Positions 1-64,000 of a stretch of 64,000 nt of DNA are shown here, piece by piece (position 1 is the stretch's first letter; each line of letters starts with the position of its first letter). Source of the DNA: Massilia sp. PAMC28688 (GTDB taxonomy: Bacteria > Pseudomonadota > Gammaproteobacteria > Burkholderiales > Burkholderiaceae_D); contig NZ_CP080378.1 in the NCBI RefSeq assembly GCF_019443445.1, positions 4,216,001 through 4,280,000 on the forward strand, written 5' to 3'. The notes under the pieces were generated by a model. That model ran no database searches. It saw nothing but the letters and a program-made list of their open reading frames with translations, and had not been told where the DNA came from. Made by a program: the position numbers and the translations under genes.

Positions 1-2536
1 TGAGCTTGATCTCGTCACCTTTCTTGTCATACAGCGCGCTATTGAGCTTGGAGGCACTCACGACCACGCCGAAGCCGTCCAGCATTGGATGGACCATGCC
101 GCCTTCCAGCGCACCGGCCAGTTCAATACCTGTCAGCTTGCCGCCTTCGCCGTTGGCTGGCCGTTCCACGGGGCCGAACTGCTGCACCACGACTTCTGGC
201 GGGACGTTGGGCGGACGTGGAATGTTGGAGTTATCGCGCGCCACCGTCTCCGTGAACACATAGCTGTCCAGGTTCTTGCGGAACGCAGCGAGCGACACGT
301 AGCTGCGCTTGCCGAAGTATTTTTCAAGCGACAGATCAATCGATTTCGCGCGCCATGGCTCGAGCTCGGGATTGCCCGAATAGGCGGTGCGCCACTTGCC
401 CTGGTCGGGGCCCTCTTCGATAATCACGGTCGGGGTGCTGGAGCCGGCACGCATGTCAACGATGTTTGGCCGCGCCAGCGTCTTGGCCAGGCCAAAGCGG
501 GCAATCCAGTTGCGCGGCAGTTCGCCCACCAGGTTCAGGCTTGGCAGGAAATCGGTATAACTGGCGCCACCGCTGCGCGCAAACAGCTGGTTGATGTCGG
601 GGGTGGCGTTGTTGCCACGGTATTCCCAGCCGGTCGAATTCTGCTCGGTCTTGATCGCCTGCAGACCCACGTTGCCGCGCAGCGGGATGCCCATGACTTC
701 GGATTCGATATCGAGCTTGCCGAAGGCAGTGAGCACCTTTTCGTGGACGCCGGAGTCGTTGTCCACTTTTTGTGCGAACAGGGTCTGCTGGGTGACGGTG
801 CCGGCGCTCACCAGCGACGGAACGTCGTAGCGGATCAGGCCCGGAATGCCGGCCCACGACATGTCGATTGGCGCGCGCAGGGCACTGGCGGGGATATCGC
901 GGATGTAGTTGCCGTTGGCGTCGCGCTGCATGAGCAGGCGCGTTTCATTCTTGGCCACGTCCTTGTCGCGCCTGGTCAGGTTGACGCCGGCGCTGAAGTT
1001 GCTGAAGAAGCCGTCCAGGCGCCGATTGAACGAAATGCGCGCCGATTTGAGTTCGTCGCGGATCTTCGGGTTGCGGATGGCACCGGTGTAAGCATCCTGG
1101 TCGCCCACGAAGTCAAAGCCCTGCTGGTCACCCAGCTTGACGATGGCGGGGTTGGACAGGTAGTCGCTTTGCTGCGGGGTCCAGGTCTGGCGCCCGCCAT
1201 CGACCGGTACATGCCAGCTGAAGGCGCCGTAGGCCCAGCTCTGGGTCGCGCTGTCATAGGGCGCCGCGTAGGCTTCGTTATAGCTTTCATTGCGGTCGCT
1301 GCGCGACATGCTCACGTCGGCCACAGCCTGCCAGGCGTCGTTCAGGCGCAGGGCGGTATTCCAGCCCAGGGCCTTGATGCTGTCCTTGCGGCGCGTGTCG
1401 AAGTTGCCGGTGGTGACGGGCATCTTGTCCGCCGTTGCGCTTGTCGTGAACGTATTTTGGCCCACCTGGGTCAAACCAAGATTGGACAGATTCGGCGACA
1501 CACCGCCGCCCCAGGTGGCGAACATGCTCGACAAGAACTTGCCGCCGACTTCGTGGGTGTCAAAGCGCGAGTAGTACAGGTCCAGCTGGCTGTGCAGGTC
1601 GCGGTTGGGCTTGTATTCCAGCACTGCCATGAGGCCGTCGCGGGTGTTGCGCTTGGTGGACGATGTCGCGGTCCAGAACATGGGGAGCATCGAGTTGCCC
1701 GTCAAGCCTTCGGCGTAGGGATGCTTCGATGGGGCGTTGCCCGTGACGGGCAGACCGTAGGGCGAAAAATCGCCGTACATTACCAGCTCGGTTTGCTTGA
1801 CATTGGTGGCCACGTCTAGCCGGGCGAAACCGGCGGCAATGCCGAAGGTGTTGTTCATGAACTGGTCGACATACGACAGGCTGAAACGCTTGCCAATGGG
1901 GGAGGCCACGCCGTCCACCAGGTTGCCGTTGGAATTCTTTTCGCCGCGCAGGTTGACGGACATCTGGCGGCCGCGCGTGTCGAGCGGCTTGCGGGCGCGC
2001 AGGTCGATGGTGCCCGACAAGCCCTGGCCAATCAGGGTGCCGTCCGGCGTCTTGTAGACCAGGGCCGATCCGATCAGCTCGGAGGGGAACTGGTCATACT
2101 CCACCGTGCGCGCGTCGTTGGAGCTGACAATCTCGCGGCCATTGAGGAGCGAGCCGGAAAACTCCGGCGACAGCCCGCGAATGGAAATGACATCCACGCG
2201 CCCGTCCGGGCCCCGCTGGCCGGTCACGCCCGGCAGGCGCGAGAGCGACTCGGCAATGCTGGCGTCGGGCAGCTTGCCCAGTTCTTCCGCCGACACCACT
2301 TCCACGATGGAATCGGAATTGCGCTTGGTAGCGACGGAGTCTTCAATACTGCGCCGAATGCCGGTCACCACGACAGTAGTGGTCGCGTTGCTTGCCTGCG
2401 CCTCGGTGGCGGTTTCCTGGGCCTGGGCGCTGCCGCCGGTGACGAGCAGGCATGCGCAGGCGGCCGCAATCGGACTGAGTCTGAAATGCGGGCGCACAGC
2501 GGCGCGAGAATCAATAGCTGTGCTGGATTTGTTCAT
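1..2536 (-). CDS. TonB-dependent receptor, C-terminus beyond window edge
   Basis: Outer-membrane TonB-dependent receptor of the carbohydrate-associated type. The visible 845 codons have no stop and leave the window at base 1. The ATG at 2536-2534 follows a GGAGAG ribosome site. A long signal peptide ends near residue 39 (AQA), a TonB-box-like VVVTG follows at 55-59, then the plug domain with the 'KLPDASIAESLSRLPGV' pattern typical of receptors found beside sugar-utilisation genes in Xanthomonas and Caulobacter. Two LacI-type palindromes flank its promoter, so it probably belongs to the regulon of the LacI gene at 12130. The substrate cannot be read from the sequence. Confidence 0.93.
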   Translation of the reverse strand, partial: MNKSSTAIDSRAAVRPHFRLSPIAAACACLLVTGGSAQAQETATEAQASNATTTVVVTGIRRSIEDSVATKRNSDSIVEVVSAEELGKLPDASIAESLSRLPGVTGQRGPDGRVDVISIRGLSPEFSGSLLNGREIVSSNDARTVEYDQFPSELIGSALVYKTPDGTLIGQGLSGTIDLRARKPLDTRGRQMSVNLRGEKNSNGNLVDGVASPIGKRFSLSYVDQFMNNTFGIAAGFARLDVATNVKQTELVMYGDFSPYGLPVTGNAPSKHPYAEGLTGNSMLPMFWTATSSTKRNTRDGLMAVLEYKPNRDLHSQLDLYYSRFDTHEVGGKFLSSMFATWGGGVSPNLSNLGLTQVGQNTFTTSATADKMPVTTGNFDTRRKDSIKALGWNTALRLNDAWQAVADVSMSRSDRNESYNEAYAAPYDSATQSWAYGAFSWHVPVDGGRQTWTPQQSDYLSNPAIVKLGDQQGFDFVGDQDAYTGAIRNPKIRDELKSARISFNRRLDGFFSNFSAGVNLTRRDKDVAKNETRLLMQRDANGNYIRDIPASALRAPIDMSWAGIPGLIRYDVPSLVSAGTVTQQTLFAQKVDNDSGVHEKVLTAFGKLDIESEVMGIPLRGNVGLQAIKTEQNSTGWEYRGNNATPDINQLFARSGGASYTDFLPSLNLVGELPRNWIARFGLAKTLARPNIVDMRAGSSTPTVIIEEGPDQGKWRTAYSGNPELEPWRAKSIDLSLEKYFGKRSYVSLAAFRKNLDSYVFTETVARDNSNIPRPPNVPPEVVVQQFGPVERPANGEGGKLTGIELAGALEGGMVHPMLDGFGVVVSASKLNSALYDKKGDEIKL

Positions 2537-2582
2537 GTTCTCTCCATGTAAATGTCGCTGGCAAGGCGCCGCGGACGGGACG

Positions 2583-2600
2583 TATGGAAGCGTTTCCATA
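2583..2600. promoter_or_regulatory. LacI-family operator, receptor 1 proximal site
   Basis: TATGGAAGCGTTTCCATA matches its own reverse complement at 16 of 18 positions. The core GGAA-GCGT-TTCC is shared with sites ahead of the other locus genes. Confidence 0.75.
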
Positions 2601-2613
2601 ATGTATTTTCGCA

Positions 2614-2642
2614 AAGATACACCAAAAGATCAGGACTGCCAA
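2614..2642 (-). promoter_or_regulatory. Putative promoter of the first TonB receptor
   Basis: On the minus strand a TTGGCA box (2642-2637) is separated by 17 bases from TATCTT (2619-2614). The LacI-type palindrome at 2583-2600 begins 13 bases after the -10 box, where it would cover the transcription start. Confidence 0.5.
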
Positions 2643-2650
2643 CAAGAGTT

Positions 2651-2664
2651 TGGAAACGTTCCCA
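2651..2664. promoter_or_regulatory. LacI-family operator, receptor 1 distal site
   Basis: TGGAAACGTTCCCA is self-complementary at 12 of 14 positions. It lies just upstream of the -35 box, 66 bases centre to centre from the proximal site, so looping between two operators is possible. Confidence 0.6.
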
Positions 2665-2757
2665 CAGAGTGCAAAAATGCAACAACGGATGCTGCATGTG
2701 CACAATGCGGTCTGAGGAAGAAAAGCGCCGGAGGACCGCGCAGGCAGGGGCGGCAGG

Positions 2758-2790
2758 GAGAAAAAAAGAATAGCCCGCGAGAGCGGGCTA
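2758..2790 (-). terminator. Intrinsic terminator of the KGG protein gene
   Basis: Perfect 8-bp stem TAGCCCGC/GCGGGCTA with a GAGA loop (2771-2790). Read on the minus strand it is followed by a T-rich tract (2770-2758). It lies downstream of the gene ending at 2858. Confidence 0.8.
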
Positions 2791-2857
2791 TCCGTACTGC
2801 ACGGTGCTGGTGAGGCACCGCTTACAGGGCCGGCATCACCCGGCCCAGGAGGAAAGT

Positions 2858-3274
2858 CTACCTGGAGCGCGATCCCGAACCGCCGGCGTTGTTACCGCCG
2901 GAAGACTGATTGCCGCCGGACTTGGCGCCGGCACCGGCGCCGGAATCGCTTTGCTTGCTGCCGGCGCCGGCCGAACCGCGCGAACCGCTATTGGCGCCGC
3001 TCTGCTGATTGCCGCCGCTGTGGCTGCGTTTGCCGGCTTCGCGTGCCTCTTCCGGGGTGAACTCGTGGGCATTGCCGGATGCGTGCGCTGCGCGCCCGCC
3101 TTCGGCAGCAATTTCGCGCTGACGCTGCGGATCCATGGAGGCGAAACCGCGAGTGGACGTATTGCCGCTCTGGTTGTCGCCGCCCTGGTTGCCACCGCGG
3201 TTACCGCTGTTGCCGCCGGACTGGTTATTGCCCTTGTTACCGCCTTGATTGTTGCCGCCCTGATTGTTAGCCAT
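2858..3274 (-). CDS. KGG-repeat stress-induced protein
   Basis: A 138-residue hydrophilic protein. It starts at 3274, where AGGAG sits seven bases before ATG. The N-terminal half is a low-complexity Gly/Asn/Gln tract; the middle holds the general-stress KGG-type motif (FASMDPQRQREIAAEGG, then HEFTPEEAREAGKRSHSGG), related to GsiB/YciG proteins, and the C-terminus is Gly/Ser/Asn rich. Such proteins are intrinsically disordered and induced by stress; a molecular role is not established. It has its own terminator and is not part of the sugar locus. Confidence 0.85.
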   Translation of the reverse strand: MANNQGGNNQGGNKGNNQSGGNSGNRGGNQGGDNQSGNTSTRGFASMDPQRQREIAAEGGRAAHASGNAHEFTPEEAREAGKRSHSGGNQQSGANSGSRGSAGAGSKQSDSGAGAGAKSGGNQSSGGNNAGGSGSRSR

Positions 3275-3498
3275 AATCGTTCTCCTATTGATATTTTTGT
3301 TGATACTCACGCGAACATGCGGTGTCGGAACCGACACGTGGCGATTCCGAGTGTCTCCATAGTAGGCGAGCGCCAGAGCCAGTTGAGTCGGCCGGAAAGC
3401 AGTACTCATGTAGGAATAGATAACGCGTTTGTCCGCGCTTCAACCTACAACATTTAGGGCCAGCAATGATTGAAAAAAGAAAGTGTTTCAGGTAGATA

Positions 3499-4452
3499 TT
3501 ACGCATGCAAGGGGCGCGCCCGGACTGCGTGGATCCGCACTGACCAGGTCACGCCGATGGCGAGCAAGGCCATTGCGGCAAGTTCCAGCATGCGCGGCCA
3601 TCGCTGCGCGTGGATGAAGCCATACAACAGGGCAAACATGGTTTCGAACAGGATCAGCTGGCCGGACAGGGTAACCGGAACGCGGCGGCTGGCAATGTTC
3701 CACAAATGGTTACCAATCACCGAGGCGCCAAGCGCGAGCAGGGTGTTGGTGACCCAGAATAGGGTCCAGTCGCGGCCGCTCGCGGCGCCCGCTGCACCGG
3801 TAATATCCCCATGCCAGATGGCCATGCCTGCCAGGCTCATGACGAGGGCAATGGCGCCGCTGGCCAGGCCGTACAGCGCCGACCATTCGGCACTGGTGAA
3901 ATGCGGCGTACGTTTGAGGTAGCGCGCATTGTCGACCGTGTACCAGCTCCAGCACAGCAAGGCCCCGGTCGCGCATGCGATCCCGAGCACGGTACGGGCC
4001 GGGTCTGCGGCGGCGCCGCGCGCGGCATGCAACACGTCCACATTAATGCAGGCAATGCCGGCGCCCACTACCAGCAGGGGGCCGGCCAGGGCGCGCACGT
4101 GCACCGCACCCTGGTCATTGCGGCCAAGCAGTGTAACGGCGATGGGCAGCACGCCGATGATCAGCGAAGTGGCACTGACGCCGGCCAGCGTGACGCCCAT
4201 GGCCAGCAGGATGTAGTACACGATATTGCCGGCCATGGCGTGACGCACCAGTGCGGCGTAGTCGCTGCGCCCGAGGCGCGCGGCCAGCTTGCCCAGGCGC
4301 GGCAGCATCAGGCCCAGCGCGATGGCGCCATACGCAATGTAGCGTCCCAGCGCCAGTTCCACCGGCGAGAAGGCAGGAAGCATCCTGGGCACGATGAACA
4401 CCATGCCCCACATCGCCCCGGCCAGCAGGCCGCACAGCACACCCATCCTCAT
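3499..4452 (-). CDS. EamA/DMT-family membrane transporter
   Basis: A 317-residue integral membrane protein with about ten hydrophobic helices in two EamA-like repeats, as in drug/metabolite exporters of the RhaT/YdcZ superfamily. ATG at 4452 is preceded by AGGGGACAAG. It is transcribed divergently from the second TonB receptor across a 246-bp gap holding that receptor's promoter and operator. This raises the possibility, by position only, that it moves a product of the locus across the inner membrane. Substrate unknown. Confidence 0.8.
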   Translation of the reverse strand: MRMGVLCGLLAGAMWGMVFIVPRMLPAFSPVELALGRYIAYGAIALGLMLPRLGKLAARLGRSDYAALVRHAMAGNIVYYILLAMGVTLAGVSATSLIIGVLPIAVTLLGRNDQGAVHVRALAGPLLVVGAGIACINVDVLHAARGAAADPARTVLGIACATGALLCWSWYTVDNARYLKRTPHFTSAEWSALYGLASGAIALVMSLAGMAIWHGDITGAAGAASGRDWTLFWVTNTLLALGASVIGNHLWNIASRRVPVTLSGQLILFETMFALLYGFIHAQRWPRMLELAAMALLAIGVTWSVRIHAVRARPLHA

Positions 4453-4533
4453 AACTTGTCCCCTTGTCGCACCGGCGCCAGTGTCGCATGTTGTTAAGCG
4501 AAATCTTTTTATTAAATCATTGAAAATGTGTCG

Positions 4534-4563
4534 TTGACACTGAAAAACAATGAGTGATATATT
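4534..4563 (+). promoter_or_regulatory. Putative sigma-70 promoter of the second TonB receptor
   Basis: TTGACA (4534-4539), an 18-base spacer and TATATT (4558-4563). The palindromic operator begins ten bases downstream. The same layout and spacer are seen ahead of the binding-protein gene at 9297. Confidence 0.7.
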
Positions 4564-4572
4564 TTGTCATCA

Positions 4573-4590
4573 ATTGGGAGCGTTTCCAAT
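4573..4590. promoter_or_regulatory. LacI-family operator, receptor 2
   Basis: ATTGGGAGCGTTTCCAAT, self-complementary at 14 of 18 positions, located over or just after the expected transcription start. Confidence 0.7.
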
Positions 4591-4698
4591 CATTGGGAAG
4601 AACGCACTGATTGGGCCTGCCAGGTGGGATAATCCTGTGCCGGTGCGCGGCAGCAAGAACAATAACGACAAAAACAAACGACAAAATTGGGAGACGCG

Positions 4699-7356
4699 AT
4701 GTTGCAACTGAATACCAAGCGCACATTCATCAGCCTGGCCGTGGCCAGCGCCTGCAGTCTGGGCAGCACGTCTGCCCATGCGCAGACGGCAAGCCCGCCG
4801 GCACCGGGCGATGCCGCCAGCGGCGAAGAATACGTTCCCGAGATCAAGGTCACGGCGACCCGCTATTCAACCTCGCTGCTCAAGACCCCGATCGCGGTGA
4901 CGGCCTTCAGCCAGGACAGCCTGTCACGCATGGGCGTGACCAGCGCCAAGGACCTGGCCAATGAAATCCCGAACGTCAATATCCAGCAGACGGGCGACTC
5001 GGCGGTGCAGATCACCATTCGCGGCATCACCTCGTCCAACACCACCGAAATCGGCGACCCCGCGGTCGGCTTCCATATCGACGGCCTGTACTCGCCGCGG
5101 CCCCAGGGCGCGCAGGCACTGATGTTCGACGTGGAGCAGGTGGAAGTGCTGCGCGGCCCGCAAGGCACCTTGTTTGGACGGAACTCGACGGGCGGCAGTG
5201 TCAATGTCATCTCTTCCAAGCCCGACTTCAACGGCAATTACGGCAAGGCGGAAATCGACCTTGGCAACTACAACAAGAAGCAGATCAACGTCATCCAGAA
5301 TATCGCGGTCAATGACAAGCTGGCCGTGCGCGCCGCCTTTACGCGCGTGGTACGCGATGGCTATGCCAACCAGATGCAGGACATGCGCGAGGCGAACGAC
5401 CCGGCGCGCGGCTGGATCCCGGACGGCATTCCCGACGTGGACCAGCGCTGGAATACGCCGGTCAACAAGCAGGACTTCTACACCAACCAGGACTCGTATG
5501 CGGCCCGCCTGGCCGCGCGCGTGCGCGCCACGCCCGACCTGACCCTGAACGCGGCCTTTGAACTGTTCCAGGACAGCAGCGCCGGCGGCACCAGCTTTGC
5601 CGACTGCGAGCAGCGCGCCGGCACCCGCTACGCCTGCACCGGCGGCGAATTCGACCTCTTGATCAATGTGCCGGGCAAGACCGACATGTCGATCAAATCG
5701 CTGCGCGGCGGCGCCAGCTGGAACGTCAACCAGCATACCAGCCTTGACTACAATTTCATGGTGGCAGACCAGCGCCGCTTTCAGATCTACGACGCCGACA
5801 AGGGGCTGACCGCCGCGCTGCCATTCCAGATCAGCGCCGACTATCCGAACCGTCCGGATGCGAACAACTGGGGTACCTGGCCGCTCGATGACCGCTACCA
5901 GGCCACCTGGGATTCCAAGTACATCTCCACCGTGCAGGAACTGCAGCTCAAGCAGCAGTTCAATACCTTGCAGTACGTGGCCGGCCTGTTCTGGATGCAC
6001 GAAAAGAACCAGATCAATTACGAGGTGGTGGATTTTTTCCGCAAGCCGCATGCACTGGCTTCGGGCGCCTTCTACGCCCAGCCGAACCGCCAGGTCGATG
6101 CCAAGGCGGTCTTCGCCCAGGCCGACTGGCGCTTTATGCCTACCTGGGTTGCCACAGCGGGGGCGCGCTACAGCATTGACAGCAAGACCGACAAGGATGG
6201 TTTGAACCTGGGCGGCTGGTGGGGCCAGAAGGAGTTCTACCGCGGCACCTACGACCCCGGCACGCCGAATACGCCGGGCTACCGCATCCCGCAAGGCTAC
6301 GACCTGGGCCCGCGCGTGGGCGGCAGCTTCGAGGCCTACGAACTGTATGGCAAGCCATCACCCAACGACCATTCGGAAGAATGGAAAAAGGTCACGTGGC
6401 GCCTTGGCCTGCAAAAGCAGGTCACGGAAAACCAGATGGCCTACACGGCACTGTCCACCGGCTACAAGGCAGGCGGATTTGGCGACCGGGTCGACAGCTG
6501 CGGGGGCCACACCTGCCTCGATGGCAAGCCGGGCGTGGAGACCTTCCTCCCCTACAAGCCGGAACTGGTAACGAATCTGGAGTTCGGCTACAAGGGCAAG
6601 TTCATGGATAACCGACTGAGTCTGTCGGCAGTGGCGTTTGCCATGCGTTACCAGGACCAGCAGCTGACCGGTACCTATTTCGTCACCAAGTACCTGCCGC
6701 CGGATGGCCAGCCTTGCGCTGCCGATCAGCCCAAGTGCGACGTGTATGAGACCTGGCGCACGATCAACGTGGGGAACACCCGCATTTCGGGCCTGGAGGT
6801 GGAGTGGGACTACAAGCCGTGGAAGGGCGCCAGGATTGGCGGCGCTTTCTCCAACCTGAATACCTCGATCCGCGACTACGGGGCCTACAGCGACGATTAC
6901 CTGTGCGAGGAGCGTATCGAATTCGATCAGGAGCGCTGCCCGGCGCCGTTCGCAGGTCCCGGTCCCGACAGCGGCAAGCGCCTGTACGACGTGACCGGCA
7001 ACCGCCTGCCGAACGCGCCCAAGTACACCTTCATGCTGCATGGCTCGCAGGCGTTCAACCTGGCCAACGGCATGAAGATCACGCCGTACGTGAAGGTGAA
7101 CTGGCGCGACAAGGCGTACTTCGACGTGCGCAATGACGAATTCCGCCACATTGGCCGCTTCCAGAAGGCGTATGCGGTGGGCGACGCCTCGATCCGGCTC
7201 GATGCCAGCGAAGGCAACTGGCATGCGGAAGCCTATGTACGTAATATCAGCGACAAGCGCGCGAAAAACTGGGGTGGCAGCGGCCTGGGCGCCCAGATGA
7301 TCGCCAGCTACATCGAGCCGCGCATGTTCGGCCTGCGCGTGGGCGTCAACTACTAA
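4699..7356 (+). CDS. TonB-dependent receptor
   Basis: An 885-residue outer-membrane receptor. ATG 4699 follows GGGAGA. The signal peptide is cleaved near residue 28 (AHA), the TonB-box-like segment IKVTA is at 49-53, and the plug carries 'VEVLRGPQGTLFGRNSTGGSVNVISSKP', classic for the family. The barrel ends in an aromatic residue (GLRVGVNY). It is followed by a possible attenuating terminator and then the first halogenase, a pairing known from Xanthomonas, Brevundimonas and Caulobacter sugar loci. It probably imports the inducing glycoside or oligosaccharide. It is only distantly similar to the receptor at the left edge. Confidence 0.95.
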   Translation: MLQLNTKRTFISLAVASACSLGSTSAHAQTASPPAPGDAASGEEYVPEIKVTATRYSTSLLKTPIAVTAFSQDSLSRMGVTSAKDLANEIPNVNIQQTGDSAVQITIRGITSSNTTEIGDPAVGFHIDGLYSPRPQGAQALMFDVEQVEVLRGPQGTLFGRNSTGGSVNVISSKPDFNGNYGKAEIDLGNYNKKQINVIQNIAVNDKLAVRAAFTRVVRDGYANQMQDMREANDPARGWIPDGIPDVDQRWNTPVNKQDFYTNQDSYAARLAARVRATPDLTLNAAFELFQDSSAGGTSFADCEQRAGTRYACTGGEFDLLINVPGKTDMSIKSLRGGASWNVNQHTSLDYNFMVADQRRFQIYDADKGLTAALPFQISADYPNRPDANNWGTWPLDDRYQATWDSKYISTVQELQLKQQFNTLQYVAGLFWMHEKNQINYEVVDFFRKPHALASGAFYAQPNRQVDAKAVFAQADWRFMPTWVATAGARYSIDSKTDKDGLNLGGWWGQKEFYRGTYDPGTPNTPGYRIPQGYDLGPRVGGSFEAYELYGKPSPNDHSEEWKKVTWRLGLQKQVTENQMAYTALSTGYKAGGFGDRVDSCGGHTCLDGKPGVETFLPYKPELVTNLEFGYKGKFMDNRLSLSAVAFAMRYQDQQLTGTYFVTKYLPPDGQPCAADQPKCDVYETWRTINVGNTRISGLEVEWDYKPWKGARIGGAFSNLNTSIRDYGAYSDDYLCEERIEFDQERCPAPFAGPGPDSGKRLYDVTGNRLPNAPKYTFMLHGSQAFNLANGMKITPYVKVNWRDKAYFDVRNDEFRHIGRFQKAYAVGDASIRLDASEGNWHAEAYVRNISDKRAKNWGGSGLGAQMIASYIEPRMFGLRVGVNY

Positions 7357-7391
7357 GCTTATCTGCCTGTTCGCGGCCTGCATGGCGCGCT

Positions 7392-7436
7392 GGCCGATGA
7401 GGTCTTGCCTGGCAGCGGACCCCATCGGCCTTTTTT
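7392..7436 (+). terminator. Possible terminator or attenuator after receptor 2
   Basis: GGCCGATG (7392-7399) pairs with CATCGGCC (7423-7430) around a 23-base loop, followed by six T residues. The next gene starts 23 bases later with no obvious promoter of its own, so partial read-through would set halogenase expression below that of the receptor. Confidence 0.6.
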
Positions 7437-7458
7437 GCATGGACTGCGAGGGGAGTCA

Positions 7459-8979
7459 ATGAAGGACAAGCACATTCGCCAGGTCGTGATCGTGGGCGGC
7501 GGCACCGCCGGCTGGATGACGGCCGCCGCACTGGCGGCGCTGCTGCCGGGGCTCTACAGCTACCGGCTGATCGAATCGGATGCCATCTCCACCATTGGCG
7601 TGGGCGAGGCCACCATTCCCAGCATCCGCAACTTCAATCTGCACCTGGGGATTGACGAAAACGACTTCCTGCGCGCCACGCAAGGCACTTTCAAGCTGGG
7701 AATCGAATTCGTCAACTGGGGCAAGCTGGGCCACAACTATATCCACGGCTTCGGCTCGGTGGGGCGCGACCAGCCTACCGCCAACTTCTTCCATTACTGG
7801 CTCAAGATGCAGCAGATGGGCCATGCCACCAGCCTGGAACCGTATGCCATCAACACCGTGGCCGCGCGCCTGGGGAAGTTTAGCCGGGGCCGTCCCGACC
7901 TGCCCAATTCGCCGCTGGCCGACATGTCGTATGCCTTCCATTTTGACGCCGGGCTGTACGCGCGCTACCTGCGCAGCTACAGCGAGGCCCGCGGCGTGCG
8001 CCGCACGGAAGGGCGCATTGTCGGCACGGCGTTGCGCGCCAGCGACGGCTTCATCGAGGCCGTGGTCATGGAAAACGGTGAGCGCATCGCGGGCGACTTT
8101 TTCATTGACTGTTCCGGCATGGCGGGCCTGCTGATCGAGCAGGCGCTGCACACGGGCTACGAGGACTGGAGTCATTGGCTGCCGTGCGACCGCGCCATTG
8201 CTGTGCCGTGCGAGTCGCATGGCCCGATGCCCGCGCTCACCCGCGCGACTGCGCATGCCGCAGGCTGGCAGTGGCGCATTCCGCTGCAGCACCGCACCGG
8301 CAACGGTCACGTGTTTTCCAGCCGCTTCATGCAGGCCGGCGCCGCCGAGGAGATCCTCATGGCCAACCTCGATGGCAAGCCGTTGGCCGCACCGCGCCTG
8401 CTTACCTTCACCACCGGCAAACGCAGGAAGTTCTGGAACCGGAACTGCGTGGCCATCGGCCTGGCCGGTGGCTTCATGGAGCCGCTCGAGTCAACCAGCA
8501 TCCACCTGGTCAAGACGGCGCTCATGCGCCTGATCAGCTTTTTCCCCGACCGCGCCTTTGAGCAGGCCGATATCGACACCTTCAATCGCCTGTGCGACAA
8601 AGAGTACGAGCAGATCCGCGACTTCCTGATCTGCCACTACAAGGTCAGTGGGCGCGACGATTCCGATTTCTGGCGCTATGTGCGCGACATGGCCGTGCCG
8701 GAGACGCTGCAGCGCAAGCTCGACCTGTTCGCCAGCCGCGGGCGCATCGTGCGCGAGAACGAGGAGCTGTTCCCGGAAGACAGCTGGCTGCAGGTGATGC
8801 ACGGGCAGGGCATGCGCCCGCGTTCATACAACCCGGTGGTGGACCAGCGCGCGCCCGAAGATATCGCCGACTTCCTCAACAGCACCGCGGCGGTGATCCG
8901 CAAATGCGTCGATGCCATGCCGGGCCACGAAGCGTTCATTGCCGCCCACTGCCGCGCGGGCGTCAAGCAGGCAGCCTAG
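7459..8979 (+). CDS. Flavin-dependent (tryptophan-type) halogenase, copy 1
   Basis: A 506-residue PrnA/BrvH-type halogenase. The start at 7459 has GAGGGGAG upstream and places the FAD motif GGGTAG at 13-18. The catalytic lysine aligns as K79 (FKLGIEFVNW, the same number as in PrnA), the family motif WxWxIP is at 270-275, and the EPLESTS segment puts E344 where PrnA has E346. The residue after T346 is Ser, where PrnA has a halide-contacting Gly. There is no signal peptide, so it acts in the cytoplasm with reduced FAD. No flavin reductase is nearby. Substrate unknown; an indole or aryl aglycone is a guess. The stop codon lies inside the left end of a MITE-like element. Confidence 0.93.
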   Translation: MKDKHIRQVVIVGGGTAGWMTAAALAALLPGLYSYRLIESDAISTIGVGEATIPSIRNFNLHLGIDENDFLRATQGTFKLGIEFVNWGKLGHNYIHGFGSVGRDQPTANFFHYWLKMQQMGHATSLEPYAINTVAARLGKFSRGRPDLPNSPLADMSYAFHFDAGLYARYLRSYSEARGVRRTEGRIVGTALRASDGFIEAVVMENGERIAGDFFIDCSGMAGLLIEQALHTGYEDWSHWLPCDRAIAVPCESHGPMPALTRATAHAAGWQWRIPLQHRTGNGHVFSSRFMQAGAAEEILMANLDGKPLAAPRLLTFTTGKRRKFWNRNCVAIGLAGGFMEPLESTSIHLVKTALMRLISFFPDRAFEQADIDTFNRLCDKEYEQIRDFLICHYKVSGRDDSDFWRYVRDMAVPETLQRKLDLFASRGRIVRENEELFPEDSWLQVMHGQGMRPRSYNPVVDQRAPEDIADFLNSTAAVIRKCVDAMPGHEAFIAAHCRAGVKQAA

Positions 8980-9138
8980 TGTCCTGAATTGCAGATTCGT
9001 TGAATAAATATGACGAGAATCGCCCCGATCCTGCGTCGCAAATGCGCGCAAGGCCTCGGCCTTGCTGTGCTTTGCTCCTTGACTCGGGCCGATTTCGTCA
9101 CATTTATTATTCAACGAACTAGCAATTCAGGACACTAG
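8976..9138. mobile_element. MITE-like 163-bp inverted-repeat element
   Basis: The ends read CTAGTGTCCTGAATTGC and, inverted, GCAATTCAGGACACTAG. Inside, the two arms remain recognisably complementary (TTCGTTGAATAAATATGACGA against its partner at about 9095-9118). The exact centre (9048-9065) is a perfect hairpin GCAAGGCC-TC-GGCCTTGC. CTAG at both ends may be target duplication or part of the repeat. It contains no coding sequence. The TAG stop of the upstream halogenase is the TAG of the left CTAG. Confidence 0.8.
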
Positions 9139-9201
9139 CGCCGCGCTGTCGAACGGGTGGGGCACGCCGGCAGAGGCGAATGCGCATGCGGCAGCTGCGC
9201 G

Positions 9202-9231
9202 TTGACACCCAAATTCATTGGATGATATAGT
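9202..9231 (+). promoter_or_regulatory. Putative sigma-70 promoter of the binding-protein operon
   Basis: TTGACA (9202-9207), 18-base spacer, TATAGT (9226-9231). The operator starts 12 bases downstream, copying the arrangement ahead of receptor 2. Confidence 0.75.
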
Positions 9232-9242
9232 CAAACCCATCA

Positions 9243-9260
9243 TTTGGAAAGCCTTCCAAA
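9243..9260. promoter_or_regulatory. LacI-family operator, binding-protein operon
   Basis: TTTGGAAAGCCTTCCAAA, self-complementary at 16 of 18 positions, covering the probable transcription start. Confidence 0.75.
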
Positions 9261-9296
9261 ATACGCCGGCACAGACCTGCAATCTCAGGAGACGCG

Positions 9297-10535
9297 ATGT
9301 ACACAGTAGCAAAGTTGGCGGGAGCGGCGCTGCTGGCCGCCGCCTGCACGGCAGCCCACGCCGGCAATCCCCGGCCCGAAGTGATCCATTGGTGGACGTC
9401 GAGCAGCGAAGCGGCGGCCGTGCGCACGATTGCGGACGCTTATCGCAAGCAGGGCGGCGTGTGGAGCGATTCGGCCATTGCCGGCGCCGACCAGGCGCGC
9501 GCGGTGGCCATCAACCGGATCGTCGGCGGAAACCCGCCCATGGCGGCCCAGTTCAACACCACCAAGCAGTTCACCGACCTGGTGGAACAGGGCATGCTCA
9601 ATAATGTGGACGACGTGGCCGCGCGCGAAGGCTGGGACAAGTTCCTGCCCGCGCCGATCCTCAATGTCATTCGCGTCAATGGCCATTACTATGCGGTGCC
9701 GGTCAACATCCACATGCAGGCCTGGATGTGGTATTCCAAGGCCGCGTTCCAGAAAGCGGGCATCAGCAAGGAGCCGGCCAGCGTGGACGAACTGTTCGCC
9801 GCGCTCGACAAGCTCAAGGCGGCAAAGATCATCCCGCTGGCCCATGGCGGCCAGGCGTGGCAGGAAAACATCCTGTTCCTGTCGATGCTGGCGCATGTGG
9901 GCGGGACCGACCTGTATCTGAAAGTGCTGCGCGAGCGTGACCCGGCAGCGATCAATTCGCCCGCCTTCCGCAAGGTGCTCACCACCTTCAAGCGCCTGCA
10001 ATCGTATGTCGATCCGGGTGCACCGGGGCGCAACTGGAACGATGCCACGGCGCTCGTCATCAGCGGCAAGGCAGGCATGCAGATCATGGGCGACTGGGCC
10101 AAGGGAGAATTTGCGGCCGCCCGCATGACGGCGGGGAAGGAATACGGCTGCATCGCGGGCTTCAATGCCAGCTCGCCCTACCTGATCCAGGGTGACGCCT
10201 TTGTGTTTCCCAAGACCGGCAACGCGCAGCAGATCAAGTACCAGAAGCTGCTGGCCAGTACCATCGTGGCGCCAGCCACGCAGGTGTCATTCAACAAGCT
10301 CAAAGGATCGATTCCGATCCGGGGCGACGTTGACGCGAGCAGCATGGACCATTGCGCCAGGATCGGCATGCAGATCATGAAGGACCGCACGCGTCACGTG
10401 GGCATTGGCGAGGTGTATCTGACGCCGGACCAGAACGGCGCCATGCAGGATGTGCTCACCGCCTTCTGGAACACGCGCATGCCGGTCGAAAAAGCCCAGA
10501 AAGGAATCGCCGCCGCGCTCAGGAACGAGCAGTGA
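9297..10535 (+). CDS. Periplasmic sugar-binding protein (ABC family 1), no permease nearby
   Basis: A 412-residue extracellular solute-binding protein of the family that serves oligosaccharide ABC importers. The signal peptide ends at AHA (residue 22). The mature part begins 'EVIHWWTSSSEAAAVRTIADAY' and contains 'GKAGMQIMGDWAKGEF', both typical of family 1. The leader GGAGACGCG before ATG is identical to that of receptor 2. No permease or ATPase gene occurs in the window, so either it uses a remote transporter or it acts as a periplasmic chaperone or sensor for the receptor's ligand. It overlaps nothing; the second halogenase starts seven bases after its stop. Confidence 0.92.
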   Translation: MYTVAKLAGAALLAAACTAAHAGNPRPEVIHWWTSSSEAAAVRTIADAYRKQGGVWSDSAIAGADQARAVAINRIVGGNPPMAAQFNTTKQFTDLVEQGMLNNVDDVAAREGWDKFLPAPILNVIRVNGHYYAVPVNIHMQAWMWYSKAAFQKAGISKEPASVDELFAALDKLKAAKIIPLAHGGQAWQENILFLSMLAHVGGTDLYLKVLRERDPAAINSPAFRKVLTTFKRLQSYVDPGAPGRNWNDATALVISGKAGMQIMGDWAKGEFAAARMTAGKEYGCIAGFNASSPYLIQGDAFVFPKTGNAQQIKYQKLLASTIVAPATQVSFNKLKGSIPIRGDVDASSMDHCARIGMQIMKDRTRHVGIGEVYLTPDQNGAMQDVLTAFWNTRMPVEKAQKGIAAALRNEQ

Positions 10536-10542
10536 GGGCGCC

Positions 10543-12051
10543 GTGAACGAGCCGATCGGCGACATTGTCATTGTCGGCGGCGGCACCGCGGGCTGGATGA
10601 CGGCGGCGGCGCTGTCGCGCTTGCTGCCGGCGGGCCACCGGATTCGCCTGGTCGAATCGGACCAGATTTCCACCATCGGCGTGGGCGAGGCGACCATTCC
10701 CAGCATCCGCGCCTTCAATCACATGCTGGGGCTGGACGAAGACACGTTCATGCGCAACACCCAGGCCACATTCAAGCTCGGTATCGAGTTTGTGAACTGG
10801 GGCCGCGAAGGCGACTCCTACATCCACGGCTTCGGCCAGATTGGCCGCGACCAGGCCGTGGCCAGGTTCTACCAGTACTGGCTCAAGATGTACCAGGCGG
10901 GCGAGGCCGACGAGCTGGGCGCGTTTTCCATCAACACCCTGGCGCCGCGCCACGACAAGTTCATGCGCCCGCCCACAGACATGCCCAATTCCCCGCTGGC
11001 CGACATCGCCTACGCATTTCATTTCGACGCCGGCCTGTACGCGCGCTACCTGCGCGGCATCAGCGAAGAGCAGGGCGTGGTGCGGGTGGAAGGGCGCATT
11101 GTGGGCACCCGCCTGCGCCAGGGCGACGGCTTCATTGAAGCGGTGGTCATGGAACACGGCGAGCACATTGCGGGCGACCTGTTCATCGACTGTTCCGGCC
11201 TGGCCGGCCTGCTCATTGAACAGGCGCTGCATACCGGCTTTGAAGACTGGCGCCACTGGCTGCCGGCCGACAGTGCCATTGCCGTGCCCTGCGCCGGCAG
11301 AGCGGCCCTGGCACCCTACACGCGCGCCACTGCGCGCAAGAGCGGCTGGCAGTGGCGCATTCCCTTGCAGCACCGCACCGGCAACGGCCATGTCTTTTCC
11401 AGCCAGTTCATGAGTGCCGACGAAGCCCGGTCGATCCTGATGGCCAGCCTGGACGGGGAGGCGCTGGCCGAGCCGCGCCTGATCCGCTTTACCACCGGCA
11501 AGCGCAAAAAGGCATGGAACCGCAACTGCGTCGCCATTGGCCTGGCGGGCGGCTTCGTGGAGCCGCTCGAATCGACCAGCATCCACATGGTGCAGACGGC
11601 GATCATGCGCCTGGTGAGCTGCTTTCCGGACCGTGGTTTTGCCCAGGCCGATATTGACCTGTTCAACGCCCAGAGCGACGAAGAGTATGAGCGCATCCGC
11701 GACTTTCTCATCATGCATTACCACCTCAACGCGCGCGCCGGGCAGCCGTTGTGGGACTACTGCCGCAGCATGGAGGTGCCCGAGACGGTGCGCGAGCGCA
11801 TTGCCCTGTACCAGGGCCATGGCCGCATTTTTCGCAAGGGCGATGAGCTGTTTGCCGATGCCAGCTGGCTGCAGGTGATGCACGGGCAGGGCTTGCGCGC
11901 CAGTGGCTACCACCCGCTGGTGGACCAGCGCAGCAAGGAAGATATCGCCGCCTTTCTGGAGGCAGTGCGCAAGACGATCGCGGCCTGCGTGGCGGCCATG
12001 CCGGGCCACGCCGAATACGTTGGCGCGATGTGCCGCGCGCCGCTGCGCTGA
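10543..12051 (+). CDS. Flavin-dependent (tryptophan-type) halogenase, copy 2
   Basis: A 502-residue paralogue of the halogenase at 7459, with long identical blocks along its length. GTG at 10543 is chosen because GAGGG overlaps the previous stop and because it aligns with the start of copy 1. FAD motif GGGTAG at 12-17, catalytic lysine K78, WxWxIP at 269-274, and EPLESTS with E343, T345 and S346. It is translated with the binding protein as one operon. All catalytic residues are kept in both copies, so the two probably differ in substrate or regiochemistry. No signal peptide. Confidence 0.93.
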   Translation: MNEPIGDIVIVGGGTAGWMTAAALSRLLPAGHRIRLVESDQISTIGVGEATIPSIRAFNHMLGLDEDTFMRNTQATFKLGIEFVNWGREGDSYIHGFGQIGRDQAVARFYQYWLKMYQAGEADELGAFSINTLAPRHDKFMRPPTDMPNSPLADIAYAFHFDAGLYARYLRGISEEQGVVRVEGRIVGTRLRQGDGFIEAVVMEHGEHIAGDLFIDCSGLAGLLIEQALHTGFEDWRHWLPADSAIAVPCAGRAALAPYTRATARKSGWQWRIPLQHRTGNGHVFSSQFMSADEARSILMASLDGEALAEPRLIRFTTGKRKKAWNRNCVAIGLAGGFVEPLESTSIHMVQTAIMRLVSCFPDRGFAQADIDLFNAQSDEEYERIRDFLIMHYHLNARAGQPLWDYCRSMEVPETVRERIALYQGHGRIFRKGDELFADASWLQVMHGQGLRASGYHPLVDQRSKEDIAAFLEAVRKTIAACVAAMPGHAEYVGAMCRAPLR

Positions 12052-12129
12052 AGGCACAGCCGGCGCTTGTCGCGCTGCGCTCCTTTGCAGTATCCTGTCT
12101 CCTTTGATGACGGACGAAAGATCAACCAG

Positions 12130-13158
12130 GTGGCAACCCTAAAAGATGTAGCGCAGCTGGCCGGCGTGGGACTTGGGACAGCCTCGCGCGTCGTGAGCGG
12201 CAAGGGCGCGGTCTCGCCCAAGACGCTTGAGCGCGTGCGCAAGGCAATCGCTGAACTGGACTTCCAGCCCTCGCATGCCGCGCGCTCGCTCATGTCGGGC
12301 AATTCGCAAATGGTCGGGGTCTATATTCCCTTCCTGTCCGGTACCTTCTATACCCCCATCCTGCAGCTCATTTATGCCGAATTGCGCGCTGCCGGCCTGA
12401 ACATGGTGGTGGGCTTCGGCACCGGTGGCCTGGACCAGCGCAAGCAGGCGGTGGAAGGCATTGAATTTTTGCACCAGCGCGGCTGCGACGGGGTGCTGGT
12501 CATGAGTACGGCCCTGCTGCAGGAAGATATCGCGGCCCTGGGCCCGCGCGCTGCCCGCATGGTGCTGCTCAATCACCGCCTCGATGGCATGGCAGAGCGC
12601 TGCTTCACGATCGACCATACGCTCGGTGGCCGGATGGCCGCGCGCACGCTGATCGACAACAAGCACCGCAAGATCGCCGTGATTGCCGGCCCGGACGAAG
12701 CGGCCGACAACCTGGAACGGGTGCAGGGCTTCATGGACGAACTGGCCAGCGCCGGCATTGATCCCGCCAAGGTATGGTGCGTGAAGAGCGATTTTTCGCC
12801 AGACGGCGGCTGGCAGTCGGCCGCGCAGCTGCTGGCGTCCGGCCACGATTTCACGGCCGTGTTTTGCGCCAATGACGAGATGGCGGTCGGGGCGCTGTCG
12901 TACTTCCAGCAGGCCGGGATCAATGTGCCGGGCGACGTGTCGGTGCTCGGCTACGACGACACCCACACGGCCGAATTCACGGCGCCGCGCCTGAGCTCCG
13001 TGCGCATGCCCTGGACCGAGATGACCTTGAATGGGCTGAACTGCCTGCTCAATAGTTGCTACGGCATGGATCGCCCATGCAATCATGACACGGTGGTCAG
13101 CGTGACCCAGCGTGCGTCGGTGGCAAAAGCCAAGGCCAGGTCCGCGCGCGCCAGATAA
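12130..13158 (+). CDS. LacI-family transcriptional repressor
   Basis: A 342-residue regulator. GTG at 12130 is chosen because it gives the standard LacI N-terminus (VATLKDVAQLAGV); the ribosome site is weak. Helix-turn-helix at about 1-25, hinge helix 'SHAARSLMSG' near 45-56, then a periplasmic-binding-like ligand domain. The palindromes ahead of both receptors, the binding protein, the glucosidase and the antiporter fit the GGAANCGNTTCC consensus of this family. It is the only LacI gene in the window, so it is the likely repressor of the locus, probably released by a sugar derived from the imported glycoside. Confidence 0.93.
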   Translation: MATLKDVAQLAGVGLGTASRVVSGKGAVSPKTLERVRKAIAELDFQPSHAARSLMSGNSQMVGVYIPFLSGTFYTPILQLIYAELRAAGLNMVVGFGTGGLDQRKQAVEGIEFLHQRGCDGVLVMSTALLQEDIAALGPRAARMVLLNHRLDGMAERCFTIDHTLGGRMAARTLIDNKHRKIAVIAGPDEAADNLERVQGFMDELASAGIDPAKVWCVKSDFSPDGGWQSAAQLLASGHDFTAVFCANDEMAVGALSYFQQAGINVPGDVSVLGYDDTHTAEFTAPRLSSVRMPWTEMTLNGLNCLLNSCYGMDRPCNHDTVVSVTQRASVAKAKARSARAR

Positions 13159-13171
13159 GTTCCCACCCCTC

Positions 13172-13209
13172 AAAAAACCGCCCTCGGCCATGCATGGGCG
13201 GTTTTTTTT
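13172..13209. terminator. Terminator after the LacI gene
   Basis: CCGCCC (13178-13183) pairs with GGGCGG (13196-13201). An A-run precedes and eight T residues follow, so it could work in both directions; the T-run serves the plus-strand LacI gene. Confidence 0.85.
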
Positions 13210-13218
13210 GTGGTAAAG

Positions 13219-13232
13219 TGGAAGCGATTCCA
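13219..13232. promoter_or_regulatory. LacI-family operator, beta-glucosidase
   Basis: TGGAAGCGATTCCA, self-complementary at 12 of 14 positions, 39 bases before the glucosidase start. No clear -35/-10 pair was found here. Confidence 0.7.
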
Positions 13233-13271
13233 ATTTAGTGGCAGGCAACTTCCACCCTTGATGACGCGCCC

Positions 13272-14639
13272 ATGACCAATTACCCATCCGCTCTTCGCAC
13301 TCCCTTGTCCCGCGCCGACTTTGGCCCCGGCTTCCAGTGGGGCTGTTCCACGTCGTCATTTCAGATCGAAGGAGGCGCGCAGGCAGGCGGACGGGTGCCG
13401 TCGATCTGGGATACCTTTTGCGAGCAGCCCGGCGTGATCCGGGACGGCTCCGATGGCAAGGTCGCGTGCGACCATTATCACCGCTGGCCGGAGGACATGG
13501 ACCTGGGCAAGGCAATGGGCTTGAACGCCTACCGCTTTTCCATTTCCTGGCCGCGCATAATGAGCGCGCCGGGGGCGGCGCCCAACGAGGAGGGCCTGCA
13601 GTTCTATTCGGACTTGATTGACGGGGTGCTCGCACGCGGGCTGGTGCCGTGGGTGACCTTGTACCACTGGGACTTGCCGCAATACCTGCAGGATGCGGGC
13701 GGCTGGAGCAGCCGCGACACCGTGGCTGCCTTTGTCCACTACGCCGATGTGGTGACGCGCCGCCTGGGCAGCCGCGTCAAGCACTGGATCACGCATAACG
13801 AGCCATGGTGCACGGCGATTCACGGCAACTTCGACGGCATGCATGCCCCGGGCCTCAAGAGCCTGCCCACGGCGCTGCAGGTGTGCCACCATGTGCTGCT
13901 CTCGCACGGGCTGGCGGTACCGGTGATCCGCGCCAACGTGCCCGGGGCCAGGGTCGGTATTGCCCTGAGCCTGCATCCGGTCATGCCCGCCAGCGACACG
14001 CCGCAGGACCTGGAAGCAGTGGCGCGCCATGACGCCTTTCGCAACCGCTGGTTTCTCGACCCCTTGTATGGCCGCGGTTTTCCGGCCGACACGCTGGCAT
14101 TGATGGGCGACGCTGCCCCCGTCATGCAGCCGGGCGACGTGGAAGCGATCGCCGTGCCGACCGACTTTTTGGGCGTGAACTATTATTTTCCCGAAGTGGT
14201 GCGGCACGATCCGGCCGGTGGCTTTCTGGCCACCCGTGTGATCCATCCGGAAGGACGCGAGCGCACCGACTTTGGCTGGGAAGTGGCGCCGCAGGGCATG
14301 ACCGACCTGCTGCTGCGCATTGCGCGCGACTACCAGCCGGGCGAAATGTATGTGACGGAGAATGGCTCGTCGTATGATGATGTGGTGCAGGCCGATGGCA
14401 GCATCGAGGACCACGCGCGCCGGCATTACCTGGTGCGCCATCTGCAGGCCGTGCGCACGGCGCAGGAACAGGGGGTGCCGGTCAAGGGGTACTTCGCCTG
14501 GAGCCTGCTCGACAACTTCGAATGGTCGGAAGGCTACCTGCGCCGCTTTGGCCTGGCCTACGTGGATTTTGCCACCCAGCGGCGCACCCTGAAGCTGAGC
14601 GGCCAGTGGTACCGCGACTTCCTGCACGGCGCCGCCTGA
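13272..14639 (+). CDS. GH1 beta-glucosidase
   Basis: A 455-residue family 1 glycoside hydrolase, full length for the family. The acid/base glutamate is E177 in THNEPW and the nucleophile is E363 in VTENGSS; the N-terminus has the usual 'FQWGCSTSSFQIEG'. There is no signal peptide, so it cleaves beta-glucosides in the cytoplasm after import. It has its own operator and lies downstream of the LacI gene, making it the catabolic arm of the regulon. Natural substrate (cello-oligosaccharide or aryl glucoside) cannot be decided. Confidence 0.95.
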   Translation: MTNYPSALRTPLSRADFGPGFQWGCSTSSFQIEGGAQAGGRVPSIWDTFCEQPGVIRDGSDGKVACDHYHRWPEDMDLGKAMGLNAYRFSISWPRIMSAPGAAPNEEGLQFYSDLIDGVLARGLVPWVTLYHWDLPQYLQDAGGWSSRDTVAAFVHYADVVTRRLGSRVKHWITHNEPWCTAIHGNFDGMHAPGLKSLPTALQVCHHVLLSHGLAVPVIRANVPGARVGIALSLHPVMPASDTPQDLEAVARHDAFRNRWFLDPLYGRGFPADTLALMGDAAPVMQPGDVEAIAVPTDFLGVNYYFPEVVRHDPAGGFLATRVIHPEGRERTDFGWEVAPQGMTDLLLRIARDYQPGEMYVTENGSSYDDVVQADGSIEDHARRHYLVRHLQAVRTAQEQGVPVKGYFAWSLLDNFEWSEGYLRRFGLAYVDFATQRRTLKLSGQWYRDFLHGAA

Positions 14640-14649
14640 CGGGCGCTGG

Positions 14650-15081
14650 CTACACGGCGTGCCACACCTGGGCCAGGCCGGCCAGGTGCACGGCGCCAAG
14701 GCCGATGCAGATGAGGGAACTCCACACCAGGAAGGGCGTGGCCTGGTGCCGGGCGAACAGCAGCAGCGGCACCACGGCCAGGCCGCGCAGCAGGTAGACG
14801 GCGGTGATCCCGACCAGCGCCGCCTTGAGCTGCGGCAGGGGCGCAATCACGCCCGCCCCGGCCAGGGCATACGCCGACCAGGTGGCCAGGACCAGTGCAA
14901 TGAACGCCGTCACCACGGCCGGGTAGACCCGGCCTGCGGCATCGGCCCTGGCCATGCTGTCGCCGGCGCCGAAAAAGCGGTACCAGGGCGCGCCGCCGAC
15001 GATGATCCCCACATGGAGCAGGGCGGCGATCGCGCTCAGGATGGCCGCAACCACCAGTGGCAGGTTATAGTGCGTGGGCAT
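14650..15081 (-). CDS. Small four-helix membrane protein, function unknown
   Basis: A 143-residue protein with four predicted membrane helices (about 7-29, 55-78, 84-105, 113-135). The start at 15081 (MPTHYNLP) is preferred because an upstream extension would be Ala/Arg rich and uncharacteristic; no strong ribosome site is visible. It is convergent with the glucosidase (10-bp gap) and lies 92 bp beyond the stop of the antiporter on the same strand. No family was recognised with confidence. Confidence 0.6.
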   Translation of the reverse strand: MPTHYNLPLVVAAILSAIAALLHVGIIVGGAPWYRFFGAGDSMARADAAGRVYPAVVTAFIALVLATWSAYALAGAGVIAPLPQLKAALVGITAVYLLRGLAVVPLLLFARHQATPFLVWSSLICIGLGAVHLAGLAQVWHAV

Positions 15082-15173
15082 GATGGCAGTGTCCGGTCGG
15101 GTTGCACGATGTGCATGCGGCCATGCCCATGCAGCTCCCACATGCTAGCAAAAAGTCAAGCATCGCGCTGGCG

Positions 15174-16382
15174 CTATGTCTTCCTGAAAATGAGTTCCTG
15201 CATGCGCTGGAGCTTGGGATAGACCAGCGGCACGGTCAGCATGGTGCTGCCGATGGCCATCAGCAGCAGGGCGGTGAAGGTGTCGCTGGTAATGATCTCT
15301 TTGTCGAGCAAAATATTGCAAAAGATGATCATGATGAGGGCCTTGGTCTGCAACAGCCAGCCGATGATCGATGCCTCGCCCTTTTGCCACCCGAGGATGC
15401 GGCCAGCCATGTGGGCGGCCGCCAGTTTGCCGGCGACCGAGGCGACCAGCAGGACGGCGGCGGCCAGGAACACGGCGCTGCCGCCCACGGACCAGTTGGT
15501 GCGCAGACCGGTACTGAGGAAGAACACGGGCATGATGGTCAGCAGCACGTGGTGGCGCAGCAAGTCCATCTTTTTCTGGTCGAACCAGTGAGCATCCATG
15601 ACGGCACCGGCCAGGAAGGCGCCGACCATGTAGTGCAGGCCGGCCCAGTCGGCGGCCAGGCCGCAGATGGCAAGCCAGATCAGTGCCGCGAACCAGCGGT
15701 CCGGTTCCTGCATCCTGACCATCAGCTTTCTGAATGCCCAGGCGGCCACGATGAACACGAGCAGGAAGGCGCCCTGGCGTCCCACGCGCGTCCAGTCCAG
15801 CAAGATCAGCGCCAGTACGCCCCAGATGGCAATATCGTCCAGGCTTGCGTAGCGCAGGATGCGCTGGCCAATGGGCTGGCGCAGCACGTCTAGCTTTTCC
15901 ATCAGCAAAATCAGGATGGGCAGTGCGGTCACGGCGCAGGCCATGCCGATGCCCAGGATGAATTGCCAGGTCTGGGCCTGGGGGCCGATCCACCCGCTGT
16001 AGAGCAACATGCCCATGGCGGCCAGGCAGCCGCTGGCCAGCGGCACGCCCAGGGCCAGCGAGGAAGTGACCAGGGTTTCGCGGCGGTGTTCCCAGGCCGA
16101 CACCAGATCGAGTTCGATGCCTGCGATCATGACAAAGATCATCACTGCCCACCAGGCAATGCCATTGAGGGTCTGGATGACGGCGGGATTGAACACGAAG
16201 CTGTAATACTCGGGAAAGGCCGCGCCCATGACGCCGGGGCCAAGCAGGATGCCGGTGATGATCTGCACCACCACCAGCGGCGCGTAATAATCGGTGCGGC
16301 CCACGCGCCAGATCAGGTAGGGAACCGTGAAAATGAGCAACATCGCAATGAGGAATATTTCGGTGGTACTCATCGCATGCAT
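15174..16382 (-). CDS. Cation/proton antiporter (CPA2/NhaS-like)
   Basis: A 402-residue membrane protein with roughly 11-13 hydrophobic segments and the paired aspartates of the exchanger fold (SLDDIAIWG). The family swaps Na+ or K+ for H+ across the inner membrane. ATG 16382 has AGGGA six bases upstream; a second ATG three codons in is possible. It carries no C-terminal TrkA-N domain, unlike KefB/KefC. A good LacI-type palindrome lies about 50 bases upstream, tying it to the sugar regulon. Confidence 0.88.
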   Translation of the reverse strand: MHAMSTTEIFLIAMLLIFTVPYLIWRVGRTDYYAPLVVVQIITGILLGPGVMGAAFPEYYSFVFNPAVIQTLNGIAWWAVMIFVMIAGIELDLVSAWEHRRETLVTSSLALGVPLASGCLAAMGMLLYSGWIGPQAQTWQFILGIGMACAVTALPILILLMEKLDVLRQPIGQRILRYASLDDIAIWGVLALILLDWTRVGRQGAFLLVFIVAAWAFRKLMVRMQEPDRWFAALIWLAICGLAADWAGLHYMVGAFLAGAVMDAHWFDQKKMDLLRHHVLLTIMPVFFLSTGLRTNWSVGGSAVFLAAAVLLVASVAGKLAAAHMAGRILGWQKGEASIIGWLLQTKALIMIIFCNILLDKEIITSDTFTALLLMAIGSTMLTVPLVYPKLQRMQELIFRKT

Positions 16383-16432
16383 GGCACATCCCTGAAGTTG
16401 AATCGAGAGATTATAGCCAAATACTCAAGGTC

Positions 16433-16446
16433 TGGAATCGCTTCCT
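16433..16446. promoter_or_regulatory. LacI-family operator ahead of the antiporter
   Basis: TGGAATCGCTTCCT is the reverse complement of the glucosidase operator at 13 of 14 positions. On the minus strand it lies just upstream of a TATAAT box (16415-16410) and would overlap the -35 region. Confidence 0.65.
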
Positions 16447-16476
16447 TGTTTGCATGGGGAATCTAGTGTTGTCGCC

Positions 16477-18111
16477 CTACTGAGGCTGGCGCCGCGTGAG
16501 GGCCTGTTCAAGCTGCGCATCGCGCCGGTAGATGTCGGGCGAGAAAATGGCCTGGCCGTCGCGGCCGGCAATCGCGGTGGCATAGAACAGCACCACGGGA
16601 ATGGTGGTCTTGAGGCTGACCGTCTTGCTCGGGGTGCCAGGCGTCATGGCATGGGCGATGGCCTGTTCCGTCCATTCGGGCTTGTCGGCCAGGACGAATT
16701 TGGCCAGCGCATGCGGCTGTTCCACCCGGATACAGCCATGGCTCAGGTCGCGCCGGGTACGCTTGAACAGCTCGCGCGCCGAGGTCGAGTGCAGGTAGAT
16801 ATTGTCCGGGTTGGGCATGGCAAACTTGACGGCGCCCAGGGCATTGATGGGCCCTGGGCGCTGGCGGATGCGATAGGCGCCGCTGCGCGCAGCGGCCAGC
16901 GTTGCCGCGTCGATGTGCTGGGTGGGGGCGCCTCCCTTCACGGGCACGAGCTCCATATTGTTTTGCACCAGGTACTGGCTGTTGCTGGCCATCTTGGGAA
17001 GCAGTTCGCCGCGCGCGATGCTGGGCGGGACGTTCCAGTAGGGGTTAAATTCCAGGTAGCGCATATGGCCCACGAACAGCGGGGTCTGGGTCTTGACGGC
17101 GGTGCCGACGATGACCCGCATTTCCAGCGGTGGCGGGCCGCCCGTGACGCCATTGCTGATCGCCCACAGCCGGTAGGCCGGCAAGTTGACGGCCACCACG
17201 GGACCGGCGGAAAAATCGGGCAGCCAGCGCAGGCGCTCCAGCGTCAGCTCGAGCTGGCGCACGCGCGTGGCCAGGGGCGTATTCAGGGCGCCGATGGTGT
17301 CGCGCCCGAGCACGCCGTCGTCGAGCAAGCCATGGCGTGCCTGGAAGCGCTTGACGGCCGCGGCCAGCTCGGCGCTGTAGACGGTGTCCGGCCCGGCCGG
17401 GGCAGCGTGGCCCAGGTCGCCCAGGCGCTGCAGCTGCGCGCGCAGCAAGTGCGCCTCGGCGTACGCATCGCCACTGTCCACCCGGGCTCCCTTGTCGAGC
17501 GGGGTCAGGGTGATGGCGGGCTGCCTTGCCAGGGCCCGGTAGGCCGCCAGGGCCTGCTTGATGAACTGATACAGCGCAATGCGCGGTTCGGCGCGCGCGC
17601 CTGCCGTGGTCAAGTTGTCCTGGGCAATGGCCTGGCGCAGCTGCTCGACCGGATCGAACTGTTTCAGGCGCGGATCGGCGCCGGCCGTATGGTATTCCGA
17701 GCGCACCCGGCCGACCCGCAGATCGGCCAGGAAGTGCAGCATGGCCCGGGTAAGGGCGACATCGAAGCTGGCATCGTCCGGCGTGGCGGCGCGCAGGCGC
17801 TGTTCCAGCACGGCGGCCTGATAATCGGACGGGGCCAGGCCCTGGCTGTCGGCGCCCTGCAGCAGGGCAACGGCGGCCGCGGCCCTGGCGGGGCCGTGTT
17901 CCAGCCACACAGGGGTAAACGCGCGGGGCGCGTAAAAGCGTTCCAGCCAGTCGCGTTCGTCATATGGACGCTCGGCACGCGGCGCAGCCTGGCGCGCCCC
18001 GGCGGCCAGGCTGCGGATGTCGTCGGCAGGGGCGGCGCGCGCCGTGGGCACGGTCAAGGCAAGGAGCGCACTGACGGCCAGCGCAACAAAAGGTGAAAGG
18101 CGGGTAGGCAT
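16477..18111 (-). CDS. L,D-transpeptidase (YcbB/LdtD-like)
   Basis: A 544-residue periplasmic enzyme with signal peptide (cleavage near ARA, residue 26). Order: YcbB-type scaffold domain, a peptidoglycan-binding repeat around 'AVKRFQARHGLLDDGVLG', then the YkuD catalytic domain with SHGCIR (H458, C460). It forms 3-3 cross-links in peptidoglycan and resists most beta-lactams except carbapenems. Length fits E. coli LdtD (about 600 residues). It is divergent from the GGDEF/EAL gene at 18233. Confidence 0.92.
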   Translation of the reverse strand: MPTRLSPFVALAVSALLALTVPTARAAPADDIRSLAAGARQAAPRAERPYDERDWLERFYAPRAFTPVWLEHGPARAAAAVALLQGADSQGLAPSDYQAAVLEQRLRAATPDDASFDVALTRAMLHFLADLRVGRVRSEYHTAGADPRLKQFDPVEQLRQAIAQDNLTTAGARAEPRIALYQFIKQALAAYRALARQPAITLTPLDKGARVDSGDAYAEAHLLRAQLQRLGDLGHAAPAGPDTVYSAELAAAVKRFQARHGLLDDGVLGRDTIGALNTPLATRVRQLELTLERLRWLPDFSAGPVVAVNLPAYRLWAISNGVTGGPPPLEMRVIVGTAVKTQTPLFVGHMRYLEFNPYWNVPPSIARGELLPKMASNSQYLVQNNMELVPVKGGAPTQHIDAATLAAARSGAYRIRQRPGPINALGAVKFAMPNPDNIYLHSTSARELFKRTRRDLSHGCIRVEQPHALAKFVLADKPEWTEQAIAHAMTPGTPSKTVSLKTTIPVVLFYATAIAGRDGQAIFSPDIYRRDAQLEQALTRRQPQ

Positions 18112-18232
18112 GGGAATGGAAATTGGGCGGCAGGCAAAGCAGCAGTGTAGGACCTGATTGCATGTAAAGCAATGACGCCACGGCGATGTCGGCTGCGCAC
18201 CACGGGAACTTTGACGCGAACAGGCTGGTCAT

Positions 18233-20386
18233 ATGGACAATCTCCGGGGCGTTTCCATGGACCATGCTGAGCAGGGCACGACACAACGGCTATCCGCGTT
18301 TATCCGCGGTAATCTCGACGCCATCCTGACGGCGTGGGATGATTTTGCCCGGAGCCTGGCCTCGGGCCGCCATGTGGATGCGGCCGCCCTGCGCGACCAT
18401 GCCGGTGGCATGCTGCGCACCATCGCCGACGACCTAGACAACGCCGAAACCGTCGAGGAGCAGCACGACAAAGCGCAGGGCAGGGGGGCGCGCACGGGGC
18501 TCGAGAGCCAGGCCGCGCAACACGGTGCAGCGCGCGTGGCCAGCGGCTTCACGTTTGACGAAACCTTGTCGGAGTTCCGCGCCTTGCGTGCCAGTGTGCT
18601 GCACCTGTGGGCCAAGGCCAATGGCCAGGCCGCGTACATGCCGCTGGACGACACGGTGCGCTTCAATGAAGCCATCGACGAAGCCCTCACCGGCTCCATG
18701 GAGCGCTACGCGCTCGATAAGGCCGAAGCGATGCGCCAGTTCGACACGCTGCTGTCATCGTCGCCGGACTTGCAATGCATTCTCAGCCCGGAAGGCCGGT
18801 TCACCTATCTCAACAAGACCTTGGCGCAACTGTTCGCCCGTGAGGCGGAGCAAGCCGTGGGCAAGCAGCTGGGCGAACTGTGCCCGGCGCTGGCGGCGTC
18901 GCTGGAGCGCGACCTGGCGCAGGCACTGACGTCGCAGGCGCCGGTGCGCGGCGAAATCCGCTGTTCGGCCCAGCCTGGTCCTGCCGTCACCTATCGCTAC
19001 GTCCTCATGCCAGTCATCAATCAGAACGGGGAAGTTGCGTCGGTGACGGTCACAGCGCGCAACATTTCGGAACTGAAGGCATCGGAAGACAAGATCTTGC
19101 GCTATGCCTACTACGACTCGCTCACCGACCTGCCTAACCGTATGCTGTTTCGCGACCGGCTGGAGCAGGAAGTGCGGCACGCGGGGCGCACCGGGCGCAA
19201 GATCGCCGTGCTGTATATCGACCTGGACGGCTTCAAGGAAGTCAACGACCGGTTTGGCCACCAGGCCGGCGACAAGGTATTGCAGGAAGCGGCGCGCCGC
19301 ATCAGCGGCCAGGTGCGCGTGAGCGACACGGTGGCGCGCCTGGGCGGCGACGAATTTACCGTGATCCTGACCGAGGTGGGCAAGGTGAGTTATATCGATG
19401 CCCTGGTGCAGGACATTCTCAGGGCACTGGCGCAGCCCTTCGAGATCGATGGCCACCAGGCCAATATTTCCGGGAGCATCGGCGTGGCCCTGTTTCCAGA
19501 CGACGGCAGCGGTCCGGAAGACTTGATCCGCAATGCCGACCAGGCCATGTTCGCAGCCAAAAAAAGCGGCCGCAACGGCCACAGCTTTTTTACGCAGACC
19601 ATGCGCGATTCGGCATGGGCGCGCCAGTGCGTGCTGCACCAGCTGCGCCACGCGGTTGCCGATGAGCAGTTGCGGGTGCATTACCAGCCCATCGTCAGCA
19701 TGGCAACGGGCGCCATCGTCAAGGCTGAAGCGCTGGTGCGCTGGCAGCATCCGGAATGCGGGCTGGTGCTGCCTGACGCGTTCATCGGCCTGGCAGAGGA
19801 GTCTGGCTTGATCGGCGCCATCGATGCCTGGGTGCTGGAGCAGGCGCTGGGGCGGGCGCATGCCTGGAGCGCCATGCTGGGGACGCCGTTCCAGGTCAGT
19901 GTCAACAAGTCGCCCAGTGACTTCATGGTACGCACCGGACCGGGCCAGAGCGACGATCTTGCACGGCTGTTGCAAGCCGGCAGCACCGTGGCGGTCGAAA
20001 TCACGGAAGGGGTCATGCTGAGCGACTCGCCGGGCGTGCGCGCCAAGCTCAGGCAAATGCACGATGCCGGCGTCAAGCTCACCATTGATGACTTCGGGAT
20101 TGGTTACTCCTCCATGGCCTACCTGAAAAAGTTCAAGGTGGACTTTCTCAAGATCGACAAATCGTTCGTGCGCGACATGATGGAAAGCGTGGAAAGCCGC
20201 GTGTTTGCCGAAACCATCGTGCTCATGGCGCACCGGCTGGGCCTGGAGGTGATTGCGGAAGGGGTGGAAACGCCCGAGCAGCGTGACTGGCTCAAGGCTG
20301 CAGGCTGCGACTTTGCCCAGGGCTTTCTGTATTCCGAGGCAAGGGACGTGCCAGGCTTTGAAGCCTTGCTGGGCGCCGGGCGCTGA
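18233..20386 (+). CDS. RsbRD-N/PAS/GGDEF/EAL c-di-GMP protein
   Basis: A 717-residue cytoplasmic signalling protein. Residues about 15-165 resemble the RsbRD N-terminal helical (globin-like) domain; PAS follows at about 175-285. GGDEF is intact at 371-375 with an inhibitory-site RVSD five residues upstream, and EAL at 499-501 keeps the catalytic set (NKSPSDF, EITE, DDFGIGYSS, LKIDKSF, AEGVET). Both synthesis and hydrolysis of c-di-GMP are therefore possible. A start at 18257 is equally plausible. It stands alone between two unrelated genes. Confidence 0.9.
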   Translation: MDNLRGVSMDHAEQGTTQRLSAFIRGNLDAILTAWDDFARSLASGRHVDAAALRDHAGGMLRTIADDLDNAETVEEQHDKAQGRGARTGLESQAAQHGAARVASGFTFDETLSEFRALRASVLHLWAKANGQAAYMPLDDTVRFNEAIDEALTGSMERYALDKAEAMRQFDTLLSSSPDLQCILSPEGRFTYLNKTLAQLFAREAEQAVGKQLGELCPALAASLERDLAQALTSQAPVRGEIRCSAQPGPAVTYRYVLMPVINQNGEVASVTVTARNISELKASEDKILRYAYYDSLTDLPNRMLFRDRLEQEVRHAGRTGRKIAVLYIDLDGFKEVNDRFGHQAGDKVLQEAARRISGQVRVSDTVARLGGDEFTVILTEVGKVSYIDALVQDILRALAQPFEIDGHQANISGSIGVALFPDDGSGPEDLIRNADQAMFAAKKSGRNGHSFFTQTMRDSAWARQCVLHQLRHAVADEQLRVHYQPIVSMATGAIVKAEALVRWQHPECGLVLPDAFIGLAEESGLIGAIDAWVLEQALGRAHAWSAMLGTPFQVSVNKSPSDFMVRTGPGQSDDLARLLQAGSTVAVEITEGVMLSDSPGVRAKLRQMHDAGVKLTIDDFGIGYSSMAYLKKFKVDFLKIDKSFVRDMMESVESRVFAETIVLMAHRLGLEVIAEGVETPEQRDWLKAAGCDFAQGFLYSEARDVPGFEALLGAGR

Positions 20387-20574
20387 CCGCATCGGTGGCA
20401 TTTTGTGGCGGGCGACGTGCCAATTTGTCTCCTTTGCACCAAAACTGTGCCTTTTTGAGTACATACGTGACATTGTTTCCATGTTAATGTTTCTAGTTCG
20501 GAAATGGAACGCCGACATGCTCCCTGTGCGCGGGGAACCGGAAAAAGTTCCCTACAAGACCAAACGGAAACAGA

Positions 20575-22422
20575 ATGTCATCTTCGAAAACTTTGCTTGT
20601 TATGCTCGCTGCGGGCTTTGCCAGCCATGCGCTTGCGCAGTCATCCGCACCCCCCGCAGCCGCGCTGGTGGCGGCCAAATCCGCGCCGGTACAGATCGGC
20701 TCGGTCGACACCGTGCTCAAAGGCTTTGCCAACCAGCATGCCAATAGCCGCAGCATGTTTGTGCAATCGATGAGCGGCAAGACAGTGGGCGCCACGCTGC
20801 GCGATTATTTTGAAAAAGACGGAGCGGTGTCGATGACCGGTACGGCCATTGACACGCCCAACTCGCTGTTTGTCCTGAAAGGCAACCGGAAAAAAGTTTA
20901 CGGCTATCTGCTGAAATACGACAGCATGCAAGCGTTCGAATACACGAGCGACCGGCAGGGCAAGGTGTGGCTGACGGAAGTGGACATCAAGAAGATCGTG
21001 CCCGATTTTGATCCCGATTTTCGTGACACCCGCACCCAGGCCATGATGGCCTCGGTTTCGCACCCGGTGTACAGCCCCATGGCCCTGCGCCAGGCGCGCC
21101 ACATCGGGCGCTACCAGAATGAAGACGTGACGCAGCTGCAAAGCAAGCCCGGCAGCCCTTACGTGTTTTACCTGAACATATCGGCCGTGATGAGCGGCAG
21201 CACGCCGCTTAATGGCGTGACCAAGGAAAACATGTTCCGCGCCTGGCAGGCGGTAGCCGACCAGTACTCGATGTTGAACATGAACGTCACGACCAGCCGC
21301 GCCGTGTACGACGCGGCGCGCAGTGCCAACGTCATGCGCACTGGCATTATCAATTTTATCAATGGAGACGGCCGCTCGTATGCGCCGCTGCATTCGTTCG
21401 GAACCACGGCCGCGGGCACCCTGTTCCGCAATCCATCGTCGGGATTCGACTATGGCTATGGCATCGGCATGACGGGCGCCCACGAAGTGGGCCACCAGAT
21501 GGGCATGAACCATGACCGCGGCGGCAGTGGCGGCGAATACTTTGAAGGCATTGCCGCTTACCAGTGGGGTCCCATCATGGGCAACTACTGGATGGGCGGC
21601 AGCTGGGCCAACCAGCTGTTTACGTGGAGCCGGGGCGAGTACAGCACGGCCAGCAACTTTGAAGACGACCTGCGCATCATGACCGTGGAAGAAGCGGTGC
21701 CCTACGTGGCCGACGATATTCCCACCTCGCGCGCCATGCTGTTCGATGCCGGCGGCGCCATCAGCCCCACGCGCAACTTTGGCCAGATCGAGCGCACCGG
21801 CGACGCCGATACCTTTACCTTTTCCACCACCGGCACCAGCACGTTGAACCTGCGGGTCGATCCGCTGGAATACCTGCGCATGCTCGATGTGGAGGCGACG
21901 ATCTACAATGCGGCCAATGCAGTGGTGGCGCGCAGCAATCTGGCCGTGAACCGTTCGGCTCAGTTCAGCAATCTGTCGCTTCCGGCAGGGAACTATCGCC
22001 TGGTCATCCGCGGCGGCGCAGAAGGCACGCCGGCCAATGGCTTTTCCAACTATTCCTCGCTGGGATTCTATGGCATGCAGGGTACCCTCACCGGCGCCAT
22101 CGGCAGTACCTATCCGCAGCTGGCCAATGGCGCGGCGCTGGGCGGGCAGGGCGCCGCCACCGGCAGCTGGAAGTACTACACGATCGACGTGCCGGCAGGC
22201 TACTCGCAGGTGCGCTTCACCGTCAGTGGTGCCAACGGCGACGCCGATCTGTTTGCCCGCCTGGGTGCGACCCCGACCGGCTCTACCTACAACTGCAAGT
22301 CCGATGGCCCTACCAGCGTGGAAAGCTGCACCCTGAGTGCCCCTGCCGCAGGGCGCTATTACGTGGGTGTGTATGCCTACTCGACGTTTTCAAATCTGAG
22401 CGTCAGCGCCAGCTACCAGTAA
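20575..22422 (+). CDS. Secreted metzincin-type zinc protease with PPC domain
   Basis: A 615-residue secreted protein with signal peptide ending at ALA (residue 21). The zinc site HEVGHQMGMNHD (H303, E304, H307, H313) is the extended metzincin motif. A C-terminal prepeptidase (PPC) beta-sandwich, about 520-612, contains 'NGDADLFARLG' and 'GRYYVGVYAYS', typical of extracellular proteases of environmental beta- and gamma-proteobacteria. It is likely made as a proenzyme. It is preceded by a 188-bp gap in which no clear promoter was assigned. Confidence 0.9.
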   Translation: MSSSKTLLVMLAAGFASHALAQSSAPPAAALVAAKSAPVQIGSVDTVLKGFANQHANSRSMFVQSMSGKTVGATLRDYFEKDGAVSMTGTAIDTPNSLFVLKGNRKKVYGYLLKYDSMQAFEYTSDRQGKVWLTEVDIKKIVPDFDPDFRDTRTQAMMASVSHPVYSPMALRQARHIGRYQNEDVTQLQSKPGSPYVFYLNISAVMSGSTPLNGVTKENMFRAWQAVADQYSMLNMNVTTSRAVYDAARSANVMRTGIINFINGDGRSYAPLHSFGTTAAGTLFRNPSSGFDYGYGIGMTGAHEVGHQMGMNHDRGGSGGEYFEGIAAYQWGPIMGNYWMGGSWANQLFTWSRGEYSTASNFEDDLRIMTVEEAVPYVADDIPTSRAMLFDAGGAISPTRNFGQIERTGDADTFTFSTTGTSTLNLRVDPLEYLRMLDVEATIYNAANAVVARSNLAVNRSAQFSNLSLPAGNYRLVIRGGAEGTPANGFSNYSSLGFYGMQGTLTGAIGSTYPQLANGAALGGQGAATGSWKYYTIDVPAGYSQVRFTVSGANGDADLFARLGATPTGSTYNCKSDGPTSVESCTLSAPAAGRYYVGVYAYSTFSNLSVSASYQ

Positions 22423-22593
22423 CAGGAACTGGCTAGCGCCTTTGTCTTGCTGATTCGTTGCCTCTGCCCCCTGCGGGTGGAGGTTGCGAGGTCGGGCCGC
22501 GCGCAATCGTTTCATGCAGGATGCCAAGATTTGTCTTGTGGAAGTTGGTGTTGCGAACGACAATCACCACCGAATGTTGAATCAGGAGTTTCG

Positions 22594-23076
22594 GTGAAGA
22601 TGATTGTGAGCTTGGCGGGAATGATGGTGGCGGCTTGCTTCGTATTGAATGCGCATGCCGCCTCCGCCTACCGGGTGGTTGGTGTGTCCGACGGTGACAC
22701 GCTCACTGCGCTGGGGAAGGGGCGCGAGCGCGTCAAATGCCGCCTGTACGGCATCGATGCGCCCGAAAAAAAGCAGGCGTACGGCCAGGCATCCAAGGCC
22801 TCGCTGGCCGCGCTGGCGTTCGGCCGCAGTGCCATGATCGATGTGGTGGGGCGCGACCGCTATGGCCGCTCGCTGTGCAAGGTGGCGGTCAATGGCCTGG
22901 ACGTGAACCGCGAGCAGATCGCCCGCGGCATGGCTTGGATGTACCGGCGCTATGCCAGGGACGCTAACTACAGTGATGCCGAGATGGCGGCCCAGGCCCA
23001 TCGCCGGGGAGTATGGGGCGACAGCGACCCCGTGGCGCCATGGGATTTCAGGCGTAGCCGGCATGGCCGATTTTAA
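22594..23076 (+). CDS. Secreted thermonuclease-family (SNase) nuclease
   Basis: A 160-residue protein starting at GTG 22594, five bases after AGGAG; ATG 22600 is the alternative. Signal peptide to about residue 22 (AHA), then an SNase domain with 'VVGVSDGDTLTA', 'CRLYGIDAPEKKQAYG' and 'GRDRYGRSLCKV', which hold the Asp, Arg and Glu-equivalent catalytic positions. It cleaves DNA or RNA in the periplasm or outside the cell. It lies 171 bp after the protease on the same strand. Confidence 0.88.
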   Translation: MKMIVSLAGMMVAACFVLNAHAASAYRVVGVSDGDTLTALGKGRERVKCRLYGIDAPEKKQAYGQASKASLAALAFGRSAMIDVVGRDRYGRSLCKVAVNGLDVNREQIARGMAWMYRRYARDANYSDAEMAAQAHRRGVWGDSDPVAPWDFRRSRHGRF

Positions 23077-24154
23077 GCACGTGGCTGCGTCCGCACCGCA
23101 ATCAGCATGACATTTTGCATATGGTTGCGGTGAATACGCTACAGGTTGGCTTTGTACCTTGTGCTGTTAGTTGGCTGGGGTACATGCGTATAGCGAAGTT
23201 GGCATCGGTACGCCACTGACAGGAAGTGTGCGGAGACAGGGCATGCAGTCCGCCCTTGCTTTCCAGGCGTTAGGCTTCGGCTCAACGCGCACGAAAACAG
23301 CTCAGCGTCGGCCAGCGGTGTACGGTGACGAGCGTGCAGGTAGACGTCGGAGTGACGAAGGCGACGCCTTGCACTAAACGGATTGAAACAGGGGGGCTGA
23401 CATGGCGAGTGTGTAGGCAGCTGGTCACCTCATGATGTGCGCCGAAGTGTCCGGAGCACCCGACGCCTCGCACCAGACTGCCTGACACCAGACACTCGTC
23501 GATCATGCGTCCAAGCCACACGGACGGGGACCGACGCAAACGCGAAGTCAGCTACGTCATGCTGCTGTGCGCGGGTTTTGCGAGATGAAATGAAGCGGCC
23601 AGCAAGTCCTGCAGGCAGGGCGAGCGCCGTTCGCTTGCCGCGCGTTATCTACTTTCGCCAGATTAACAGGCCAGCTTCGATGTCCTAGAGATCCACCGCT
23701 CCCTGGGCTCGTTTTTGCTCGTTTTTTCCCCCGGTCAATTACTGATGAACCGTTCCCGCCGCGCCTTGGGATCGACGTGAATCAAACGGGCGGCGGTTCG
23801 GTTCTTTGGTGCATGCCGTTCTGCGGCCAAAATGGCGGCTGGCAGGTCGGGTCAACGCTTGCCATTCGTGCGCTTCTTTCTACTCATCACTGTCCCAGGC
23901 GGGGTGTGTTAAGGATTTACCGCTCCTTGGTCTCGTTTATGCTCGTGCCGTTACTTGTACTGAGCCAATTTCTCCGTGGCCAATTTCACATACCCTGGCA
24001 GCGATGTTGCCTGGCGCTGCCATACACTCTTAGCCTGAATCCGCTTTCGCTTCTGGCTCTCCTGATTCGATCCGAAGCAGGGGAACCGGTTGGCGAACTT
24101 CCTGTCAAACCAGTGAGGTAACAACGCGACGCCCCATGACGCGAGGAGACGAGC
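23077..24154. other. Gene-poor stretch with diverged direct repeats
   Basis: No reading frame here has a recognisable domain, a good ribosome site and native codon use together. The base composition is lower in GC than the flanks. GATCCACCGCTCCCTGGG at 23690 begins a 33-base segment that recurs at 23914 with 28 of 33 matches. It may be the remains of a mobile or phage-derived segment. Confidence 0.5.
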
Positions 24155-25585
24155 ATGTTCGAGACCAAGCAGTTGAATCTCACATCGAAGACCCGCGCTG
24201 CCGTCATGCGCTTGCAACGGGCGCGCGGCGACCATCGCAAACCGGAGTGGGTGGTTGAAGATGCCTTCCAGGCGTGGATCGAAAAGATTGCGCGCGAGGA
24301 TACCGATGTCGCGCAGGCGGAGACGCGCGGCTATCAGTGGAAGAGCTTGTTTTTGCCGGAGGGGACGCGTGTACGTTTCCAGTACAAACGCGAAACATAC
24401 TATGCCGACGTGCGCGGAGACGCACTTGTCTATAACGGCCGTGCCTATTCGCCACGCCAGTTACTGCTGCATATCACGGGCACGGTTCGCAATGCGTGGC
24501 GCGAGCTATGGCTGCGCAGTCCGGGCGATTTCCGTTGGCACCTTGCCGACACGCGCCGCCTCATTCTGCGGCGCGTACCCACCGGGCGCCACCCGCGAGG
24601 GGTGGATGTGGCAAGCCATAATGATATGAACCACTATAGATTGCAGGCGCAGCGGGAACGCGCTCCTGTGGCAAGGAACCATGAGCTCATTCCTTGCGAC
24701 GGTCCGGTCGCCCAGGCAGTGGGGGAGGCAGAGTCGGCGGCTGTTGCAGCAGACGAAGGGGGCGGCACGATGGGCAAGGGGGAGCCGCTTGCTTCCGAAA
24801 TTGTCGAAGATTGCGCTAATGGCAAACAGGTCGCTAAGGCTCCTGGCGTCGAGAACCTGGACGAAGAATGTAACGCGGGGCTAAGCTCTGGACTCAACTC
24901 TCGACTTGACCCTCGACTTGATTCTCGACCTGATTTTCGACCTGATTTTCGACCTGATTTTCGACCGGATGCTCGGCCCGACGCGCGGCGTGACCTAGGC
25001 GCTGACTTACGAGGCGACTCACTACACAGCTTACGACCGCGCGATCCACGGGACGATCAAGCCGATGCAGCACTTTGCGAGAATCGTCCCGGCCTGATCG
25101 AGGAAGAACTTGACCCGGCCAAATACTTCCTCATGGTGTTCAATCAAGCTGATTCCCCAAGCGCTGCTCCCACCTCGACCGCAGGATGTTCCCCTGACAC
25201 GCCCGCTCTCGCGGGACGCAACAATCATCTTGGCCATGGCAGGAACAGCAGCTCCACAGAGCCGGGCACCCGTCCCGCGGAGCGGATTCGCCCCGCCAGC
25301 TCTGACGCCCTCGACACCGCCGCTAGCCCTTGCTCCGATCCAGATGATTCAGATGATTCAGGATCGTGCGTTCCTCCGTTCCCTCCCGGACTCCCCATAG
25401 GGAACCCGCCTTACCGTTACCCCGGTGCGGTCCATGGCGCCTCGCTGCGCGCCATCCTCTACCGCGATGATGTAGTACGGGATGATCAGCCTGATCTGTC
25501 GTGCGGCAGCGGCGGTGGCGGACGCGCTCGCGCGGGCAGGTCTGGGCCGCGAGACCGGCGATGGACGGGCTACATGTCGCGATGA
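24155..25585 (+). CDS. Unknown protein: ribbon-helix-helix-like N-terminus, RAMA-like domain, repeat region
   Basis: A 476-residue protein with a strong ribosome site (AGGAGA) before ATG 24155. Residues 1-45 could form a small ribbon-helix-helix-like unit. Residues about 66-130 (LFLPEGTRVRFQYKR, then NGRAYSPRQLLLHITG, then NAWRELWLRSPGDFRW) resemble the SH3-like RAMA/DUF2924 fold seen beside restriction and plasmid genes. Residues 249-277 are RPDF/RLDP-type four-residue repeats, and the rest is polar, Pro/Ser/Asp-rich and probably disordered. Codon use is less GC-biased than the neighbours. No function can be assigned; a DNA-associated role is the best guess. Confidence 0.6.
   Translation: MFETKQLNLTSKTRAAVMRLQRARGDHRKPEWVVEDAFQAWIEKIAREDTDVAQAETRGYQWKSLFLPEGTRVRFQYKRETYYADVRGDALVYNGRAYSPRQLLLHITGTVRNAWRELWLRSPGDFRWHLADTRRLILRRVPTGRHPRGVDVASHNDMNHYRLQAQRERAPVARNHELIPCDGPVAQAVGEAESAAVAADEGGGTMGKGEPLASEIVEDCANGKQVAKAPGVENLDEECNAGLSSGLNSRLDPRLDSRPDFRPDFRPDFRPDARPDARRDLGADLRGDSLHSLRPRDPRDDQADAALCENRPGLIEEELDPAKYFLMVFNQADSPSAAPTSTAGCSPDTPALAGRNNHLGHGRNSSSTEPGTRPAERIRPASSDALDTAASPCSDPDDSDDSGSCVPPFPPGLPIGNPPYRYPGAVHGASLRAILYRDDVVRDDQPDLSCGSGGGGRARAGRSGPRDRRWTGYMSR
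24902..24985 (+). repeat. 12-bp tandem repeat inside the coding region
   Basis: Seven units from CGACTTGACCCT to CGGCCCGACGCG, with three identical CGACCTGATTTT copies at 24926-24961. The period keeps the reading frame and encodes RPDF/RLDP repeats. Confidence 0.85.
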
Positions 25586-26323
25586 ACAGTTATTTGAAAA
25601 AGGCTTTATCCGCGATTTTTCTTTGGCCCGACAATGAAAAAGCCAGCGTCTCAGCTACACCTTTCCAGCGACCCCTCGGCTGACCGGCCGGCGAATCAAG
25701 GAACTGCGATTTCTCAAACCAGTTGTGCCGAGTCCCGCCGTTCTTGATGGATAGCGTGCTCTCAGTTGCCTGCTTACCAATAGCAGATTTCAGCAGCGAT
25801 AGCGGAACATTCGTCCCACGCGTTTGCGACACCGGGCCAGCGGCATGAGCAGCGCCCGAGAACAAGGGAGAGATCTGGCGCCCCCGGCACGCTCCCCAGG
25901 ATCAGCGACGCCGAGAATGAGCGATCCAGGAATCAACGACTCAGAGACCATCGACAGGACCAGCGATCCAGACCAGCGATAAAGACCGGGGATCAAGACC
26001 AGCGATCCGGACCCGGCGATCAAGACCAGCGATCCGGACCCGGCGATTTAGACCAGCGATCCGGAAACAAAGAGCATGAATTAGCGATCCAGCCCCAGTC
26101 AGCACGAACTAGCTATCCAGAATCAGCGGCCCCGAAGCCAGCGGCCCCGATAATCATCCTTCGCGGGCCAATGACTTGCGGCCCTCATCTTTCAAAGACA
26201 AAACCACAACAATGGAATCGTAGCGTGTAAGTTTTTTCGCCGAAAATTGTGTCGAACAGGCCATCATGAGTCTACAATTCCTGCGTAGGATTCCAAAAAA
26301 GAAACGTTATGATCGGTTAGACG
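25586..26323. other. Gene-free stretch rich in GATC-type repeats
   Basis: No convincing gene. From about 25900 to 26100 the sequence is built from variants of GATCCAGACCAGC. The last 60 bases hold the untranslated leader of the hydrolase gene. Short reverse-strand frames are present but lack ribosome sites. Confidence 0.5.
25965..26064. repeat. 13/14-bp repeats with an exact 27-bp duplication
   Basis: The 27-base unit at 25991-26017 (GATCAAGACCAGC + GATCCGGACCCGGC) is repeated identically at 26018-26044. Diverged units lie on both sides (25965, 25978, 26045). Confidence 0.85.
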
Positions 26324-27151
26324 ATGAAGGTTCTTCGGCGAAATAACGTGCATTGTGCGGGGACCGGTCCCGCGACCCTGGTGTTCATCCACGGTTTCGG
26401 CTGCGACTACACCATGTGGCGCTTCCTGGTTCCGCACTTCGAGCAGCGCTTCCGGGTTGTGCTGTACGATCTGACCGGCTGCGGCGGATCCGACCTGGCC
26501 GCTTACGACTTCGACAAGTACGCAACCTTGCACGGCCACGTCTCCGATCTCCTCGAAGTGGTGGAGCGCTACGCCAAGGGCGACGTGGTCCTGGTGGGAC
26601 ACTCGGTGGGTTCCACCATTGCCATGCTTGCCGCCGTGGCGCAGCCGGAACGCTTCGCCGGACAGGTCATGGTCAGCCCCTCGCCGTGCTTCATGAACGA
26701 TGGCGACTATGTGGGCGGCTTCAACCCCGAAGATATCGACGGCCTGCTCGCGCTCATGAACCGGCACCTCGGTGAATTCACCGCCAAAGTGGCGCCCCTG
26801 ATCATGGGCGCGCCCGGGCAGCCCGCCCTGCAAGCCGAGCTTGCAAGCCGTTTCGACCGCAACCATCCCGACATCATGCGCCATCTGGGCCGCGTCGTCT
26901 TCACTGCCGACCACCGCCAGGACGTGGCCCGATGCCGCATCCCCACCCTGATCTTGCAATGTACCGACGACATGATTGCGCCCATCGAAGTAGGGCAGTA
27001 CCTGAACGCGCACCTGCCCGACAGCACCTTGCAGATCATTCCCAACGTCGGGCATTGTCCCCACATGAGCGTACCCGGCCCCAGTGGCGACGTGCTCAAT
27101 GATTTCCTCCTGTCCCTGACCGTACGGGGCGTCCTTCCGGCGGCCGCCTGA
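26324..27151 (+). CDS. RsbQ/KAI2-like alpha/beta hydrolase
   Basis: A 275-residue cytoplasmic hydrolase with the triad S94 (GHSVGS), D216 (CTDDMIAP) and H244 (VGHCPHM), spaced as in Bacillus RsbQ (S96, D219, H247). RsbQ feeds a small hydrophobic ligand to a PAS-domain partner; plant KAI2/D14 hormone receptors are relatives. Its stop codon directly abuts the stop of the convergent multi-PAS GGDEF/EAL gene, so a functional pairing is plausible. The ligand is unknown. Confidence 0.88.
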   Translation: MKVLRRNNVHCAGTGPATLVFIHGFGCDYTMWRFLVPHFEQRFRVVLYDLTGCGGSDLAAYDFDKYATLHGHVSDLLEVVERYAKGDVVLVGHSVGSTIAMLAAVAQPERFAGQVMVSPSPCFMNDGDYVGGFNPEDIDGLLALMNRHLGEFTAKVAPLIMGAPGQPALQAELASRFDRNHPDIMRHLGRVVFTADHRQDVARCRIPTLILQCTDDMIAPIEVGQYLNAHLPDSTLQIIPNVGHCPHMSVPGPSGDVLNDFLLSLTVRGVLPAAA

Positions 27152-30073
27152 TCAGAGTTCAGCACACAGCAGCCGCTCGAATTCGCTGGCCGGGACCGCC
27201 CGGGAAAACAGGAAGCCCTGGCCAAAGTCGCACTGGCCTTCGATCAGCCATTCCTTTTGCTCGACTGTCTCAATGCCTTCGGCAATGACTTGCAGGCCAA
27301 GTTCGTGGGCCATGGCAATGATGGAGCGCACAATGGCCCGGTCGCCCCCATTGCCGCCAATGTCGCGCACAAAGGATTGATCGATCTTGAGAAAGTCGAC
27401 CGCGAACTTTTTCAAGTAGGCAATGGACGAATAGCCAGTGCCAAAGTCGTCGATGGCCACCTTGATGCCGGCATCATGGTATTGCAAGAGCTTGGCCGAC
27501 ACAATGGGCGAGGCATCGAGCAGCACGCCCTCCGTGATTTCCACCGATACGCTGGTTCCCGTCAATCCCAGTTCGGCCAGGTAGTCAGGCCAACTGACTT
27601 CGTTCAAGCGTGAAATGAATTGCACGGGCGACTTGTTGATGCTGACCGTAAATGGCGTACCGAGGCGCCGGCCCCATTCCCGCGCGCACCACGCCGCCTC
27701 GCGAAATACCCAGTCGCCAATTTCGCTGATGAGCCCCGTCTCTTCGGCAAAGCCGATAAAGCGCACCGGCTCAATCATGCCCAGCACGGGATGCTCCCAG
27801 CGCAGCAGCGCTTCTGCCTTGCTCACCTTGCCCGTGGCCAGGTCGATGATCGGCTGGTAGTGCACCTGCAGCTGGCCCGTGGCCAGCGCCACCCGCAAGT
27901 CGCTGATCAGGCGCAGGCGCTCGTTGGCCTCGTGCTGCATGGAGGGCGTGAAATAGCTGAAGTGGTTGCGCCCCTCGTTCTTGACGGCATACATGGCCTG
28001 GTCGGCGTTGCGGATCAGGTTTTCCGCATCAGCTGCATCGGCCGGGTACAGGGTCACACCGATGCTGGCCGACAGGTAGACCACTTCGTTGCCGAGGTAG
28101 AACGGTTCACCGAGGGCGGCATTGATTTTCTCGGCCACGACATCCACGTGGGGTGCCCCGTCCAGCTCGGCCAGGATGGCCGTGAATTCATCGCCCCCCA
28201 GGCGCGCCACCGTATCGGACGAGCGCACGCAGCCGCAAATGCGGCGCGCCGCCTCCACCAGCACCTGGTCGCCGATGGTGTGGCCAAGCAGGTCGTTGGC
28301 TTCCTTGAAGCGGTCAAGGTCAATGAACAGCAGGGCCAGGGGCAGCCCGCTGCGCTGGGATTTGCGAATTTCCAGGTCCAGCCGGTCGCGGAACAGGCGC
28401 CGGTTGGGCAGGCCGGTCAGCAAGTCATGATTGGCATGGCGCCAGACAATTTCTTCCGAGCGGCGCTTTTCAGCTATGTCGGTCACCGTGCCGATCATGC
28501 GCTGCGGCGTATTGCGCCCGTCCACACTGCCCACCACCGTGGCGCGCGTCATGACCCAGCGCCAGCTGTCGGGGGCGTCGTCGGTGGCGACCCGAAATTC
28601 ACTGCGAAACGACCTTTTTTGGCCAGACAGGCAGGCCCGCAGTTCGGCCCGGATGCTCTCGCGGTCTTCCGGGTGCACGCAGTGGTCGAGAAAGGTGGCC
28701 GGGTCTTCCGGATTGTCCTGGTCCAGATGGAAAATTTCCCGCGCGCGCTCGGAATACACCACGTTGCGGGCCACCAGGTCCCAATCCCAGATCCCGTCGC
28801 CCGAGCCTTCAATGGCCAGCTTGAGACGCTCATTGCTGAACGCCAGCTCCTGCTGGGCGCGGATGGCTTCGTCAATGTCGACGGCAATGCCCACGTGGCC
28901 GGCATAGCTGCCGTCGGGCTTGAACCAGGGCGCGGTCTGCGCTTCCATCCAGTGCCACTGGCCATCGGCAAAGCGCACCCGCATGCGCCGCTGTACAAAC
29001 TGGTGGGTTTCAATGGCCATGCGGATGGCATGCAGGGTCGGCGCCCGGTCCTGGGGATGGATGACCCAGGCCCAACCCGTGCCGAGCAGGTCGGACGGCG
29101 GCGTGCCGAGCAGCGTTTCGTGGCGCGGGTTGAAGTAAATGGCGTGGCCATGCTCGTCAAGCTGCCAGATCAGTGCCGACGATGCTTCGGCCAGCGCGCG
29201 AAAGCGCGCTTCGCTGGCCGCCAGCGCATCCTGGGCCCGCCGCCGCTCGGTCAGGTCGACCGTGACGGCCAGGATCACGTGCCCGCCCTGGGGGCCGCGC
29301 TGCAGGCGCGTGATGCTGCTGTTGGCCGATACCACGGTGCCGTCGGGACGCACATAGCGCTTGTCCAGCGAGCGCGGCACACCCGTGGCCAGCAATTGCC
29401 CCACGTTGAACAAGGTATTGGGCAAATCGTCCGGATGGGTGACCTCGGCTATGCCGCAGGCCAGCAGCGCGTCGCGGCTGCGCCCGAGCATGCGGCACAG
29501 CTCTTCATTTACGCGCAGGAAGGCCCCCTCCAGCGAAATGAGCGACAGGCCCACGTGGGCATGGGCAAAGATGGCCGACAGCTGCTGCTCGCTGTCGCGC
29601 AGGGCCCGTTCGGTCAGGACCCGGCTGGTGGTATCGAAAAAGATGGCCAGTGCCCCCGCTACCTGCCCATGCTCATCGTGCAGGGGCGAGTAGTTGAGGG
29701 TGAACCAGGCTGGCCCCTCGCCGCCATCGCGCTTGACCCAGAACGGCTGGTCGACACAGGTGGAGCCGATCCCGCGCTGGCGCGCCATGCGCATGTGGGG
29801 AAAGAAGTTGGGGTTGCCCGGGGCGCAGTCACGCAGCCGGCAGGCGAAGGGCGTCGATTTGCCCAGGCTGTCAACGCGGGTGCAGGCATCATTGCTGATG
29901 AGGATATCTTCCTTGCCCCAGGAGAGGATGGCGGGCATGGTCATTTGCAGCACCATGTCAACGGCCGCCTTGAGGCTATGGGACCAGCCTGACAACGAGC
30001 CAAGGCTGGTGGCGGACCAGTCATGGGCGCGGATGCGCCCTGCCATTTCCCCGTTGTGCGCAGGCCATGCCAT
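27152..30073 (-). CDS. Multi-PAS GGDEF/EAL c-di-GMP protein
   Basis: A 973-residue soluble protein. ATG 30073 has AGGAGAG upstream; the frame is open further but without a start site of quality. Four PAS-type sensor domains occupy about 1-520 (starts near 15, 160, 285 and 410). GGDEF is intact at 626-630 with inhibitory-site RSSD, and EAL at 754-756 keeps NKSPVQF, EITE, DDFGTGYSS and LKIDQSF. It is a bifunctional or switchable c-di-GMP enzyme. Its convergent neighbour is the RsbQ-like hydrolase, whose relatives partner with PAS proteins. Confidence 0.92.
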   Translation of the reverse strand: MAWPAHNGEMAGRIRAHDWSATSLGSLSGWSHSLKAAVDMVLQMTMPAILSWGKEDILISNDACTRVDSLGKSTPFACRLRDCAPGNPNFFPHMRMARQRGIGSTCVDQPFWVKRDGGEGPAWFTLNYSPLHDEHGQVAGALAIFFDTTSRVLTERALRDSEQQLSAIFAHAHVGLSLISLEGAFLRVNEELCRMLGRSRDALLACGIAEVTHPDDLPNTLFNVGQLLATGVPRSLDKRYVRPDGTVVSANSSITRLQRGPQGGHVILAVTVDLTERRRAQDALAASEARFRALAEASSALIWQLDEHGHAIYFNPRHETLLGTPPSDLLGTGWAWVIHPQDRAPTLHAIRMAIETHQFVQRRMRVRFADGQWHWMEAQTAPWFKPDGSYAGHVGIAVDIDEAIRAQQELAFSNERLKLAIEGSGDGIWDWDLVARNVVYSERAREIFHLDQDNPEDPATFLDHCVHPEDRESIRAELRACLSGQKRSFRSEFRVATDDAPDSWRWVMTRATVVGSVDGRNTPQRMIGTVTDIAEKRRSEEIVWRHANHDLLTGLPNRRLFRDRLDLEIRKSQRSGLPLALLFIDLDRFKEANDLLGHTIGDQVLVEAARRICGCVRSSDTVARLGGDEFTAILAELDGAPHVDVVAEKINAALGEPFYLGNEVVYLSASIGVTLYPADAADAENLIRNADQAMYAVKNEGRNHFSYFTPSMQHEANERLRLISDLRVALATGQLQVHYQPIIDLATGKVSKAEALLRWEHPVLGMIEPVRFIGFAEETGLISEIGDWVFREAAWCAREWGRRLGTPFTVSINKSPVQFISRLNEVSWPDYLAELGLTGTSVSVEITEGVLLDASPIVSAKLLQYHDAGIKVAIDDFGTGYSSIAYLKKFAVDFLKIDQSFVRDIGGNGGDRAIVRSIIAMAHELGLQVIAEGIETVEQKEWLIEGQCDFGQGFLFSRAVPASEFERLLCAEL

Positions 30074-30178
30074 GCTCTCTCCTACGGTTTTCCAGTCCGT
30101 TTGACCCCGCCGCGACAAGATTGTTCCATGCACTGTGCTAAGATTTATCCACCCGAATAACGCCTTCAGAAGGGCATC

Positions 30179-30997
30179 ATGCCGCCGCTTGCACGCCATT
30201 GTCTCCGCGCCACTGGGTTCATGACAGCATGCGTTCTGGGCATGCCCTGCGCTGCCGCGGGGGCCGCCTTGACGCCTGCCACGGCGCCGGACATCATCAG
30301 CGTGGGCGTGTTTACCGTGGCGCCTTATGTGATGGCCGGTCCTGACGGGCCCGAGGGGGCCCTGATCGAATTCTTCGACCGCGAGATCGCTCCCCGCATG
30401 GGCGTGCGCTTTCGCTGGGAGCGGCCGACCACCGTGGCCCGGCTCGAACAAAGCCTGATCAGCGGGCGCGTCATGTTCACCCCCATCATGCTGCGCACCA
30501 GCAAGCGCGACAAGGCCCGCATCCGCTTTGCCGGCGAAGTCTACATTCGCTTTCATCCCTGCCTGGCCGTGTTGCCCGGCCATCGGCTCGATCAGATTGC
30601 CTCGCCAGCCGATTTGGCCGGCATGACGGTGGGCTGGGTGCAGGCCGGCGCCTTGCCCTCGTTCATGCTCGACAAGCGCATCAAGCTCGACCGCATCGGC
30701 AGCGTGGACTGGACCCCGGCCAACCTGGAAAAGCTGCGCCTGGGGCGCATCGAGGCGGCCTATTTTTCCAACCACTACACGCCCCAGTACTTCGCCGCCC
30801 GCACCGGCATGAAGCTCAAGATCCTCACCCTCCCCACGCGCGGCCTGAGCCTGCAGGGCGCCTTTGCCCCCGGCACGCCCACGGCGCTGCTCGAGCGCTT
30901 CCAGCGCGCGGCCGACCAGGCGTTTGCGCACGAGCGCTTCAATGCCTATGTCGACCGGGCCCTGGCTGCCGAACCGGAGCCGGCCGCCACGCCCTGA
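30179..30997 (+). CDS. Periplasmic amino-acid-type substrate-binding protein (SBP family 3)
   Basis: A 272-residue protein with a signal peptide (to about residue 27) and the two-lobed family 3 fold ('ISVGVFTVAPYVMAGPDGPEGALIEFFDRE'; 'SPADLAGMTVGWVQAG'). No transporter subunits are adjacent. Stand-alone members of this type in Oxalobacteraceae are common, and it may deliver or sense a small solute. It is divergent from the PAS protein by 105 bp and followed by the Suv3-like helicase 70 bp later. Confidence 0.8.
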   Translation: MPPLARHCLRATGFMTACVLGMPCAAAGAALTPATAPDIISVGVFTVAPYVMAGPDGPEGALIEFFDREIAPRMGVRFRWERPTTVARLEQSLISGRVMFTPIMLRTSKRDKARIRFAGEVYIRFHPCLAVLPGHRLDQIASPADLAGMTVGWVQAGALPSFMLDKRIKLDRIGSVDWTPANLEKLRLGRIEAAYFSNHYTPQYFAARTGMKLKILTLPTRGLSLQGAFAPGTPTALLERFQRAADQAFAHERFNAYVDRALAAEPEPAATP

Positions 30998-31067
30998 ACG
31001 GGCTGCGGTGAGGGCAGGCGGCGCCACTGCGCGTTATAGTTGCGTCATCCATATTCACACACACCAT

Positions 31068-33032
31068 ATGAGCGACACGATCGACACCCAGGGCGATGAC
31101 GACACCCTGCTGCAGGAACTGGCCCTGGAACGCCTTGGCGCGCGCCTGGTCAAGATGGAAGGGCGCGTCTTTGTGCGCCTGGCCGGCGAAGTGGAGGCGG
31201 GCGGGCTGGTGGTGCCGTACGACCTGGTCCCGGCCCAGGGCGTGCTGGCCAAGCCGAGCAAGTGGCGCAAACTGGAGCGCGACGCGCGGCGCAGCCTGCT
31301 GCTGGAGCGGGTCACGCCGGCCGCCGCAGCCGCCCTGAATGCGAGCGTGGCCGCCTTTGTGGACGATATCTCGGCCCGCTGCGAAGAGCACAACATGGAC
31401 CCGGTGCTGTTTTTGAGCCAGCTGGCGGAGCTGGAAACGTCGGAGCCGGCCGCCCATGTATTTGAGCGCATCGAACAGCGCCTGGTCCATGCGGTCGAGC
31501 GCGAGCAGGAGGAGCGGCATGCGGCCCGCACCAAGGAAAGCATCAACCTGGCCGAGTATCCCGATTCCTTTCACGTGGCACGGCGCATGGCGCGCCGCTT
31601 CATTGCCCTGCTGGGCCCGACCAATTCCGGCAAGACCCATCGCGCCATGGAGGCGCTGGCCAGGGCGGACACGGGCGTCTACCTGGCGCCGCTGCGCCTG
31701 CTGGCCCTGGAAAACTACGAGCGGCTGCAGCAAGCGCGCCCCGACGGCGAGCCGATCAAGGTCAGCCTGGTCACGGGCGAGGAAAGGCGCATGGTCGAGG
31801 GAGGCACCCACGTGGCCAGCACGGTGGAAATGCTCAATACCACCACGCCGGTGGATGTGGCCGTGATCGATGAAATCCAGATGCTGGCCGACCGCGACCG
31901 CGGCGCGGCGTGGACGGCGGCCGTGTGCGGGGCGCCGGCCAGGGTGGTGTACCTGGTGGGGGCGCCGGAAGCGCGGCGCGCCATCGAGGCGCTGGCCGAG
32001 CGGCTGGAAGTGCCGCTGGAGGTGCATCTGCACAAGCGCATGGGCCCCTTGTCGATGGAAAAGACGGCGGTGCGCAAGCTGCGCAAGCTGCAGCGCGGCG
32101 ACGCCGTGATTGCCTTTTCCCGGCGCGAAGTGCTGATGTGGCGCGACATGATCACCGAGATGGGCCTGTCGGTGGCCACCGTGTATGGCAACCTGGCGCC
32201 GGAAGTGCGGCGCGCCCAGGCCGAGCGCTTTCGCGACGGTTCGGCCGACGTGGTGGTGGCCACCGACGCCCTGGCCATGGGCTTGAACATGCCGATTGCC
32301 CGCATCGTCATGACCACCACCGTCAAGTTCAACGGGGTCGAAGAAGAAGAAATTTCAGCCTCGCTGGCGCGCCAGATCGCCGGGCGGGCAGGGCGTTATG
32401 GGGTGCATGAAGAGGGCCTGGTGGCCGGCTACGATGACGATACCCATGAAGTGATGCGCGCCTTGCTCAAGGAGAAAATCCCGCCCCTGTCGGCCACCGG
32501 GTTTTCGGTCGCGCCCTCGCTCGAACACTTGAACCGGATTGCCTCGGTCACGGGCGAGACCTCCCTGTCCAAGCTGCTCAAGCGTTTCATGCACAATATC
32601 GACGTGCCCGACGGCTTTTTCTACCCGCGCATCACGGAGGAGCAATCCGAGCGCGCCCTGTGGCTCGACATGCTGCCATTGTCGGTGAATGAAAAGTTCA
32701 TGCTCTCGCTGGTACCGGTCTCGACCAAGGTGCCCGCGCTGCAGCGCGCCTGGGAACAATGGGCGCATGCGCTGGCCAAGAAAAAGGTGTCGCGCCTGCA
32801 CGCCGAGCATGGCGAGCAGGGCGGGGGGCTGAAATGGGCCAACCTGCAAGAGGTGGAAGACACCTGCCGCCTGTATTCGGCCTACGCCTGGCTGTCCTAT
32901 CGGCTGCCCGAGTATTTTCCCAGCGGGGAACTGGCGCAGGAATTGGCCCGCGCGGCGTCGGAGCGGGTCGATGCCATCCTGCATGCCCAGAACGCGGCGG
33001 CGCGCAAGAAGCACGATAAGAAATTCCGCTAG
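31068..33032 (+). CDS. Suv3-like DExH RNA helicase
   Basis: A 654-residue helicase. ATG 31068 (MSDTIDTQ) is preferred on domain grounds; the ribosome site is weak. Walker A GPTNSGKT at 183-190, DEIQ at 268-271 (the Suv3 form of DExH), motif VI QIAGRAGRYG, and the Suv3 C-terminal region with 'LPLSVNEKFMLSLVPV'. Mitochondrial Suv3 unwinds RNA for PNPase; bacterial relatives are little studied. The N-terminal 170 residues are charged and lack a known domain. Confidence 0.88.
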   Translation: MSDTIDTQGDDDTLLQELALERLGARLVKMEGRVFVRLAGEVEAGGLVVPYDLVPAQGVLAKPSKWRKLERDARRSLLLERVTPAAAAALNASVAAFVDDISARCEEHNMDPVLFLSQLAELETSEPAAHVFERIEQRLVHAVEREQEERHAARTKESINLAEYPDSFHVARRMARRFIALLGPTNSGKTHRAMEALARADTGVYLAPLRLLALENYERLQQARPDGEPIKVSLVTGEERRMVEGGTHVASTVEMLNTTTPVDVAVIDEIQMLADRDRGAAWTAAVCGAPARVVYLVGAPEARRAIEALAERLEVPLEVHLHKRMGPLSMEKTAVRKLRKLQRGDAVIAFSRREVLMWRDMITEMGLSVATVYGNLAPEVRRAQAERFRDGSADVVVATDALAMGLNMPIARIVMTTTVKFNGVEEEEISASLARQIAGRAGRYGVHEEGLVAGYDDDTHEVMRALLKEKIPPLSATGFSVAPSLEHLNRIASVTGETSLSKLLKRFMHNIDVPDGFFYPRITEEQSERALWLDMLPLSVNEKFMLSLVPVSTKVPALQRAWEQWAHALAKKKVSRLHAEHGEQGGGLKWANLQEVEDTCRLYSAYAWLSYRLPEYFPSGELAQELARAASERVDAILHAQNAAARKKHDKKFR

Positions 33033-33044
33033 CCAGACCGACGT

Positions 33045-33075
33045 GAAAAAGCCGCCGGGCGCATGCCGGGCGGCT
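33045..33075 (-). terminator. Intrinsic terminator of the hemerythrin gene
   Basis: AGCCGCC/GGCGGCT stem (33050-33056 with 33069-33075) followed on the minus strand by TTTTT. It lies in the 77-bp gap between two convergent genes. Confidence 0.7.
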
Positions 33076-33109
33076 GGCAGCACGCGCCCCAGGGGCGCGG
33101 CGTGGTGCA

Positions 33110-33610
33110 TTACATGGTGATTTGCGCCTTGCGCTCGGCAATCTGCTGGCCCAGCATGGCCATGTCCAGGCCCGCCTTACGCGCTTTCGGGAACATTTCC
33201 TCTTCCTCTTCCTTGACGTGGTGCTCGATCATCTCGGACAGCACCTTGACCTTGGCGTCAAACAGGTCTTCGCTGGCGTCCATTTCCATGATCTGGGCGA
33301 TCAAGTCCTTGGCAGAGGCGTGTTCGACCGTGGCTTCGTCGACCAGGTCTTCCTTGTCCTTGCCCGCTTCGCGCACGGCCGGATAGAAGATTTCTTCTTC
33401 GGCCGTGGCGTGCTTGGTCAGCTCCATGCAGATTTCCGTGGCCAGTTTTTTCTTGCTGACGGTGGCGCGGTCACCCAGGCTTTCAAATTTTTCAAACATG
33501 GCCTTGACGTTGTCATGATCTTCCGTCAGCAGCTCGATCGCATCGATGCCCTCTTTTCCTTCAGGCATGGTTTTAGGGGTGTTGCGGGTAGTGGTAGATG
33601 AGGTTCGCAT
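33110..33610 (-). CDS. Hemerythrin HHE-domain protein
   Basis: A 166-residue cytoplasmic protein. AGGAG lies upstream of ATG 33610. It has two HHE-type helical repeats with the metal-binding pattern LTEDHDNV, LTKHATAEEEIFYPAV, VEHASAKD and IEHHVKEEEEEMFPKA, which suits a diiron centre sensing or storing O2, NO or iron. The N-terminal 20 residues are Thr-rich and disordered. It is monocistronic, with its own terminator. Confidence 0.88.
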   Translation of the reverse strand: MRTSSTTTRNTPKTMPEGKEGIDAIELLTEDHDNVKAMFEKFESLGDRATVSKKKLATEICMELTKHATAEEEIFYPAVREAGKDKEDLVDEATVEHASAKDLIAQIMEMDASEDLFDAKVKVLSEMIEHHVKEEEEEMFPKARKAGLDMAMLGQQIAERKAQITM

Positions 33611-33867
33611 GATTGCTCCTGTTGTTGTATGGGTCACGCTAGAGTCGCTGGACACGCTAGAAACATTGGGACCGGTGTCCCTTGCTGTTTCATGGCAGGA
33701 CTTCATAGTAGGCCAACTCGTGGCGCTGTTCAGTAGGCGCACCTGCAGTAACGGCGTAGGACTGCATCCCACCCTCGCGTACGGGAGAAACGATGCAATT
33801 CGTCAAGGACCAAGGCCTCGGATATACTTGCCCGCAGGATTAATCACTTCAAGACAAGGCAACAATA

Positions 33868-36300
33868 GTGGATCAAGACACCAAGCCGGCCGGCCGCGCG
33901 CGCCAGGTATATCGCCATGCGGGGCACTTCCTTGGGCAGCGCTACGAACAGCTGCGCGCTTCGCTCATGGCGCGCGCGCCCCTGCAGCGCGCCCTGTTCG
34001 TGGTCCTGTGGGGCGGGGCCCTGCTGGTGGCGCTACTGATCCTGTATGCGCTGATCCTGATTCCCTTGACGCCCGGCATTCGCGACCTCAAGCAGGCGCG
34101 CGGGGCCAAGGCATCGGTGCTGCTCTCGGCCGATGGCCGCCAGCTGGCCAGTTTCGACCAGGGCTTGCACGAGACGGTCAAGCTGGACCAGATTTCACCG
34201 CACGTGCTGGCAGCCCTGGTGGCAACGGAAGACCACCGCTTTTACGATCACAATGGCATTGACTTCAAGCGCACCCTGGCCTCGGTTGCGTACAGCCTGG
34301 CCGGCGACGCCCAGGGCGGTTCCACCATTACCCAGCAGCTGGCGCGCAATATGTTCCCGGAAGAGATTGGCCGCTCGCGCAGCATCAACCGCAAACTCAA
34401 GGAAATGATCACGGCAGTCAAGATCGAGGCCACCTTCACCAAGACGGAGATCCTGGAAGCCTATCTCAATACCGTGCCCTTCCTGTACAACACCTTTGGC
34501 ATTGAAACGGCGGCGCGCACCTATTTCGACAAGTCTTCCGCCAAGCTCGACATCCTGGAAAGCGCGACCCTGGTCGGCATGCTCAAGGGCACCAGCTACT
34601 ACAATCCCGTCAGCAATCCCGAACGCAGCGTGCAGCGCCGCAATGTGGTGCTGGGCCAGATGCTCAAGCACGGCGTGCTCGACAAGAAGCGCCATGCAGC
34701 CCTGGTCAAGCGTCCCCTCAAGCTCAATTTCTCGCGCCTGCCCGAGCGCACCGGGTCCGATACCCATTTCACGGCCCACGTGCGCAAGTGGCTGATCCAG
34801 TGGGCCGACGAAAACGATTACAACCTGCAGCTTGACGGCCTGGTGGTCCACACCACGCTCGACCATGCCCTGCAGACGGCGGCCCTGCGCGCCGTCGAGC
34901 GCCAGGCAGCCCAGCTGCAGATGGTGGCCGATGTGGAGTGGGGCCGGGCCGGCCTGGCCACCTCGTCCTCGGCCGGGGCCTACGCCGCCATGCACGGCAG
35001 TGTGCGGCCGTTTGAATATTTCTGGCGCTCCAAGACGGGCCTGGTCAATGCCTTTGTCCGCGAGAGCGCGCAATACAAGGCCGCTGTCGACGCAGGCACC
35101 CCGGCGGCCACGGCGCTCAAGACCCTGCGCGCGGACCGCGCCTTCATGGCCCAGCTGCGCAAGACCAAGACGCGCCTGGAAACGGGCTTCGTTGCGCTCG
35201 ACCCGGCCAGCGGGGAAGTACGGGCCTGGGTCGGCAGCCGCGATTTCCAGAAGGACCAGTATGACCACGTGGCCCAGGCCCAGCGTCAGCCGGGCTCGAC
35301 CTTCAAGCCCATCGTGTATGGCGCGGCCCTGGAGCAAGGCTTGTCGGCCGACAAGCTGTACCGCGACGAAGTGACCAACATCAAGGCCGGCGATGGCAAG
35401 ATCTGGCGCCCGACCGATATGAGCGGCTCCACCGGCGCCGACATGACGCTGCGCGAAGGGCTGGTCTTGTCCAAGAACACCATCACGGCCCAGGTCATGC
35501 AGGATGTGGGACTGCCCGGGATTGTCAAGCTGGCGCGCGACCTGGGCGTGCGCGACAGCACCCTGGCATCGGTGCCCTCGCTGGCGCTGGGCACGAGCCC
35601 GGTCACGCTGCTGGAAATGGTCAGTGCCTATTCCACCATCGCGGCGCTGGGAGAATACCGCAAGCCCGTGTTCGTCAAACGCATCACCGACCGCGACGGC
35701 AAGGTCATTGCCGAATTTGGCGACGCCACCGTGGAACGGGCCATGTCGAGCGACTCGGCAGTCATGCTGATCGACATGATGCGCGGGGTGATCAACCGGG
35801 GGACGGGCACGGCGATCCGCTATCGTTTCGGCATTTCCGCTGACGTTGCCGGCAAGACCGGCACTACCCAGAACAATACCGACGGCTGGTTCATCATGAT
35901 GCATCCGCAACTGGTGGCCGGGTCCTGGGTGGGCTTTAATGACAACCGGGTTGCCATGCGCAGCAGCTACTGGGGCCAGGGCGGGCACAATGCCATCCTG
36001 GTGGTGGGCGACTTTTTCAAGACCGCGCTGGAAACGGGCAAGATCAGCACGGCGGCGACCTTCCCCGGCGCGCCCCGTGCCGCCATTACCAGCGAGGAAG
36101 AGCCGGACATCTTTGAAGAAGGCGGCGACATCCAGCCCGAAGGGGCGCCGCCGCCGGTGCCGGAATACGAGGAAGATCCCAATCCGCCGGAGGAAGAAGA
36201 ATTGTCGCCGCCCGATGACGAGGAGATACTGCTGCCCCCGCCGGAAGAACCCCAGTACCAGACGGGCGACCGACCGTTCCCCGTCGACGAGCTGCGCTGA
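33868..36300 (+). CDS. Class A penicillin-binding protein (bifunctional, PBP1-like)
   Basis: An 810-residue peptidoglycan synthase starting at GTG 33868 (AAGG upstream). A membrane anchor spans about 47-70. The GT51 glycosyltransferase domain has E121 in EDHRFYDHNGIDF and GGSTITQQLARNMF. The transpeptidase domain has S477 (STFK), S535-K-N537 and K663-T-G665. About 70 C-terminal residues form an unusual Glu/Asp/Pro-rich tail (EEEPDIFEEGGD, then EDPNPPEEEELSPP). It lacks the long OB-fold insert of E. coli PBP1A, suggesting the PBP1A/2A-like short class. It is monocistronic and convergent with the acyltransferase. Confidence 0.92.
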   Translation: MDQDTKPAGRARQVYRHAGHFLGQRYEQLRASLMARAPLQRALFVVLWGGALLVALLILYALILIPLTPGIRDLKQARGAKASVLLSADGRQLASFDQGLHETVKLDQISPHVLAALVATEDHRFYDHNGIDFKRTLASVAYSLAGDAQGGSTITQQLARNMFPEEIGRSRSINRKLKEMITAVKIEATFTKTEILEAYLNTVPFLYNTFGIETAARTYFDKSSAKLDILESATLVGMLKGTSYYNPVSNPERSVQRRNVVLGQMLKHGVLDKKRHAALVKRPLKLNFSRLPERTGSDTHFTAHVRKWLIQWADENDYNLQLDGLVVHTTLDHALQTAALRAVERQAAQLQMVADVEWGRAGLATSSSAGAYAAMHGSVRPFEYFWRSKTGLVNAFVRESAQYKAAVDAGTPAATALKTLRADRAFMAQLRKTKTRLETGFVALDPASGEVRAWVGSRDFQKDQYDHVAQAQRQPGSTFKPIVYGAALEQGLSADKLYRDEVTNIKAGDGKIWRPTDMSGSTGADMTLREGLVLSKNTITAQVMQDVGLPGIVKLARDLGVRDSTLASVPSLALGTSPVTLLEMVSAYSTIAALGEYRKPVFVKRITDRDGKVIAEFGDATVERAMSSDSAVMLIDMMRGVINRGTGTAIRYRFGISADVAGKTGTTQNNTDGWFIMMHPQLVAGSWVGFNDNRVAMRSSYWGQGGHNAILVVGDFFKTALETGKISTAATFPGAPRAAITSEEEPDIFEEGGDIQPEGAPPPVPEYEEDPNPPEEEELSPPDDEEILLPPPEEPQYQTGDRPFPVDELR

Positions 36301-36316
36301 CGCTCAGCCTGCCATA

Positions 36317-37495
36317 CTAGGGTGCCGGCAGCACTGCCTGCCTTGCACCCAGCCGCCTGAGTAGTAGACGCAGGCGCCCGGTCTGGGCTTCGAAAGGCAG
36401 GTGGAACAGCCATGCCGCCAGCACCACGGCGCCCAGCAGCAGGGCGTAGACCAGGAGGCTGGACGGATCGTCGGGCGACAGGCGCCCCTTGTCGAGCCCC
36501 GGGGCGAGCTTTGTCTTTGCGAACAGCAACAAGGGCACGTGCACCACGTACAGGGTGAAGGAAAATGCGGCCAGGCGTTCGCCCCAGCGCGCCAGCCAGG
36601 CCACGTCGCGCCGGGCCAGGTTGGCGCGCTGCTGCAGGCTGCACAAGAACACCAGAAAGGCCAGGCTGAACACGAGGTCGTGCAGCAGCGAGCCGCGCAG
36701 CGTGCTGTCTTCACTGCCCAGCAGGCGAGCCCACACGGCCACTGCCGCGCACAGCGCGGCCAGCAGCCAGATCACGCCCTGGGAGGCGTGCAGGCGCACG
36801 CGCGAAAAGAGCACGCCCAACAGCCACAGGAAAAAGTAGAGCTGGATGTCGGGCGCGAGCAGGCTGCCGATTGCCAGCATGGTCAACAGGGCGGCAGCGC
36901 GGCGCCCCTGGGTGCGCGCCACGCAGCCCAGGACCAGCAGGGGAAACAGCAGGTAGTACCACACTTCGTTGGCCAAGCTCCACAGCGCGAAATTGCCGCC
37001 GAAGCGGGGCACCAGCATGCCCTGCAAGCCCAGCAGATTGCCGACAAACGCCGTGCCGGAAAATTCGTTGGTCGCCGACCAGTCCGCACTGCCGGTGGCA
37101 ATCGCCCCTTCGGCCGCGCCCAGCGCCAGACTGAGCAAAAAGGCGGGAATCAGCACGATCCACAGCCGCGTGAGCCGGTCGAGGGCGTAATCGACAAATA
37201 CCCGGGGCCGGTGCAGCTTGTTGAGCAGGCTGCCACCGACCAGCCAGCCGCTCAGCAGGAAAAACACGATCACGGCCAGGTGGGCAAAGCCGGTCAGGAA
37301 GGACAGGCCCTGGTACCACAACGTGGGATCGTCCAGCGTGCTGAGGCCAGGATAGAACTGGGCGCGCAGGTGGGCCATGGCGACCTGGAGCGCCGCCAGG
37401 CCGCGCACCACCGAGATGACAATGGCGTGGTAATACTGCTGGCTCAAATTCGTTTCTGCCAACAACTCGACGCGGGGAAAGTGGACGCACGGCAT
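36317..37495 (-). CDS. Acyltransferase family 3 (OafA/YrhL) membrane protein
   Basis: A 392-residue protein with about ten membrane helices and the family 3 signatures ('VVRGLAALQVAMAHLRAQF', 'FLLSGWLVGGSLL', 'FSFTLYVVHVPLLLF'). The family O-acetylates surface polysaccharides, LPS or small molecules. ATG 37495 is preferred over an upstream TTG. No polysaccharide genes are adjacent, so the acceptor is unknown. Confidence 0.88.
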   Translation of the reverse strand: MPCVHFPRVELLAETNLSQQYYHAIVISVVRGLAALQVAMAHLRAQFYPGLSTLDDPTLWYQGLSFLTGFAHLAVIVFFLLSGWLVGGSLLNKLHRPRVFVDYALDRLTRLWIVLIPAFLLSLALGAAEGAIATGSADWSATNEFSGTAFVGNLLGLQGMLVPRFGGNFALWSLANEVWYYLLFPLLVLGCVARTQGRRAAALLTMLAIGSLLAPDIQLYFFLWLLGVLFSRVRLHASQGVIWLLAALCAAVAVWARLLGSEDSTLRGSLLHDLVFSLAFLVFLCSLQQRANLARRDVAWLARWGERLAAFSFTLYVVHVPLLLFAKTKLAPGLDKGRLSPDDPSSLLVYALLLGAVVLAAWLFHLPFEAQTGRLRLLLRRLGARQAVLPAP

Positions 37496-37583
37496 GATCA
37501 ATATCTCGACGGAAGGTATCCGTCATGCTAGGGCCGTCACAGCGGGGCCCCTTGAGGCGCCGCAAATTGCCGGCCGCGAGCGT

Positions 37584-38843
37584 CTATTGTCTTGCGGGAA
37601 CCCCGCTTGCGTAGTCCAGCAAGTCTTCGCGCGGCATGGACCAGCCGGGCACGCCGCTGCTGCAGGGCTGGCCGGCAAAGCGCGCAAAGGCGAAGCTGGT
37701 GAAGTTCTCGCCCCGATTGCCATAGCGGATATCGGCCGCGCTGTCCTGTTCGACGTGGGGCAGGCGGGCAAAGCGCAGCCATGCGGCAAAATGGCAATTG
37801 CGGGCGCGCGCGCGCAGCCTGGCCAGCGGCGTGTGTGCTTGCCACGCCATGCCGACGGCGGCCGTGCCGCCGCTGACGGCCAGGTTCAGCCCGGCAGGAC
37901 AGGCGGCCTGGGGCAGCAGCGCCGGTGCAATGCTGAGCACGCCGCGGCGCAGGCGATACACTTCGCCTTGTGCGCCCGGCCCCGCTTCCCCCGTCAATTC
38001 CACGGTGGCAAAGGTCCAGCATGCGGGATTGGCGGGAAACGCGGTGAGGGCCGCGTCCAGCAGGCGGCTGCCCGGGTCCAGCGTTTGCAGGTGGGCCGCC
38101 AGCACCCGCTTGCCGTGGCCGGACGACCAGCCCTGGACACCGACGAACACGGCGGCCAGGGCCAGGCCGGCCACCAGGGGATGGCGCGCCCGTCCGGCCA
38201 TGGCGGCGCGCGTGCCCAGCAGGGCACTTAGCAACATGGCCAGTGCCGCCGCCGACGCCCAGTGCAGGTAGGCGTGGTACCAGGCCCAGGCCAGGAACAG
38301 GGGGAACAGGGCCAGCAGCGCCAGGCGCAGCCAGCGTGCCTGCACCATCAGTACCAGGGGCAGGCCGAAGGCAAACCAGAAAACCGGTTCAAGGATGAAG
38401 ACCATGTCGCCGTACAGCCAGCGGCCATCGAGCGGGTAGAAGGGATGCAGGCCGTAGCTGTTTAAGTAGTCGAGCAGCAGGTGGCTTCCCAGGCCGATCA
38501 GGGCGGCAGCGCACAGGCCGATGCGCGCGCTGCGGCTGGCGCCAAGCAGGCGGCGCGCGCCCGGCCACAGCAGCCACAGCAGCAGCATGAGCGCCAGCGC
38601 CTGGGCCAGCGCAAATACGATGGTATGGGTATGGCCGCGGTGGTGGAGCAGGTAGCCCAGCGGCGCCGGGAGCAGCCCGGTCAGTACCAGGTCGAGGTCG
38701 GGCAGGTTGGCGCCCAAGGCGCCGGTAAGGAGCAGCAGGCGGCGCCGCAGCCGGCCCGCATGGGGATCGGCCTCCGGCGCCAGGCTGCGCTCGATCAGTT
38801 CTCCGATGGCGAGCCCGGCCAGGACGTGGCTGAGATTATCCAT
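37584..38843 (-). CDS. YdjM-type membrane-bound metal-dependent hydrolase
   Basis: A 419-residue inner-membrane protein with the N-terminal family pattern MDNLSHVLAGLAIGELIER, the metal-ligand cluster ANLPDLD and HRGHTHT, and GSHLLLDYLNSYG. The first half has six helices; about 200 residues beyond the usual YdjM length form a soluble or periplasmic extension containing 'NPACWTFATVELTGEAGPGAQGE'. It overlaps the upstream YbaK-type gene by 8 bp, so the two are co-transcribed. Related E. coli YdjM is LexA-regulated; no such site was identified here. Confidence 0.87.
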   Translation of the reverse strand: MDNLSHVLAGLAIGELIERSLAPEADPHAGRLRRRLLLLTGALGANLPDLDLVLTGLLPAPLGYLLHHRGHTHTIVFALAQALALMLLLWLLWPGARRLLGASRSARIGLCAAALIGLGSHLLLDYLNSYGLHPFYPLDGRWLYGDMVFILEPVFWFAFGLPLVLMVQARWLRLALLALFPLFLAWAWYHAYLHWASAAALAMLLSALLGTRAAMAGRARHPLVAGLALAAVFVGVQGWSSGHGKRVLAAHLQTLDPGSRLLDAALTAFPANPACWTFATVELTGEAGPGAQGEVYRLRRGVLSIAPALLPQAACPAGLNLAVSGGTAAVGMAWQAHTPLARLRARARNCHFAAWLRFARLPHVEQDSAADIRYGNRGENFTSFAFARFAGQPCSSGVPGWSMPREDLLDYASGVPARQ

Positions 38844-39324
38844 CGCTGCACAGGTCGGCGCTGGCGGCGCCGGTCAAGCCCTGCAGCTGGGCCGGGGTCA
38901 GGCTGAACACGGCGTGCGGATGGCCCGCGGCCGCCCACAGGAGGGGAAGCTGGAGCAAATGCCTGTCCAGCATGACCAGCACGCCGGTCGCGTGGCCGAT
39001 GGGGCACACGCCGCCAATGGCGTAGCCTGTTTTTTCTTTCACAAAGCGCGCATTGGCCTTGCCAATGGGGCCCACCAGCGCTGCCACCTTGTCTTCATCG
39101 ACCCGGGTGGCGCCGCTGGCAATGACCATGACGGCTGCCTCGTCCGCCAGGCGCCGGAACACAATCGACTTGGCAATCTGCGCCACGTCGCAACCCAGGC
39201 CGGCCGCTGCCTCGGCCGACGTCTTGCCACTGGCGGGGAGCATGATGACGGGCCGGTCATGGCCCAGTGCCGCCAGGCGGGCGGCAACCCGCTGGACACT
39301 GTCGGGAAGCGGAATCGATGACAT
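38836..39324 (-). CDS. YbaK/EbsC-type aminoacyl-tRNA deacylase
   Basis: A 162-residue protein with the YbaK fold ('IVFRRLADEAAVMVIASGATRVDEDKVAALVG', 'KTGYAIGGVCPIGH' with the conserved GxxPxxH). Family members hydrolyse mischarged tRNA, mostly Cys-tRNA(Pro) or related species, in the cytoplasm. The start at 39324 gives the usual family length; an ATG at 39354 would add ten residues. It is first in an operon with the membrane hydrolase. Confidence 0.87.
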   Translation of the reverse strand: MSSIPLPDSVQRVAARLAALGHDRPVIMLPASGKTSAEAAAGLGCDVAQIAKSIVFRRLADEAAVMVIASGATRVDEDKVAALVGPIGKANARFVKEKTGYAIGGVCPIGHATGVLVMLDRHLLQLPLLWAAAGHPHAVFSLTPAQLQGLTGAASADLCSDG

Positions 39325-39453
39325 TGCAATAATGTTGTATGGCGAAGTGATCATTATGCCGCCAATTCCTGTTGTTCGTTGTACGCCTTTCTTGCGGGTA
39401 TCTTCAAGGTTGGGTAAGCTTGGCGCAACAGCGTGATCAACAGTGAGCGTGAC

Positions 39454-40635
39454 ATGAGCAAGGAAGGCGCGGTAAGCGCAGGCACTATCCAGACTGACCA
39501 GCGGCTGCGGGAACGGCGCATGCTGGTCGGTTCCCTGTCCTATCTGGTGACCCTATCGCTGGTGCTGGCGTTCTGGTATTTGGGTGACTACAGCTTTGAT
39601 GTGGTCCGAAACTACATCGCTGCCGTGCTGAGCCTGGTGGCCTTCTTTTTTGTCATGTTTCGCACCAACCAGAACCTGCGCTTCGTTGACCCCAGCATGA
39701 CGCTGGCCCAGGTATCACTGTCGATCCTGCCGGCCTATTACGTGATGTTCCATTCCCAGCAGTCGCGGCCGGTGTTCCTGATCCTGTGCATCTCGGCTGC
39801 CATGTACGGGCTGTTCCAGTTCCGCATGCGCGACTTCCTGACCTTGAGCTCGGTCGTCATCGGCGGCTACGCCCTCATGATTGTGCTCATCTGCCTGTAC
39901 CGTCCGGCCGAGATCAACCTCAAGTTGGAAATCCTGCAATGGTTTTCGCTCACCGCGACCTTCCTCCAGTTCAGTGGCCTCGGTGGTTTCATTGCCAATC
40001 TGCGCAAGAAGGTCAAGGACAATTACAAGGAGCTTGCCACACGCAATGGCGAGCTGGAAACGGCGCTGCAGCGCATTGAAGACCTGGCCATGCGCGACGA
40101 GCTGACCGGCGTGTTCAACCGCCGCTTCCTGATGGAGACGATTCGCAACGAAAAGTTGCGCTGCGACCGCACCGGCAGCATGTTTACCTTGTGTATCCTG
40201 GACGTGGACCATTTTAAGCAGGTCAATGACCAGCACGGCCATATCGCGGGCGACCAGGTGCTGCAGCAAATTGCCAAGACGGCCAGCGAAGCGCTGCGCC
40301 AGACCGATTACTTCGGCCGCTACGGCGGCGAGGAGTTCGCCATGGTGCTGACCGGGACCATGAGCGAGGGGGCGATCATTACGGCCGAGCGGGTCAGGCG
40401 CCACATTGAACAGATCGATCTGAGCTCCATCAGCCCGGGCTTTCACGTCACGGTCTCGATCGGCATAGCCGACGCCCGGCGCGGTGAAGACCCGGCGGCG
40501 ACCTTCAAGCGCGCCGACGAAGCCCTGTATCTGGCCAAGGAAGGCGGGCGCAATCGTTGTATAGTAGCGGAACTGGCCGGCACGGCTGCAGAGCCTGCCA
40601 ATCCGATGATCGTCAACGCACTACAGGATACATGA
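39454..40635 (+). CDS. Membrane-anchored diguanylate cyclase
   Basis: A 393-residue protein. ATG 39454 is preferred over the GTG seven codons upstream. Six membrane helices form an N-terminal sensor (about 20-170), a coiled-coil linker follows (about 175-215), and the GGDEF domain has GGEEF at 291-295 and inhibitory-site RQTD before it. All catalytic residues are present, so it should make c-di-GMP. Its stop overlaps the start of the lipoprotein gene (ATGA), indicating a shared transcript. Confidence 0.9.
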   Translation: MSKEGAVSAGTIQTDQRLRERRMLVGSLSYLVTLSLVLAFWYLGDYSFDVVRNYIAAVLSLVAFFFVMFRTNQNLRFVDPSMTLAQVSLSILPAYYVMFHSQQSRPVFLILCISAAMYGLFQFRMRDFLTLSSVVIGGYALMIVLICLYRPAEINLKLEILQWFSLTATFLQFSGLGGFIANLRKKVKDNYKELATRNGELETALQRIEDLAMRDELTGVFNRRFLMETIRNEKLRCDRTGSMFTLCILDVDHFKQVNDQHGHIAGDQVLQQIAKTASEALRQTDYFGRYGGEEFAMVLTGTMSEGAIITAERVRRHIEQIDLSSISPGFHVTVSIGIADARRGEDPAATFKRADEALYLAKEGGRNRCIVAELAGTAAEPANPMIVNALQDT

Positions 40636-41885
40636 TGTCCGTTCAACTGACTGTTAACCGCAGCGCCCTGGCGCTTGCCTGCCTGCTGACCCTGGCCGCC
40701 TGCGGCGGCGGTGGCGGGGGCGATCATTCGCATGGTCCGGCCCCGAGCCCGACACCGGCGCCGCCGAGCGGGAATGTCGGCGGCAAGGTGCTGGCCAACG
40801 TGGTGCGCAGCGGCGTGGCCGGTACCTGGGGCTATACGGCGCCGGACGGTTCGCGCTACGCGCTCATGGGCACTGCCAAGGGTATCCTGGTGCTCGACCT
40901 GCGCGATACGGCCAACGTGCGCGTGGTCGATGAAATCGACGGTCCCACCAATACGTCCTCGCCCGGTACCTACTGGCGCGAGATGCGGGTGTACGGCCAG
41001 CATGCCTACATCGTGTCCGAGCAGGATAATTTTCGCGGCGGGGTGATGATCCTGGACCTGTCGCAGCTGCCGGCGTCGGTGCGCTACGTGAAAAGCTTCA
41101 CGCCCCAGGACGGGCGCCTGACGGCCCACACCATCGACATCGACACCGTGCGCGGCCTGGCCTACATCCAGCGCCGCAATGGCACGGCGGTGACGCCGGT
41201 GCAGGGGCCCCTGTACGACAGCCCCGGCGGCATGATCTTTGGCGGCGGCGCCCTGCGCGACCCGGGCGGCGAGCATGGGGCAACACCGAACGTGGGCGCC
41301 ATCGAAGTATGGGACCTCAAGACCGATCCGGAAAATCCGCGCTACGTCACCACCTTCAACCGCGGCCGCAATGTGCACGACATGACGGCGGTGGGCGAGA
41401 AGGTGTACGTGGCCGAGGGCGACGCCCACAGCTTTTCGATCTGGAACGTCAGTAACCCCAGCGCGCCGGTGATGGAAGTGCGCTGGAGCGTGCCGGGCAA
41501 CTACGCCCACAACATCTGGCCGAGCGGCGACGGCACCTTTGTCGTCACCACCGAAGAAGTGCCGCAAGGCTTGCCGGCACGCGTGTGGCGCCTGAACGGC
41601 ACGGCCGAACCGACCCAGCTGTCGAGCTTCAAGGTCGGTTCCGGCACGCCGCACAATGTGGTCATGGAAGGGCGCATGGCTTACGTCAGCCATTACACGG
41701 AAGGCGCGGTGGTGATGGACCTGACCGATCCCGCCAAGCCGAATATGGTGCTGCGCATCGATACCAACCCGGCCACGGGATCGGGCTACGCCGGCTGCTG
41801 GGGCGTCTACAAGTTCCCCAACCAGCCGCTGATGGCGTGCAGCGACATGACCACGGGCTTTCACCTGATTGGCATCGGCCAGTAA
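40635..41885 (+). CDS. LVIVD-repeat lipoprotein (choice-of-anchor B type)
   Basis: A 416-residue lipoprotein with lipobox LAAC near residue 25, followed by a Gly run and a Pro/Ala/Ser linker. The main body is a beta-propeller built of LVIVD-like repeats (GILVLDLRD, GVMILDLSQ, AIEVWDLKT, FSIWNVSNP, AVVMDLTDP). Such proteins bind surfaces or partners outside the membrane; no enzymatic site was identified. ATG 40635 is six bases after AGGA; ATG 40632 is an alternative. Translation is coupled to the upstream cyclase gene. Confidence 0.85.
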   Translation: MSVQLTVNRSALALACLLTLAACGGGGGGDHSHGPAPSPTPAPPSGNVGGKVLANVVRSGVAGTWGYTAPDGSRYALMGTAKGILVLDLRDTANVRVVDEIDGPTNTSSPGTYWREMRVYGQHAYIVSEQDNFRGGVMILDLSQLPASVRYVKSFTPQDGRLTAHTIDIDTVRGLAYIQRRNGTAVTPVQGPLYDSPGGMIFGGGALRDPGGEHGATPNVGAIEVWDLKTDPENPRYVTTFNRGRNVHDMTAVGEKVYVAEGDAHSFSIWNVSNPSAPVMEVRWSVPGNYAHNIWPSGDGTFVVTTEEVPQGLPARVWRLNGTAEPTQLSSFKVGSGTPHNVVMEGRMAYVSHYTEGAVVMDLTDPAKPNMVLRIDTNPATGSGYAGCWGVYKFPNQPLMACSDMTTGFHLIGIGQ

Positions 41886-41903
41886 CTGCGATGAGAGCGA
41901 GCC

Positions 41904-42716
41904 ATGCAATTTGAGACCCTGGGGGTGTCGCTGGAGCGGCACGTTGCCTCCATCACGCTGAACCGGCCCGACAAGGCCAATGCCATGAACCTGCAGATGT
42001 GGCACGACATCCGCAGTGCCTTTCGCTGGGTGGACAGCACGCCGCAGGCGCGGGTGGCCATGCTGGCCGGCGAAGGCAAGTGCTTCACGGCCGGCATCGA
42101 CCTGCACATGATGATGGGGATGGGCGGCACCATCGCCGACGACTGCGAAGGCCGCATGCGCGAAAAACTGCGCGCCGTGATCCTGGACCTGCAGGATTGC
42201 CTGACCGCTCTTGAGCGCTGCCGCAAGCCGGTGCTGGCGGCCGTGCATGGCGCCTGCATTGGCGGCGGCATGGACCTGATCGCGTGCGCCGACATGCGCT
42301 ACTGTTCCAGCGACGCGTATTTTTCGATCAAGGAGATCGATATCGGCATGGTGGCCGACGTCGGTACCCTGCAGCGGCTGCCGCGCCTGATAGGCGAGGG
42401 CATGGCGCGCGAACTGGCCTATACGGGGCGCCGGGTCGACGCTGCCGAGGCGCGCGAGATGGGCCTCGTCAACCGCGTGTTCGGCAGCCGCGAAGCGCTG
42501 TATGAAGGAGTGGGCGAGATTGCGGCGGCAATCGCTGCCAAGTCGCCCCTGTCGATCCGCGGCAGCAAGGAAATGATGAATTACGCGCGCGACCACAGCG
42601 TGGCCGATGGCCTCAATTACGTGGCGACCTGGAATGCCGCCATGCTCATGTCCGACGACCTGCAGCAGGCCCTGATGGCCGGCCCCGGCGGCCCGGCGCC
42701 CACGTTTCGCGACTGA
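41904..42716 (+). CDS. Delta3,5-delta2,4-dienoyl-CoA isomerase (crotonase family, ECH1-like)
   Basis: A 270-residue crotonase-fold enzyme. Three acidic residues fall at D124 (GGGMDLI), E144 (SIKEIDIG) and D152 (MVADVGTLQRLP), the same spacing as the catalytic D176, E196 and D204 of rat ECH1. This favours isomerisation of 3,5-dienoyl-CoA to 2,4-dienoyl-CoA in beta-oxidation of odd-position unsaturated fatty acids over simple hydration. The oxyanion-hole pattern GIDLHMM is present. It starts 18 bp after the lipoprotein and may share its transcript. Confidence 0.9.
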   Translation: MQFETLGVSLERHVASITLNRPDKANAMNLQMWHDIRSAFRWVDSTPQARVAMLAGEGKCFTAGIDLHMMMGMGGTIADDCEGRMREKLRAVILDLQDCLTALERCRKPVLAAVHGACIGGGMDLIACADMRYCSSDAYFSIKEIDIGMVADVGTLQRLPRLIGEGMARELAYTGRRVDAAEAREMGLVNRVFGSREALYEGVGEIAAAIAAKSPLSIRGSKEMMNYARDHSVADGLNYVATWNAAMLMSDDLQQALMAGPGGPAPTFRD

Positions 42717-42725
42717 GCGCCGGCC

Positions 42726-43247
42726 TCAGGGCGCGCTGGCGCTGGAGCTTAGCAGCACCGTGCTCACGGTGCCATTGTCGTGGATGCTGACCTGGTACAG
42801 GCGGTCGTATTCATCGTCCCCGATCGGCGCCACCGGCGCGCCGCCCAGCATCCGGACCAGGTCGGGCACGGTGTTGGAGTGGCCCACCAGCAGCGTGGGG
42901 CCGCCGAGCGCCTTGATCCTCTCGATGGCCGGCGCCGGCCTGGCGGCGTCATACACTTCCACATTGAGCTTGACCCGCTCGGCCAGCGGCTGGGCCGTCT
43001 GGCGCGTGCGCCGCGTGTCGGAGCTGAACACGTATCGGATGTCTGCCCTGTGCAGCAGGGCGGCCAGCATGCGGGCCCGGGCCGCGCCCTGCGCCGTGAG
43101 TGCGGGGTCCTTGTCGGCGCCGGTCTTTTCGGCGTGGCGCGTCACGTAGACGACATTGGGCGCGGCCTGCGCCAGCGGGGCCAGCGTGGCGCAGGCGAGG
43201 AGCAGGGCGGACAGGGTCAGGGAGATGGACAGGGTCGGTTTCGGCAT
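42726..43247 (-). CDS. Periplasmic histidine phosphatase (SixA/PGAM-like)
   Basis: A 173-residue protein with a signal peptide ending at AQA (about residue 28), the RHAEKT phosphohistidine motif, 'SSDTRRTRQTAQPLAE', and the second catalytic histidine in LLVGHSNTVPD. It is exported, so it probably dephosphorylates a small periplasmic substrate. It is convergent with the isomerase and divergent from nasT. Confidence 0.85.
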   Translation of the reverse strand: MPKPTLSISLTLSALLLACATLAPLAQAAPNVVYVTRHAEKTGADKDPALTAQGAARARMLAALLHRADIRYVFSSDTRRTRQTAQPLAERVKLNVEVYDAARPAPAIERIKALGGPTLLVGHSNTVPDLVRMLGGAPVAPIGDDEYDRLYQVSIHDNGTVSTVLLSSSASAP

Positions 43248-43359
43248 GGTGGCTTCGGCGTGCAAAACCCTATGTATACCATGCTGGCGCGCTGCTGGCG
43301 CACAAATTGCTAACAACAGGTGGCCGGGCGACTTTCACGCCCGCTCCACTGTCAGAATC

Positions 43360-44004
43360 ATGCCAACTACTACCAGCTCTTCCGAACGCAAGCTGCGCAT
43401 TGTCGTCGTCACCTCCGCGCTGCTCGAAGGCGATGAGCACGAACCGGCGCTGGCCGAGCAGGTGCGGCGCGCCGGCGCCCTGCGCATTGGCTTGCTGGAG
43501 GCCGGGTACGACATCGTCGCTTCGCTTCCGGCCGACATGTACCTGCCCGAGCGCGTAGGCCAGCTGCAGCCGGACATGATCATCGTCGACGCCCGCTCCG
43601 ACGCGCGCGATGTGCTCGAACATATCGTGGTGGCCACGCGCGACGAACGCCGCCCCATTGTGCTGTTTACCGAAGACCAGCGCAGCGGCAGCATGGATGC
43701 GGCCATGGCCGCCGGCGTGTCGGCCTATATCGTGGCCGGCCTGCAGCCCGAGCGCATCGAACCGGTGCTGAAGGTGGCGCTGGCGCGCTTTCGGCAGGAG
43801 CAAAAGCTGCTGGCGGAGCTCGACGCCACGCGCCACAAGCTGGCCGAGCGCAAGGTCATCGATCGCGCCAAGGGCATCCTCATGGGCAGTCAGCGCCTGA
43901 CCGAAGAACAGGCCTATCAAAAGCTGCGCAGCATGGCCATGAACAAGAACATGAAGCTGGCCGAGATCGCGCAGCGCATCCTGGACGTGGAAGACCTGCT
44001 CTAG
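43360..44004 (+). CDS. nasT: NasT: ANTAR-domain RNA-binding antiterminator
   Basis: A 214-residue protein. A receiver-like domain (about 12-135) has an Asp in IIVDARSD, followed by a coiled linker and a C-terminal ANTAR domain (KVIDRAKGILM, then TEEQAYQKLRSMAMNKNMKLAEIAQRIL). The domain binds paired hexaloop RNA hairpins and prevents termination when nitrate or nitrite is present. Exactly such a leader lies just downstream at 44147-44262. The usual repressing partner NasS is not in this window. The start at 43360 is by alignment; the ribosome site is weak. Confidence 0.9.
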   Translation: MPTTTSSSERKLRIVVVTSALLEGDEHEPALAEQVRRAGALRIGLLEAGYDIVASLPADMYLPERVGQLQPDMIIVDARSDARDVLEHIVVATRDERRPIVLFTEDQRSGSMDAAMAAGVSAYIVAGLQPERIEPVLKVALARFRQEQKLLAELDATRHKLAERKVIDRAKGILMGSQRLTEEQAYQKLRSMAMNKNMKLAEIAQRILDVEDLL

Positions 44005-44041
44005 GGTCCTCTGCCGATCCACACGGGGCGCACCTTGATAA

Positions 44042-44077
44042 CGCACCGTTTTGGCTGTTGTGCACCGCAATAGAGCG
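44042..44077. promoter_or_regulatory. Candidate NtrC-binding sites
   Basis: CGCACCGTTTTGGCTG at 44042 and TGCACCGCAATAGAGCG at 44061 each keep the left TGCACC half of the NtrC palindrome well and the right half poorly. They lie roughly 55-75 bp upstream of a sigma-54 promoter, the expected position for an enhancer. Confidence 0.4.
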
Positions 44078-44116
44078 GTCCTGCCGTGCTTTCGCCAATC
44101 CTCCCCCTCGATTGCC

Positions 44117-44132
44117 TGGCACGGCTTTTGCT
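44117..44132 (+). promoter_or_regulatory. Sigma-54 (RpoN) promoter of the nitrate operon
   Basis: TGGCAC (44117-44122), five bases, TTGCT (44128-44132): a full match to the -24/-12 consensus, preceded by C and followed by G. Transcription would begin near 44143, immediately ahead of the antitermination hairpins. Confidence 0.85.
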
Positions 44133-44146
44133 GAAGCTGTAGTAAC

Positions 44147-44197
44147 GGATCAATGGCGATCCCCTGAATAACGCAGCCGCTCCAACGAAGGAGCGGC
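44147..44197 (+). promoter_or_regulatory. Two-hairpin ANTAR (NasT) RNA target
   Basis: Hairpin P1: GGATC/GATCC with hexaloop AATGGC (44152-44157). Hairpin P2: GCCGCTCC/GGAGCGGC with hexaloop AACGAA (44184-44189). Both loops have A at position 1 and G at position 4, the defining ANTAR target pattern, and are 13 bases apart. They precede a strong terminator, as in the Klebsiella nasF leader. Confidence 0.88.
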
Positions 44198-44205
44198 AGG
44201 ACAAC

Positions 44206-44262
44206 GGCGTCCGCCCAGCCCCGGTTCATCGCTGGCGGCTGGCCGGACGCCTTTTTGTTTTT
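44206..44262 (+). terminator. Leader terminator of the nitrate operon
   Basis: GGCGTCCG pairs with CGGACGCC, an inner CCAGCC with GGCTGG, and TTTTTGTTTTT follows (44252-44262). It ends 13 bases before the narK start, so it must be bypassed for the operon to be expressed. Confidence 0.9.
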
Positions 44263-44275
44263 AACAGGATAGATC

Positions 44276-45568
44276 ATGGCCACCAAAGCAAATCACATCG
44301 CACTTTTCAGTTTCAACACGCCGCAGATGCGGGCCTTTCACCTGACCTGGATGGCCTTTTTCGTCTGCTTCTTTGCCTGGTTCGCCTGCGCGCCTTTGAT
44401 GCCGGTCATTAAAGGCGAATTTGGCCTGACCATGGCGCAGGTGGCCAACATCAATATCGCGGCCGTCGCCATCACCATCCTGATCCGGCTGATCGTGGGA
44501 CCCATGTGCGACCGCTACGGGCCGCGCAAGACCTATACCGCGCTGCTGCTGCTCGGCTCCATCCCTGTGCTGGGCGTGGCCGCGGCCCAGACTTATGAAA
44601 GCTTCCTGTTCTTCCGCCTGGGGATCGGCGCGGTGGGCGCGAGCTTTGTCATCACCCAGTACCATACCTCGGTCATGTTCGGACCCAGGGTGGTCGGCAC
44701 GGCCAATGCGGCCGCTGCCGGCTGGGGCAACGCGGGCGGCGGCGCGGCGCAGGCACTCATGCCATTGTTGCTGGCGGCCGTTGTGATGCTGGGCGTGAGC
44801 GAGACCATGGGCTGGCGCGTGGCGCTGGTGGTGCCCGGCGTGCTGATGATCGTGATGGCGGCGCTGTACTGGACCTTCACCCAGGACTGCCCGGAAGGGA
44901 ACTATGCGCAGCTGCGCGCCGCCGGCGTGCCGCTGGAAGCGGGCAAGAAGGGTGGCTGGGAAAGCTTCAAGGCAGCCAGCGCCAACTACCGCGTGTGGCT
45001 GCTGTTTGTCACTTACGGCGCCTGCTTCGGCATCGAGATCTTCATTCATAACGTGGCGGCGGTCTACTACGTCGACCATTTCGGCCTGTCGCTCAAGTCG
45101 GCCGGGCTGGCGGCCGGCAGCTTTGGCCTGCTGGCGCTGTTTGCCCGGGCGCTGGGCGGCTACCTGTCCGACAGGATGGCGCTGCGCGGCACGCTCAACA
45201 GCCGCGTGACGCTGCTGTTCATCCTCATGATCGGCGAGGGCATTGGCCTGCTGTGGTTTGCCAAGGCCGACACGGTGACCTACGCCGTCATCGCCATGCT
45301 GGTATTCGGCCTGTTCACCCACATGGCTTGCGGCGCAACCTACGCGCTGGTGCCGTTCATCGACAAGAATGCCCTGGGCGGGGTGGCCGGGATCATCGGC
45401 GCCGGCGGCAATGTGGGCGCGGTGGCCGCGGGCTTTCTGATGAAAGGGACGGGCGACATTGCCCAGACCCTGACGATCCTGTCGGGCCTGGTGCTGCTGT
45501 CGGCCCTGTGCGCAATTGCGGTGCGCATGGCACCTCCCGCACCGGCCATGGAAGGAGCGGCGGCATGA
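44276..45568 (+). CDS. narK: NarK/NasA-type nitrate/nitrite MFS transporter
   Basis: A 430-residue major-facilitator protein with twelve membrane helices and the nitrate-porter signature AGWGNAGGG (148-156) plus the loop motif GPMCDRYGPRKT. It brings nitrate into the cytoplasm for assimilation or exchanges it for nitrite. ATG 44276 follows AGGA by seven bases. Its stop overlaps the nirB start (ATGA), so the two are translationally coupled, and it is the first gene after the NasT-controlled leader. Confidence 0.93.
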   Translation: MATKANHIALFSFNTPQMRAFHLTWMAFFVCFFAWFACAPLMPVIKGEFGLTMAQVANINIAAVAITILIRLIVGPMCDRYGPRKTYTALLLLGSIPVLGVAAAQTYESFLFFRLGIGAVGASFVITQYHTSVMFGPRVVGTANAAAAGWGNAGGGAAQALMPLLLAAVVMLGVSETMGWRVALVVPGVLMIVMAALYWTFTQDCPEGNYAQLRAAGVPLEAGKKGGWESFKAASANYRVWLLFVTYGACFGIEIFIHNVAAVYYVDHFGLSLKSAGLAAGSFGLLALFARALGGYLSDRMALRGTLNSRVTLLFILMIGEGIGLLWFAKADTVTYAVIAMLVFGLFTHMACGATYALVPFIDKNALGGVAGIIGAGGNVGAVAAGFLMKGTGDIAQTLTILSGLVLLSALCAIAVRMAPPAPAMEGAAA

Positions 45569-48099
45569 AGATCATCGTGATTGGCCACGGCATGGTGGGC
45601 CACAAGTTCCTGGAGTCGCTGGCGGGACCGGCGGCCTCGCACCTGGAGGTGACGGTGCTGTGCGAAGAGCCGCGCGCGGCCTACGACCGCGTGCATCTGT
45701 CGGAGTTTTTCGCCGGGAAGAGCGCGCAGGACCTGTCGCTGGTGGCGCCGGGCTTTTTTGACCGCGACAATCTGCTCCTCAAGCTCAATGCGCGCGCGGT
45801 GCAGGTTGACCGCACGGCCAGGACCGTCACGGTGGCCAGCGGCGAGGTGCTCGGCTACGACAAGCTGGTGTTTGCCACGGGCTCCTATCCCTTTGTGCCG
45901 CCGCTGCCGGGAAAGGACCGGGCTGACTGCTTCGTGTACCGCACCATCGAGGACCTGGAGGCGATGCAGGAATGCGGCAAGCGCGGCCGGCGCGGGGTGG
46001 TCATTGGTGGCGGCCTGCTGGGCCTTGAATGCGCCAAGGCGCTGCGCGATATGGACCTGGAAACGCACGTGGTGGAATTTGCCCCGCGCCTGATGGCGGT
46101 GCAGGTCGATGATGCCGGCGCGCGCGTGCTGCGCACCCGCATCGAGGAACTGGGCGTGACGGTCCATACCCAGAAAAACACCCTGGAAATCACCGATGGT
46201 GTCGATGGTACGCACCGCATGGTGTTTGCCGACGGCGGCCACCTCGATACCGACATGATCGTGTTCTCGGCCGGCATCCGGCCGCGCGACGACCTGGCCA
46301 GGGCTTGTGGCCTGGTGCTCGGTGCGCGCGGCGGCATCGCGATCGACAACCACTGCCTGACCTCGGACCCGGACGTGTACGCCATCGGCGAATGCGCGCT
46401 GTGGGGCGGCCAGGTATTCGGCCTGGTGGCGCCCGGCTATGACATGGCCCGGGTGGCGGCGCGTCATCTGCTGGGCGAGCACGAGGCGCAGTTCGGCGGC
46501 GCCGACATGAGCACCAAGCTCAAGCTGATGGGCGTGGACGTGGCCAGCATTGGCGACCCGCACGGCAGCACGCCGGGCAGCCGCTGCTACCAGTTCACCG
46601 ATGAGCGGCGCCAGATATACAAGAAGATCGTGGTGTCGGAATGCGGCAAGTACCTGCTGGGCGGCGTGATGGTGGGCGACGCCGGCGATTACGGCACGCT
46701 GCTGCAGATGATGCTCAACAAGATCGCGCTGCCGGATGCGCCGGAGTTTTTGATCCTGCCCCAGAGCGACGGCAAGGCGCGGCCCGCGCTGGGCGTGGAT
46801 GCCTTGCCCGATACGGCGCAGATCTGTTCGTGCAATGACGTCTCCAAGGGCGCCATCTGCGCAGCCGTGTGCGGGGGCGCAAGCACGATCGGCGCGGTGA
46901 AGAGCTGCACCAATGCCGGCACCAGCTGCGGCGGCTGCGTGGCCCTGGTCACGCAGGTGATGAAGGCCGAAATGAAAAAGCAGGGCATGGCGGTCAACAA
47001 CCACCTGTGCGAACACTTTGCCTACTCGCGCCAGGAGATTTTCCATCTGGTGAAGGTAGGGAAGATCAGAACATTCGCGGACCTGCTGGCGCAGCACGGC
47101 ACGGGCCTGGGCTGCGATATCTGCAAGCCGGTGGCAGCGAGTGTGCTGGCCTCGACCTGGAATGACTTCGTGCTCAAGCCCGAACACGCGGGCCTGCAGG
47201 ATTCAAACGACTACTTCCTCGGCAACATCCAGAAGGATGGCACGTATTCGGTGGTGCCGCGCATGCCGGGCGGCGAAGTGACGGCAGACGGCTTGATCGC
47301 AGTGGGGATGGTGGCGAAAAAGTACGGCCTGTACACCAAGATCACCGGCGGCCAGCGGGTGGACCTGTTTGGCGCGCGCGTGGAGCAGCTGCCCCTGATC
47401 TGGGAAGAGCTGATCGCGGCCGGCTTTGAATCCGGCCACGCCTACGGCAAGTCGCTGCGGACCGTGAAGTCGTGCGTCGGCTCGACCTGGTGCCGCTATG
47501 GCGTGGCCGACAGCGTGGGCTTTGCGATCGCGCTGGAGAACCGCTACAAGGGCTTGCGCACGCCGCACAAGATCAAGTTCGGCGTGTCCGGCTGCACGCG
47601 CGAGTGCGCCGAGGCGCAGGGCAAGGATGTGGGCCTGATCGCCACCGAGAAGGGCTGGAACCTGTACGTGTGCGGCAACGGCGGCATGAAGCCGCGCCAC
47701 GCGGAATTGATCGCGTCCGACCTCGATGAGCAAACCGTGGTGCGCTACATCGACCGCTTCCTCATGTTCTACACCCGCACCGCCGACCGCCTGCAGCGCA
47801 CCAGCGTCTGGCGCGACAACCTGGAAGGAGGCCTTGGCTACCTGCAGGACGTGATCATCGCCGACAAGCTTGGCCTGGCCGCGGAACTGGAAGCGGACAT
47901 GGCCCATGTGGTGAGCACCTATGCGTGCGAATGGAAGGCGGCCGTCAGCGATCCCGCCACGCGCCAGCGCTTCCGCCACTTCGTCAACAGTGACCAGAGC
48001 GACCAGAACGTGATGTTCATGCCGGAGCGCGGACAGATCCGTCCCGCGACGGTGGAAGAACGCCGCCGCGTCATCCCCATTGCCATCAAGAGCGCCTGA
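45565..48099 (+). CDS. nirB: Assimilatory nitrite reductase large subunit
   Basis: An 844-residue NADH-dependent sirohaem nitrite reductase subunit, close to E. coli NirB (847). Order: FAD/NAD(P) oxidoreductase fold (1-400), BFD-like [2Fe-2S] domain with C421-x-C423 and C455-x2-C458, then the sirohaem/[4Fe-4S] reductase domains with C637-x5-C643 and C677-x3-C681. AAGGAG lies upstream of ATG 45565. It reduces nitrite to ammonium with NirD in the cytoplasm. No sirohaem synthase gene is in the window. Confidence 0.96.
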   Translation: MKIIVIGHGMVGHKFLESLAGPAASHLEVTVLCEEPRAAYDRVHLSEFFAGKSAQDLSLVAPGFFDRDNLLLKLNARAVQVDRTARTVTVASGEVLGYDKLVFATGSYPFVPPLPGKDRADCFVYRTIEDLEAMQECGKRGRRGVVIGGGLLGLECAKALRDMDLETHVVEFAPRLMAVQVDDAGARVLRTRIEELGVTVHTQKNTLEITDGVDGTHRMVFADGGHLDTDMIVFSAGIRPRDDLARACGLVLGARGGIAIDNHCLTSDPDVYAIGECALWGGQVFGLVAPGYDMARVAARHLLGEHEAQFGGADMSTKLKLMGVDVASIGDPHGSTPGSRCYQFTDERRQIYKKIVVSECGKYLLGGVMVGDAGDYGTLLQMMLNKIALPDAPEFLILPQSDGKARPALGVDALPDTAQICSCNDVSKGAICAAVCGGASTIGAVKSCTNAGTSCGGCVALVTQVMKAEMKKQGMAVNNHLCEHFAYSRQEIFHLVKVGKIRTFADLLAQHGTGLGCDICKPVAASVLASTWNDFVLKPEHAGLQDSNDYFLGNIQKDGTYSVVPRMPGGEVTADGLIAVGMVAKKYGLYTKITGGQRVDLFGARVEQLPLIWEELIAAGFESGHAYGKSLRTVKSCVGSTWCRYGVADSVGFAIALENRYKGLRTPHKIKFGVSGCTRECAEAQGKDVGLIATEKGWNLYVCGNGGMKPRHAELIASDLDEQTVVRYIDRFLMFYTRTADRLQRTSVWRDNLEGGLGYLQDVIIADKLGLAAELEADMAHVVSTYACEWKAAVSDPATRQRFRHFVNSDQSDQNVMFMPERGQIRPATVEERRRVIPIAIKSA

Positions 48100-48110
48100 A
48101 GGAGAAGCTT

Positions 48111-48458
48111 ATGCACCGCGATATTCATTTCGATAGCTGGACCGCTGTTTGCGCGCTTGACGAGATCGTCCCCAATACCGGCGTATGCGCGCTGGTGGCG
48201 GGCCAGCAGGTGGCCGTATTTCACGTGGCCGGGGCCGACAATGCCGTGTTCGCGATCGGGAACTACGATCCCAACAGCGGCGCTTCCGTCATCTCGCGCG
48301 GACTGGTGGGCAACCTCGGTGAACGCATTGTCGTGGCCTCGCCCATCTACAAGCATCACTTTGACCTGGCCACCGGCGAATGCCTGGAGGCGCCCGAGCA
48401 TTCGGTGCCCGCATACCGGGCGCGGATCGAAGCCGGCAAAGTGTGGGTAGGCCTATGA
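48111..48458 (+). CDS. nirD: Nitrite reductase small subunit
   Basis: A 115-residue Rieske-fold subunit without the iron-sulphur ligands, as is normal for NirD. AGGAG lies before ATG 48111. 'AVFAIGNYDPNSGASVISRGLVG' and 'VASPIYKHHFDLATGECLE' match the family. It starts 11 bp after nirB, and its stop overlaps the start of the next gene (ATGA). Confidence 0.94.
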   Translation: MHRDIHFDSWTAVCALDEIVPNTGVCALVAGQQVAVFHVAGADNAVFAIGNYDPNSGASVISRGLVGNLGERIVVASPIYKHHFDLATGECLEAPEHSVPAYRARIEAGKVWVGL

Positions 48459-49717
48459 GAGCGCGCGGCAGCCATGCGGATGCACACGCGGCGCCCGTGC
48501 CGCCGCGCCAGTCGCTGGTAGTGATCGGGAACGGCATGGCCGGCATGCGCACGGTGGAGGAATTGCTGGCGCTGGCGCCGGACCTGTATGACATCACCGT
48601 GTTCGGCGCCGAGCCGCACGGGAACTACAACCGCATCCTGCTCTCGCCGGTGCTGGCCGGCGACAAGAGCATGGCCGACATCATGATACATACCAGGGAG
48701 TGGTATGCCGAAAACGGTATCACATTGCATGCGGGCGACCCGATTGTCCACATCGACCGGCGCCGGCGCCTGGTGCGCGCCAGGTCCGGGCGCGAAGTGT
48801 GGTACGACCGGCTCTTGATGGCAACCGGCTCGAACCCGTTCATCATCCCGGTGCCCGGTCACAAGCTGGCCGGGGTGATTGGTTTTCGCGACATTCATGA
48901 TGTCGATACGATGCTGGCCGCGTCCCGCAGCGGCGGGCGGGCGGTGGTCATTGGCGGCGGGCTGCTTGGGCTGGAAGCGGCCAACGGCCTGCAGCGGCGC
49001 GGCATGCAGGTGACGGTGGTCCACGTGACGGACAGCCTGATGAACATGCAGCTCGATAAACCGGCGGCGCTCCTGCTCAAGCAGACGCTGGAAGCGAAGG
49101 GGCTGCAGTTCATGCTCGACGCGCACACCACGGAGATTGTCGGCAGCGGCCATGTGAGCGGCGTACGCTTCAAGGATGGGCGCGAAATCGGGGCCGATCT
49201 GGTCGTCATGGCCGCGGGCGTGCGGCCCAATATCGCGCTGGCCCAGGAAGCGGGGCTGCACTGCGAACGTGCCATCGTGGTGGACGACACGCTGCAGACT
49301 TTCGATCCGCGCGTGTACGCGGTGGGCGAGTGCGTGCAGCACCGCTGCGCCATTTTTGGCCTGGTGGCGCCAATCTGGGAGCAGGCCAGGGTGTGCGCGG
49401 CCCACCTGGCGCAAAAAGGACACCGCCGCTACGTGCAGGCGGCCACCGCCACCAAGCTCAAGGTGACCGGCGTGGACCTGTATTCTGCCGGTGACTTCAT
49501 TGGCGGCCAGGGCAGCGAAGACCTGGTGCTGCGCGACCCGCGCCGCGGCGTCTACAAGCGCCTGGTGCTCTCCGCCAACCGCATCATCGGCGCGGTGCTG
49601 TATGGCGATGTGCAGGACGGCGCGTGGTATTTCGACCTGATCCAGAACCGCACTGATATTTCAACCATCCGCAGCCGCCTGCTGTTTGGCGAAGCCCTGT
49701 GCAAGGAAGCCGCCTAA
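48455..49717 (+). CDS. FAD/NAD(P)H oxidoreductase, probable electron donor to NasA
   Basis: A 420-residue NirB-N-terminus-like or rubredoxin-reductase-like flavoprotein. Dinucleotide motifs are GNGMAGMRT (near 25) and GGGLLGLEAANGL (near 168), with FAD motif VYAVGEC. It has no BFD, sirohaem or iron-sulphur cysteines, so it is only the NAD(P)H/FAD module. Placed between nirD and nasA with ATGA coupling, it most likely supplies electrons from NADH to nitrate reductase, the role of NasB/NasC in other operons. Confidence 0.85.
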   Translation: MRARGSHADAHAAPVPPRQSLVVIGNGMAGMRTVEELLALAPDLYDITVFGAEPHGNYNRILLSPVLAGDKSMADIMIHTREWYAENGITLHAGDPIVHIDRRRRLVRARSGREVWYDRLLMATGSNPFIIPVPGHKLAGVIGFRDIHDVDTMLAASRSGGRAVVIGGGLLGLEAANGLQRRGMQVTVVHVTDSLMNMQLDKPAALLLKQTLEAKGLQFMLDAHTTEIVGSGHVSGVRFKDGREIGADLVVMAAGVRPNIALAQEAGLHCERAIVVDDTLQTFDPRVYAVGECVQHRCAIFGLVAPIWEQARVCAAHLAQKGHRRYVQAATATKLKVTGVDLYSAGDFIGGQGSEDLVLRDPRRGVYKRLVLSANRIIGAVLYGDVQDGAWYFDLIQNRTDISTIRSRLLFGEALCKEAA

Positions 49718-49726
49718 GCAAGTGCG

Positions 49727-52438
49727 ATGCCGTCAACGAAAGAAAACATGAACCTGGCCCCGATTCCCATGGCTGTGCGCAGCACCTGTCCTTATTGCGG
49801 CGTTGGCTGCGGTGTGACGGCTACCCCGATGCCGGACGGCGCCATTGCCATTGCGGGCGACAGCAGCCATATGGCCAACCGCGGCCGCCTGTGCGTCAAG
49901 GGTGCGGCCCTGGGCGAGACGCTGGGGACGTATGGGCGGCTGCTGCAGCCGCGCGTGCGGGGCGAGGACGGCATGCGGCAGGTGGACTGGGACGAGGCGA
50001 TCGGGCGAGTGGCGACCGGTTTTGCCGAGATCATTGCCGAACACGGGCCGGACGCGGTGGCGCTGTACGTATCCGGCCAGCTGCTGACGGAAGACTACTA
50101 CGTGGCCAACAAGTTCATGAAGGGCTACGTGGGCAGCGCCAACATCGACACCAACTCGCGCCTGTGCATGTCGTCCAGCGTGGCAGGGCACAAGCGCGCC
50201 TTTGGCGGCGACCTGGTGCCGGGATGCTATGACGATTTTGACGAGGCTGACATGATCGTGCTGGTGGGGGCCAACAGCGCATGGTGCCATCCCATCCTGT
50301 TCCAGCGCATCGCGCGGCTCAAGGAGACGCGTCCCGAGGTGAAGATCGTGGTAGTGGACCCGCGCCGCACGGCCACCTGCGAAATCGCGGACCTGCATTT
50401 GCCGGTCAAGCCGGGCACCGACGTATGGCTGTTCAATGGGCTGCTCAGCTACCTGGCGCGCAGCAGCGCCTGCGACGACCTGTTCCTGGCGCAGCACACC
50501 AATGGCGCGGCCGAGGCGATCAAGGCGGCCGATGTCGAACTGCTGGAAGTGGCCAGGCAGTGCCGGCTCGATGCCCATGGCCTGCTTCAGTTCTACCGCC
50601 TGTTCGAGGCCACGGCCAGGGTGGTGACGGCGTTTTCGCAGGGCGTGAACCAGTCGTCGGCCGGCACCGACAAGGTCAACAGCATCATCAACTGCCACCT
50701 CATCACGGGGCGCATCGGCAAACCCGGCATGGGTCCCTTCTCGCTGACCGGGCAACCCAACGCCATGGGCGGGCGTGAAGTGGGCGGGCTGGCCAACATG
50801 CTGGCGGCGCACATGGAGTTGGCCAATCCGTCGCACCGGGACCTGGTGCAGCAGTTCTGGGACTCGCCACGCATGGCCAGCAAGCCAGGCCTGAAAGCGG
50901 TGGATCTGTTCCAGGCCATTGAAGAAGGCAAGGTCAAGGCAGTGTGGATCATCGCGACCAATCCCATGGTGAGTCTGCCGGACGCAAACCAGGTCCAGCG
51001 GGCGCTGGAAAAATGCGAGCTGGTGGTGGTGTCGGACATCGTGGCCAATACCGATACGAGCGCCTTTGCCGACGTGCTGCTGCCGGCACTGGGCTGGGGT
51101 GAAAAGGACGGGACGGTCACCAATTCGGAGCGCTGCATCTCGCGCCAGCGCGCATTCATGCCGGCGCCGGGGCAGGCGCGCGCCGACTGGCGCATCGTGT
51201 GCGATGTGGCGCGGCGCATGGGCTTTGCGGGATTCGATTTCGCGTTCGTGCACGAAGTGTTCGACGAACATGCGCGCCTGTCAGGCCATCGCAATGAAGA
51301 GGGCAGCAAACGGGTATTCAACCTGGCCGGTCTGGCGGGCATGGATGGGCGCCAGTATGACCAGCTCGAACCTGTACAGTGGCCGGTGCTGGCCGGGGGC
51401 GCGGGGACGGCGCGCCTGTTCGGCGACGGCCGCTTCGCCCATGCCGACGGCAAGGCCTGCCTGATTGCCACGGTGCCGCGCGGGCCGCACAACGCGGTAA
51501 CGCCCGAGTTTCCCTTGGCGCTGAACACGGGGCGGGTGCGCGATCAGTGGCATACCATGACGCGCACCGGGCGCGCACCGCGGCTGGCCGACCATACGGC
51601 CGAATCATTCATCGACATGCATCCCCAGGACGCGCTGCGCTATGGCGTGCGCGAAGGGGAGCTGGCCCGCGTGTCGAGCCAGTGGGGCGCGATGGTGGCG
51701 CGGGTACGCCATGGTGGCGGCATCGCGCGCGGGGCCATCTTTGTCCCGATCCACTGGAACGGCCAGACGGCCTCGGATGCGCGCGTGGGCACCCTGGTCA
51801 ATCCGGTGGTCGATCCGGTGTCGGGCGAGCCGGAATTCAAGCACACGCCGGTGAAGGTCGAGCGTTTCGGGGTCACCTGGCATGCGTTCGTGCTCAGCCG
51901 GTCGGAACTGGCGCTGGACGGCGTGGCGCACTGGACGCGGGTGCAAGGGCGCGGCTTTGTGCGCTATGAAATGGCGGGGCGCGGGGCGCTGGCAGATGCC
52001 GGCGCCTGGGCACGCCAATTGCTGGGCGTGACCGATCCGGACGCCGACTGGGTGGATTACCAGGATCGCAGCGATGGCGTGTACCGGGCGGTCCATGTGG
52101 TCGGCGAGCGCATCGAACAGTGCATCTTCCTGTCGCCGCGGCCTGACTTGCCCGGCCGCGCCTGGCTGGCGCAACTGTTTTCGGGTGCCGAACTGACCCA
52201 GGCCGAGCGTGCCGGCATGTTGTCGGGCCGGGCAGCCGGGCTGCGCGCCGACGCCGGTCCCACCGTGTGTTCCTGTTTCGGCGTGGGCCGCACGACGATT
52301 TGCGAGGCCATTGTGGCCAATGACTTGACGACGGTGGCCCAGGTGACGGCCTGCGTCAAGGCAGGCGGCAACTGCGGCTCTTGTGTGCCGGAAATCAAGG
52401 TCATCCTGCTGGAAACCCGGCATAAAGAGACCGCCTAG
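49727..52438 (+). CDS. nasA: Assimilatory nitrate reductase catalytic subunit
   Basis: A 903-residue molybdopterin oxidoreductase. The N-terminal [4Fe-4S] ligands are C21, C24, C28 and C56; the molybdenum-ligand cysteine is probably C147 (NSRLCMSS); the Mo-bisMGD domains and a dinucleotide-binding C-terminal domain follow. An additional BFD-like [2Fe-2S] domain at the end has C848, C850, C883 and C886, as in Klebsiella-type NasA. No twin-arginine signal is seen, so it is cytoplasmic. ATG 49748 is an alternative start. It ends the operon. Confidence 0.95.
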   Translation: MPSTKENMNLAPIPMAVRSTCPYCGVGCGVTATPMPDGAIAIAGDSSHMANRGRLCVKGAALGETLGTYGRLLQPRVRGEDGMRQVDWDEAIGRVATGFAEIIAEHGPDAVALYVSGQLLTEDYYVANKFMKGYVGSANIDTNSRLCMSSSVAGHKRAFGGDLVPGCYDDFDEADMIVLVGANSAWCHPILFQRIARLKETRPEVKIVVVDPRRTATCEIADLHLPVKPGTDVWLFNGLLSYLARSSACDDLFLAQHTNGAAEAIKAADVELLEVARQCRLDAHGLLQFYRLFEATARVVTAFSQGVNQSSAGTDKVNSIINCHLITGRIGKPGMGPFSLTGQPNAMGGREVGGLANMLAAHMELANPSHRDLVQQFWDSPRMASKPGLKAVDLFQAIEEGKVKAVWIIATNPMVSLPDANQVQRALEKCELVVVSDIVANTDTSAFADVLLPALGWGEKDGTVTNSERCISRQRAFMPAPGQARADWRIVCDVARRMGFAGFDFAFVHEVFDEHARLSGHRNEEGSKRVFNLAGLAGMDGRQYDQLEPVQWPVLAGGAGTARLFGDGRFAHADGKACLIATVPRGPHNAVTPEFPLALNTGRVRDQWHTMTRTGRAPRLADHTAESFIDMHPQDALRYGVREGELARVSSQWGAMVARVRHGGGIARGAIFVPIHWNGQTASDARVGTLVNPVVDPVSGEPEFKHTPVKVERFGVTWHAFVLSRSELALDGVAHWTRVQGRGFVRYEMAGRGALADAGAWARQLLGVTDPDADWVDYQDRSDGVYRAVHVVGERIEQCIFLSPRPDLPGRAWLAQLFSGAELTQAERAGMLSGRAAGLRADAGPTVCSCFGVGRTTICEAIVANDLTTVAQVTACVKAGGNCGSCVPEIKVILLETRHKETA

Positions 52439-52448
52439 CGAAACGGCG

Positions 52449-52784
52449 CTAGGCTTTTTTGACGAATTGCGTCTTCAGGCTCATGGCGCCGAAACCATCA
52501 ATCTTGCAGTCAATATCGTGGTCGCCGTCAACGAGCCGGATGTTTTTGACCTTGGTACCCATCTTGACGGTGCCGCCGCCGCCTTTCAGTTTGAGATCCT
52601 TGATCACGGTGACGGTATCACCATCTTGCAGCAGCGTGCCGGAGGCGTCGCGGTAAACCCTGGCCTGGTCGGCTACGGCCGCCTGCGCCTGCCATTCATG
52701 GCCACATTCCGGGCATACAAAATTGCTTCCGTCCTCGTAAGTCAGGCTCGACTGGCATTGCGGACAGGGGGGCAGGGCGCTCAT
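52449..52784 (-). CDS. yjdM: YjdM (PhnA-like) zinc-ribbon protein
   Basis: A 111-residue protein with an N-terminal zinc ribbon ([25 protein letters not shown]) and the C-terminal PhnA-type domain ending in '[19 protein letters not shown]'. It is widely conserved beside unrelated genes; despite the old name, alkylphosphonate use is not established for it. Convergent with nasA across 10 bp. Confidence 0.92.
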
Positions 52785-52891
52785 GGGGTATCCTTTTACT
52801 AAACGGCCAGTATACCGCCCCGTGCGGGTTTCCTTGCATTGCCGCGGCTGGACAGCGCTGGTGCGCCAGCCACCACAGAAAAGGAGTGACC

Positions 52892-53224
52892 ATGCAAAAC
52901 GCCATCGTGAAAATCTTTGATGTGTACGACCACGCGCAGCAGGCGCGCAACGCCCTCTTGTCGGACGGGTTCCAGGCAGAAGACGTCACGCTGAGCATTG
53001 CCAATGACGAGGCGGGTCCCGTCATCGGCAATTTTACTGTCGGAAATAGCCCGACTGAAAGTGCCGGACATACCTATGACAGCAACTACGCCGATGTCAA
53101 TCAGCCGGGCCAGTGCGTGGTAACGGTGGAAGTGGATGACACCATGCGTGCTTCGCGCGCCGAAATGATCCTGGCGCGCTTCGGTGCGCGCGATGCCGAT
53201 CCCTTTGCCCAGCCGATGCACTAG
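52892..53224 (+). CDS. Small hypothetical protein, possible stress-type
   Basis: A 110-residue protein with a strong AAGGAG before ATG 52892. It begins '[24 protein letters not shown]', resembling the N-terminus of general-stress proteins such as those with a YsnF/DUF1269-like ferredoxin fold, then an acidic loop and '[10 protein letters not shown]' strand. No catalytic motif. It is divergent from yjdM and precedes the 16-bp repeat array. Confidence 0.75.
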
Positions 53225-53275
53225 GATTTGGCCCGCGTGAATTGGCGGCCTGCGCTGGCGCCGGGTCGCTTCTGT

Positions 53276-53433
53276 CGCAATGAGCGTTGGGCGATGCCGG
53301 CGTTGGGCGATGGAAGCATCGCGCGAAGCAAGCACCGCACGATGCAAGCGCCGGTCGATGCAAGCGCTGCACGATGAAAGCGTTGCTACTTGCAAGCCGT
53401 GCGCGATGCAGGTTGCGCGATGTTCGCTTGCGG
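53276..53433. repeat. 16-bp imperfect tandem repeat array
   Basis: About ten units beginning CGATGCAAGCGCYGCR or close variants: 53276, 53292, 53308, 53324, 53340, 53356, 53372, 53388, 53404 (14 bases) and 53418. The period is not a multiple of three and the array lies between two convergent genes. Confidence 0.85.
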
Positions 53434-53485
53434 TCGCCGGTCATCCACGAGCCAACCGCGCGCGTGGAACTGCCAAGCTGGCGCA

Positions 53486-54826
53486 TTAGAAGCCCTCGGG
53501 ATAGGTCTCCGGTATATCGGCACTGACATCCGGCGTGGCAGGCAAGGGCGTCAGGGCGGTGGTGTGGTCGATTTGGATTACGGCGTCAAACTGGTCATGC
53601 ATGCAGGCATCGAAGTAGTGACTGGCGCGCTCCGTTTCTGGCCTGTAAATCACGCCGATGGCTCGTTGCAGACGCCGCCGTTGTAACATTTTCGTAGCCG
53701 CGCTGCCACAGGTCAGCGGCAGGAAGTAATTACCTTCTTTCGCCTCATGCAAGAGGGCTTCATAACTGCCCGGCAGGGCCGGCACGATATCCTTGCGCTG
53801 CGCGGGTCCGTCCCATTGCGACGCAGCCATGACCTGGCCGTCGTAGGTGGAAAAGCCAATCAGGCGCGCCTGGCCGGGATAGCGCTCCCGTACCAGCTGT
53901 CCCAGGTTCCATTCACCGAGCTCGCCCATGTGCGTGGCTCGCGCATCGCCCAGGTGCGAGTTGTGCGCCCATACCACAATTCGGGCGGGTTGGCCCGTGA
54001 CGGACGCCAGGTGCTGTGCCAGGTCGTCGAGCGTATCGGCCATGTGCTTGTCGCGCAGGTTCCAGGACGACACGCGGCCCCGGAACATGGTCCGGTAATA
54101 TTCTTCGGCATTCTTGATCAGCCGGGCGTTTTGCTTGGCATCGAAAAATGCATCCTGAGCGTCCTTCCCCCGGCCGGCATAGGTTTCCTGTCGCCGCATC
54201 AGCTTGTTGAGCATGGTCCGCACCGCATCCTGGCAGGAGGCGCTCAGACCCAGGCCGGCAGCATAGCCGTAAGCCTGGGTATCCGAGCCGTGCTGGTCGA
54301 AACAGGCAAAATACGCGCGGGCGTCGTGGGCGGCTATGGGGTCAACCTGTTGCAGATAGTCCAGCACTTCGCCCATGGATGCATGGAGACTGTACAGGTC
54401 GAGTCCATAGACGCCGGCCTGGGCGTGCCAGGGGCGCCCGGCATTGTAGTGGCGCAGCCATTCGACACACTTGAGCACGGCGCTGTTGCGCCACATCCAT
54501 TGCGGAAAGCGCTGAAAGCCGGCCAGGGCAGCGGCCGCGCTCGCGTCATCGGACTGGCCGCGCACAAAGCGGTTCACCCGGTATGCATCCGGCCAGTCGG
54601 CCTCGACAGCGACCGCGTGAAAGCCTTTTTCTGCGATGAGGCGGGCACTGATGCGCGCCCGTTCCGCATAAAACTCTTCCGTGCCATGGGTCGCTTCTCC
54701 CAGCAGGACAAAGCGGGCCTCGCCGATCAGATCAAGCAGGCCATCATAGTCGCTGTCGGCACCCGTGATCGGGCTGGCCGCGGCGGCGATGGCATTGCGG
54801 GATTCCTGGTCAGTCACGCCGAACAT
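53486..54826 (-). CDS. Erythromycin-esterase-family hydrolase
   Basis: A 446-residue EreA/EreB-like protein. Family marks: 'FVLLGEATHGTEEFYAERARI', 'VEADWPDAYRVNRFVRG', 'VWAHNSHLGDARATHM' with the conserved histidines and glutamates. True macrolide esterases are a minor part of the family, so macrolide resistance cannot be claimed. ATG 54826 lies two bases after the stop of the small upstream gene, so re-initiation probably drives its translation. Part of an operon with the phosphoribosyltransferase gene. Confidence 0.88.
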   Translation of the reverse strand: MFGVTDQESRNAIAAAASPITGADSDYDGLLDLIGEARFVLLGEATHGTEEFYAERARISARLIAEKGFHAVAVEADWPDAYRVNRFVRGQSDDASAAAALAGFQRFPQWMWRNSAVLKCVEWLRHYNAGRPWHAQAGVYGLDLYSLHASMGEVLDYLQQVDPIAAHDARAYFACFDQHGSDTQAYGYAAGLGLSASCQDAVRTMLNKLMRRQETYAGRGKDAQDAFFDAKQNARLIKNAEEYYRTMFRGRVSSWNLRDKHMADTLDDLAQHLASVTGQPARIVVWAHNSHLGDARATHMGELGEWNLGQLVRERYPGQARLIGFSTYDGQVMAASQWDGPAQRKDIVPALPGSYEALLHEAKEGNYFLPLTCGSAATKMLQRRRLQRAIGVIYRPETERASHYFDACMHDQFDAVIQIDHTTALTPLPATPDVSADIPETYPEGF

Positions 54827-54828
54827 GA

Positions 54829-55098
54829 TCAGTGGGGGAAGGTGTGGCGGACCGCCTGGCCTGGCCGCGATGGCGGGTGGCGCAGCCATTTAGCCAGCTG
54901 CTTCATGTGGCCCAGGTCATCTTCAAGCTGATGACGCGAATTCCCTTGCCACAGGCAGGCAAGCGCATGACAGTGCGTGCGGGCGGGCAAGCTGCCGGAC
55001 ACGCGTACCATCACCTTGGTACCGTTGCGAAAGGGCGCAGGTTCGCCACGCCACGCCACTTTCTGCAAGCCCTTATTGCTGTCATGTGCCTGTTCCAT
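54829..55098 (-). CDS. Small protein of the phosphoribosyltransferase-esterase operon
   Basis: An 89-residue basic protein with a good site (GAGGGG) before ATG 55098. It lies 31 bp from the phosphoribosyltransferase stop and two bases before the esterase start. No family recognised; 'TKVMVRVSGSL' could be a strand pair, and 'HQLEDDLGHMKQLAKWL' an amphipathic helix. Confidence 0.6.
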   Translation of the reverse strand: MEQAHDSNKGLQKVAWRGEPAPFRNGTKVMVRVSGSLPARTHCHALACLWQGNSRHQLEDDLGHMKQLAKWLRHPPSRPGQAVRHTFPH

Positions 55099-55129
55099 CA
55101 AGCGCCCCTCGCTGTGTACGGCTGGTGTT

Positions 55130-55837
55130 TCAGGCCGCCTGGCCCTGATCCTGATGCCGCCAGGCCTGCTCAAGCAGCCGGGCAACCTCCTCATCGCTGG
55201 TCTGATCGAAGCGCTGATACCACTGTCCCACGGCGCGAAAGCGCGGCGGTTGCAGGGGACACACGAGCGCGTCTGCCTCGCGCGCCAGCGCGGCGCAGGT
55301 GTCAGGTGCCCCTACGGGCGCCGCAAGGATGAGCCTGGCGGGATGGCCCGCCCGCGCGACCTCGCATGCCGCGCGCATGCTGGAACCGGTGGCAATGCCG
55401 TCGTCGACCAGAATGACCGTGCGTCCGGCCAGCTGCGGCGGTGGGCGCTGGCCACGGTACAGGCGTTCGCGCCTGTGCAGCTCGTGGAGTGCCGCCGCAC
55501 ACAGGGCGTCAAGACGCTCGGGCGGGATCTGGCGGTCATTGATGATGTCGCGCTGCAAGACCCTGACCCCGTCGCTGCCGATGGCGCCGATCGCGTATTC
55601 CTCGTGCCCCGGCATGCCCACTTTGCGCACCACCATGATGTCGAGCGGCAGCTTCAGTTCGCTGGCGACGGCAAAGGCCACAGGCACGCCCCCGCGCGGC
55701 AAGGCCAGCACAAGGGCGTCAGGCCCCGGCGTGATGGCACGCAGGGCGCGTGCGAGCTGGCGGCCGGCGTGGGCGCGATGCTTGTAAGGCGTGGTCCCGC
55801 CCATGGATGCACGGGGGGCGGAGTGAGGTAATTGCAT
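55130..55837 (-). CDS. Phosphoribosyltransferase-domain protein
   Basis: A 235-residue type I phosphoribosyltransferase fold with the PRPP motif VILVDDGIATGSS and 'ALPRGGVPVAFAVASELKLPLDIMVVRKVG'. ATG 55837 has GAGGGA upstream. This group often stands beside erythromycin esterase and dienelactone-hydrolase genes; the acceptor base is unknown. It is the first recognisable gene of the operon running to 53486. Confidence 0.87.
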   Translation of the reverse strand: MQLPHSAPRASMGGTTPYKHRAHAGRQLARALRAITPGPDALVLALPRGGVPVAFAVASELKLPLDIMVVRKVGMPGHEEYAIGAIGSDGVRVLQRDIINDRQIPPERLDALCAAALHELHRRERLYRGQRPPPQLAGRTVILVDDGIATGSSMRAACEVARAGHPARLILAAPVGAPDTCAALAREADALVCPLQPPRFRAVGQWYQRFDQTSDEEVARLLEQAWRHQDQGQAA

Positions 55838-55844
55838 GAGTCCC

Positions 55845-56006
55845 TCACTCAATGGCACATGGCGCGGCCACGCCGACATGCCTGCTGGACAGGGTGAGAG
55901 TGGGAATGCCGCCGGGCACTAGTGGGGCAAAGTGGCCGGACGACGCCGCAACAGCGCGGGAACAAGGGCCCGCCGGCGCCGAACAATACCGCTGAATGAT
56001 GTTCAT
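55845..56006 (-). CDS. Possible leader peptide ahead of the phosphoribosyltransferase
   Basis: A 53-codon frame (starts MNIIQRYC) with GAGGCACTC before ATG 56006, nearly the same leader as the following gene (GAGGGACTC), and a stop 8 bp before that gene's ATG. The peptide is Ala/Pro/Gly-rich with no domain. It could be a translated leader or a chance frame. Confidence 0.35.
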   Translation of the reverse strand: MNIIQRYCSAPAGPCSRAVAASSGHFAPLVPGGIPTLTLSSRHVGVAAPCAIE

Positions 56007-56204
56007 GAGTGCCTCGCTTGCGATGTTATCAAACCCGGAAAAGCGCTTGCGCACTTCCCTTTATAAACGCGGTGCCGCGTGATTTCAAGCGGCGCACGCT
56101 TCACGGGGCCTGGTCCTGCCCGCACTTTGAGCGCGCGCAGGGCAGCCATGCAAGCGCGGGAACTTTGACCTTGCCCGTGGCTCTGATGCTGTGGGAGGAA
56201 TGCC

Positions 56205-56783
56205 ATGAGCGAAACAGTCTTGCGTCACTGGTGGCTGCTGGCACTGCGTGGAGCCATTGCAATCGTGTTCGGGGTGCTGGCCATTGCCTGGCCTGCCATA
56301 ACCCTGCTTACCCTGGCCACGCTGTTCGCCGCGTTCGCCCTGCTGGCCGGCGCCGTCTGGACCTTTGGCGCCGTGGCCAATAGAGCTGAGGACCGGCGCT
56401 GGTGGGTGATGCTGGTGCTGGGACTGTTCAGCATGGGTGCAGGCGTCCTGGCGGCGCTGGACCCGGCCCTGACCACATTGGCGCTGGTGCTGGTCATGGG
56501 CGCCAATGCGCTGGTGTCGGGCGTGATTGACATCGTGGTGGCGGTGCGGGTGCGCCGCTTCCTCAAGGGCGAGTGGCTGCTCGCGCTCAGCGGCATTGTC
56601 GCCATCGTGTTCGGCGTCGTGGTCCTGTTGTTTCCTGCCGGCGCAGGTGCCCTGGCGCTGGCCGTCATGACCGGGTTCTACGCCTTGATCACAGGGGTGC
56701 TGCTGATGGTGCTGGCCTGGCAGGTGCGTGCCTGGTCACGCCTGAGCGGTGGGCGCAGCAGCCCGCCGGCGGGCGCAGCCTGA
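56205..56783 (+). CDS. HdeD-like (DUF308) membrane protein
   Basis: A 192-residue protein with six membrane helices in repeated DUF308 units ('RGAIAIVFGVLAIAWPAITLLTLATLFAAFALLAG' and 'SGIVAIVFGVVVLLFPAGAG'). GGAGGAATGCC precedes ATG 56205. Related HdeD protects E. coli against acid at high cell density; the function here is inferred only from family. Convergent with the S-formylglutathione hydrolase gene. Confidence 0.9.
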   Translation: MSETVLRHWWLLALRGAIAIVFGVLAIAWPAITLLTLATLFAAFALLAGAVWTFGAVANRAEDRRWWVMLVLGLFSMGAGVLAALDPALTTLALVLVMGANALVSGVIDIVVAVRVRRFLKGEWLLALSGIVAIVFGVVVLLFPAGAGALALAVMTGFYALITGVLLMVLAWQVRAWSRLSGGRSSPPAGAA

Positions 56784-56790
56784 AATTTTC

Positions 56791-57630
56791 TCAACCGAGG
56801 CGGTCGCGGTGAAATTGCAGGTGGTCGTCAATGAAGCTGTTGATGAAGTAATAGCCATGATCGTACGCATCATGGCGGCGCAGTGTCAACGCCTGGCCAG
56901 CCTGCTCGCACGCCTGTTCAAAGCGTTCCGGGTGGAGTTGCTCGGCCAGGAACTTGTCGGACAATCCCTGGTCAATCAGGATGCCCTCGGGGAAAGGATT
57001 GGCGCTGGCAGCCATGAGGGCGGTCGCGTCGTAGCGGGACCACGCAGCCTGGTCGGCGCCCAGGTAGCCGGTAAAGGCCTTGATGCCCCACGGGCAGTGC
57101 GAGGGCGCCGCAATGGGGGCAAAGGCCGACACCGAGCGAAACAGGTCGGGACGGCGCAGGGCATGAACCAGGGCGCCGTGTCCGCCCATGGAATGGCCAA
57201 AGACGCCGATGCGCGACGCATCCGCTTTCAGTTCGGCCACGGCCAGGGCGCGCAATTCGAGCAGGTAGCTGTCCATGCGGTAATGCTGACGCCACGGAGT
57301 TTCGGTGGCGTCAAGGTAAAAACCGGCACCGACGCCAAAGTCCCAGGCCGCGCTTTCGTTGGCAATCGCGGCGCCGCGTGGACTGGTGTCGGGCGCGATG
57401 AGCATCAGGCCCAGCCGCGCTGCCATGCGCTGGGCCCCGGCCTTGGTGGGGAAAGTTTCCTCATTACAGGTCAGACCCGCCAGGTAGAACAGGGTTGGCC
57501 GCAAGGCGGCGCCGTTTTCGGGCGGGGTGAACACGGAAAAGCGCATCGGCAAGCCAATGGCGCGCGAGGCATGGCGGTAAAAGCGTTGCGTGCCGCCGTG
57601 GCAGGCGTGTTCACTGATCAGTTCAAGCAT
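56791..57630 (-). CDS. fghA: S-formylglutathione hydrolase
   Basis: A 279-residue esterase-D-type alpha/beta hydrolase with nucleophile S147 (FGHSMGGHGA), 'LFYLAGLTCNEETFPTKAGAQRMAA' and 'DHGYYFINSFIDDHL', the full family pattern and length. It hydrolyses S-formylglutathione in glutathione-dependent formaldehyde detoxification. The usual partner, glutathione-dependent formaldehyde dehydrogenase, is not adjacent. Confidence 0.93.
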   Translation of the reverse strand: MLELISEHACHGGTQRFYRHASRAIGLPMRFSVFTPPENGAALRPTLFYLAGLTCNEETFPTKAGAQRMAARLGLMLIAPDTSPRGAAIANESAAWDFGVGAGFYLDATETPWRQHYRMDSYLLELRALAVAELKADASRIGVFGHSMGGHGALVHALRRPDLFRSVSAFAPIAAPSHCPWGIKAFTGYLGADQAAWSRYDATALMAASANPFPEGILIDQGLSDKFLAEQLHPERFEQACEQAGQALTLRRHDAYDHGYYFINSFIDDHLQFHRDRLG

Positions 57631-57818
57631 GAAGGTTCCTTCGGTAACAGGTATCAGGTATCAGGCATCAGGTGCTGAGTATTCAGTGCCGTGCTGTCGT
57701 GGTCAGGGCCCGCTGCTGGGGCACGTGGCGCATCAGTATGACGGGCGCCACCTTGCTTGCCAAGGGCCTGCGGCAAGCGTGCGTCTCCCAGCGGTCCGGG
57801 CCCGCACCGGCGGCAGCG

Positions 57819-58379
57819 TCAAGGCGCCGTTTCGCCAAGGCTGGCGCTGACCACCCGTTCGATTTCGTCGAAATCGTTACTGCTTGCCATGAGCTGATGC
57901 GCAATGAGCGTATAGCGCGCCCGTACTTCCAGTTCGCGCGGTGTCTGCTGGCCCGGCAGACGGTAAGCGTCGGGCACCTGCCCGACCGGTGCCATGGTGA
58001 GCACCTGGGTATGGCTAGACCAGGCCCCGACCCGCACTCCGGCATACAGGAGCTTGGCTTGCAAGGGGGGGCAGCCTCCCGCCAGGCAGGCAAAATAAAA
58101 CATGGCATCGGCTTCCCGGCGCAGCACGCCTTCCTTGCCAACTGCTGCGTCATGGACCACGGCGGCGCGCCGGTAGCGGCCCGTGTAGGGGCTGCCAACT
58201 GACGACCATAGCGTGCGTGGAATGCTGGCGCCATTGACGATGGTTCCCGCGGGAACATCCCAGCGCCGCCCGGCCGGATCGAGATACCAGAAGTCTTCCA
58301 GAACCCGCATGTCGCGGTCGTTTCCGTTTTCATCGAGCCATTCGGTCTTGGGATTGCCCGAAAATGTGCCATTGCTCAT
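57819..58379 (-). CDS. DUF1353-family protein
   Basis: A 186-residue protein with GGAGGAAGAGCG before ATG 58379. The DUF1353 pattern is clear: 'FWYLDPAGRRWDVPAGTIVNGASIPRTLW' and 'AAVVHDAAVGKEGVLRREADAMFYFACL'. The family is often phage-linked and its biochemical role is unknown. Transcribed after the chromate-transporter pair; the 189-bp gap to fghA holds a short AGGTATC-type repeat (57651-57675) and no gene. Confidence 0.85.
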   Translation of the reverse strand: MSNGTFSGNPKTEWLDENGNDRDMRVLEDFWYLDPAGRRWDVPAGTIVNGASIPRTLWSSVGSPYTGRYRRAAVVHDAAVGKEGVLRREADAMFYFACLAGGCPPLQAKLLYAGVRVGAWSSHTQVLTMAPVGQVPDAYRLPGQQTPRELEVRARYTLIAHQLMASSNDFDEIERVVSASLGETAP

Positions 58380-58419
58380 CGCTCTTCCTCCAGTATGCGT
58401 TGCGCCCGCTGTCCGGGCC

Positions 58420-58998
58420 TTACACGAGCTGCAGCCAGCCCAGCACGGCGCCGGCGGCCAGCACCCACAAGATATGCAGCCGTGTGCGCCAAAGTACAAG
58501 CGCACTGATGACTGCCAGCAGCCACAGGGGCCAGTCGTCCATCCGGCCCGCGGCGCTGCCCAGGATCCAGCTGGTGGCGAACATGAGCGCAATGACCACC
58601 GGCGCCATACCGAGTTTGAAGGCGCGTACCGCCCGCAGGTCCCGGTTGCGGTGAGCCAAGCGCGCCGCGTTATACGTCAGTATGGTCGATGGCAGCAAGA
58701 TCCCGCCCATGGTGATGGCCACGCCGAGCACTGCTGCACTGAAGCTTCCGGTATTCATGCCCACGTGCCAGCCCATCAAAGCGACGAACAGCACATTGGG
58801 ACCAGGCGCGGCTTGGGCGAGGGCAATGGACTCGCTGAACTGGACCTGGCTGAGGTAATGATGTTCCTGCACCAGGAAGCGGTGCATGTCGGGCGACGTG
58901 GAAATGGCACCGCCCACGGACAGCAGCGACAGCATCATGAACTGCATGAGCAGGGCCAGCCAGTCGGCACTGCCCAGTACCAGCAAGGGGGCCGTCAT
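58420..58998 (-). CDS. Chromate transporter, second short subunit
   Basis: A 192-residue CHR-family protein with five to six membrane helices and 'SESIALAQAAPGPNVLFVALMGWHVG', the half-length CHR signature. Its start overlaps the stop of the first subunit (ATGA). The pair is thought to form an inverted heterodimer exporting chromate with proton exchange. Position of start set by the overlap. Confidence 0.88.
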   Translation of the reverse strand: MTAPLLVLGSADWLALLMQFMMLSLLSVGGAISTSPDMHRFLVQEHHYLSQVQFSESIALAQAAPGPNVLFVALMGWHVGMNTGSFSAAVLGVAITMGGILLPSTILTYNAARLAHRNRDLRAVRAFKLGMAPVVIALMFATSWILGSAAGRMDDWPLWLLAVISALVLWRTRLHILWVLAAGAVLGWLQLV

Positions 58999-59573
58999 GA
59001 CCGCAGGCGCCGGTAACACAGCACGCAGGCACATGCTCCGGCGATGGGCAGCACATGCAGGAGCGGTACCCGCAGCAGTGCCACCAGGACAAACACCATG
59101 AGCGCCAGGGCCACGCACCAGGCCAGCGGCATGGGGTTGCGCGCCAGCGCTGCGGACAGGCGCAAGGCGGAGGCGGCGAACATGCCGGCCGCGGCTGCGG
59201 CCATGCCGCGGAACGCACCGGCCACGCCGGGATGGTCGCCGATGCGGGCGTGCAGCAAGGCGAGGCACAGGACGAGCAGCAAAGGCACCAGCAGCATGCC
59301 CGCCAGCGCAGCGATGGCGCCGCGCAGGCCGAAATGGCGGCCCCCGATCATCATGGACAGGTTGACGACGTTCGGTCCCGGCATCACCTGTGCCACGGCC
59401 CAGTCTTCCAGGAATTCGTCCTGGGTCAGCCATTGCTTGCGCTCGACCAGCTCACGCTGCACGATCGCCACGACCCCGCCAAAACCCTGCAAGGCCAGCA
59501 GGGTGAAGGAAATGAACAGCTCGGATGGTGAACGGGGCTGGCGAAGGGCGTTGGCGGTGGCGGGCGCGGTCAT
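58995..59573 (-). CDS. Chromate transporter, first short subunit
   Basis: A 192-residue CHR-family protein with the first-half signature 'FTLLALQGFGGVVAIVQRELVERKQWLTQDEFLEDWAVAQVMPGPNVVNLSMMIG'. AGGG lies ahead of ATG 59573. It is the same length as its partner and shares a transcript with it. Confidence 0.9.
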   Translation of the reverse strand: MTAPATANALRQPRSPSELFISFTLLALQGFGGVVAIVQRELVERKQWLTQDEFLEDWAVAQVMPGPNVVNLSMMIGGRHFGLRGAIAALAGMLLVPLLLVLCLALLHARIGDHPGVAGAFRGMAAAAAGMFAASALRLSAALARNPMPLAWCVALALMVFVLVALLRVPLLHVLPIAGACACVLCYRRLRS

Positions 59574-59616
59574 GCCCTGATTATGTCCCCGGGCTGGCGC
59601 CCTGTAAATGCCGGCC

Positions 59617-59793
59617 TTAGCCGCCGCCGATGCCCCGCATGACGCGTCCGCTTCCTTCACAGGCGGGGCAGGGCGCGCCACTGGCGAGTGTTCCCTTGCC
59701 GCTGCACTGGTCGCAAATATCCTCGGCCGCGCCTGGCGTGCCCGGCGCTGCCTCGTCCCCCGGCTTGAGAGGCGGGTCGCTGTTGATAGCCAT
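59617..59793 (-). CDS. 58-residue CxxCxGxG zinc-finger protein
   Basis: A short gene starting at ATG 59793 (MAINSDPPLKPGDEAAPGTP). Residues 27-30 (CDQCSGKG) and 42-49 (CPACEGSG) form one complete DnaJ-type zinc-binding module, and the tail is RGIGGG. It may act as a small zinc-binding accessory, like the many free-standing CxxCxGxG proteins of Burkholderiales. Ribosome site weak. Confidence 0.7.
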   Translation of the reverse strand: MAINSDPPLKPGDEAAPGTPGAAEDICDQCSGKGTLASGAPCPACEGSGRVMRGIGGG

Positions 59794-59970
59794 GATCTGC
59801 TCGCTTCGATGTGATGTAGTGCCTCCTATTGTAGGCAGGCTCCTTGTTCAATGACGTTCGATTCCACCGGGCAAAGACACACACTTTATTCTCACACTGA
59901 TGGAAACCTGATATTGACTTCGCCGGGTTTTGGGAGATACTCGGAATGCATAAATTTCGTTCCCTTCAGC

Positions 59971-60000
59971 ATGTCCCATGATGTCCCATGATGTCCCATG
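59971..60000. repeat. Triplicated ATGTCCCATG decamer
   Basis: Three exact copies of ATGTCCCATG end to end, 20 bases upstream of the small gene at 60021. Each unit ends in the CATG/ATG overlap, producing repeated spurious ATG codons. Confidence 0.8.
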
Positions 60001-60020
60001 ATGAGTTAAGGAATCGCAAT

Positions 60021-60260
60021 ATGACTACTACCCCTCCTGGAAGTCCACTTTGCCCGGGCCGCCCGGCGAGCCAGCCGCGCCGCGATGAGCGCCAGCGCGA
60101 CATTATCGACCATGCCGTGGCCGTGCAGGCCAGCTGGAACACGGTGGCCGCGATTGAATACCTGAAATCGAACGGGGTGGACCCTTCTCTGATAGAACGC
60201 GTGTTGCTCGAGCCCGCGCGCCGCCGCCCCGCACAACACAGGCGTGCCATGCCAGCCTGA
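60021..60260 (+). CDS. Small conserved-looking hypothetical protein
   Basis: A 79-residue protein with AAGGA eight bases before ATG 60021. A proline-rich N-terminus is followed by two helices (DIIDHAVAVQASWNTVAAIEYLKSNGV and DPSLIERVLLEPARR). It could be a small adapter-like helical protein. No family assigned. The following 495 bp have no gene. Confidence 0.55.
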   Translation: MTTTPPGSPLCPGRPASQPRRDERQRDIIDHAVAVQASWNTVAAIEYLKSNGVDPSLIERVLLEPARRRPAQHRRAMPA

Positions 60261-60453
60261 TGCATCAGCAGATATGGTTCCAGGCCACGCTGTCGCAGGA
60301 ATGGCGCACGTTCCGAGTCGGCCAGCGAGATTGTTGTCAGTCTTGCATGACATGTATGGCTTTCCGGAACCGTTTCCGCGCCACCTTATGCACAAATTGG
60401 ACCTGTAGGAAAAATCCTAGAATTTTTTTCGCGCTGCCGTCTTGACTTTGCAA

Positions 60454-60568
60454 GTCACTGATTTTAAACGACAAAAAATCTGCCTTCAGAACGGGCATTT
60501 TGTTGAAACCCGCATCAATGCTGGCTTCCTCGCTGTCAAGGGGCGCTTATCCACAAAGATATCCACAG
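60454..60568 (+). repeat. DnaA-box-bearing intergenic element, copy 1
   Basis: A 115-bp segment upstream of the helicase gene recurs at 63876 with obvious but diverged identity (for example GCATTTTGTTGAAACCCGC against GCATTTTGTCGAAACCCGC). TTATCCACA at 60547 and ATATCCACA at 60559 are 12 bases apart, and TGTGGATAT lies inverted at 60573, just beyond the repeat. No promoter could be assigned with confidence in 60261-60755. Confidence 0.75.
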
Positions 60569-60755
60569 CGAATGTGGATATCGCAAAAACTCCTTACAAA
60601 TCGGCCACTTAGCGCCGAAATTGTAATGCTCTTGCAATAAATGGGGTGTACATACGCGCTGCCAAAGCGATGCTTGTCTGCGCGCCTGGTCTTATTATCC
60701 TTGCTTTGTACTACTGTGTAAATGTACAGTTGTATTATTTTTCGAGTGTACCTGC

Positions 60756-62849
60756 ATGCCTGACGCCGCCGCCATCTTGTCCGACCCAGCCGACCCCTTC
60801 GCCAGCCTCAATAACGAGCAGCGCGCCGCGGTCGACCACGATATCGACGTGGCGGCTGATCAGTCGCGCCCCTTGCTGGTCATTGCAGGGGCCGGCTCCG
60901 GCAAGACCAGTACCCTGGCCCACCGTGTCGCGCGCCTGATCATGCGTGGCGCCGATCCCCAGCGTATTTTGCTGCTCACGTTTTCGCGCCGGGCGGCCAC
61001 CGAGATGGGTAACCGCGCCGGCGCCGTACTGCAGCGCGTGTTTGCGCTGAACGCGGGCCAGGCGCCGGCCAGCCTGCCGTGGGCCGGCACCTTCCACAGC
61101 ATCGGGGCGCGGCTGTTGCGCGAGTACGCGGGCCGGATCGGCCTGGAGTCCTCGTTCACCATCCATGACCGCGGCGATTCCGAGGACCTGATGGGGATGG
61201 TGCGCCACGAAATCGGCCTGACCCAGACCCAGAAGCGCTTTCCTCTCAAGGGCACCTGCCTGTCCATCTATTCGCGGGTCGTCAACAGCCAGGAGCCGCT
61301 GGGCCTGGTCCTGCAAAGCACTTTCCCCTGGTGCGCCGAATGGGAGCAGGAACTCAAGACCCTGTTTGGCGCCTACGTCGACGCCAAGCAGGAACAGAAC
61401 GTCCTCGATTATGACGACTTGCTGCTGTTCTGGTCGGAGATGGCGGCAGACCCCGCACTGGGACCGGAAATTGGCGCCTTGTTCGACCATGTACTGGTGG
61501 ATGAATACCAGGACACCAACCGCCTGCAGGCGGCCATCATTACCGGCATGAAGCCGGACGGGCAGGGTGTGATGGTGGTCGGTGACGACGCCCAGTCGAT
61601 CTATTCCTTCCGGGGCGCCACCGTGAGGAATATCCTCGACTTCCCGTCCCAGTTCAGCCGGCAGGCCCGCATCGTGACGCTGGAGCGCAATTACCGCTCC
61701 ACCCAGCCGATCCTGGATGCATCCAATGCCCTTATTGCGGCGGCGCTGGAGCGCCACGCCAAAACGCTGTGGACCGACAAGGTATCGAGCGCCAGGCCAC
61801 AGCTGGTGCTCATTCCCGACGAAGCCGAACAGGCACGCTGGGTGTGCAGCCGCGTCCTCGAACAGCGGGAAGCCGGGATGGCGCTGACGTCGCAGGCGGT
61901 CCTGTTTCGCGCCGCCAGTCACAGCGCGGCGCTGGAGCTGGAACTGATGCGGCGTAATGTCCCCTTCGTCAAATTCGGTGGCCTGAAATTTCTGGAAGCG
62001 TCCCACATCAAGGACGTGCTGGCGGTGCTGCGTTTTGCGCAGAATCCGAGCGGGCGCCTGGCCGGCTTCCGCGTGGCCCAGCTGATCCCCGGGATCGGCG
62101 CGGCCACCGCCACCCGCCTGCTTGACGCGGTGGGCGCAGCGGCAGAACCGGTCCGCGCGGTCGAAGAGTTTGCCGCGCCGCCCAAAAGCGCGGGCGACTG
62201 GAATGCCTTTGTGGCCCTGTACAAGGCCCTGCGTGCACCGGGCTTGCGCTGGCCGGCAGACATCGAACTGGTCAAACACTGGTATCTGCCGCACCTGGAA
62301 CGCATGCACGATGATGCGGCGGTGCGCTGCGCCGATGTGGAACAGCTCTCGCGCCTGGCCGGCGGGCACGGATCGCGCGAAAGCTTCCTGGCCGAGATCA
62401 CGCTCGACCCGCCCGAGGCAACCAGCGACCGCGCTGGTCCGCCCCGTCTCGATGAAGACTACCTCATCCTGTCGACCATCCACTCGGCCAAGGGCCAGGA
62501 ATGGAAATCGGTGCATGTGCTCAATGTGGTGGACGGCTGCATCCCGTCCGACATGGCCACGGGGAACGCGGCCGACATCGAGGAAGAACGGCGCCTGCTG
62601 TATGTGGCCATGACGCGCGCGCGCGAACAGCTGCATCTGGTGGTGCCCAACCGCTTTTTCATCAAGCAGCAGGCCCAGATGGGCGACCGCCACGTGTATG
62701 CCGCCCGCACCCGCTTCATCACGCCGCTCATGCTCAAGCACTACGAAGAGTGCGTGTGGTCAAACGCCCAGACTGCGGTGACGAAGAAGCCCATGCCCGA
62801 CAGCGTACGCATGCTGGTGCGGGACCGGGCCCGCAGTGCATGGAAGTGA
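60756..62849 (+). CDS. UvrD/Rep-family ATP-dependent DNA helicase
   Basis: A 697-residue superfamily 1 helicase. Walker A GAGSGKT at 45-51, then LLTFSRRAATEM (Ia), VDEYQDTN (II), VVGDDAQSIYSFRGA (III), LERNYRSTQPIL (IV), TIHSAKGQEWKSVHVL (V) and YVAMTRAREQLHL (VI). It is shorter than UvrD by about 25 residues and has no C-terminal Tudor-like tail. It acts in repair or replication restart. The upstream element with DnaA-box pairs may regulate it. Confidence 0.92.
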   Translation: MPDAAAILSDPADPFASLNNEQRAAVDHDIDVAADQSRPLLVIAGAGSGKTSTLAHRVARLIMRGADPQRILLLTFSRRAATEMGNRAGAVLQRVFALNAGQAPASLPWAGTFHSIGARLLREYAGRIGLESSFTIHDRGDSEDLMGMVRHEIGLTQTQKRFPLKGTCLSIYSRVVNSQEPLGLVLQSTFPWCAEWEQELKTLFGAYVDAKQEQNVLDYDDLLLFWSEMAADPALGPEIGALFDHVLVDEYQDTNRLQAAIITGMKPDGQGVMVVGDDAQSIYSFRGATVRNILDFPSQFSRQARIVTLERNYRSTQPILDASNALIAAALERHAKTLWTDKVSSARPQLVLIPDEAEQARWVCSRVLEQREAGMALTSQAVLFRAASHSAALELELMRRNVPFVKFGGLKFLEASHIKDVLAVLRFAQNPSGRLAGFRVAQLIPGIGAATATRLLDAVGAAAEPVRAVEEFAAPPKSAGDWNAFVALYKALRAPGLRWPADIELVKHWYLPHLERMHDDAAVRCADVEQLSRLAGGHGSRESFLAEITLDPPEATSDRAGPPRLDEDYLILSTIHSAKGQEWKSVHVLNVVDGCIPSDMATGNAADIEEERRLLYVAMTRAREQLHLVVPNRFFIKQQAQMGDRHVYAARTRFITPLMLKHYEECVWSNAQTAVTKKPMPDSVRMLVRDRARSAWK

Positions 62850-62860
62850 CAGCTTCGGCG

Positions 62861-63757
62861 TCAAGCCGGATCGAGGCGCGTGGCCACGGCCACGTACTGG
62901 TAAGGCACGCCGTCGGCATCCTTGAAGGCGAGCGCCGCGCAGCGAAGGGTCAGGGGGGCGCCGTCGGGAGTGGTGGTGCGGATGTCGCCGGCCCAACCCG
63001 AATCGCGCGCGAGGGCGTCGGTAATGGCGCGCGCCAGCGGGGCCGGGAAGACCCCCGGATGCAGCACGTGGAGGTCGCGCCCCAGCAACTGCGCGCGGTC
63101 GCGCTGCGCCAGGCGGCAGGTATAGTCGTTGGCGTCGATGATGCGGCCCTGTGCGTCGAGGGTCAGCACCAGGGCGTGCTGCTCCAGCACGGCCTGCAGC
63201 TTTTGCACGCGCGCCAGTTCCTCGCGCAGGCTGCGGCGCTGGGTGGCCGCCGCCTTGAGCGTGGCGTACGCGCGCAGCGACGAGATCACGGTGGTAAACA
63301 GCTTGCGCGTGGTCAGGTCGGCCTTGCACCAGAAATCATTGATGTCGTAGTCGACAATGATGCTGTGCTCCAGCGCCTGTCCGGGCTGGCCGGTGCGCAG
63401 CACGATGCGCACCAGGTCGTTGCCAAGTTCGCCGCGGATCTGGCGCGCCACGCGCAGTCCGGCGTCGGGCGACTCCATGATCACGTCCAGCAAGACCATC
63501 GCGATGTCATCCGTGCCCTGGAGAATGGCAAGGGCCTCCGCGCCGCTGTAGGCGTGCAGAAAGCTCAGGCGCCGTCCCTGGAAATGGGTATTGCTGAGCG
63601 CGAACTTGGTGACGACGTGGACATCGACGTCATCGTCGACGATCAGGATACGCCAGGGGGGCGGTTCCGGCTCCCCGCCTTCAGCCCCGTTGAGGGGATC
63701 GTCGTCCTGGATGACCAGGTCGCCATGGGCGCTGTCGTCTGCGGGGTTGGTGGGCAT
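62861..63757 (-). CDS. DUF3369/PAS response regulator
   Basis: A 298-residue protein. The receiver domain (about 36-155) has phospho-acceptor D91 in VLLDVIME and the acidic pocket VDDD at 40-43. The stretch 'IVLRTGQPGQALEHSIIVDYDINDFWCKADLTTRKLFTTVISSLRAY' is the DUF3369 signature usually placed before an HD-GYP or GGDEF output, but here a PAS domain (about 185-295) ends the protein, with no enzyme or DNA-binding output. No adjacent histidine kinase is seen. Convergent with the helicase across 11 bp. Confidence 0.87.
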   Translation of the reverse strand: MPTNPADDSAHGDLVIQDDDPLNGAEGGEPEPPPWRILIVDDDVDVHVVTKFALSNTHFQGRRLSFLHAYSGAEALAILQGTDDIAMVLLDVIMESPDAGLRVARQIRGELGNDLVRIVLRTGQPGQALEHSIIVDYDINDFWCKADLTTRKLFTTVISSLRAYATLKAAATQRRSLREELARVQKLQAVLEQHALVLTLDAQGRIIDANDYTCRLAQRDRAQLLGRDLHVLHPGVFPAPLARAITDALARDSGWAGDIRTTTPDGAPLTLRCAALAFKDADGVPYQYVAVATRLDPA

Positions 63758-63875
63758 GGGTCAACACTATGACACCGCAGCCGCTTTGTCAAAGAAAAAA
63801 CGACTTATCCCCCGTTTTTCAGTCTTGTAGGAATTTGCCTAAGGTCATGTTGAGCAAGCTCAAGGCCTCAAGTTA

Positions 63876-63992
63876 AGTCATTGATTTTATTGCGCAAAAT
63901 TTTTGCCTGCGGAATGTGCATTTTGTCGAAACCCGCTTCAATACTGGGCTTGCGGCTTGTCAAGAGGGGCTTATCCACACTGTTATCCACAA
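63876..63992 (+). repeat. DnaA-box-bearing intergenic element, copy 2
   Basis: Partner of the element at 60454, in the same orientation. It ends with TTATCCACA at 63971 and TTATCCACA at 63983, 12 bases apart, eight bases from the window edge. The gene it precedes, if any, is outside the window. 63758-63875 hold no gene. Confidence 0.75.
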
Positions 63993-64000
63993 TTTATGTG

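Follow-up and report, generated by a model that had tools for sequence, protein, structure and literature searches.

Palindromic operators of a probable LacI-family regulon for beta-1,3-glucan use in Massilia sp. PAMC28688

A sugar locus of Massilia sp. PAMC28688 carries six similar palindromes ahead of genes for two TonB-dependent receptors (TBDT1 and TBDT2), an ABC solute-binding protein (SBP), a beta-glucosidase, and an antiporter. This raises the question of whether they form one LacI regulon, as an earlier note on this DNA had proposed, and what such a regulon would serve. The window analyzed is a stretch of 64,000 nucleotides (contig NZ_CP080378.1, positions 4,216,001 to 4,280,000, forward strand), and the identities of these genes were borne out by Pfam and NCBIfam (Table 1). 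We consider it likely that the palindromes are operators of a group of LacI-family repressors that control uptake and breakdown of beta-1,3-glucan (laminarin type) in this Massilia-group bacterium.

Table 1. Genes, operators, and predicted promoter elements of the locus, in window positions. Operator mismatches are counted over 14-mers against TGGAANCGNTTCCA; fractions for promoters are hexamer bases matched.
Feature	Position	Strand	Evidence
TonB-dependent receptor TBDT1	2..2536 (runs to window edge)	-	Pfam Plug + barrel; Xanthomonas/Caulobacter type, NCBIfam TIGR01782 455 bits (cut-off 310)
TBDT1 operator, promoter proximal	2585..2598	-	0 mismatches; 24.2 bits
Predicted TBDT1 promoter	2614..2642	-	-35 TTGGCA 2637-2642, 17-bp spacer, -10 TATCTT 2614-2619; 9/12
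TBDT1 second operator, just upstream of -35 box	2651..2664	-	1 mismatch; 23.2 bits
Predicted TBDT2 promoter	4534..4563	+	-35 TTGACA 4534-4539, 18-bp spacer, -10 TATATT 4558-4563; 11/12
Operator of probable TBDT2-halogenase 1 operon	4575..4588	+	1 mismatch; 25.7 bits
TonB-dependent receptor TBDT2	4699..7356	+	Pfam; start codon assigned
Flavin-dependent (tryptophan-type) halogenase 1	7405..8979	+	Pfam PF04820, 634 bits
Predicted SBP-operon promoter	9202..9231	+	-35 TTGACA 9202-9207, 18-bp spacer, -10 TATAGT 9226-9231; 11/12
SBP-operon operator, GC center	9245..9258	+	2 mismatches from consensus; 19.2 bits
ABC solute-binding protein (SBP)	9297..10535	+	Pfam; best PDB matches 5xpj, 5dvf
Flavin-dependent halogenase 2	10543..12051	+	PF04820, 635 bits on longer frame; frame checked, GTG start assumed
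LacI-family regulator LacI1	12130..13158	+	Pfam LacI + Peripla_BP_3
Possible extended -10 of GH1, TG-G-TAAAGT	13211..13219	+	
GH1 operator	13219..13232	+	0 mismatches; 28.1 bits
GH1 beta-glucosidase	13272..14639	+	Pfam; TIGR03356 599 bits (cut-off 478.5)
CPA2 (Na/H exchanger-type) antiporter	15174..16382	-	Pfam PF00999
Antiporter candidate operator, weak	16433..16446	-	1 mismatch; matrix score 9.7

All six palindromes were found, each no more than 2 bases from the position first reported (2585, 2651, 4575, 9245, 13219, and 16433). Of the proposed core, GGAA-NCGN-TTCC, the central CG is present at five of the six sites; the site previously placed at 9243 reads TGGAA-AGCC-TTCCA and therefore falls outside the NCGN-centered type. 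Matches to GGAANCGNTTCC with at most one mismatch numbered six in the window versus 1.89 ± 1.30 in shuffled windows, and none of 100 shuffles reached six. These matches comprise five of the original sites and one at 60366 without the outer T/A, which scores below the matrix threshold. The weight matrix was trained on 155 sites (127 distinct) from 74 loci in other genomes only, a set selected by consensus that takes in three near relatives with orthologous promoters. Scanning the window with this matrix returned matches of at least 9 only at the six sites. The top score in 20 Markov windows was 13.6, and five window sites are far above chance by matrix score. As 6 of the 20 Markov windows had a match of at least 9, the site at 16433 is at chance level by sequence alone.

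The operators occupy promoter positions before sugar genes. Promoters had been described as ending 10 to 13 bases upstream of the palindrome, which applies at 4575 (11 bases) and 9245 (13 bases), while the distance at the TBDT1 operator at 2585 is 15 bases, slightly beyond this range. The two TBDT1 operators are 66 bp apart, and a spacing of 65 to 66 bp is kept in two relatives (G007 and G013). At GH1, the last base of the possible extended -10 overlaps the operator, and a search for a -35 box at this gene found none. The candidate operator at 16433 lies where the -35 box belonging to a TATAAT box at 16410-16415 would be expected. Among 131 sites, 83 had a strong sigma-70-type promoter upstream, with the -10 ending 9 to 15 bases before the site in 81 of these; shifted controls had a strong promoter in 4 of 262 cases, none with the -10 in that range. 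By the rule used, the other 48 sites, including 17 of 19 at GH1, had no strong promoter.

Conservation was followed across 74 loci that surround LacI homologues, most of them from Burkholderiales. These held 160 sites with at most one mismatch, compared with a median of 1 and no more than 10 for 29 permuted palindromes, and 62 exact sites, the highest exact count being 1 among the six controls shown. Sites preceded leading genes, namely those for TBDT1-type receptors (25/26), SBP (37/57), GH3 (23/57), and GH1 (14/68), as opposed to the inner genes for halogenase (0/23), MalK (0/39), the second permease (0/36), MFS (0/36), glucokinase (0/5), the first permease (1/35), and LacI (2/75). In 9 to 11 aligned loci the operators were nearly or fully invariant and the outer flanks varied. 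The TBDT2 operator was invariant in all 9 aligned loci, each with both promoter boxes, and the GH1 operator in 11 of 11. The SBP operator had the center AGCC (eight loci) or ACCC (three loci) in 11 of 11, again with both promoter boxes throughout.

The possibility that the palindromes also occur at unrelated promoters was checked in the genome itself. It contains 4 copies of the exact 14-mer, versus 0 for the reversed control, and these precede the TBDT1, GH1, GH3, and GH16-CBM56 genes. With one mismatch allowed, the whole genome shows no excess over chance (14 places versus 20 for the control). Outside the window, operators belong to the GH16-CBM56 gene, an ABC operon containing a second regulator gene (LacI2), a GH3-glucokinase-MFS group, and a gene for a lectin/GH16 protein. 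All 12 GH16-CBM56 homologues in the genus, that of PAMC28688 included, have an exact site upstream. Further matrix matches in stretches of this genome, for which the regulon reading does not account, scored 19.1 at 4805233 and 16.0 at 1325821.

LacI1 is, as previously remarked, the only LacI gene in the window; the genome, however, codes for five proteins with a LacI domain, among them a close paralogue of LacI1. This paralogue, LacI2, lies at 1.315 Mb and is 64% identical to LacI1. In both proteins, PF00356 (helix-turn-helix) and PF13377 (effector domain) score above cut-off, and the recognition helix is identical (common stretch, GVGLGTASRVVSGKG). Each gene probably lies within an operon carrying such an operator, LacI1 presumably as the last, autoregulated gene of the SBP operon. 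Among 17 genomes of the genus, 15 have this LacI at E ≤ 1e-90, and their exact sites number 57 (control, 6); the 2 without it hold 1 (control, 2). Among 60 genomes of the family, 6 with this LacI hold 18 exact sites (control, 4) and 54 without it hold 27 (control, 21).

In certain of these family genomes without this LacI, as many as three exact sites occur, suggesting that other regulators may use the motif, and one genome (G005) without a LacI match at E ≤ 1e-90 nevertheless carries, 94 bp ahead of a TBDT1-like receptor gene (41 to 45% identity), a site with a single mismatch. Together with the three further LacI-domain genes of PAMC28688, this would agree with a different regulator, either another LacI or a member of another palindrome-binding family, binding the sites while the neighboring LacI genes are bystanders. 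We regard this as very improbable: the three other LacI proteins have different recognition helices (SPATVSRFLNG, SKATVSRALSD, and SKTTVSRALNG), the 20-kb stretches around their genes contain no matrix match above 9.2, and the number of sites tracks the presence of the LacI1/LacI2 clade. The two paralogues might instead divide the operators, with LacI1 alone acting at the window locus, LacI2 alone at the ABC/GH3 locus, and a separate inducer for each, giving two regulons with look-alike sites. LacI1 and LacI2 differ mostly outside the DNA-binding part, the SBP operator at the LacI1 locus has its special GC or CC center, and in 11 of 12 genus genomes with two LacI matches the genes are more than 2 Mb apart or on different contigs (contigs alone do not prove distance); in G007 the distance is 7 kb. 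Against such a division, which we judge unlikely, stand the shared recognition helix and the identical 14-mers across loci, as the distal TBDT1 operator equals the ABC operator and the GH1 operator equals the GH3 operator. Furthermore, SBP and its likely permeases, encoded in different loci, would need common control.

The earlier proposal of one LacI regulon is supported in part: common LacI-type control is strongly supported by conservation, promoter placement, and regulator presence or absence, but three points of the wording are not. A single regulator is not supported, because LacI2, with the same recognition helix, belongs to a probable operon that has a site of this type; nor is confinement to the locus, because at least three other chromosomal places belong to the regulon; nor is equality of the six sites, because 16433 is weak and 5 of 14 orthologous antiporter genes have a site.

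This last site could be a chance resemblance, which is compatible with the other five being real operators under the preferred reading. Its low matrix score, in the range found in Markov windows, favors chance, as do the 9 of 14 antiporter orthologues without a site. The five orthologues with a site (PAMC28688 included) carry it with at most one mismatch within 76 bp upstream. In G015 and G013 the site is exact, at 47 and 49 bp (51 bp in PAMC28688), although more than 400 kb separates the gene from LacI1 in these genomes. A site with one mismatch is present at 56 bp in G008 and at 76 bp in G001, where the antiporter gene and the SBP operator stand back to back. We consider chance resemblance rather unlikely, and the antiporter is possibly a lineage-variable member of the regulon.

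Beta-glucans are sugar polymers of algae and fungi. Genes of endo- and exo-beta-glucanase type, GH16-CBM56 and GH3, are under the operator in this genome, as is the GH1 beta-glucosidase gene. The GH16-CBM56 protein matches laminarinases and beta-1,3-glucanases, and the best structural match of GH3 is 3usz, an exo-1,3/1,4-beta-glucanase, with NCBIfam equivalogs below cut-off. Operators before the CBM56 laminarinase-like, ABC permease, GH3 exo-glucanase-like, and second GH16-like genes point to beta-1,3-glucan. The genes under the operators probably serve uptake and digestion of beta-glucans, with glucan the presumptive substrate and a glucan-derived sugar the presumptive inducer. The PDB matches of SBP are sugar and glucose binding proteins of ABC transporters, and hence glucose, rather than glucan oligomers, may be what the transporter carries. 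The genome has a binding protein, two permeases, and a MalK-type ATPase, the second permease being recognized from its reading frame and cluster homologues alone. SBP has no other homologue in the genome at E ≤ 1e-70 and is 2.9 Mb (contig coordinates) from the permeases and ATPase; in many relatives these parts are together, and the distant permeases are likely its partners.

The halogenase 1 frame opens 48 bases after TBDT2, with which it would form an operon, and halogenase 2, with its assumed GTG start, would begin 7 bases after SBP. PF04820 spans the full length of both predicted proteins, and their three best PDB matches are the same: 9luq, 6frl (BrvH), and 6y1w (Xcc4156). The native substrates of BrvH and Xcc4156 are reported as unknown (PMC7336383). 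Unlike these two enzymes, the halogenases of the window, which are BrvH-like, are in probable operons with a beta-glucan-regulon operator. We tentatively suggest, as a possibility somewhat short of even, that such halogenases are dedicated to beta-glucan feeding and switched on only by glucan, and that the operators shared by paralogous repressors also unite the split ABC transporter.

The sites with their conservation and placement, the gene content, the paralogue, and the separated ABC parts are what the data show; operator binding, repression, sharing of sites by both LacI proteins, and operon membership are what we infer from them. Without inducer, a repressor dimer would sit a few bases past the transcription start and block the promoter's activity; it would cover the -10 box at GH1 and the -35 box at the antiporter gene, and would flank the promoter on both sides at TBDT1. 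Binding of a glucan-derived sugar to the C-terminal domain would release the repressor, and the receptors, two halogenases, SBP, glucosidases, unlinked laminarinase-like gene, ABC permeases, and glucokinase operon would be switched on jointly. LacI1 and LacI2 would be expected to share operators.

The control is of the ordinary LacI sugar-regulon kind, with some unusual parts, and the regulon belongs to the already known LacI sugar regulons. GlyR3 of Clostridium thermocellum is reportedly induced by laminaribiose, and we know of no TonB receptors or halogenases in its system. TonB-receptor carbohydrate utilization loci with sugar-handling genes and LacI-type control are said to have been described by Blanvillain et al. 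in 2007; unlike those, the present set is spread over several places on the chromosome and counts two halogenases and an ABC binding protein among its members. GlyR3 shares autoregulated LacI-family control with the regulon proposed here, the regulators being likened at the family level. PMC5483248, in which "laminaribiose" occurs 63 times, describes GlyR3 as an autoregulated LacI-family regulator over the celC-glyR3-licA cluster. In Ravcheev et al. (2014, PMC4052901), LacI-family sugar regulons have the regulator beside sugar genes and an even palindrome, mostly with a CG center (a different central pair in 49 of 1303 regulators). More than 75% of sites lie 30 to 140 bp before starts, 72% of regulators are autoregulated, and paralogues arose by duplication (PMC4052901). 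The words Ralstonia, Comamonadaceae, Oxalobacter, and glucan do not occur in the main text of that paper. Our regulon resembles those in its LacI-type regulator beside sugar genes, even palindrome (with a central CG at five of the six window sites), and paralogues, but differs from most in that the SBP operator keeps a GC/CC center.

Overall, a list of palindromes becomes a testable regulon with predicted member operons at several chromosomal places, two candidate repressors, and one likely substrate class. A lone binding protein is assigned to specific permeases, and a shared operator apparently keeps this transporter in step although its operon was split. Beta-glucan is offered as an induction condition for relatives of the BrvH and Xcc4156 halogenases.

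LacI-type repressors probably control the uptake and breakdown of beta-1,3-glucan in Massilia sp. PAMC28688 through shared operators, a reading that we hold with considerable confidence. The six palindromes that the earlier note assigned to a single regulon are present where it placed them; their proposed NCGN centre holds for five, and the site at 9245 has AGCC instead. The operator consensus was expressed as the 14-mer TGGAANCGNTTCCA. A shorter pattern was over-represented in the window (6 matches versus 1.89 +/- 1.30 in dinucleotide shuffles, 6 being reached in 0 of 100). One of these matches, at 60366, is outside the six sites and was rejected as an operator, lacking the outer bases and any matrix hit. 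An operator weight matrix was trained on other genomes only (155 sites, 127 distinct, 74 loci), with sites chosen by consensus and three near relatives with orthologous promoters included (L033, L099, and L104). Its top scores in the window fell on exactly the six palindromes (28.1, 25.7, 24.2, 23.2, 19.2, and 9.7), and no other position scored 9 or more. As the maximum in 20 Markov windows was 13.6 and scores of at least 9 were present in 6 of them, five sites stand clear, while 16433 does not.

Candidate operators and other features of the window and the rest of the genome
Feature	Position	Match to 14-mer	Matrix score	Gene or remark
Operator	window 2585	exact		TonB-dependent receptor TBDT1
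Operator	window 2651	one mismatch		TBDT1
Operator	window 4575	one mismatch		TonB-dependent receptor TBDT2
Operator	window 9245	two mismatches		ABC solute-binding protein (SBP)
Operator	window 13219	exact		GH1 beta-glucosidase
Candidate site	window 16433	one mismatch		CPA2 antiporter
Operator-type site	contig 7434	exact		before GH16-CBM56 gene
Operator-type site	contig 1314149	exact		before GH3 gene
Operator-type site	contig 1318084	one mismatch		before ABC permease-permease-MalK-LacI2 set
Operator-type site	contig 244998 (L011 1501-1514)	one mismatch	18.4 bits	before ricin-type beta-trefoil lectin-repeat protein
Matrix match	contig 566300		10.4	<=45 bases from a called start
Matrix match	contig 4805233 (L031 7233)		19.1	<=45 bases from a called start; TerC-family membrane protein gene
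Matrix match	contig 1325821 (L021 5821)		16.0	inside called reading frame
EamA-family transporter	window 3499-4452			divergent from TBDT2
Halogenase 1	window 7405-8979			flavin dependent
Halogenase 2	window 10543-12051			flavin dependent
LacI1	window 12130-13158			LacI-family regulator
Low-GC reading frames	window 23777-25585			third-position GC, 0.56-0.61
Longer low-GC frame	window 24155-25585			no Pfam match
Erythromycin esterase family protein	window 53486-54889			PF05139, 437 bits

The genes run in the order TBDT1 and EamA transporter (both minus strand), TBDT2, halogenase 1, SBP, halogenase 2, LacI1, GH1, and antiporter (minus strand). Spacing suggests that TBDT2-halogenase 1 and SBP-halogenase 2-LacI1 form operons; as LacI1 lies inside the latter, it would be autoregulated. 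The genome is one contig of 5.46 Mb, of which the window covers 4,216,001-4,280,000; it has five LacI-domain genes, of which one falls in the window, as had been noted. Named relatives of LacI1 occur in Massilia, Duganella, Undibacterium, and Rugamonas, followed by Roseateles and Pelomonas. The EamA gene has its start roughly 120 bp away from the operator at 4575 and adjoins the SBP operator in the relative's locus L033; it may be co-regulated with the operator-controlled genes. For both halogenases of this sugar uptake locus, the best PDB matches include BrvH and Xcc4156, and the native substrates of BrvH-like enzymes are reported as unknown in PMC7336383. In this genome, in Massilia sp. H-1, and in CF038, halogenase 2 is placed between SBP and LacI1; no match to it was found at that place in eight other genus loci (L146 and L148 to L154). 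Elsewhere in the window, the low-GC frames are possibly foreign DNA.

The 74 loci around LacI homologues contain 160 sites within one mismatch of the 14-mer (62 exact); for 29 permuted palindromes, the median was 1 and the maximum 10. Sites precede leading genes (TBDT1-type, 25/26; SBP, 37/57; GH3, 23/57; GH1, 14/68) and almost never inner ones (halogenase, 0/23; MalK, 0/39; second permease, 0/36; MFS, 0/36; glucokinase, 0/5; LacI, 2/75), in a count that covered genes other than TBDT2, GH16, and halogenase 2. The first permease gene, second in many clusters, has a site in 1 of 35 cases. The second operator of TBDT1 lies 66 bp upstream of the first, and two relatives keep the pair at 65 to 66 bp. 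This spacing was rejected as a general rule for such receptors: it holds in this genome, G007, and G013, but of 25 TBDT1-type genes that carry sites in the fetched loci, 17 carry just one and the other 8 show different spacings. Operons with more than one site make up about 20% in the LacI family, according to PMC4052901.

Promoter positions are consistent with repression. A strong -35/-10 pair lies upstream of 83 of 131 distinct sites, and in 81 of these 83 the -10 element ends 9 to 15 bases before the operator. Shifted controls, scored as blank near locus ends, gave 4 strong promoters in 262, none in the 9- to 15-base range. By gene, strong promoters were found for SBP (39/41), TBDT1-type (24/37), TBDT2 (5/5), first permease (3/3), GH3 (10/26), and GH1 (2/19). 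Wherever a promoter can be placed, transcription is expected to start a few bases ahead of the operator; the GH1 site overlaps a possible extended -10. In aligned promoters (SBP, 11 loci; TBDT2, 9; GH1, 11), operator conservation was 0.98 to 1.00, compared to 0.58 to 0.80 at -60 to -41, 0.77 to 0.87 in the promoter part, and 0.59 to 0.76 downstream; the SBP operator was centred on AGCC in 8 loci and on ACCC in the other 3. From this placement, a repressor on the operator would block transcription, and a glucan-derived sugar would release it. We infer all of these elements, namely, binding, repression, and the inducer, along with operon membership and the substrate.

The regulon, as predicted from sequence, reaches beyond the window, with operator-type sites before the GH16-CBM56, GH3, ABC-LacI2, and lectin-repeat genes. 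Genome-wide, four exact copies of the 14-mer are present, and none of its reversed control. Whole-genome scans were set aside as sole evidence, both with one mismatch (14 places versus 20 for the reversed control) and with the looser pattern TGGDANSSNTHCCA (14 versus 18), these counts being at chance level. Nine of the 14 one-mismatch places precede glucan or sugar genes, five in the window and the others at 7434, 244998, 1314149, and 1318084. The places at 12524, 2908008, and 3812794 are far within long reading frames and were taken as chance; the remaining two, 566300 and 4805233, are each close to a called start. The lectin-repeat protein has a weak GH16 match (20.8 bits, below the cut-off of 22). 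As solved structures that match the GH16-CBM56 protein include laminarinases and beta-1,3-glucanases and the best match of the GH3 protein is the exo-1,3/1,4-beta-glucanase 3usz, beta-1,3-glucan is the likely substrate. The GH3 gene is followed by glucokinase and MFS genes.

All 12 GH16-CBM56 homologues in the genus, including that of this genome, have an exact site upstream, about 130 to 360 bp before the first aligned residue. The neighbouring protein was scanned in 8 of the 14 loci taken from relatives at exact sites, giving GH16 in 6, a TonB receptor in 1, and DUF1349 in 1. The exact sites of L202, L206, L207, and L209 belong to GH1, GH16, and antiporter genes counted elsewhere, and those of L203 (G009) and L204 lie inside called reading frames.

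The presence of the regulator and the number of sites were compared across genomes. A LacI1 or LacI2 homologue (E <= 1e-90) is encoded in 15 of 17 genus genomes (two in 12, one in 3), which hold 57 exact sites (control, 6), while the two without (G005 and G009) hold 1 (control, 2). Among 60 family genomes drawn evenly, of which G000, G009, and G011 are shared with the genus set, 6 with such a homologue hold 18 exact sites (control, 4) and 54 without hold 27 (control, 21). This contrast supports the LacI1/LacI2 clade as reader of the motif. However, three of the 54 genomes without a homologue have three exact sites apiece, and in G005 a site with one mismatch lies 94 bp ahead of the TBDT1-like receptor gene; sites in such genomes may be read by a more distant LacI. 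No close LacI copy (at least 60% identity) was found among 4287 matching plasmid records.

LacI1 and its paralogue LacI2 could divide the operators between them, which is the main rival reading. The two share 64% identity over 332 residues, and in a quick 77-row tree with several open forks, three Massilia sequences join LacI1 (100) and one from Massilia sp. H-1 joins LacI2 (99). As Massilia sp. H-1 is represented in both groups, the two lines would predate the divergence of these species. However, their recognition-helix stretch is identical and differs in the other three LacI genes of the genome. Because operators of both loci also include identical 14-mers, we expect both repressors to read all sites and consider a division of labour unlikely. 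One GH1-GH3-glucokinase-MFS cluster, in L066 (Massilia glaciei), has a LacI gene of this clade at each end, the two being about 6.5 kb apart, possibly an earlier stage of the two-locus arrangement. In L098 and L099 (Massilia sp. H-1), matches to several genes of the locus are broken into pieces with shifted frames, which looks like sequencing errors or gene decay.

A further alternative, that the antiporter site is a chance resemblance, is compatible with shared LacI control, and the rivals are not all exclusive. This site is present in 5 of 14 orthologues; the promoter alignment comprised only these 5, and operator conservation there, being circular, was left out. The -35 place would fall under the candidate site.

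LacI-type sugar regulons are well known, and the one proposed here resembles those of PMC4052901 in its operators, autoregulation, and paralogous regulators. A glucanase cluster of C. thermocellum is likewise under a LacI-family regulator (PMC5483248). No description of such a regulon was found in the literature searched, by titles and abstract starts and largely outside subscription journals, and the LacI passages of the review PMC10766802 hold no closer system. As far as these searches show, the regulon membership, including two BrvH-like halogenases, and the two-repressor and split-transporter arrangement are new.

Several relatives, including Undibacterium and several Massilia, have one cluster with SBP, both permeases, MalK, LacI, GH3, and often MFS. 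Seven genus genomes (G002 to G004, G006, G008, G010, and G016) have both a cluster of this kind that includes its own SBP and a second locus SBP-LacI1-GH1. In the permease clusters of PAMC28688, G012, G013, and G015, no SBP match precedes the first permease. The nearest solved structures of the window SBP are binding proteins of ABC sugar transporters. As the genome encodes no second homologue at E <= 1e-70, and the first permease has just one other match there, at 26% identity, the window SBP most likely serves the permeases 2.9 Mb away in contig coordinates. The shared operator would keep the SBP and these distant permeases in step.
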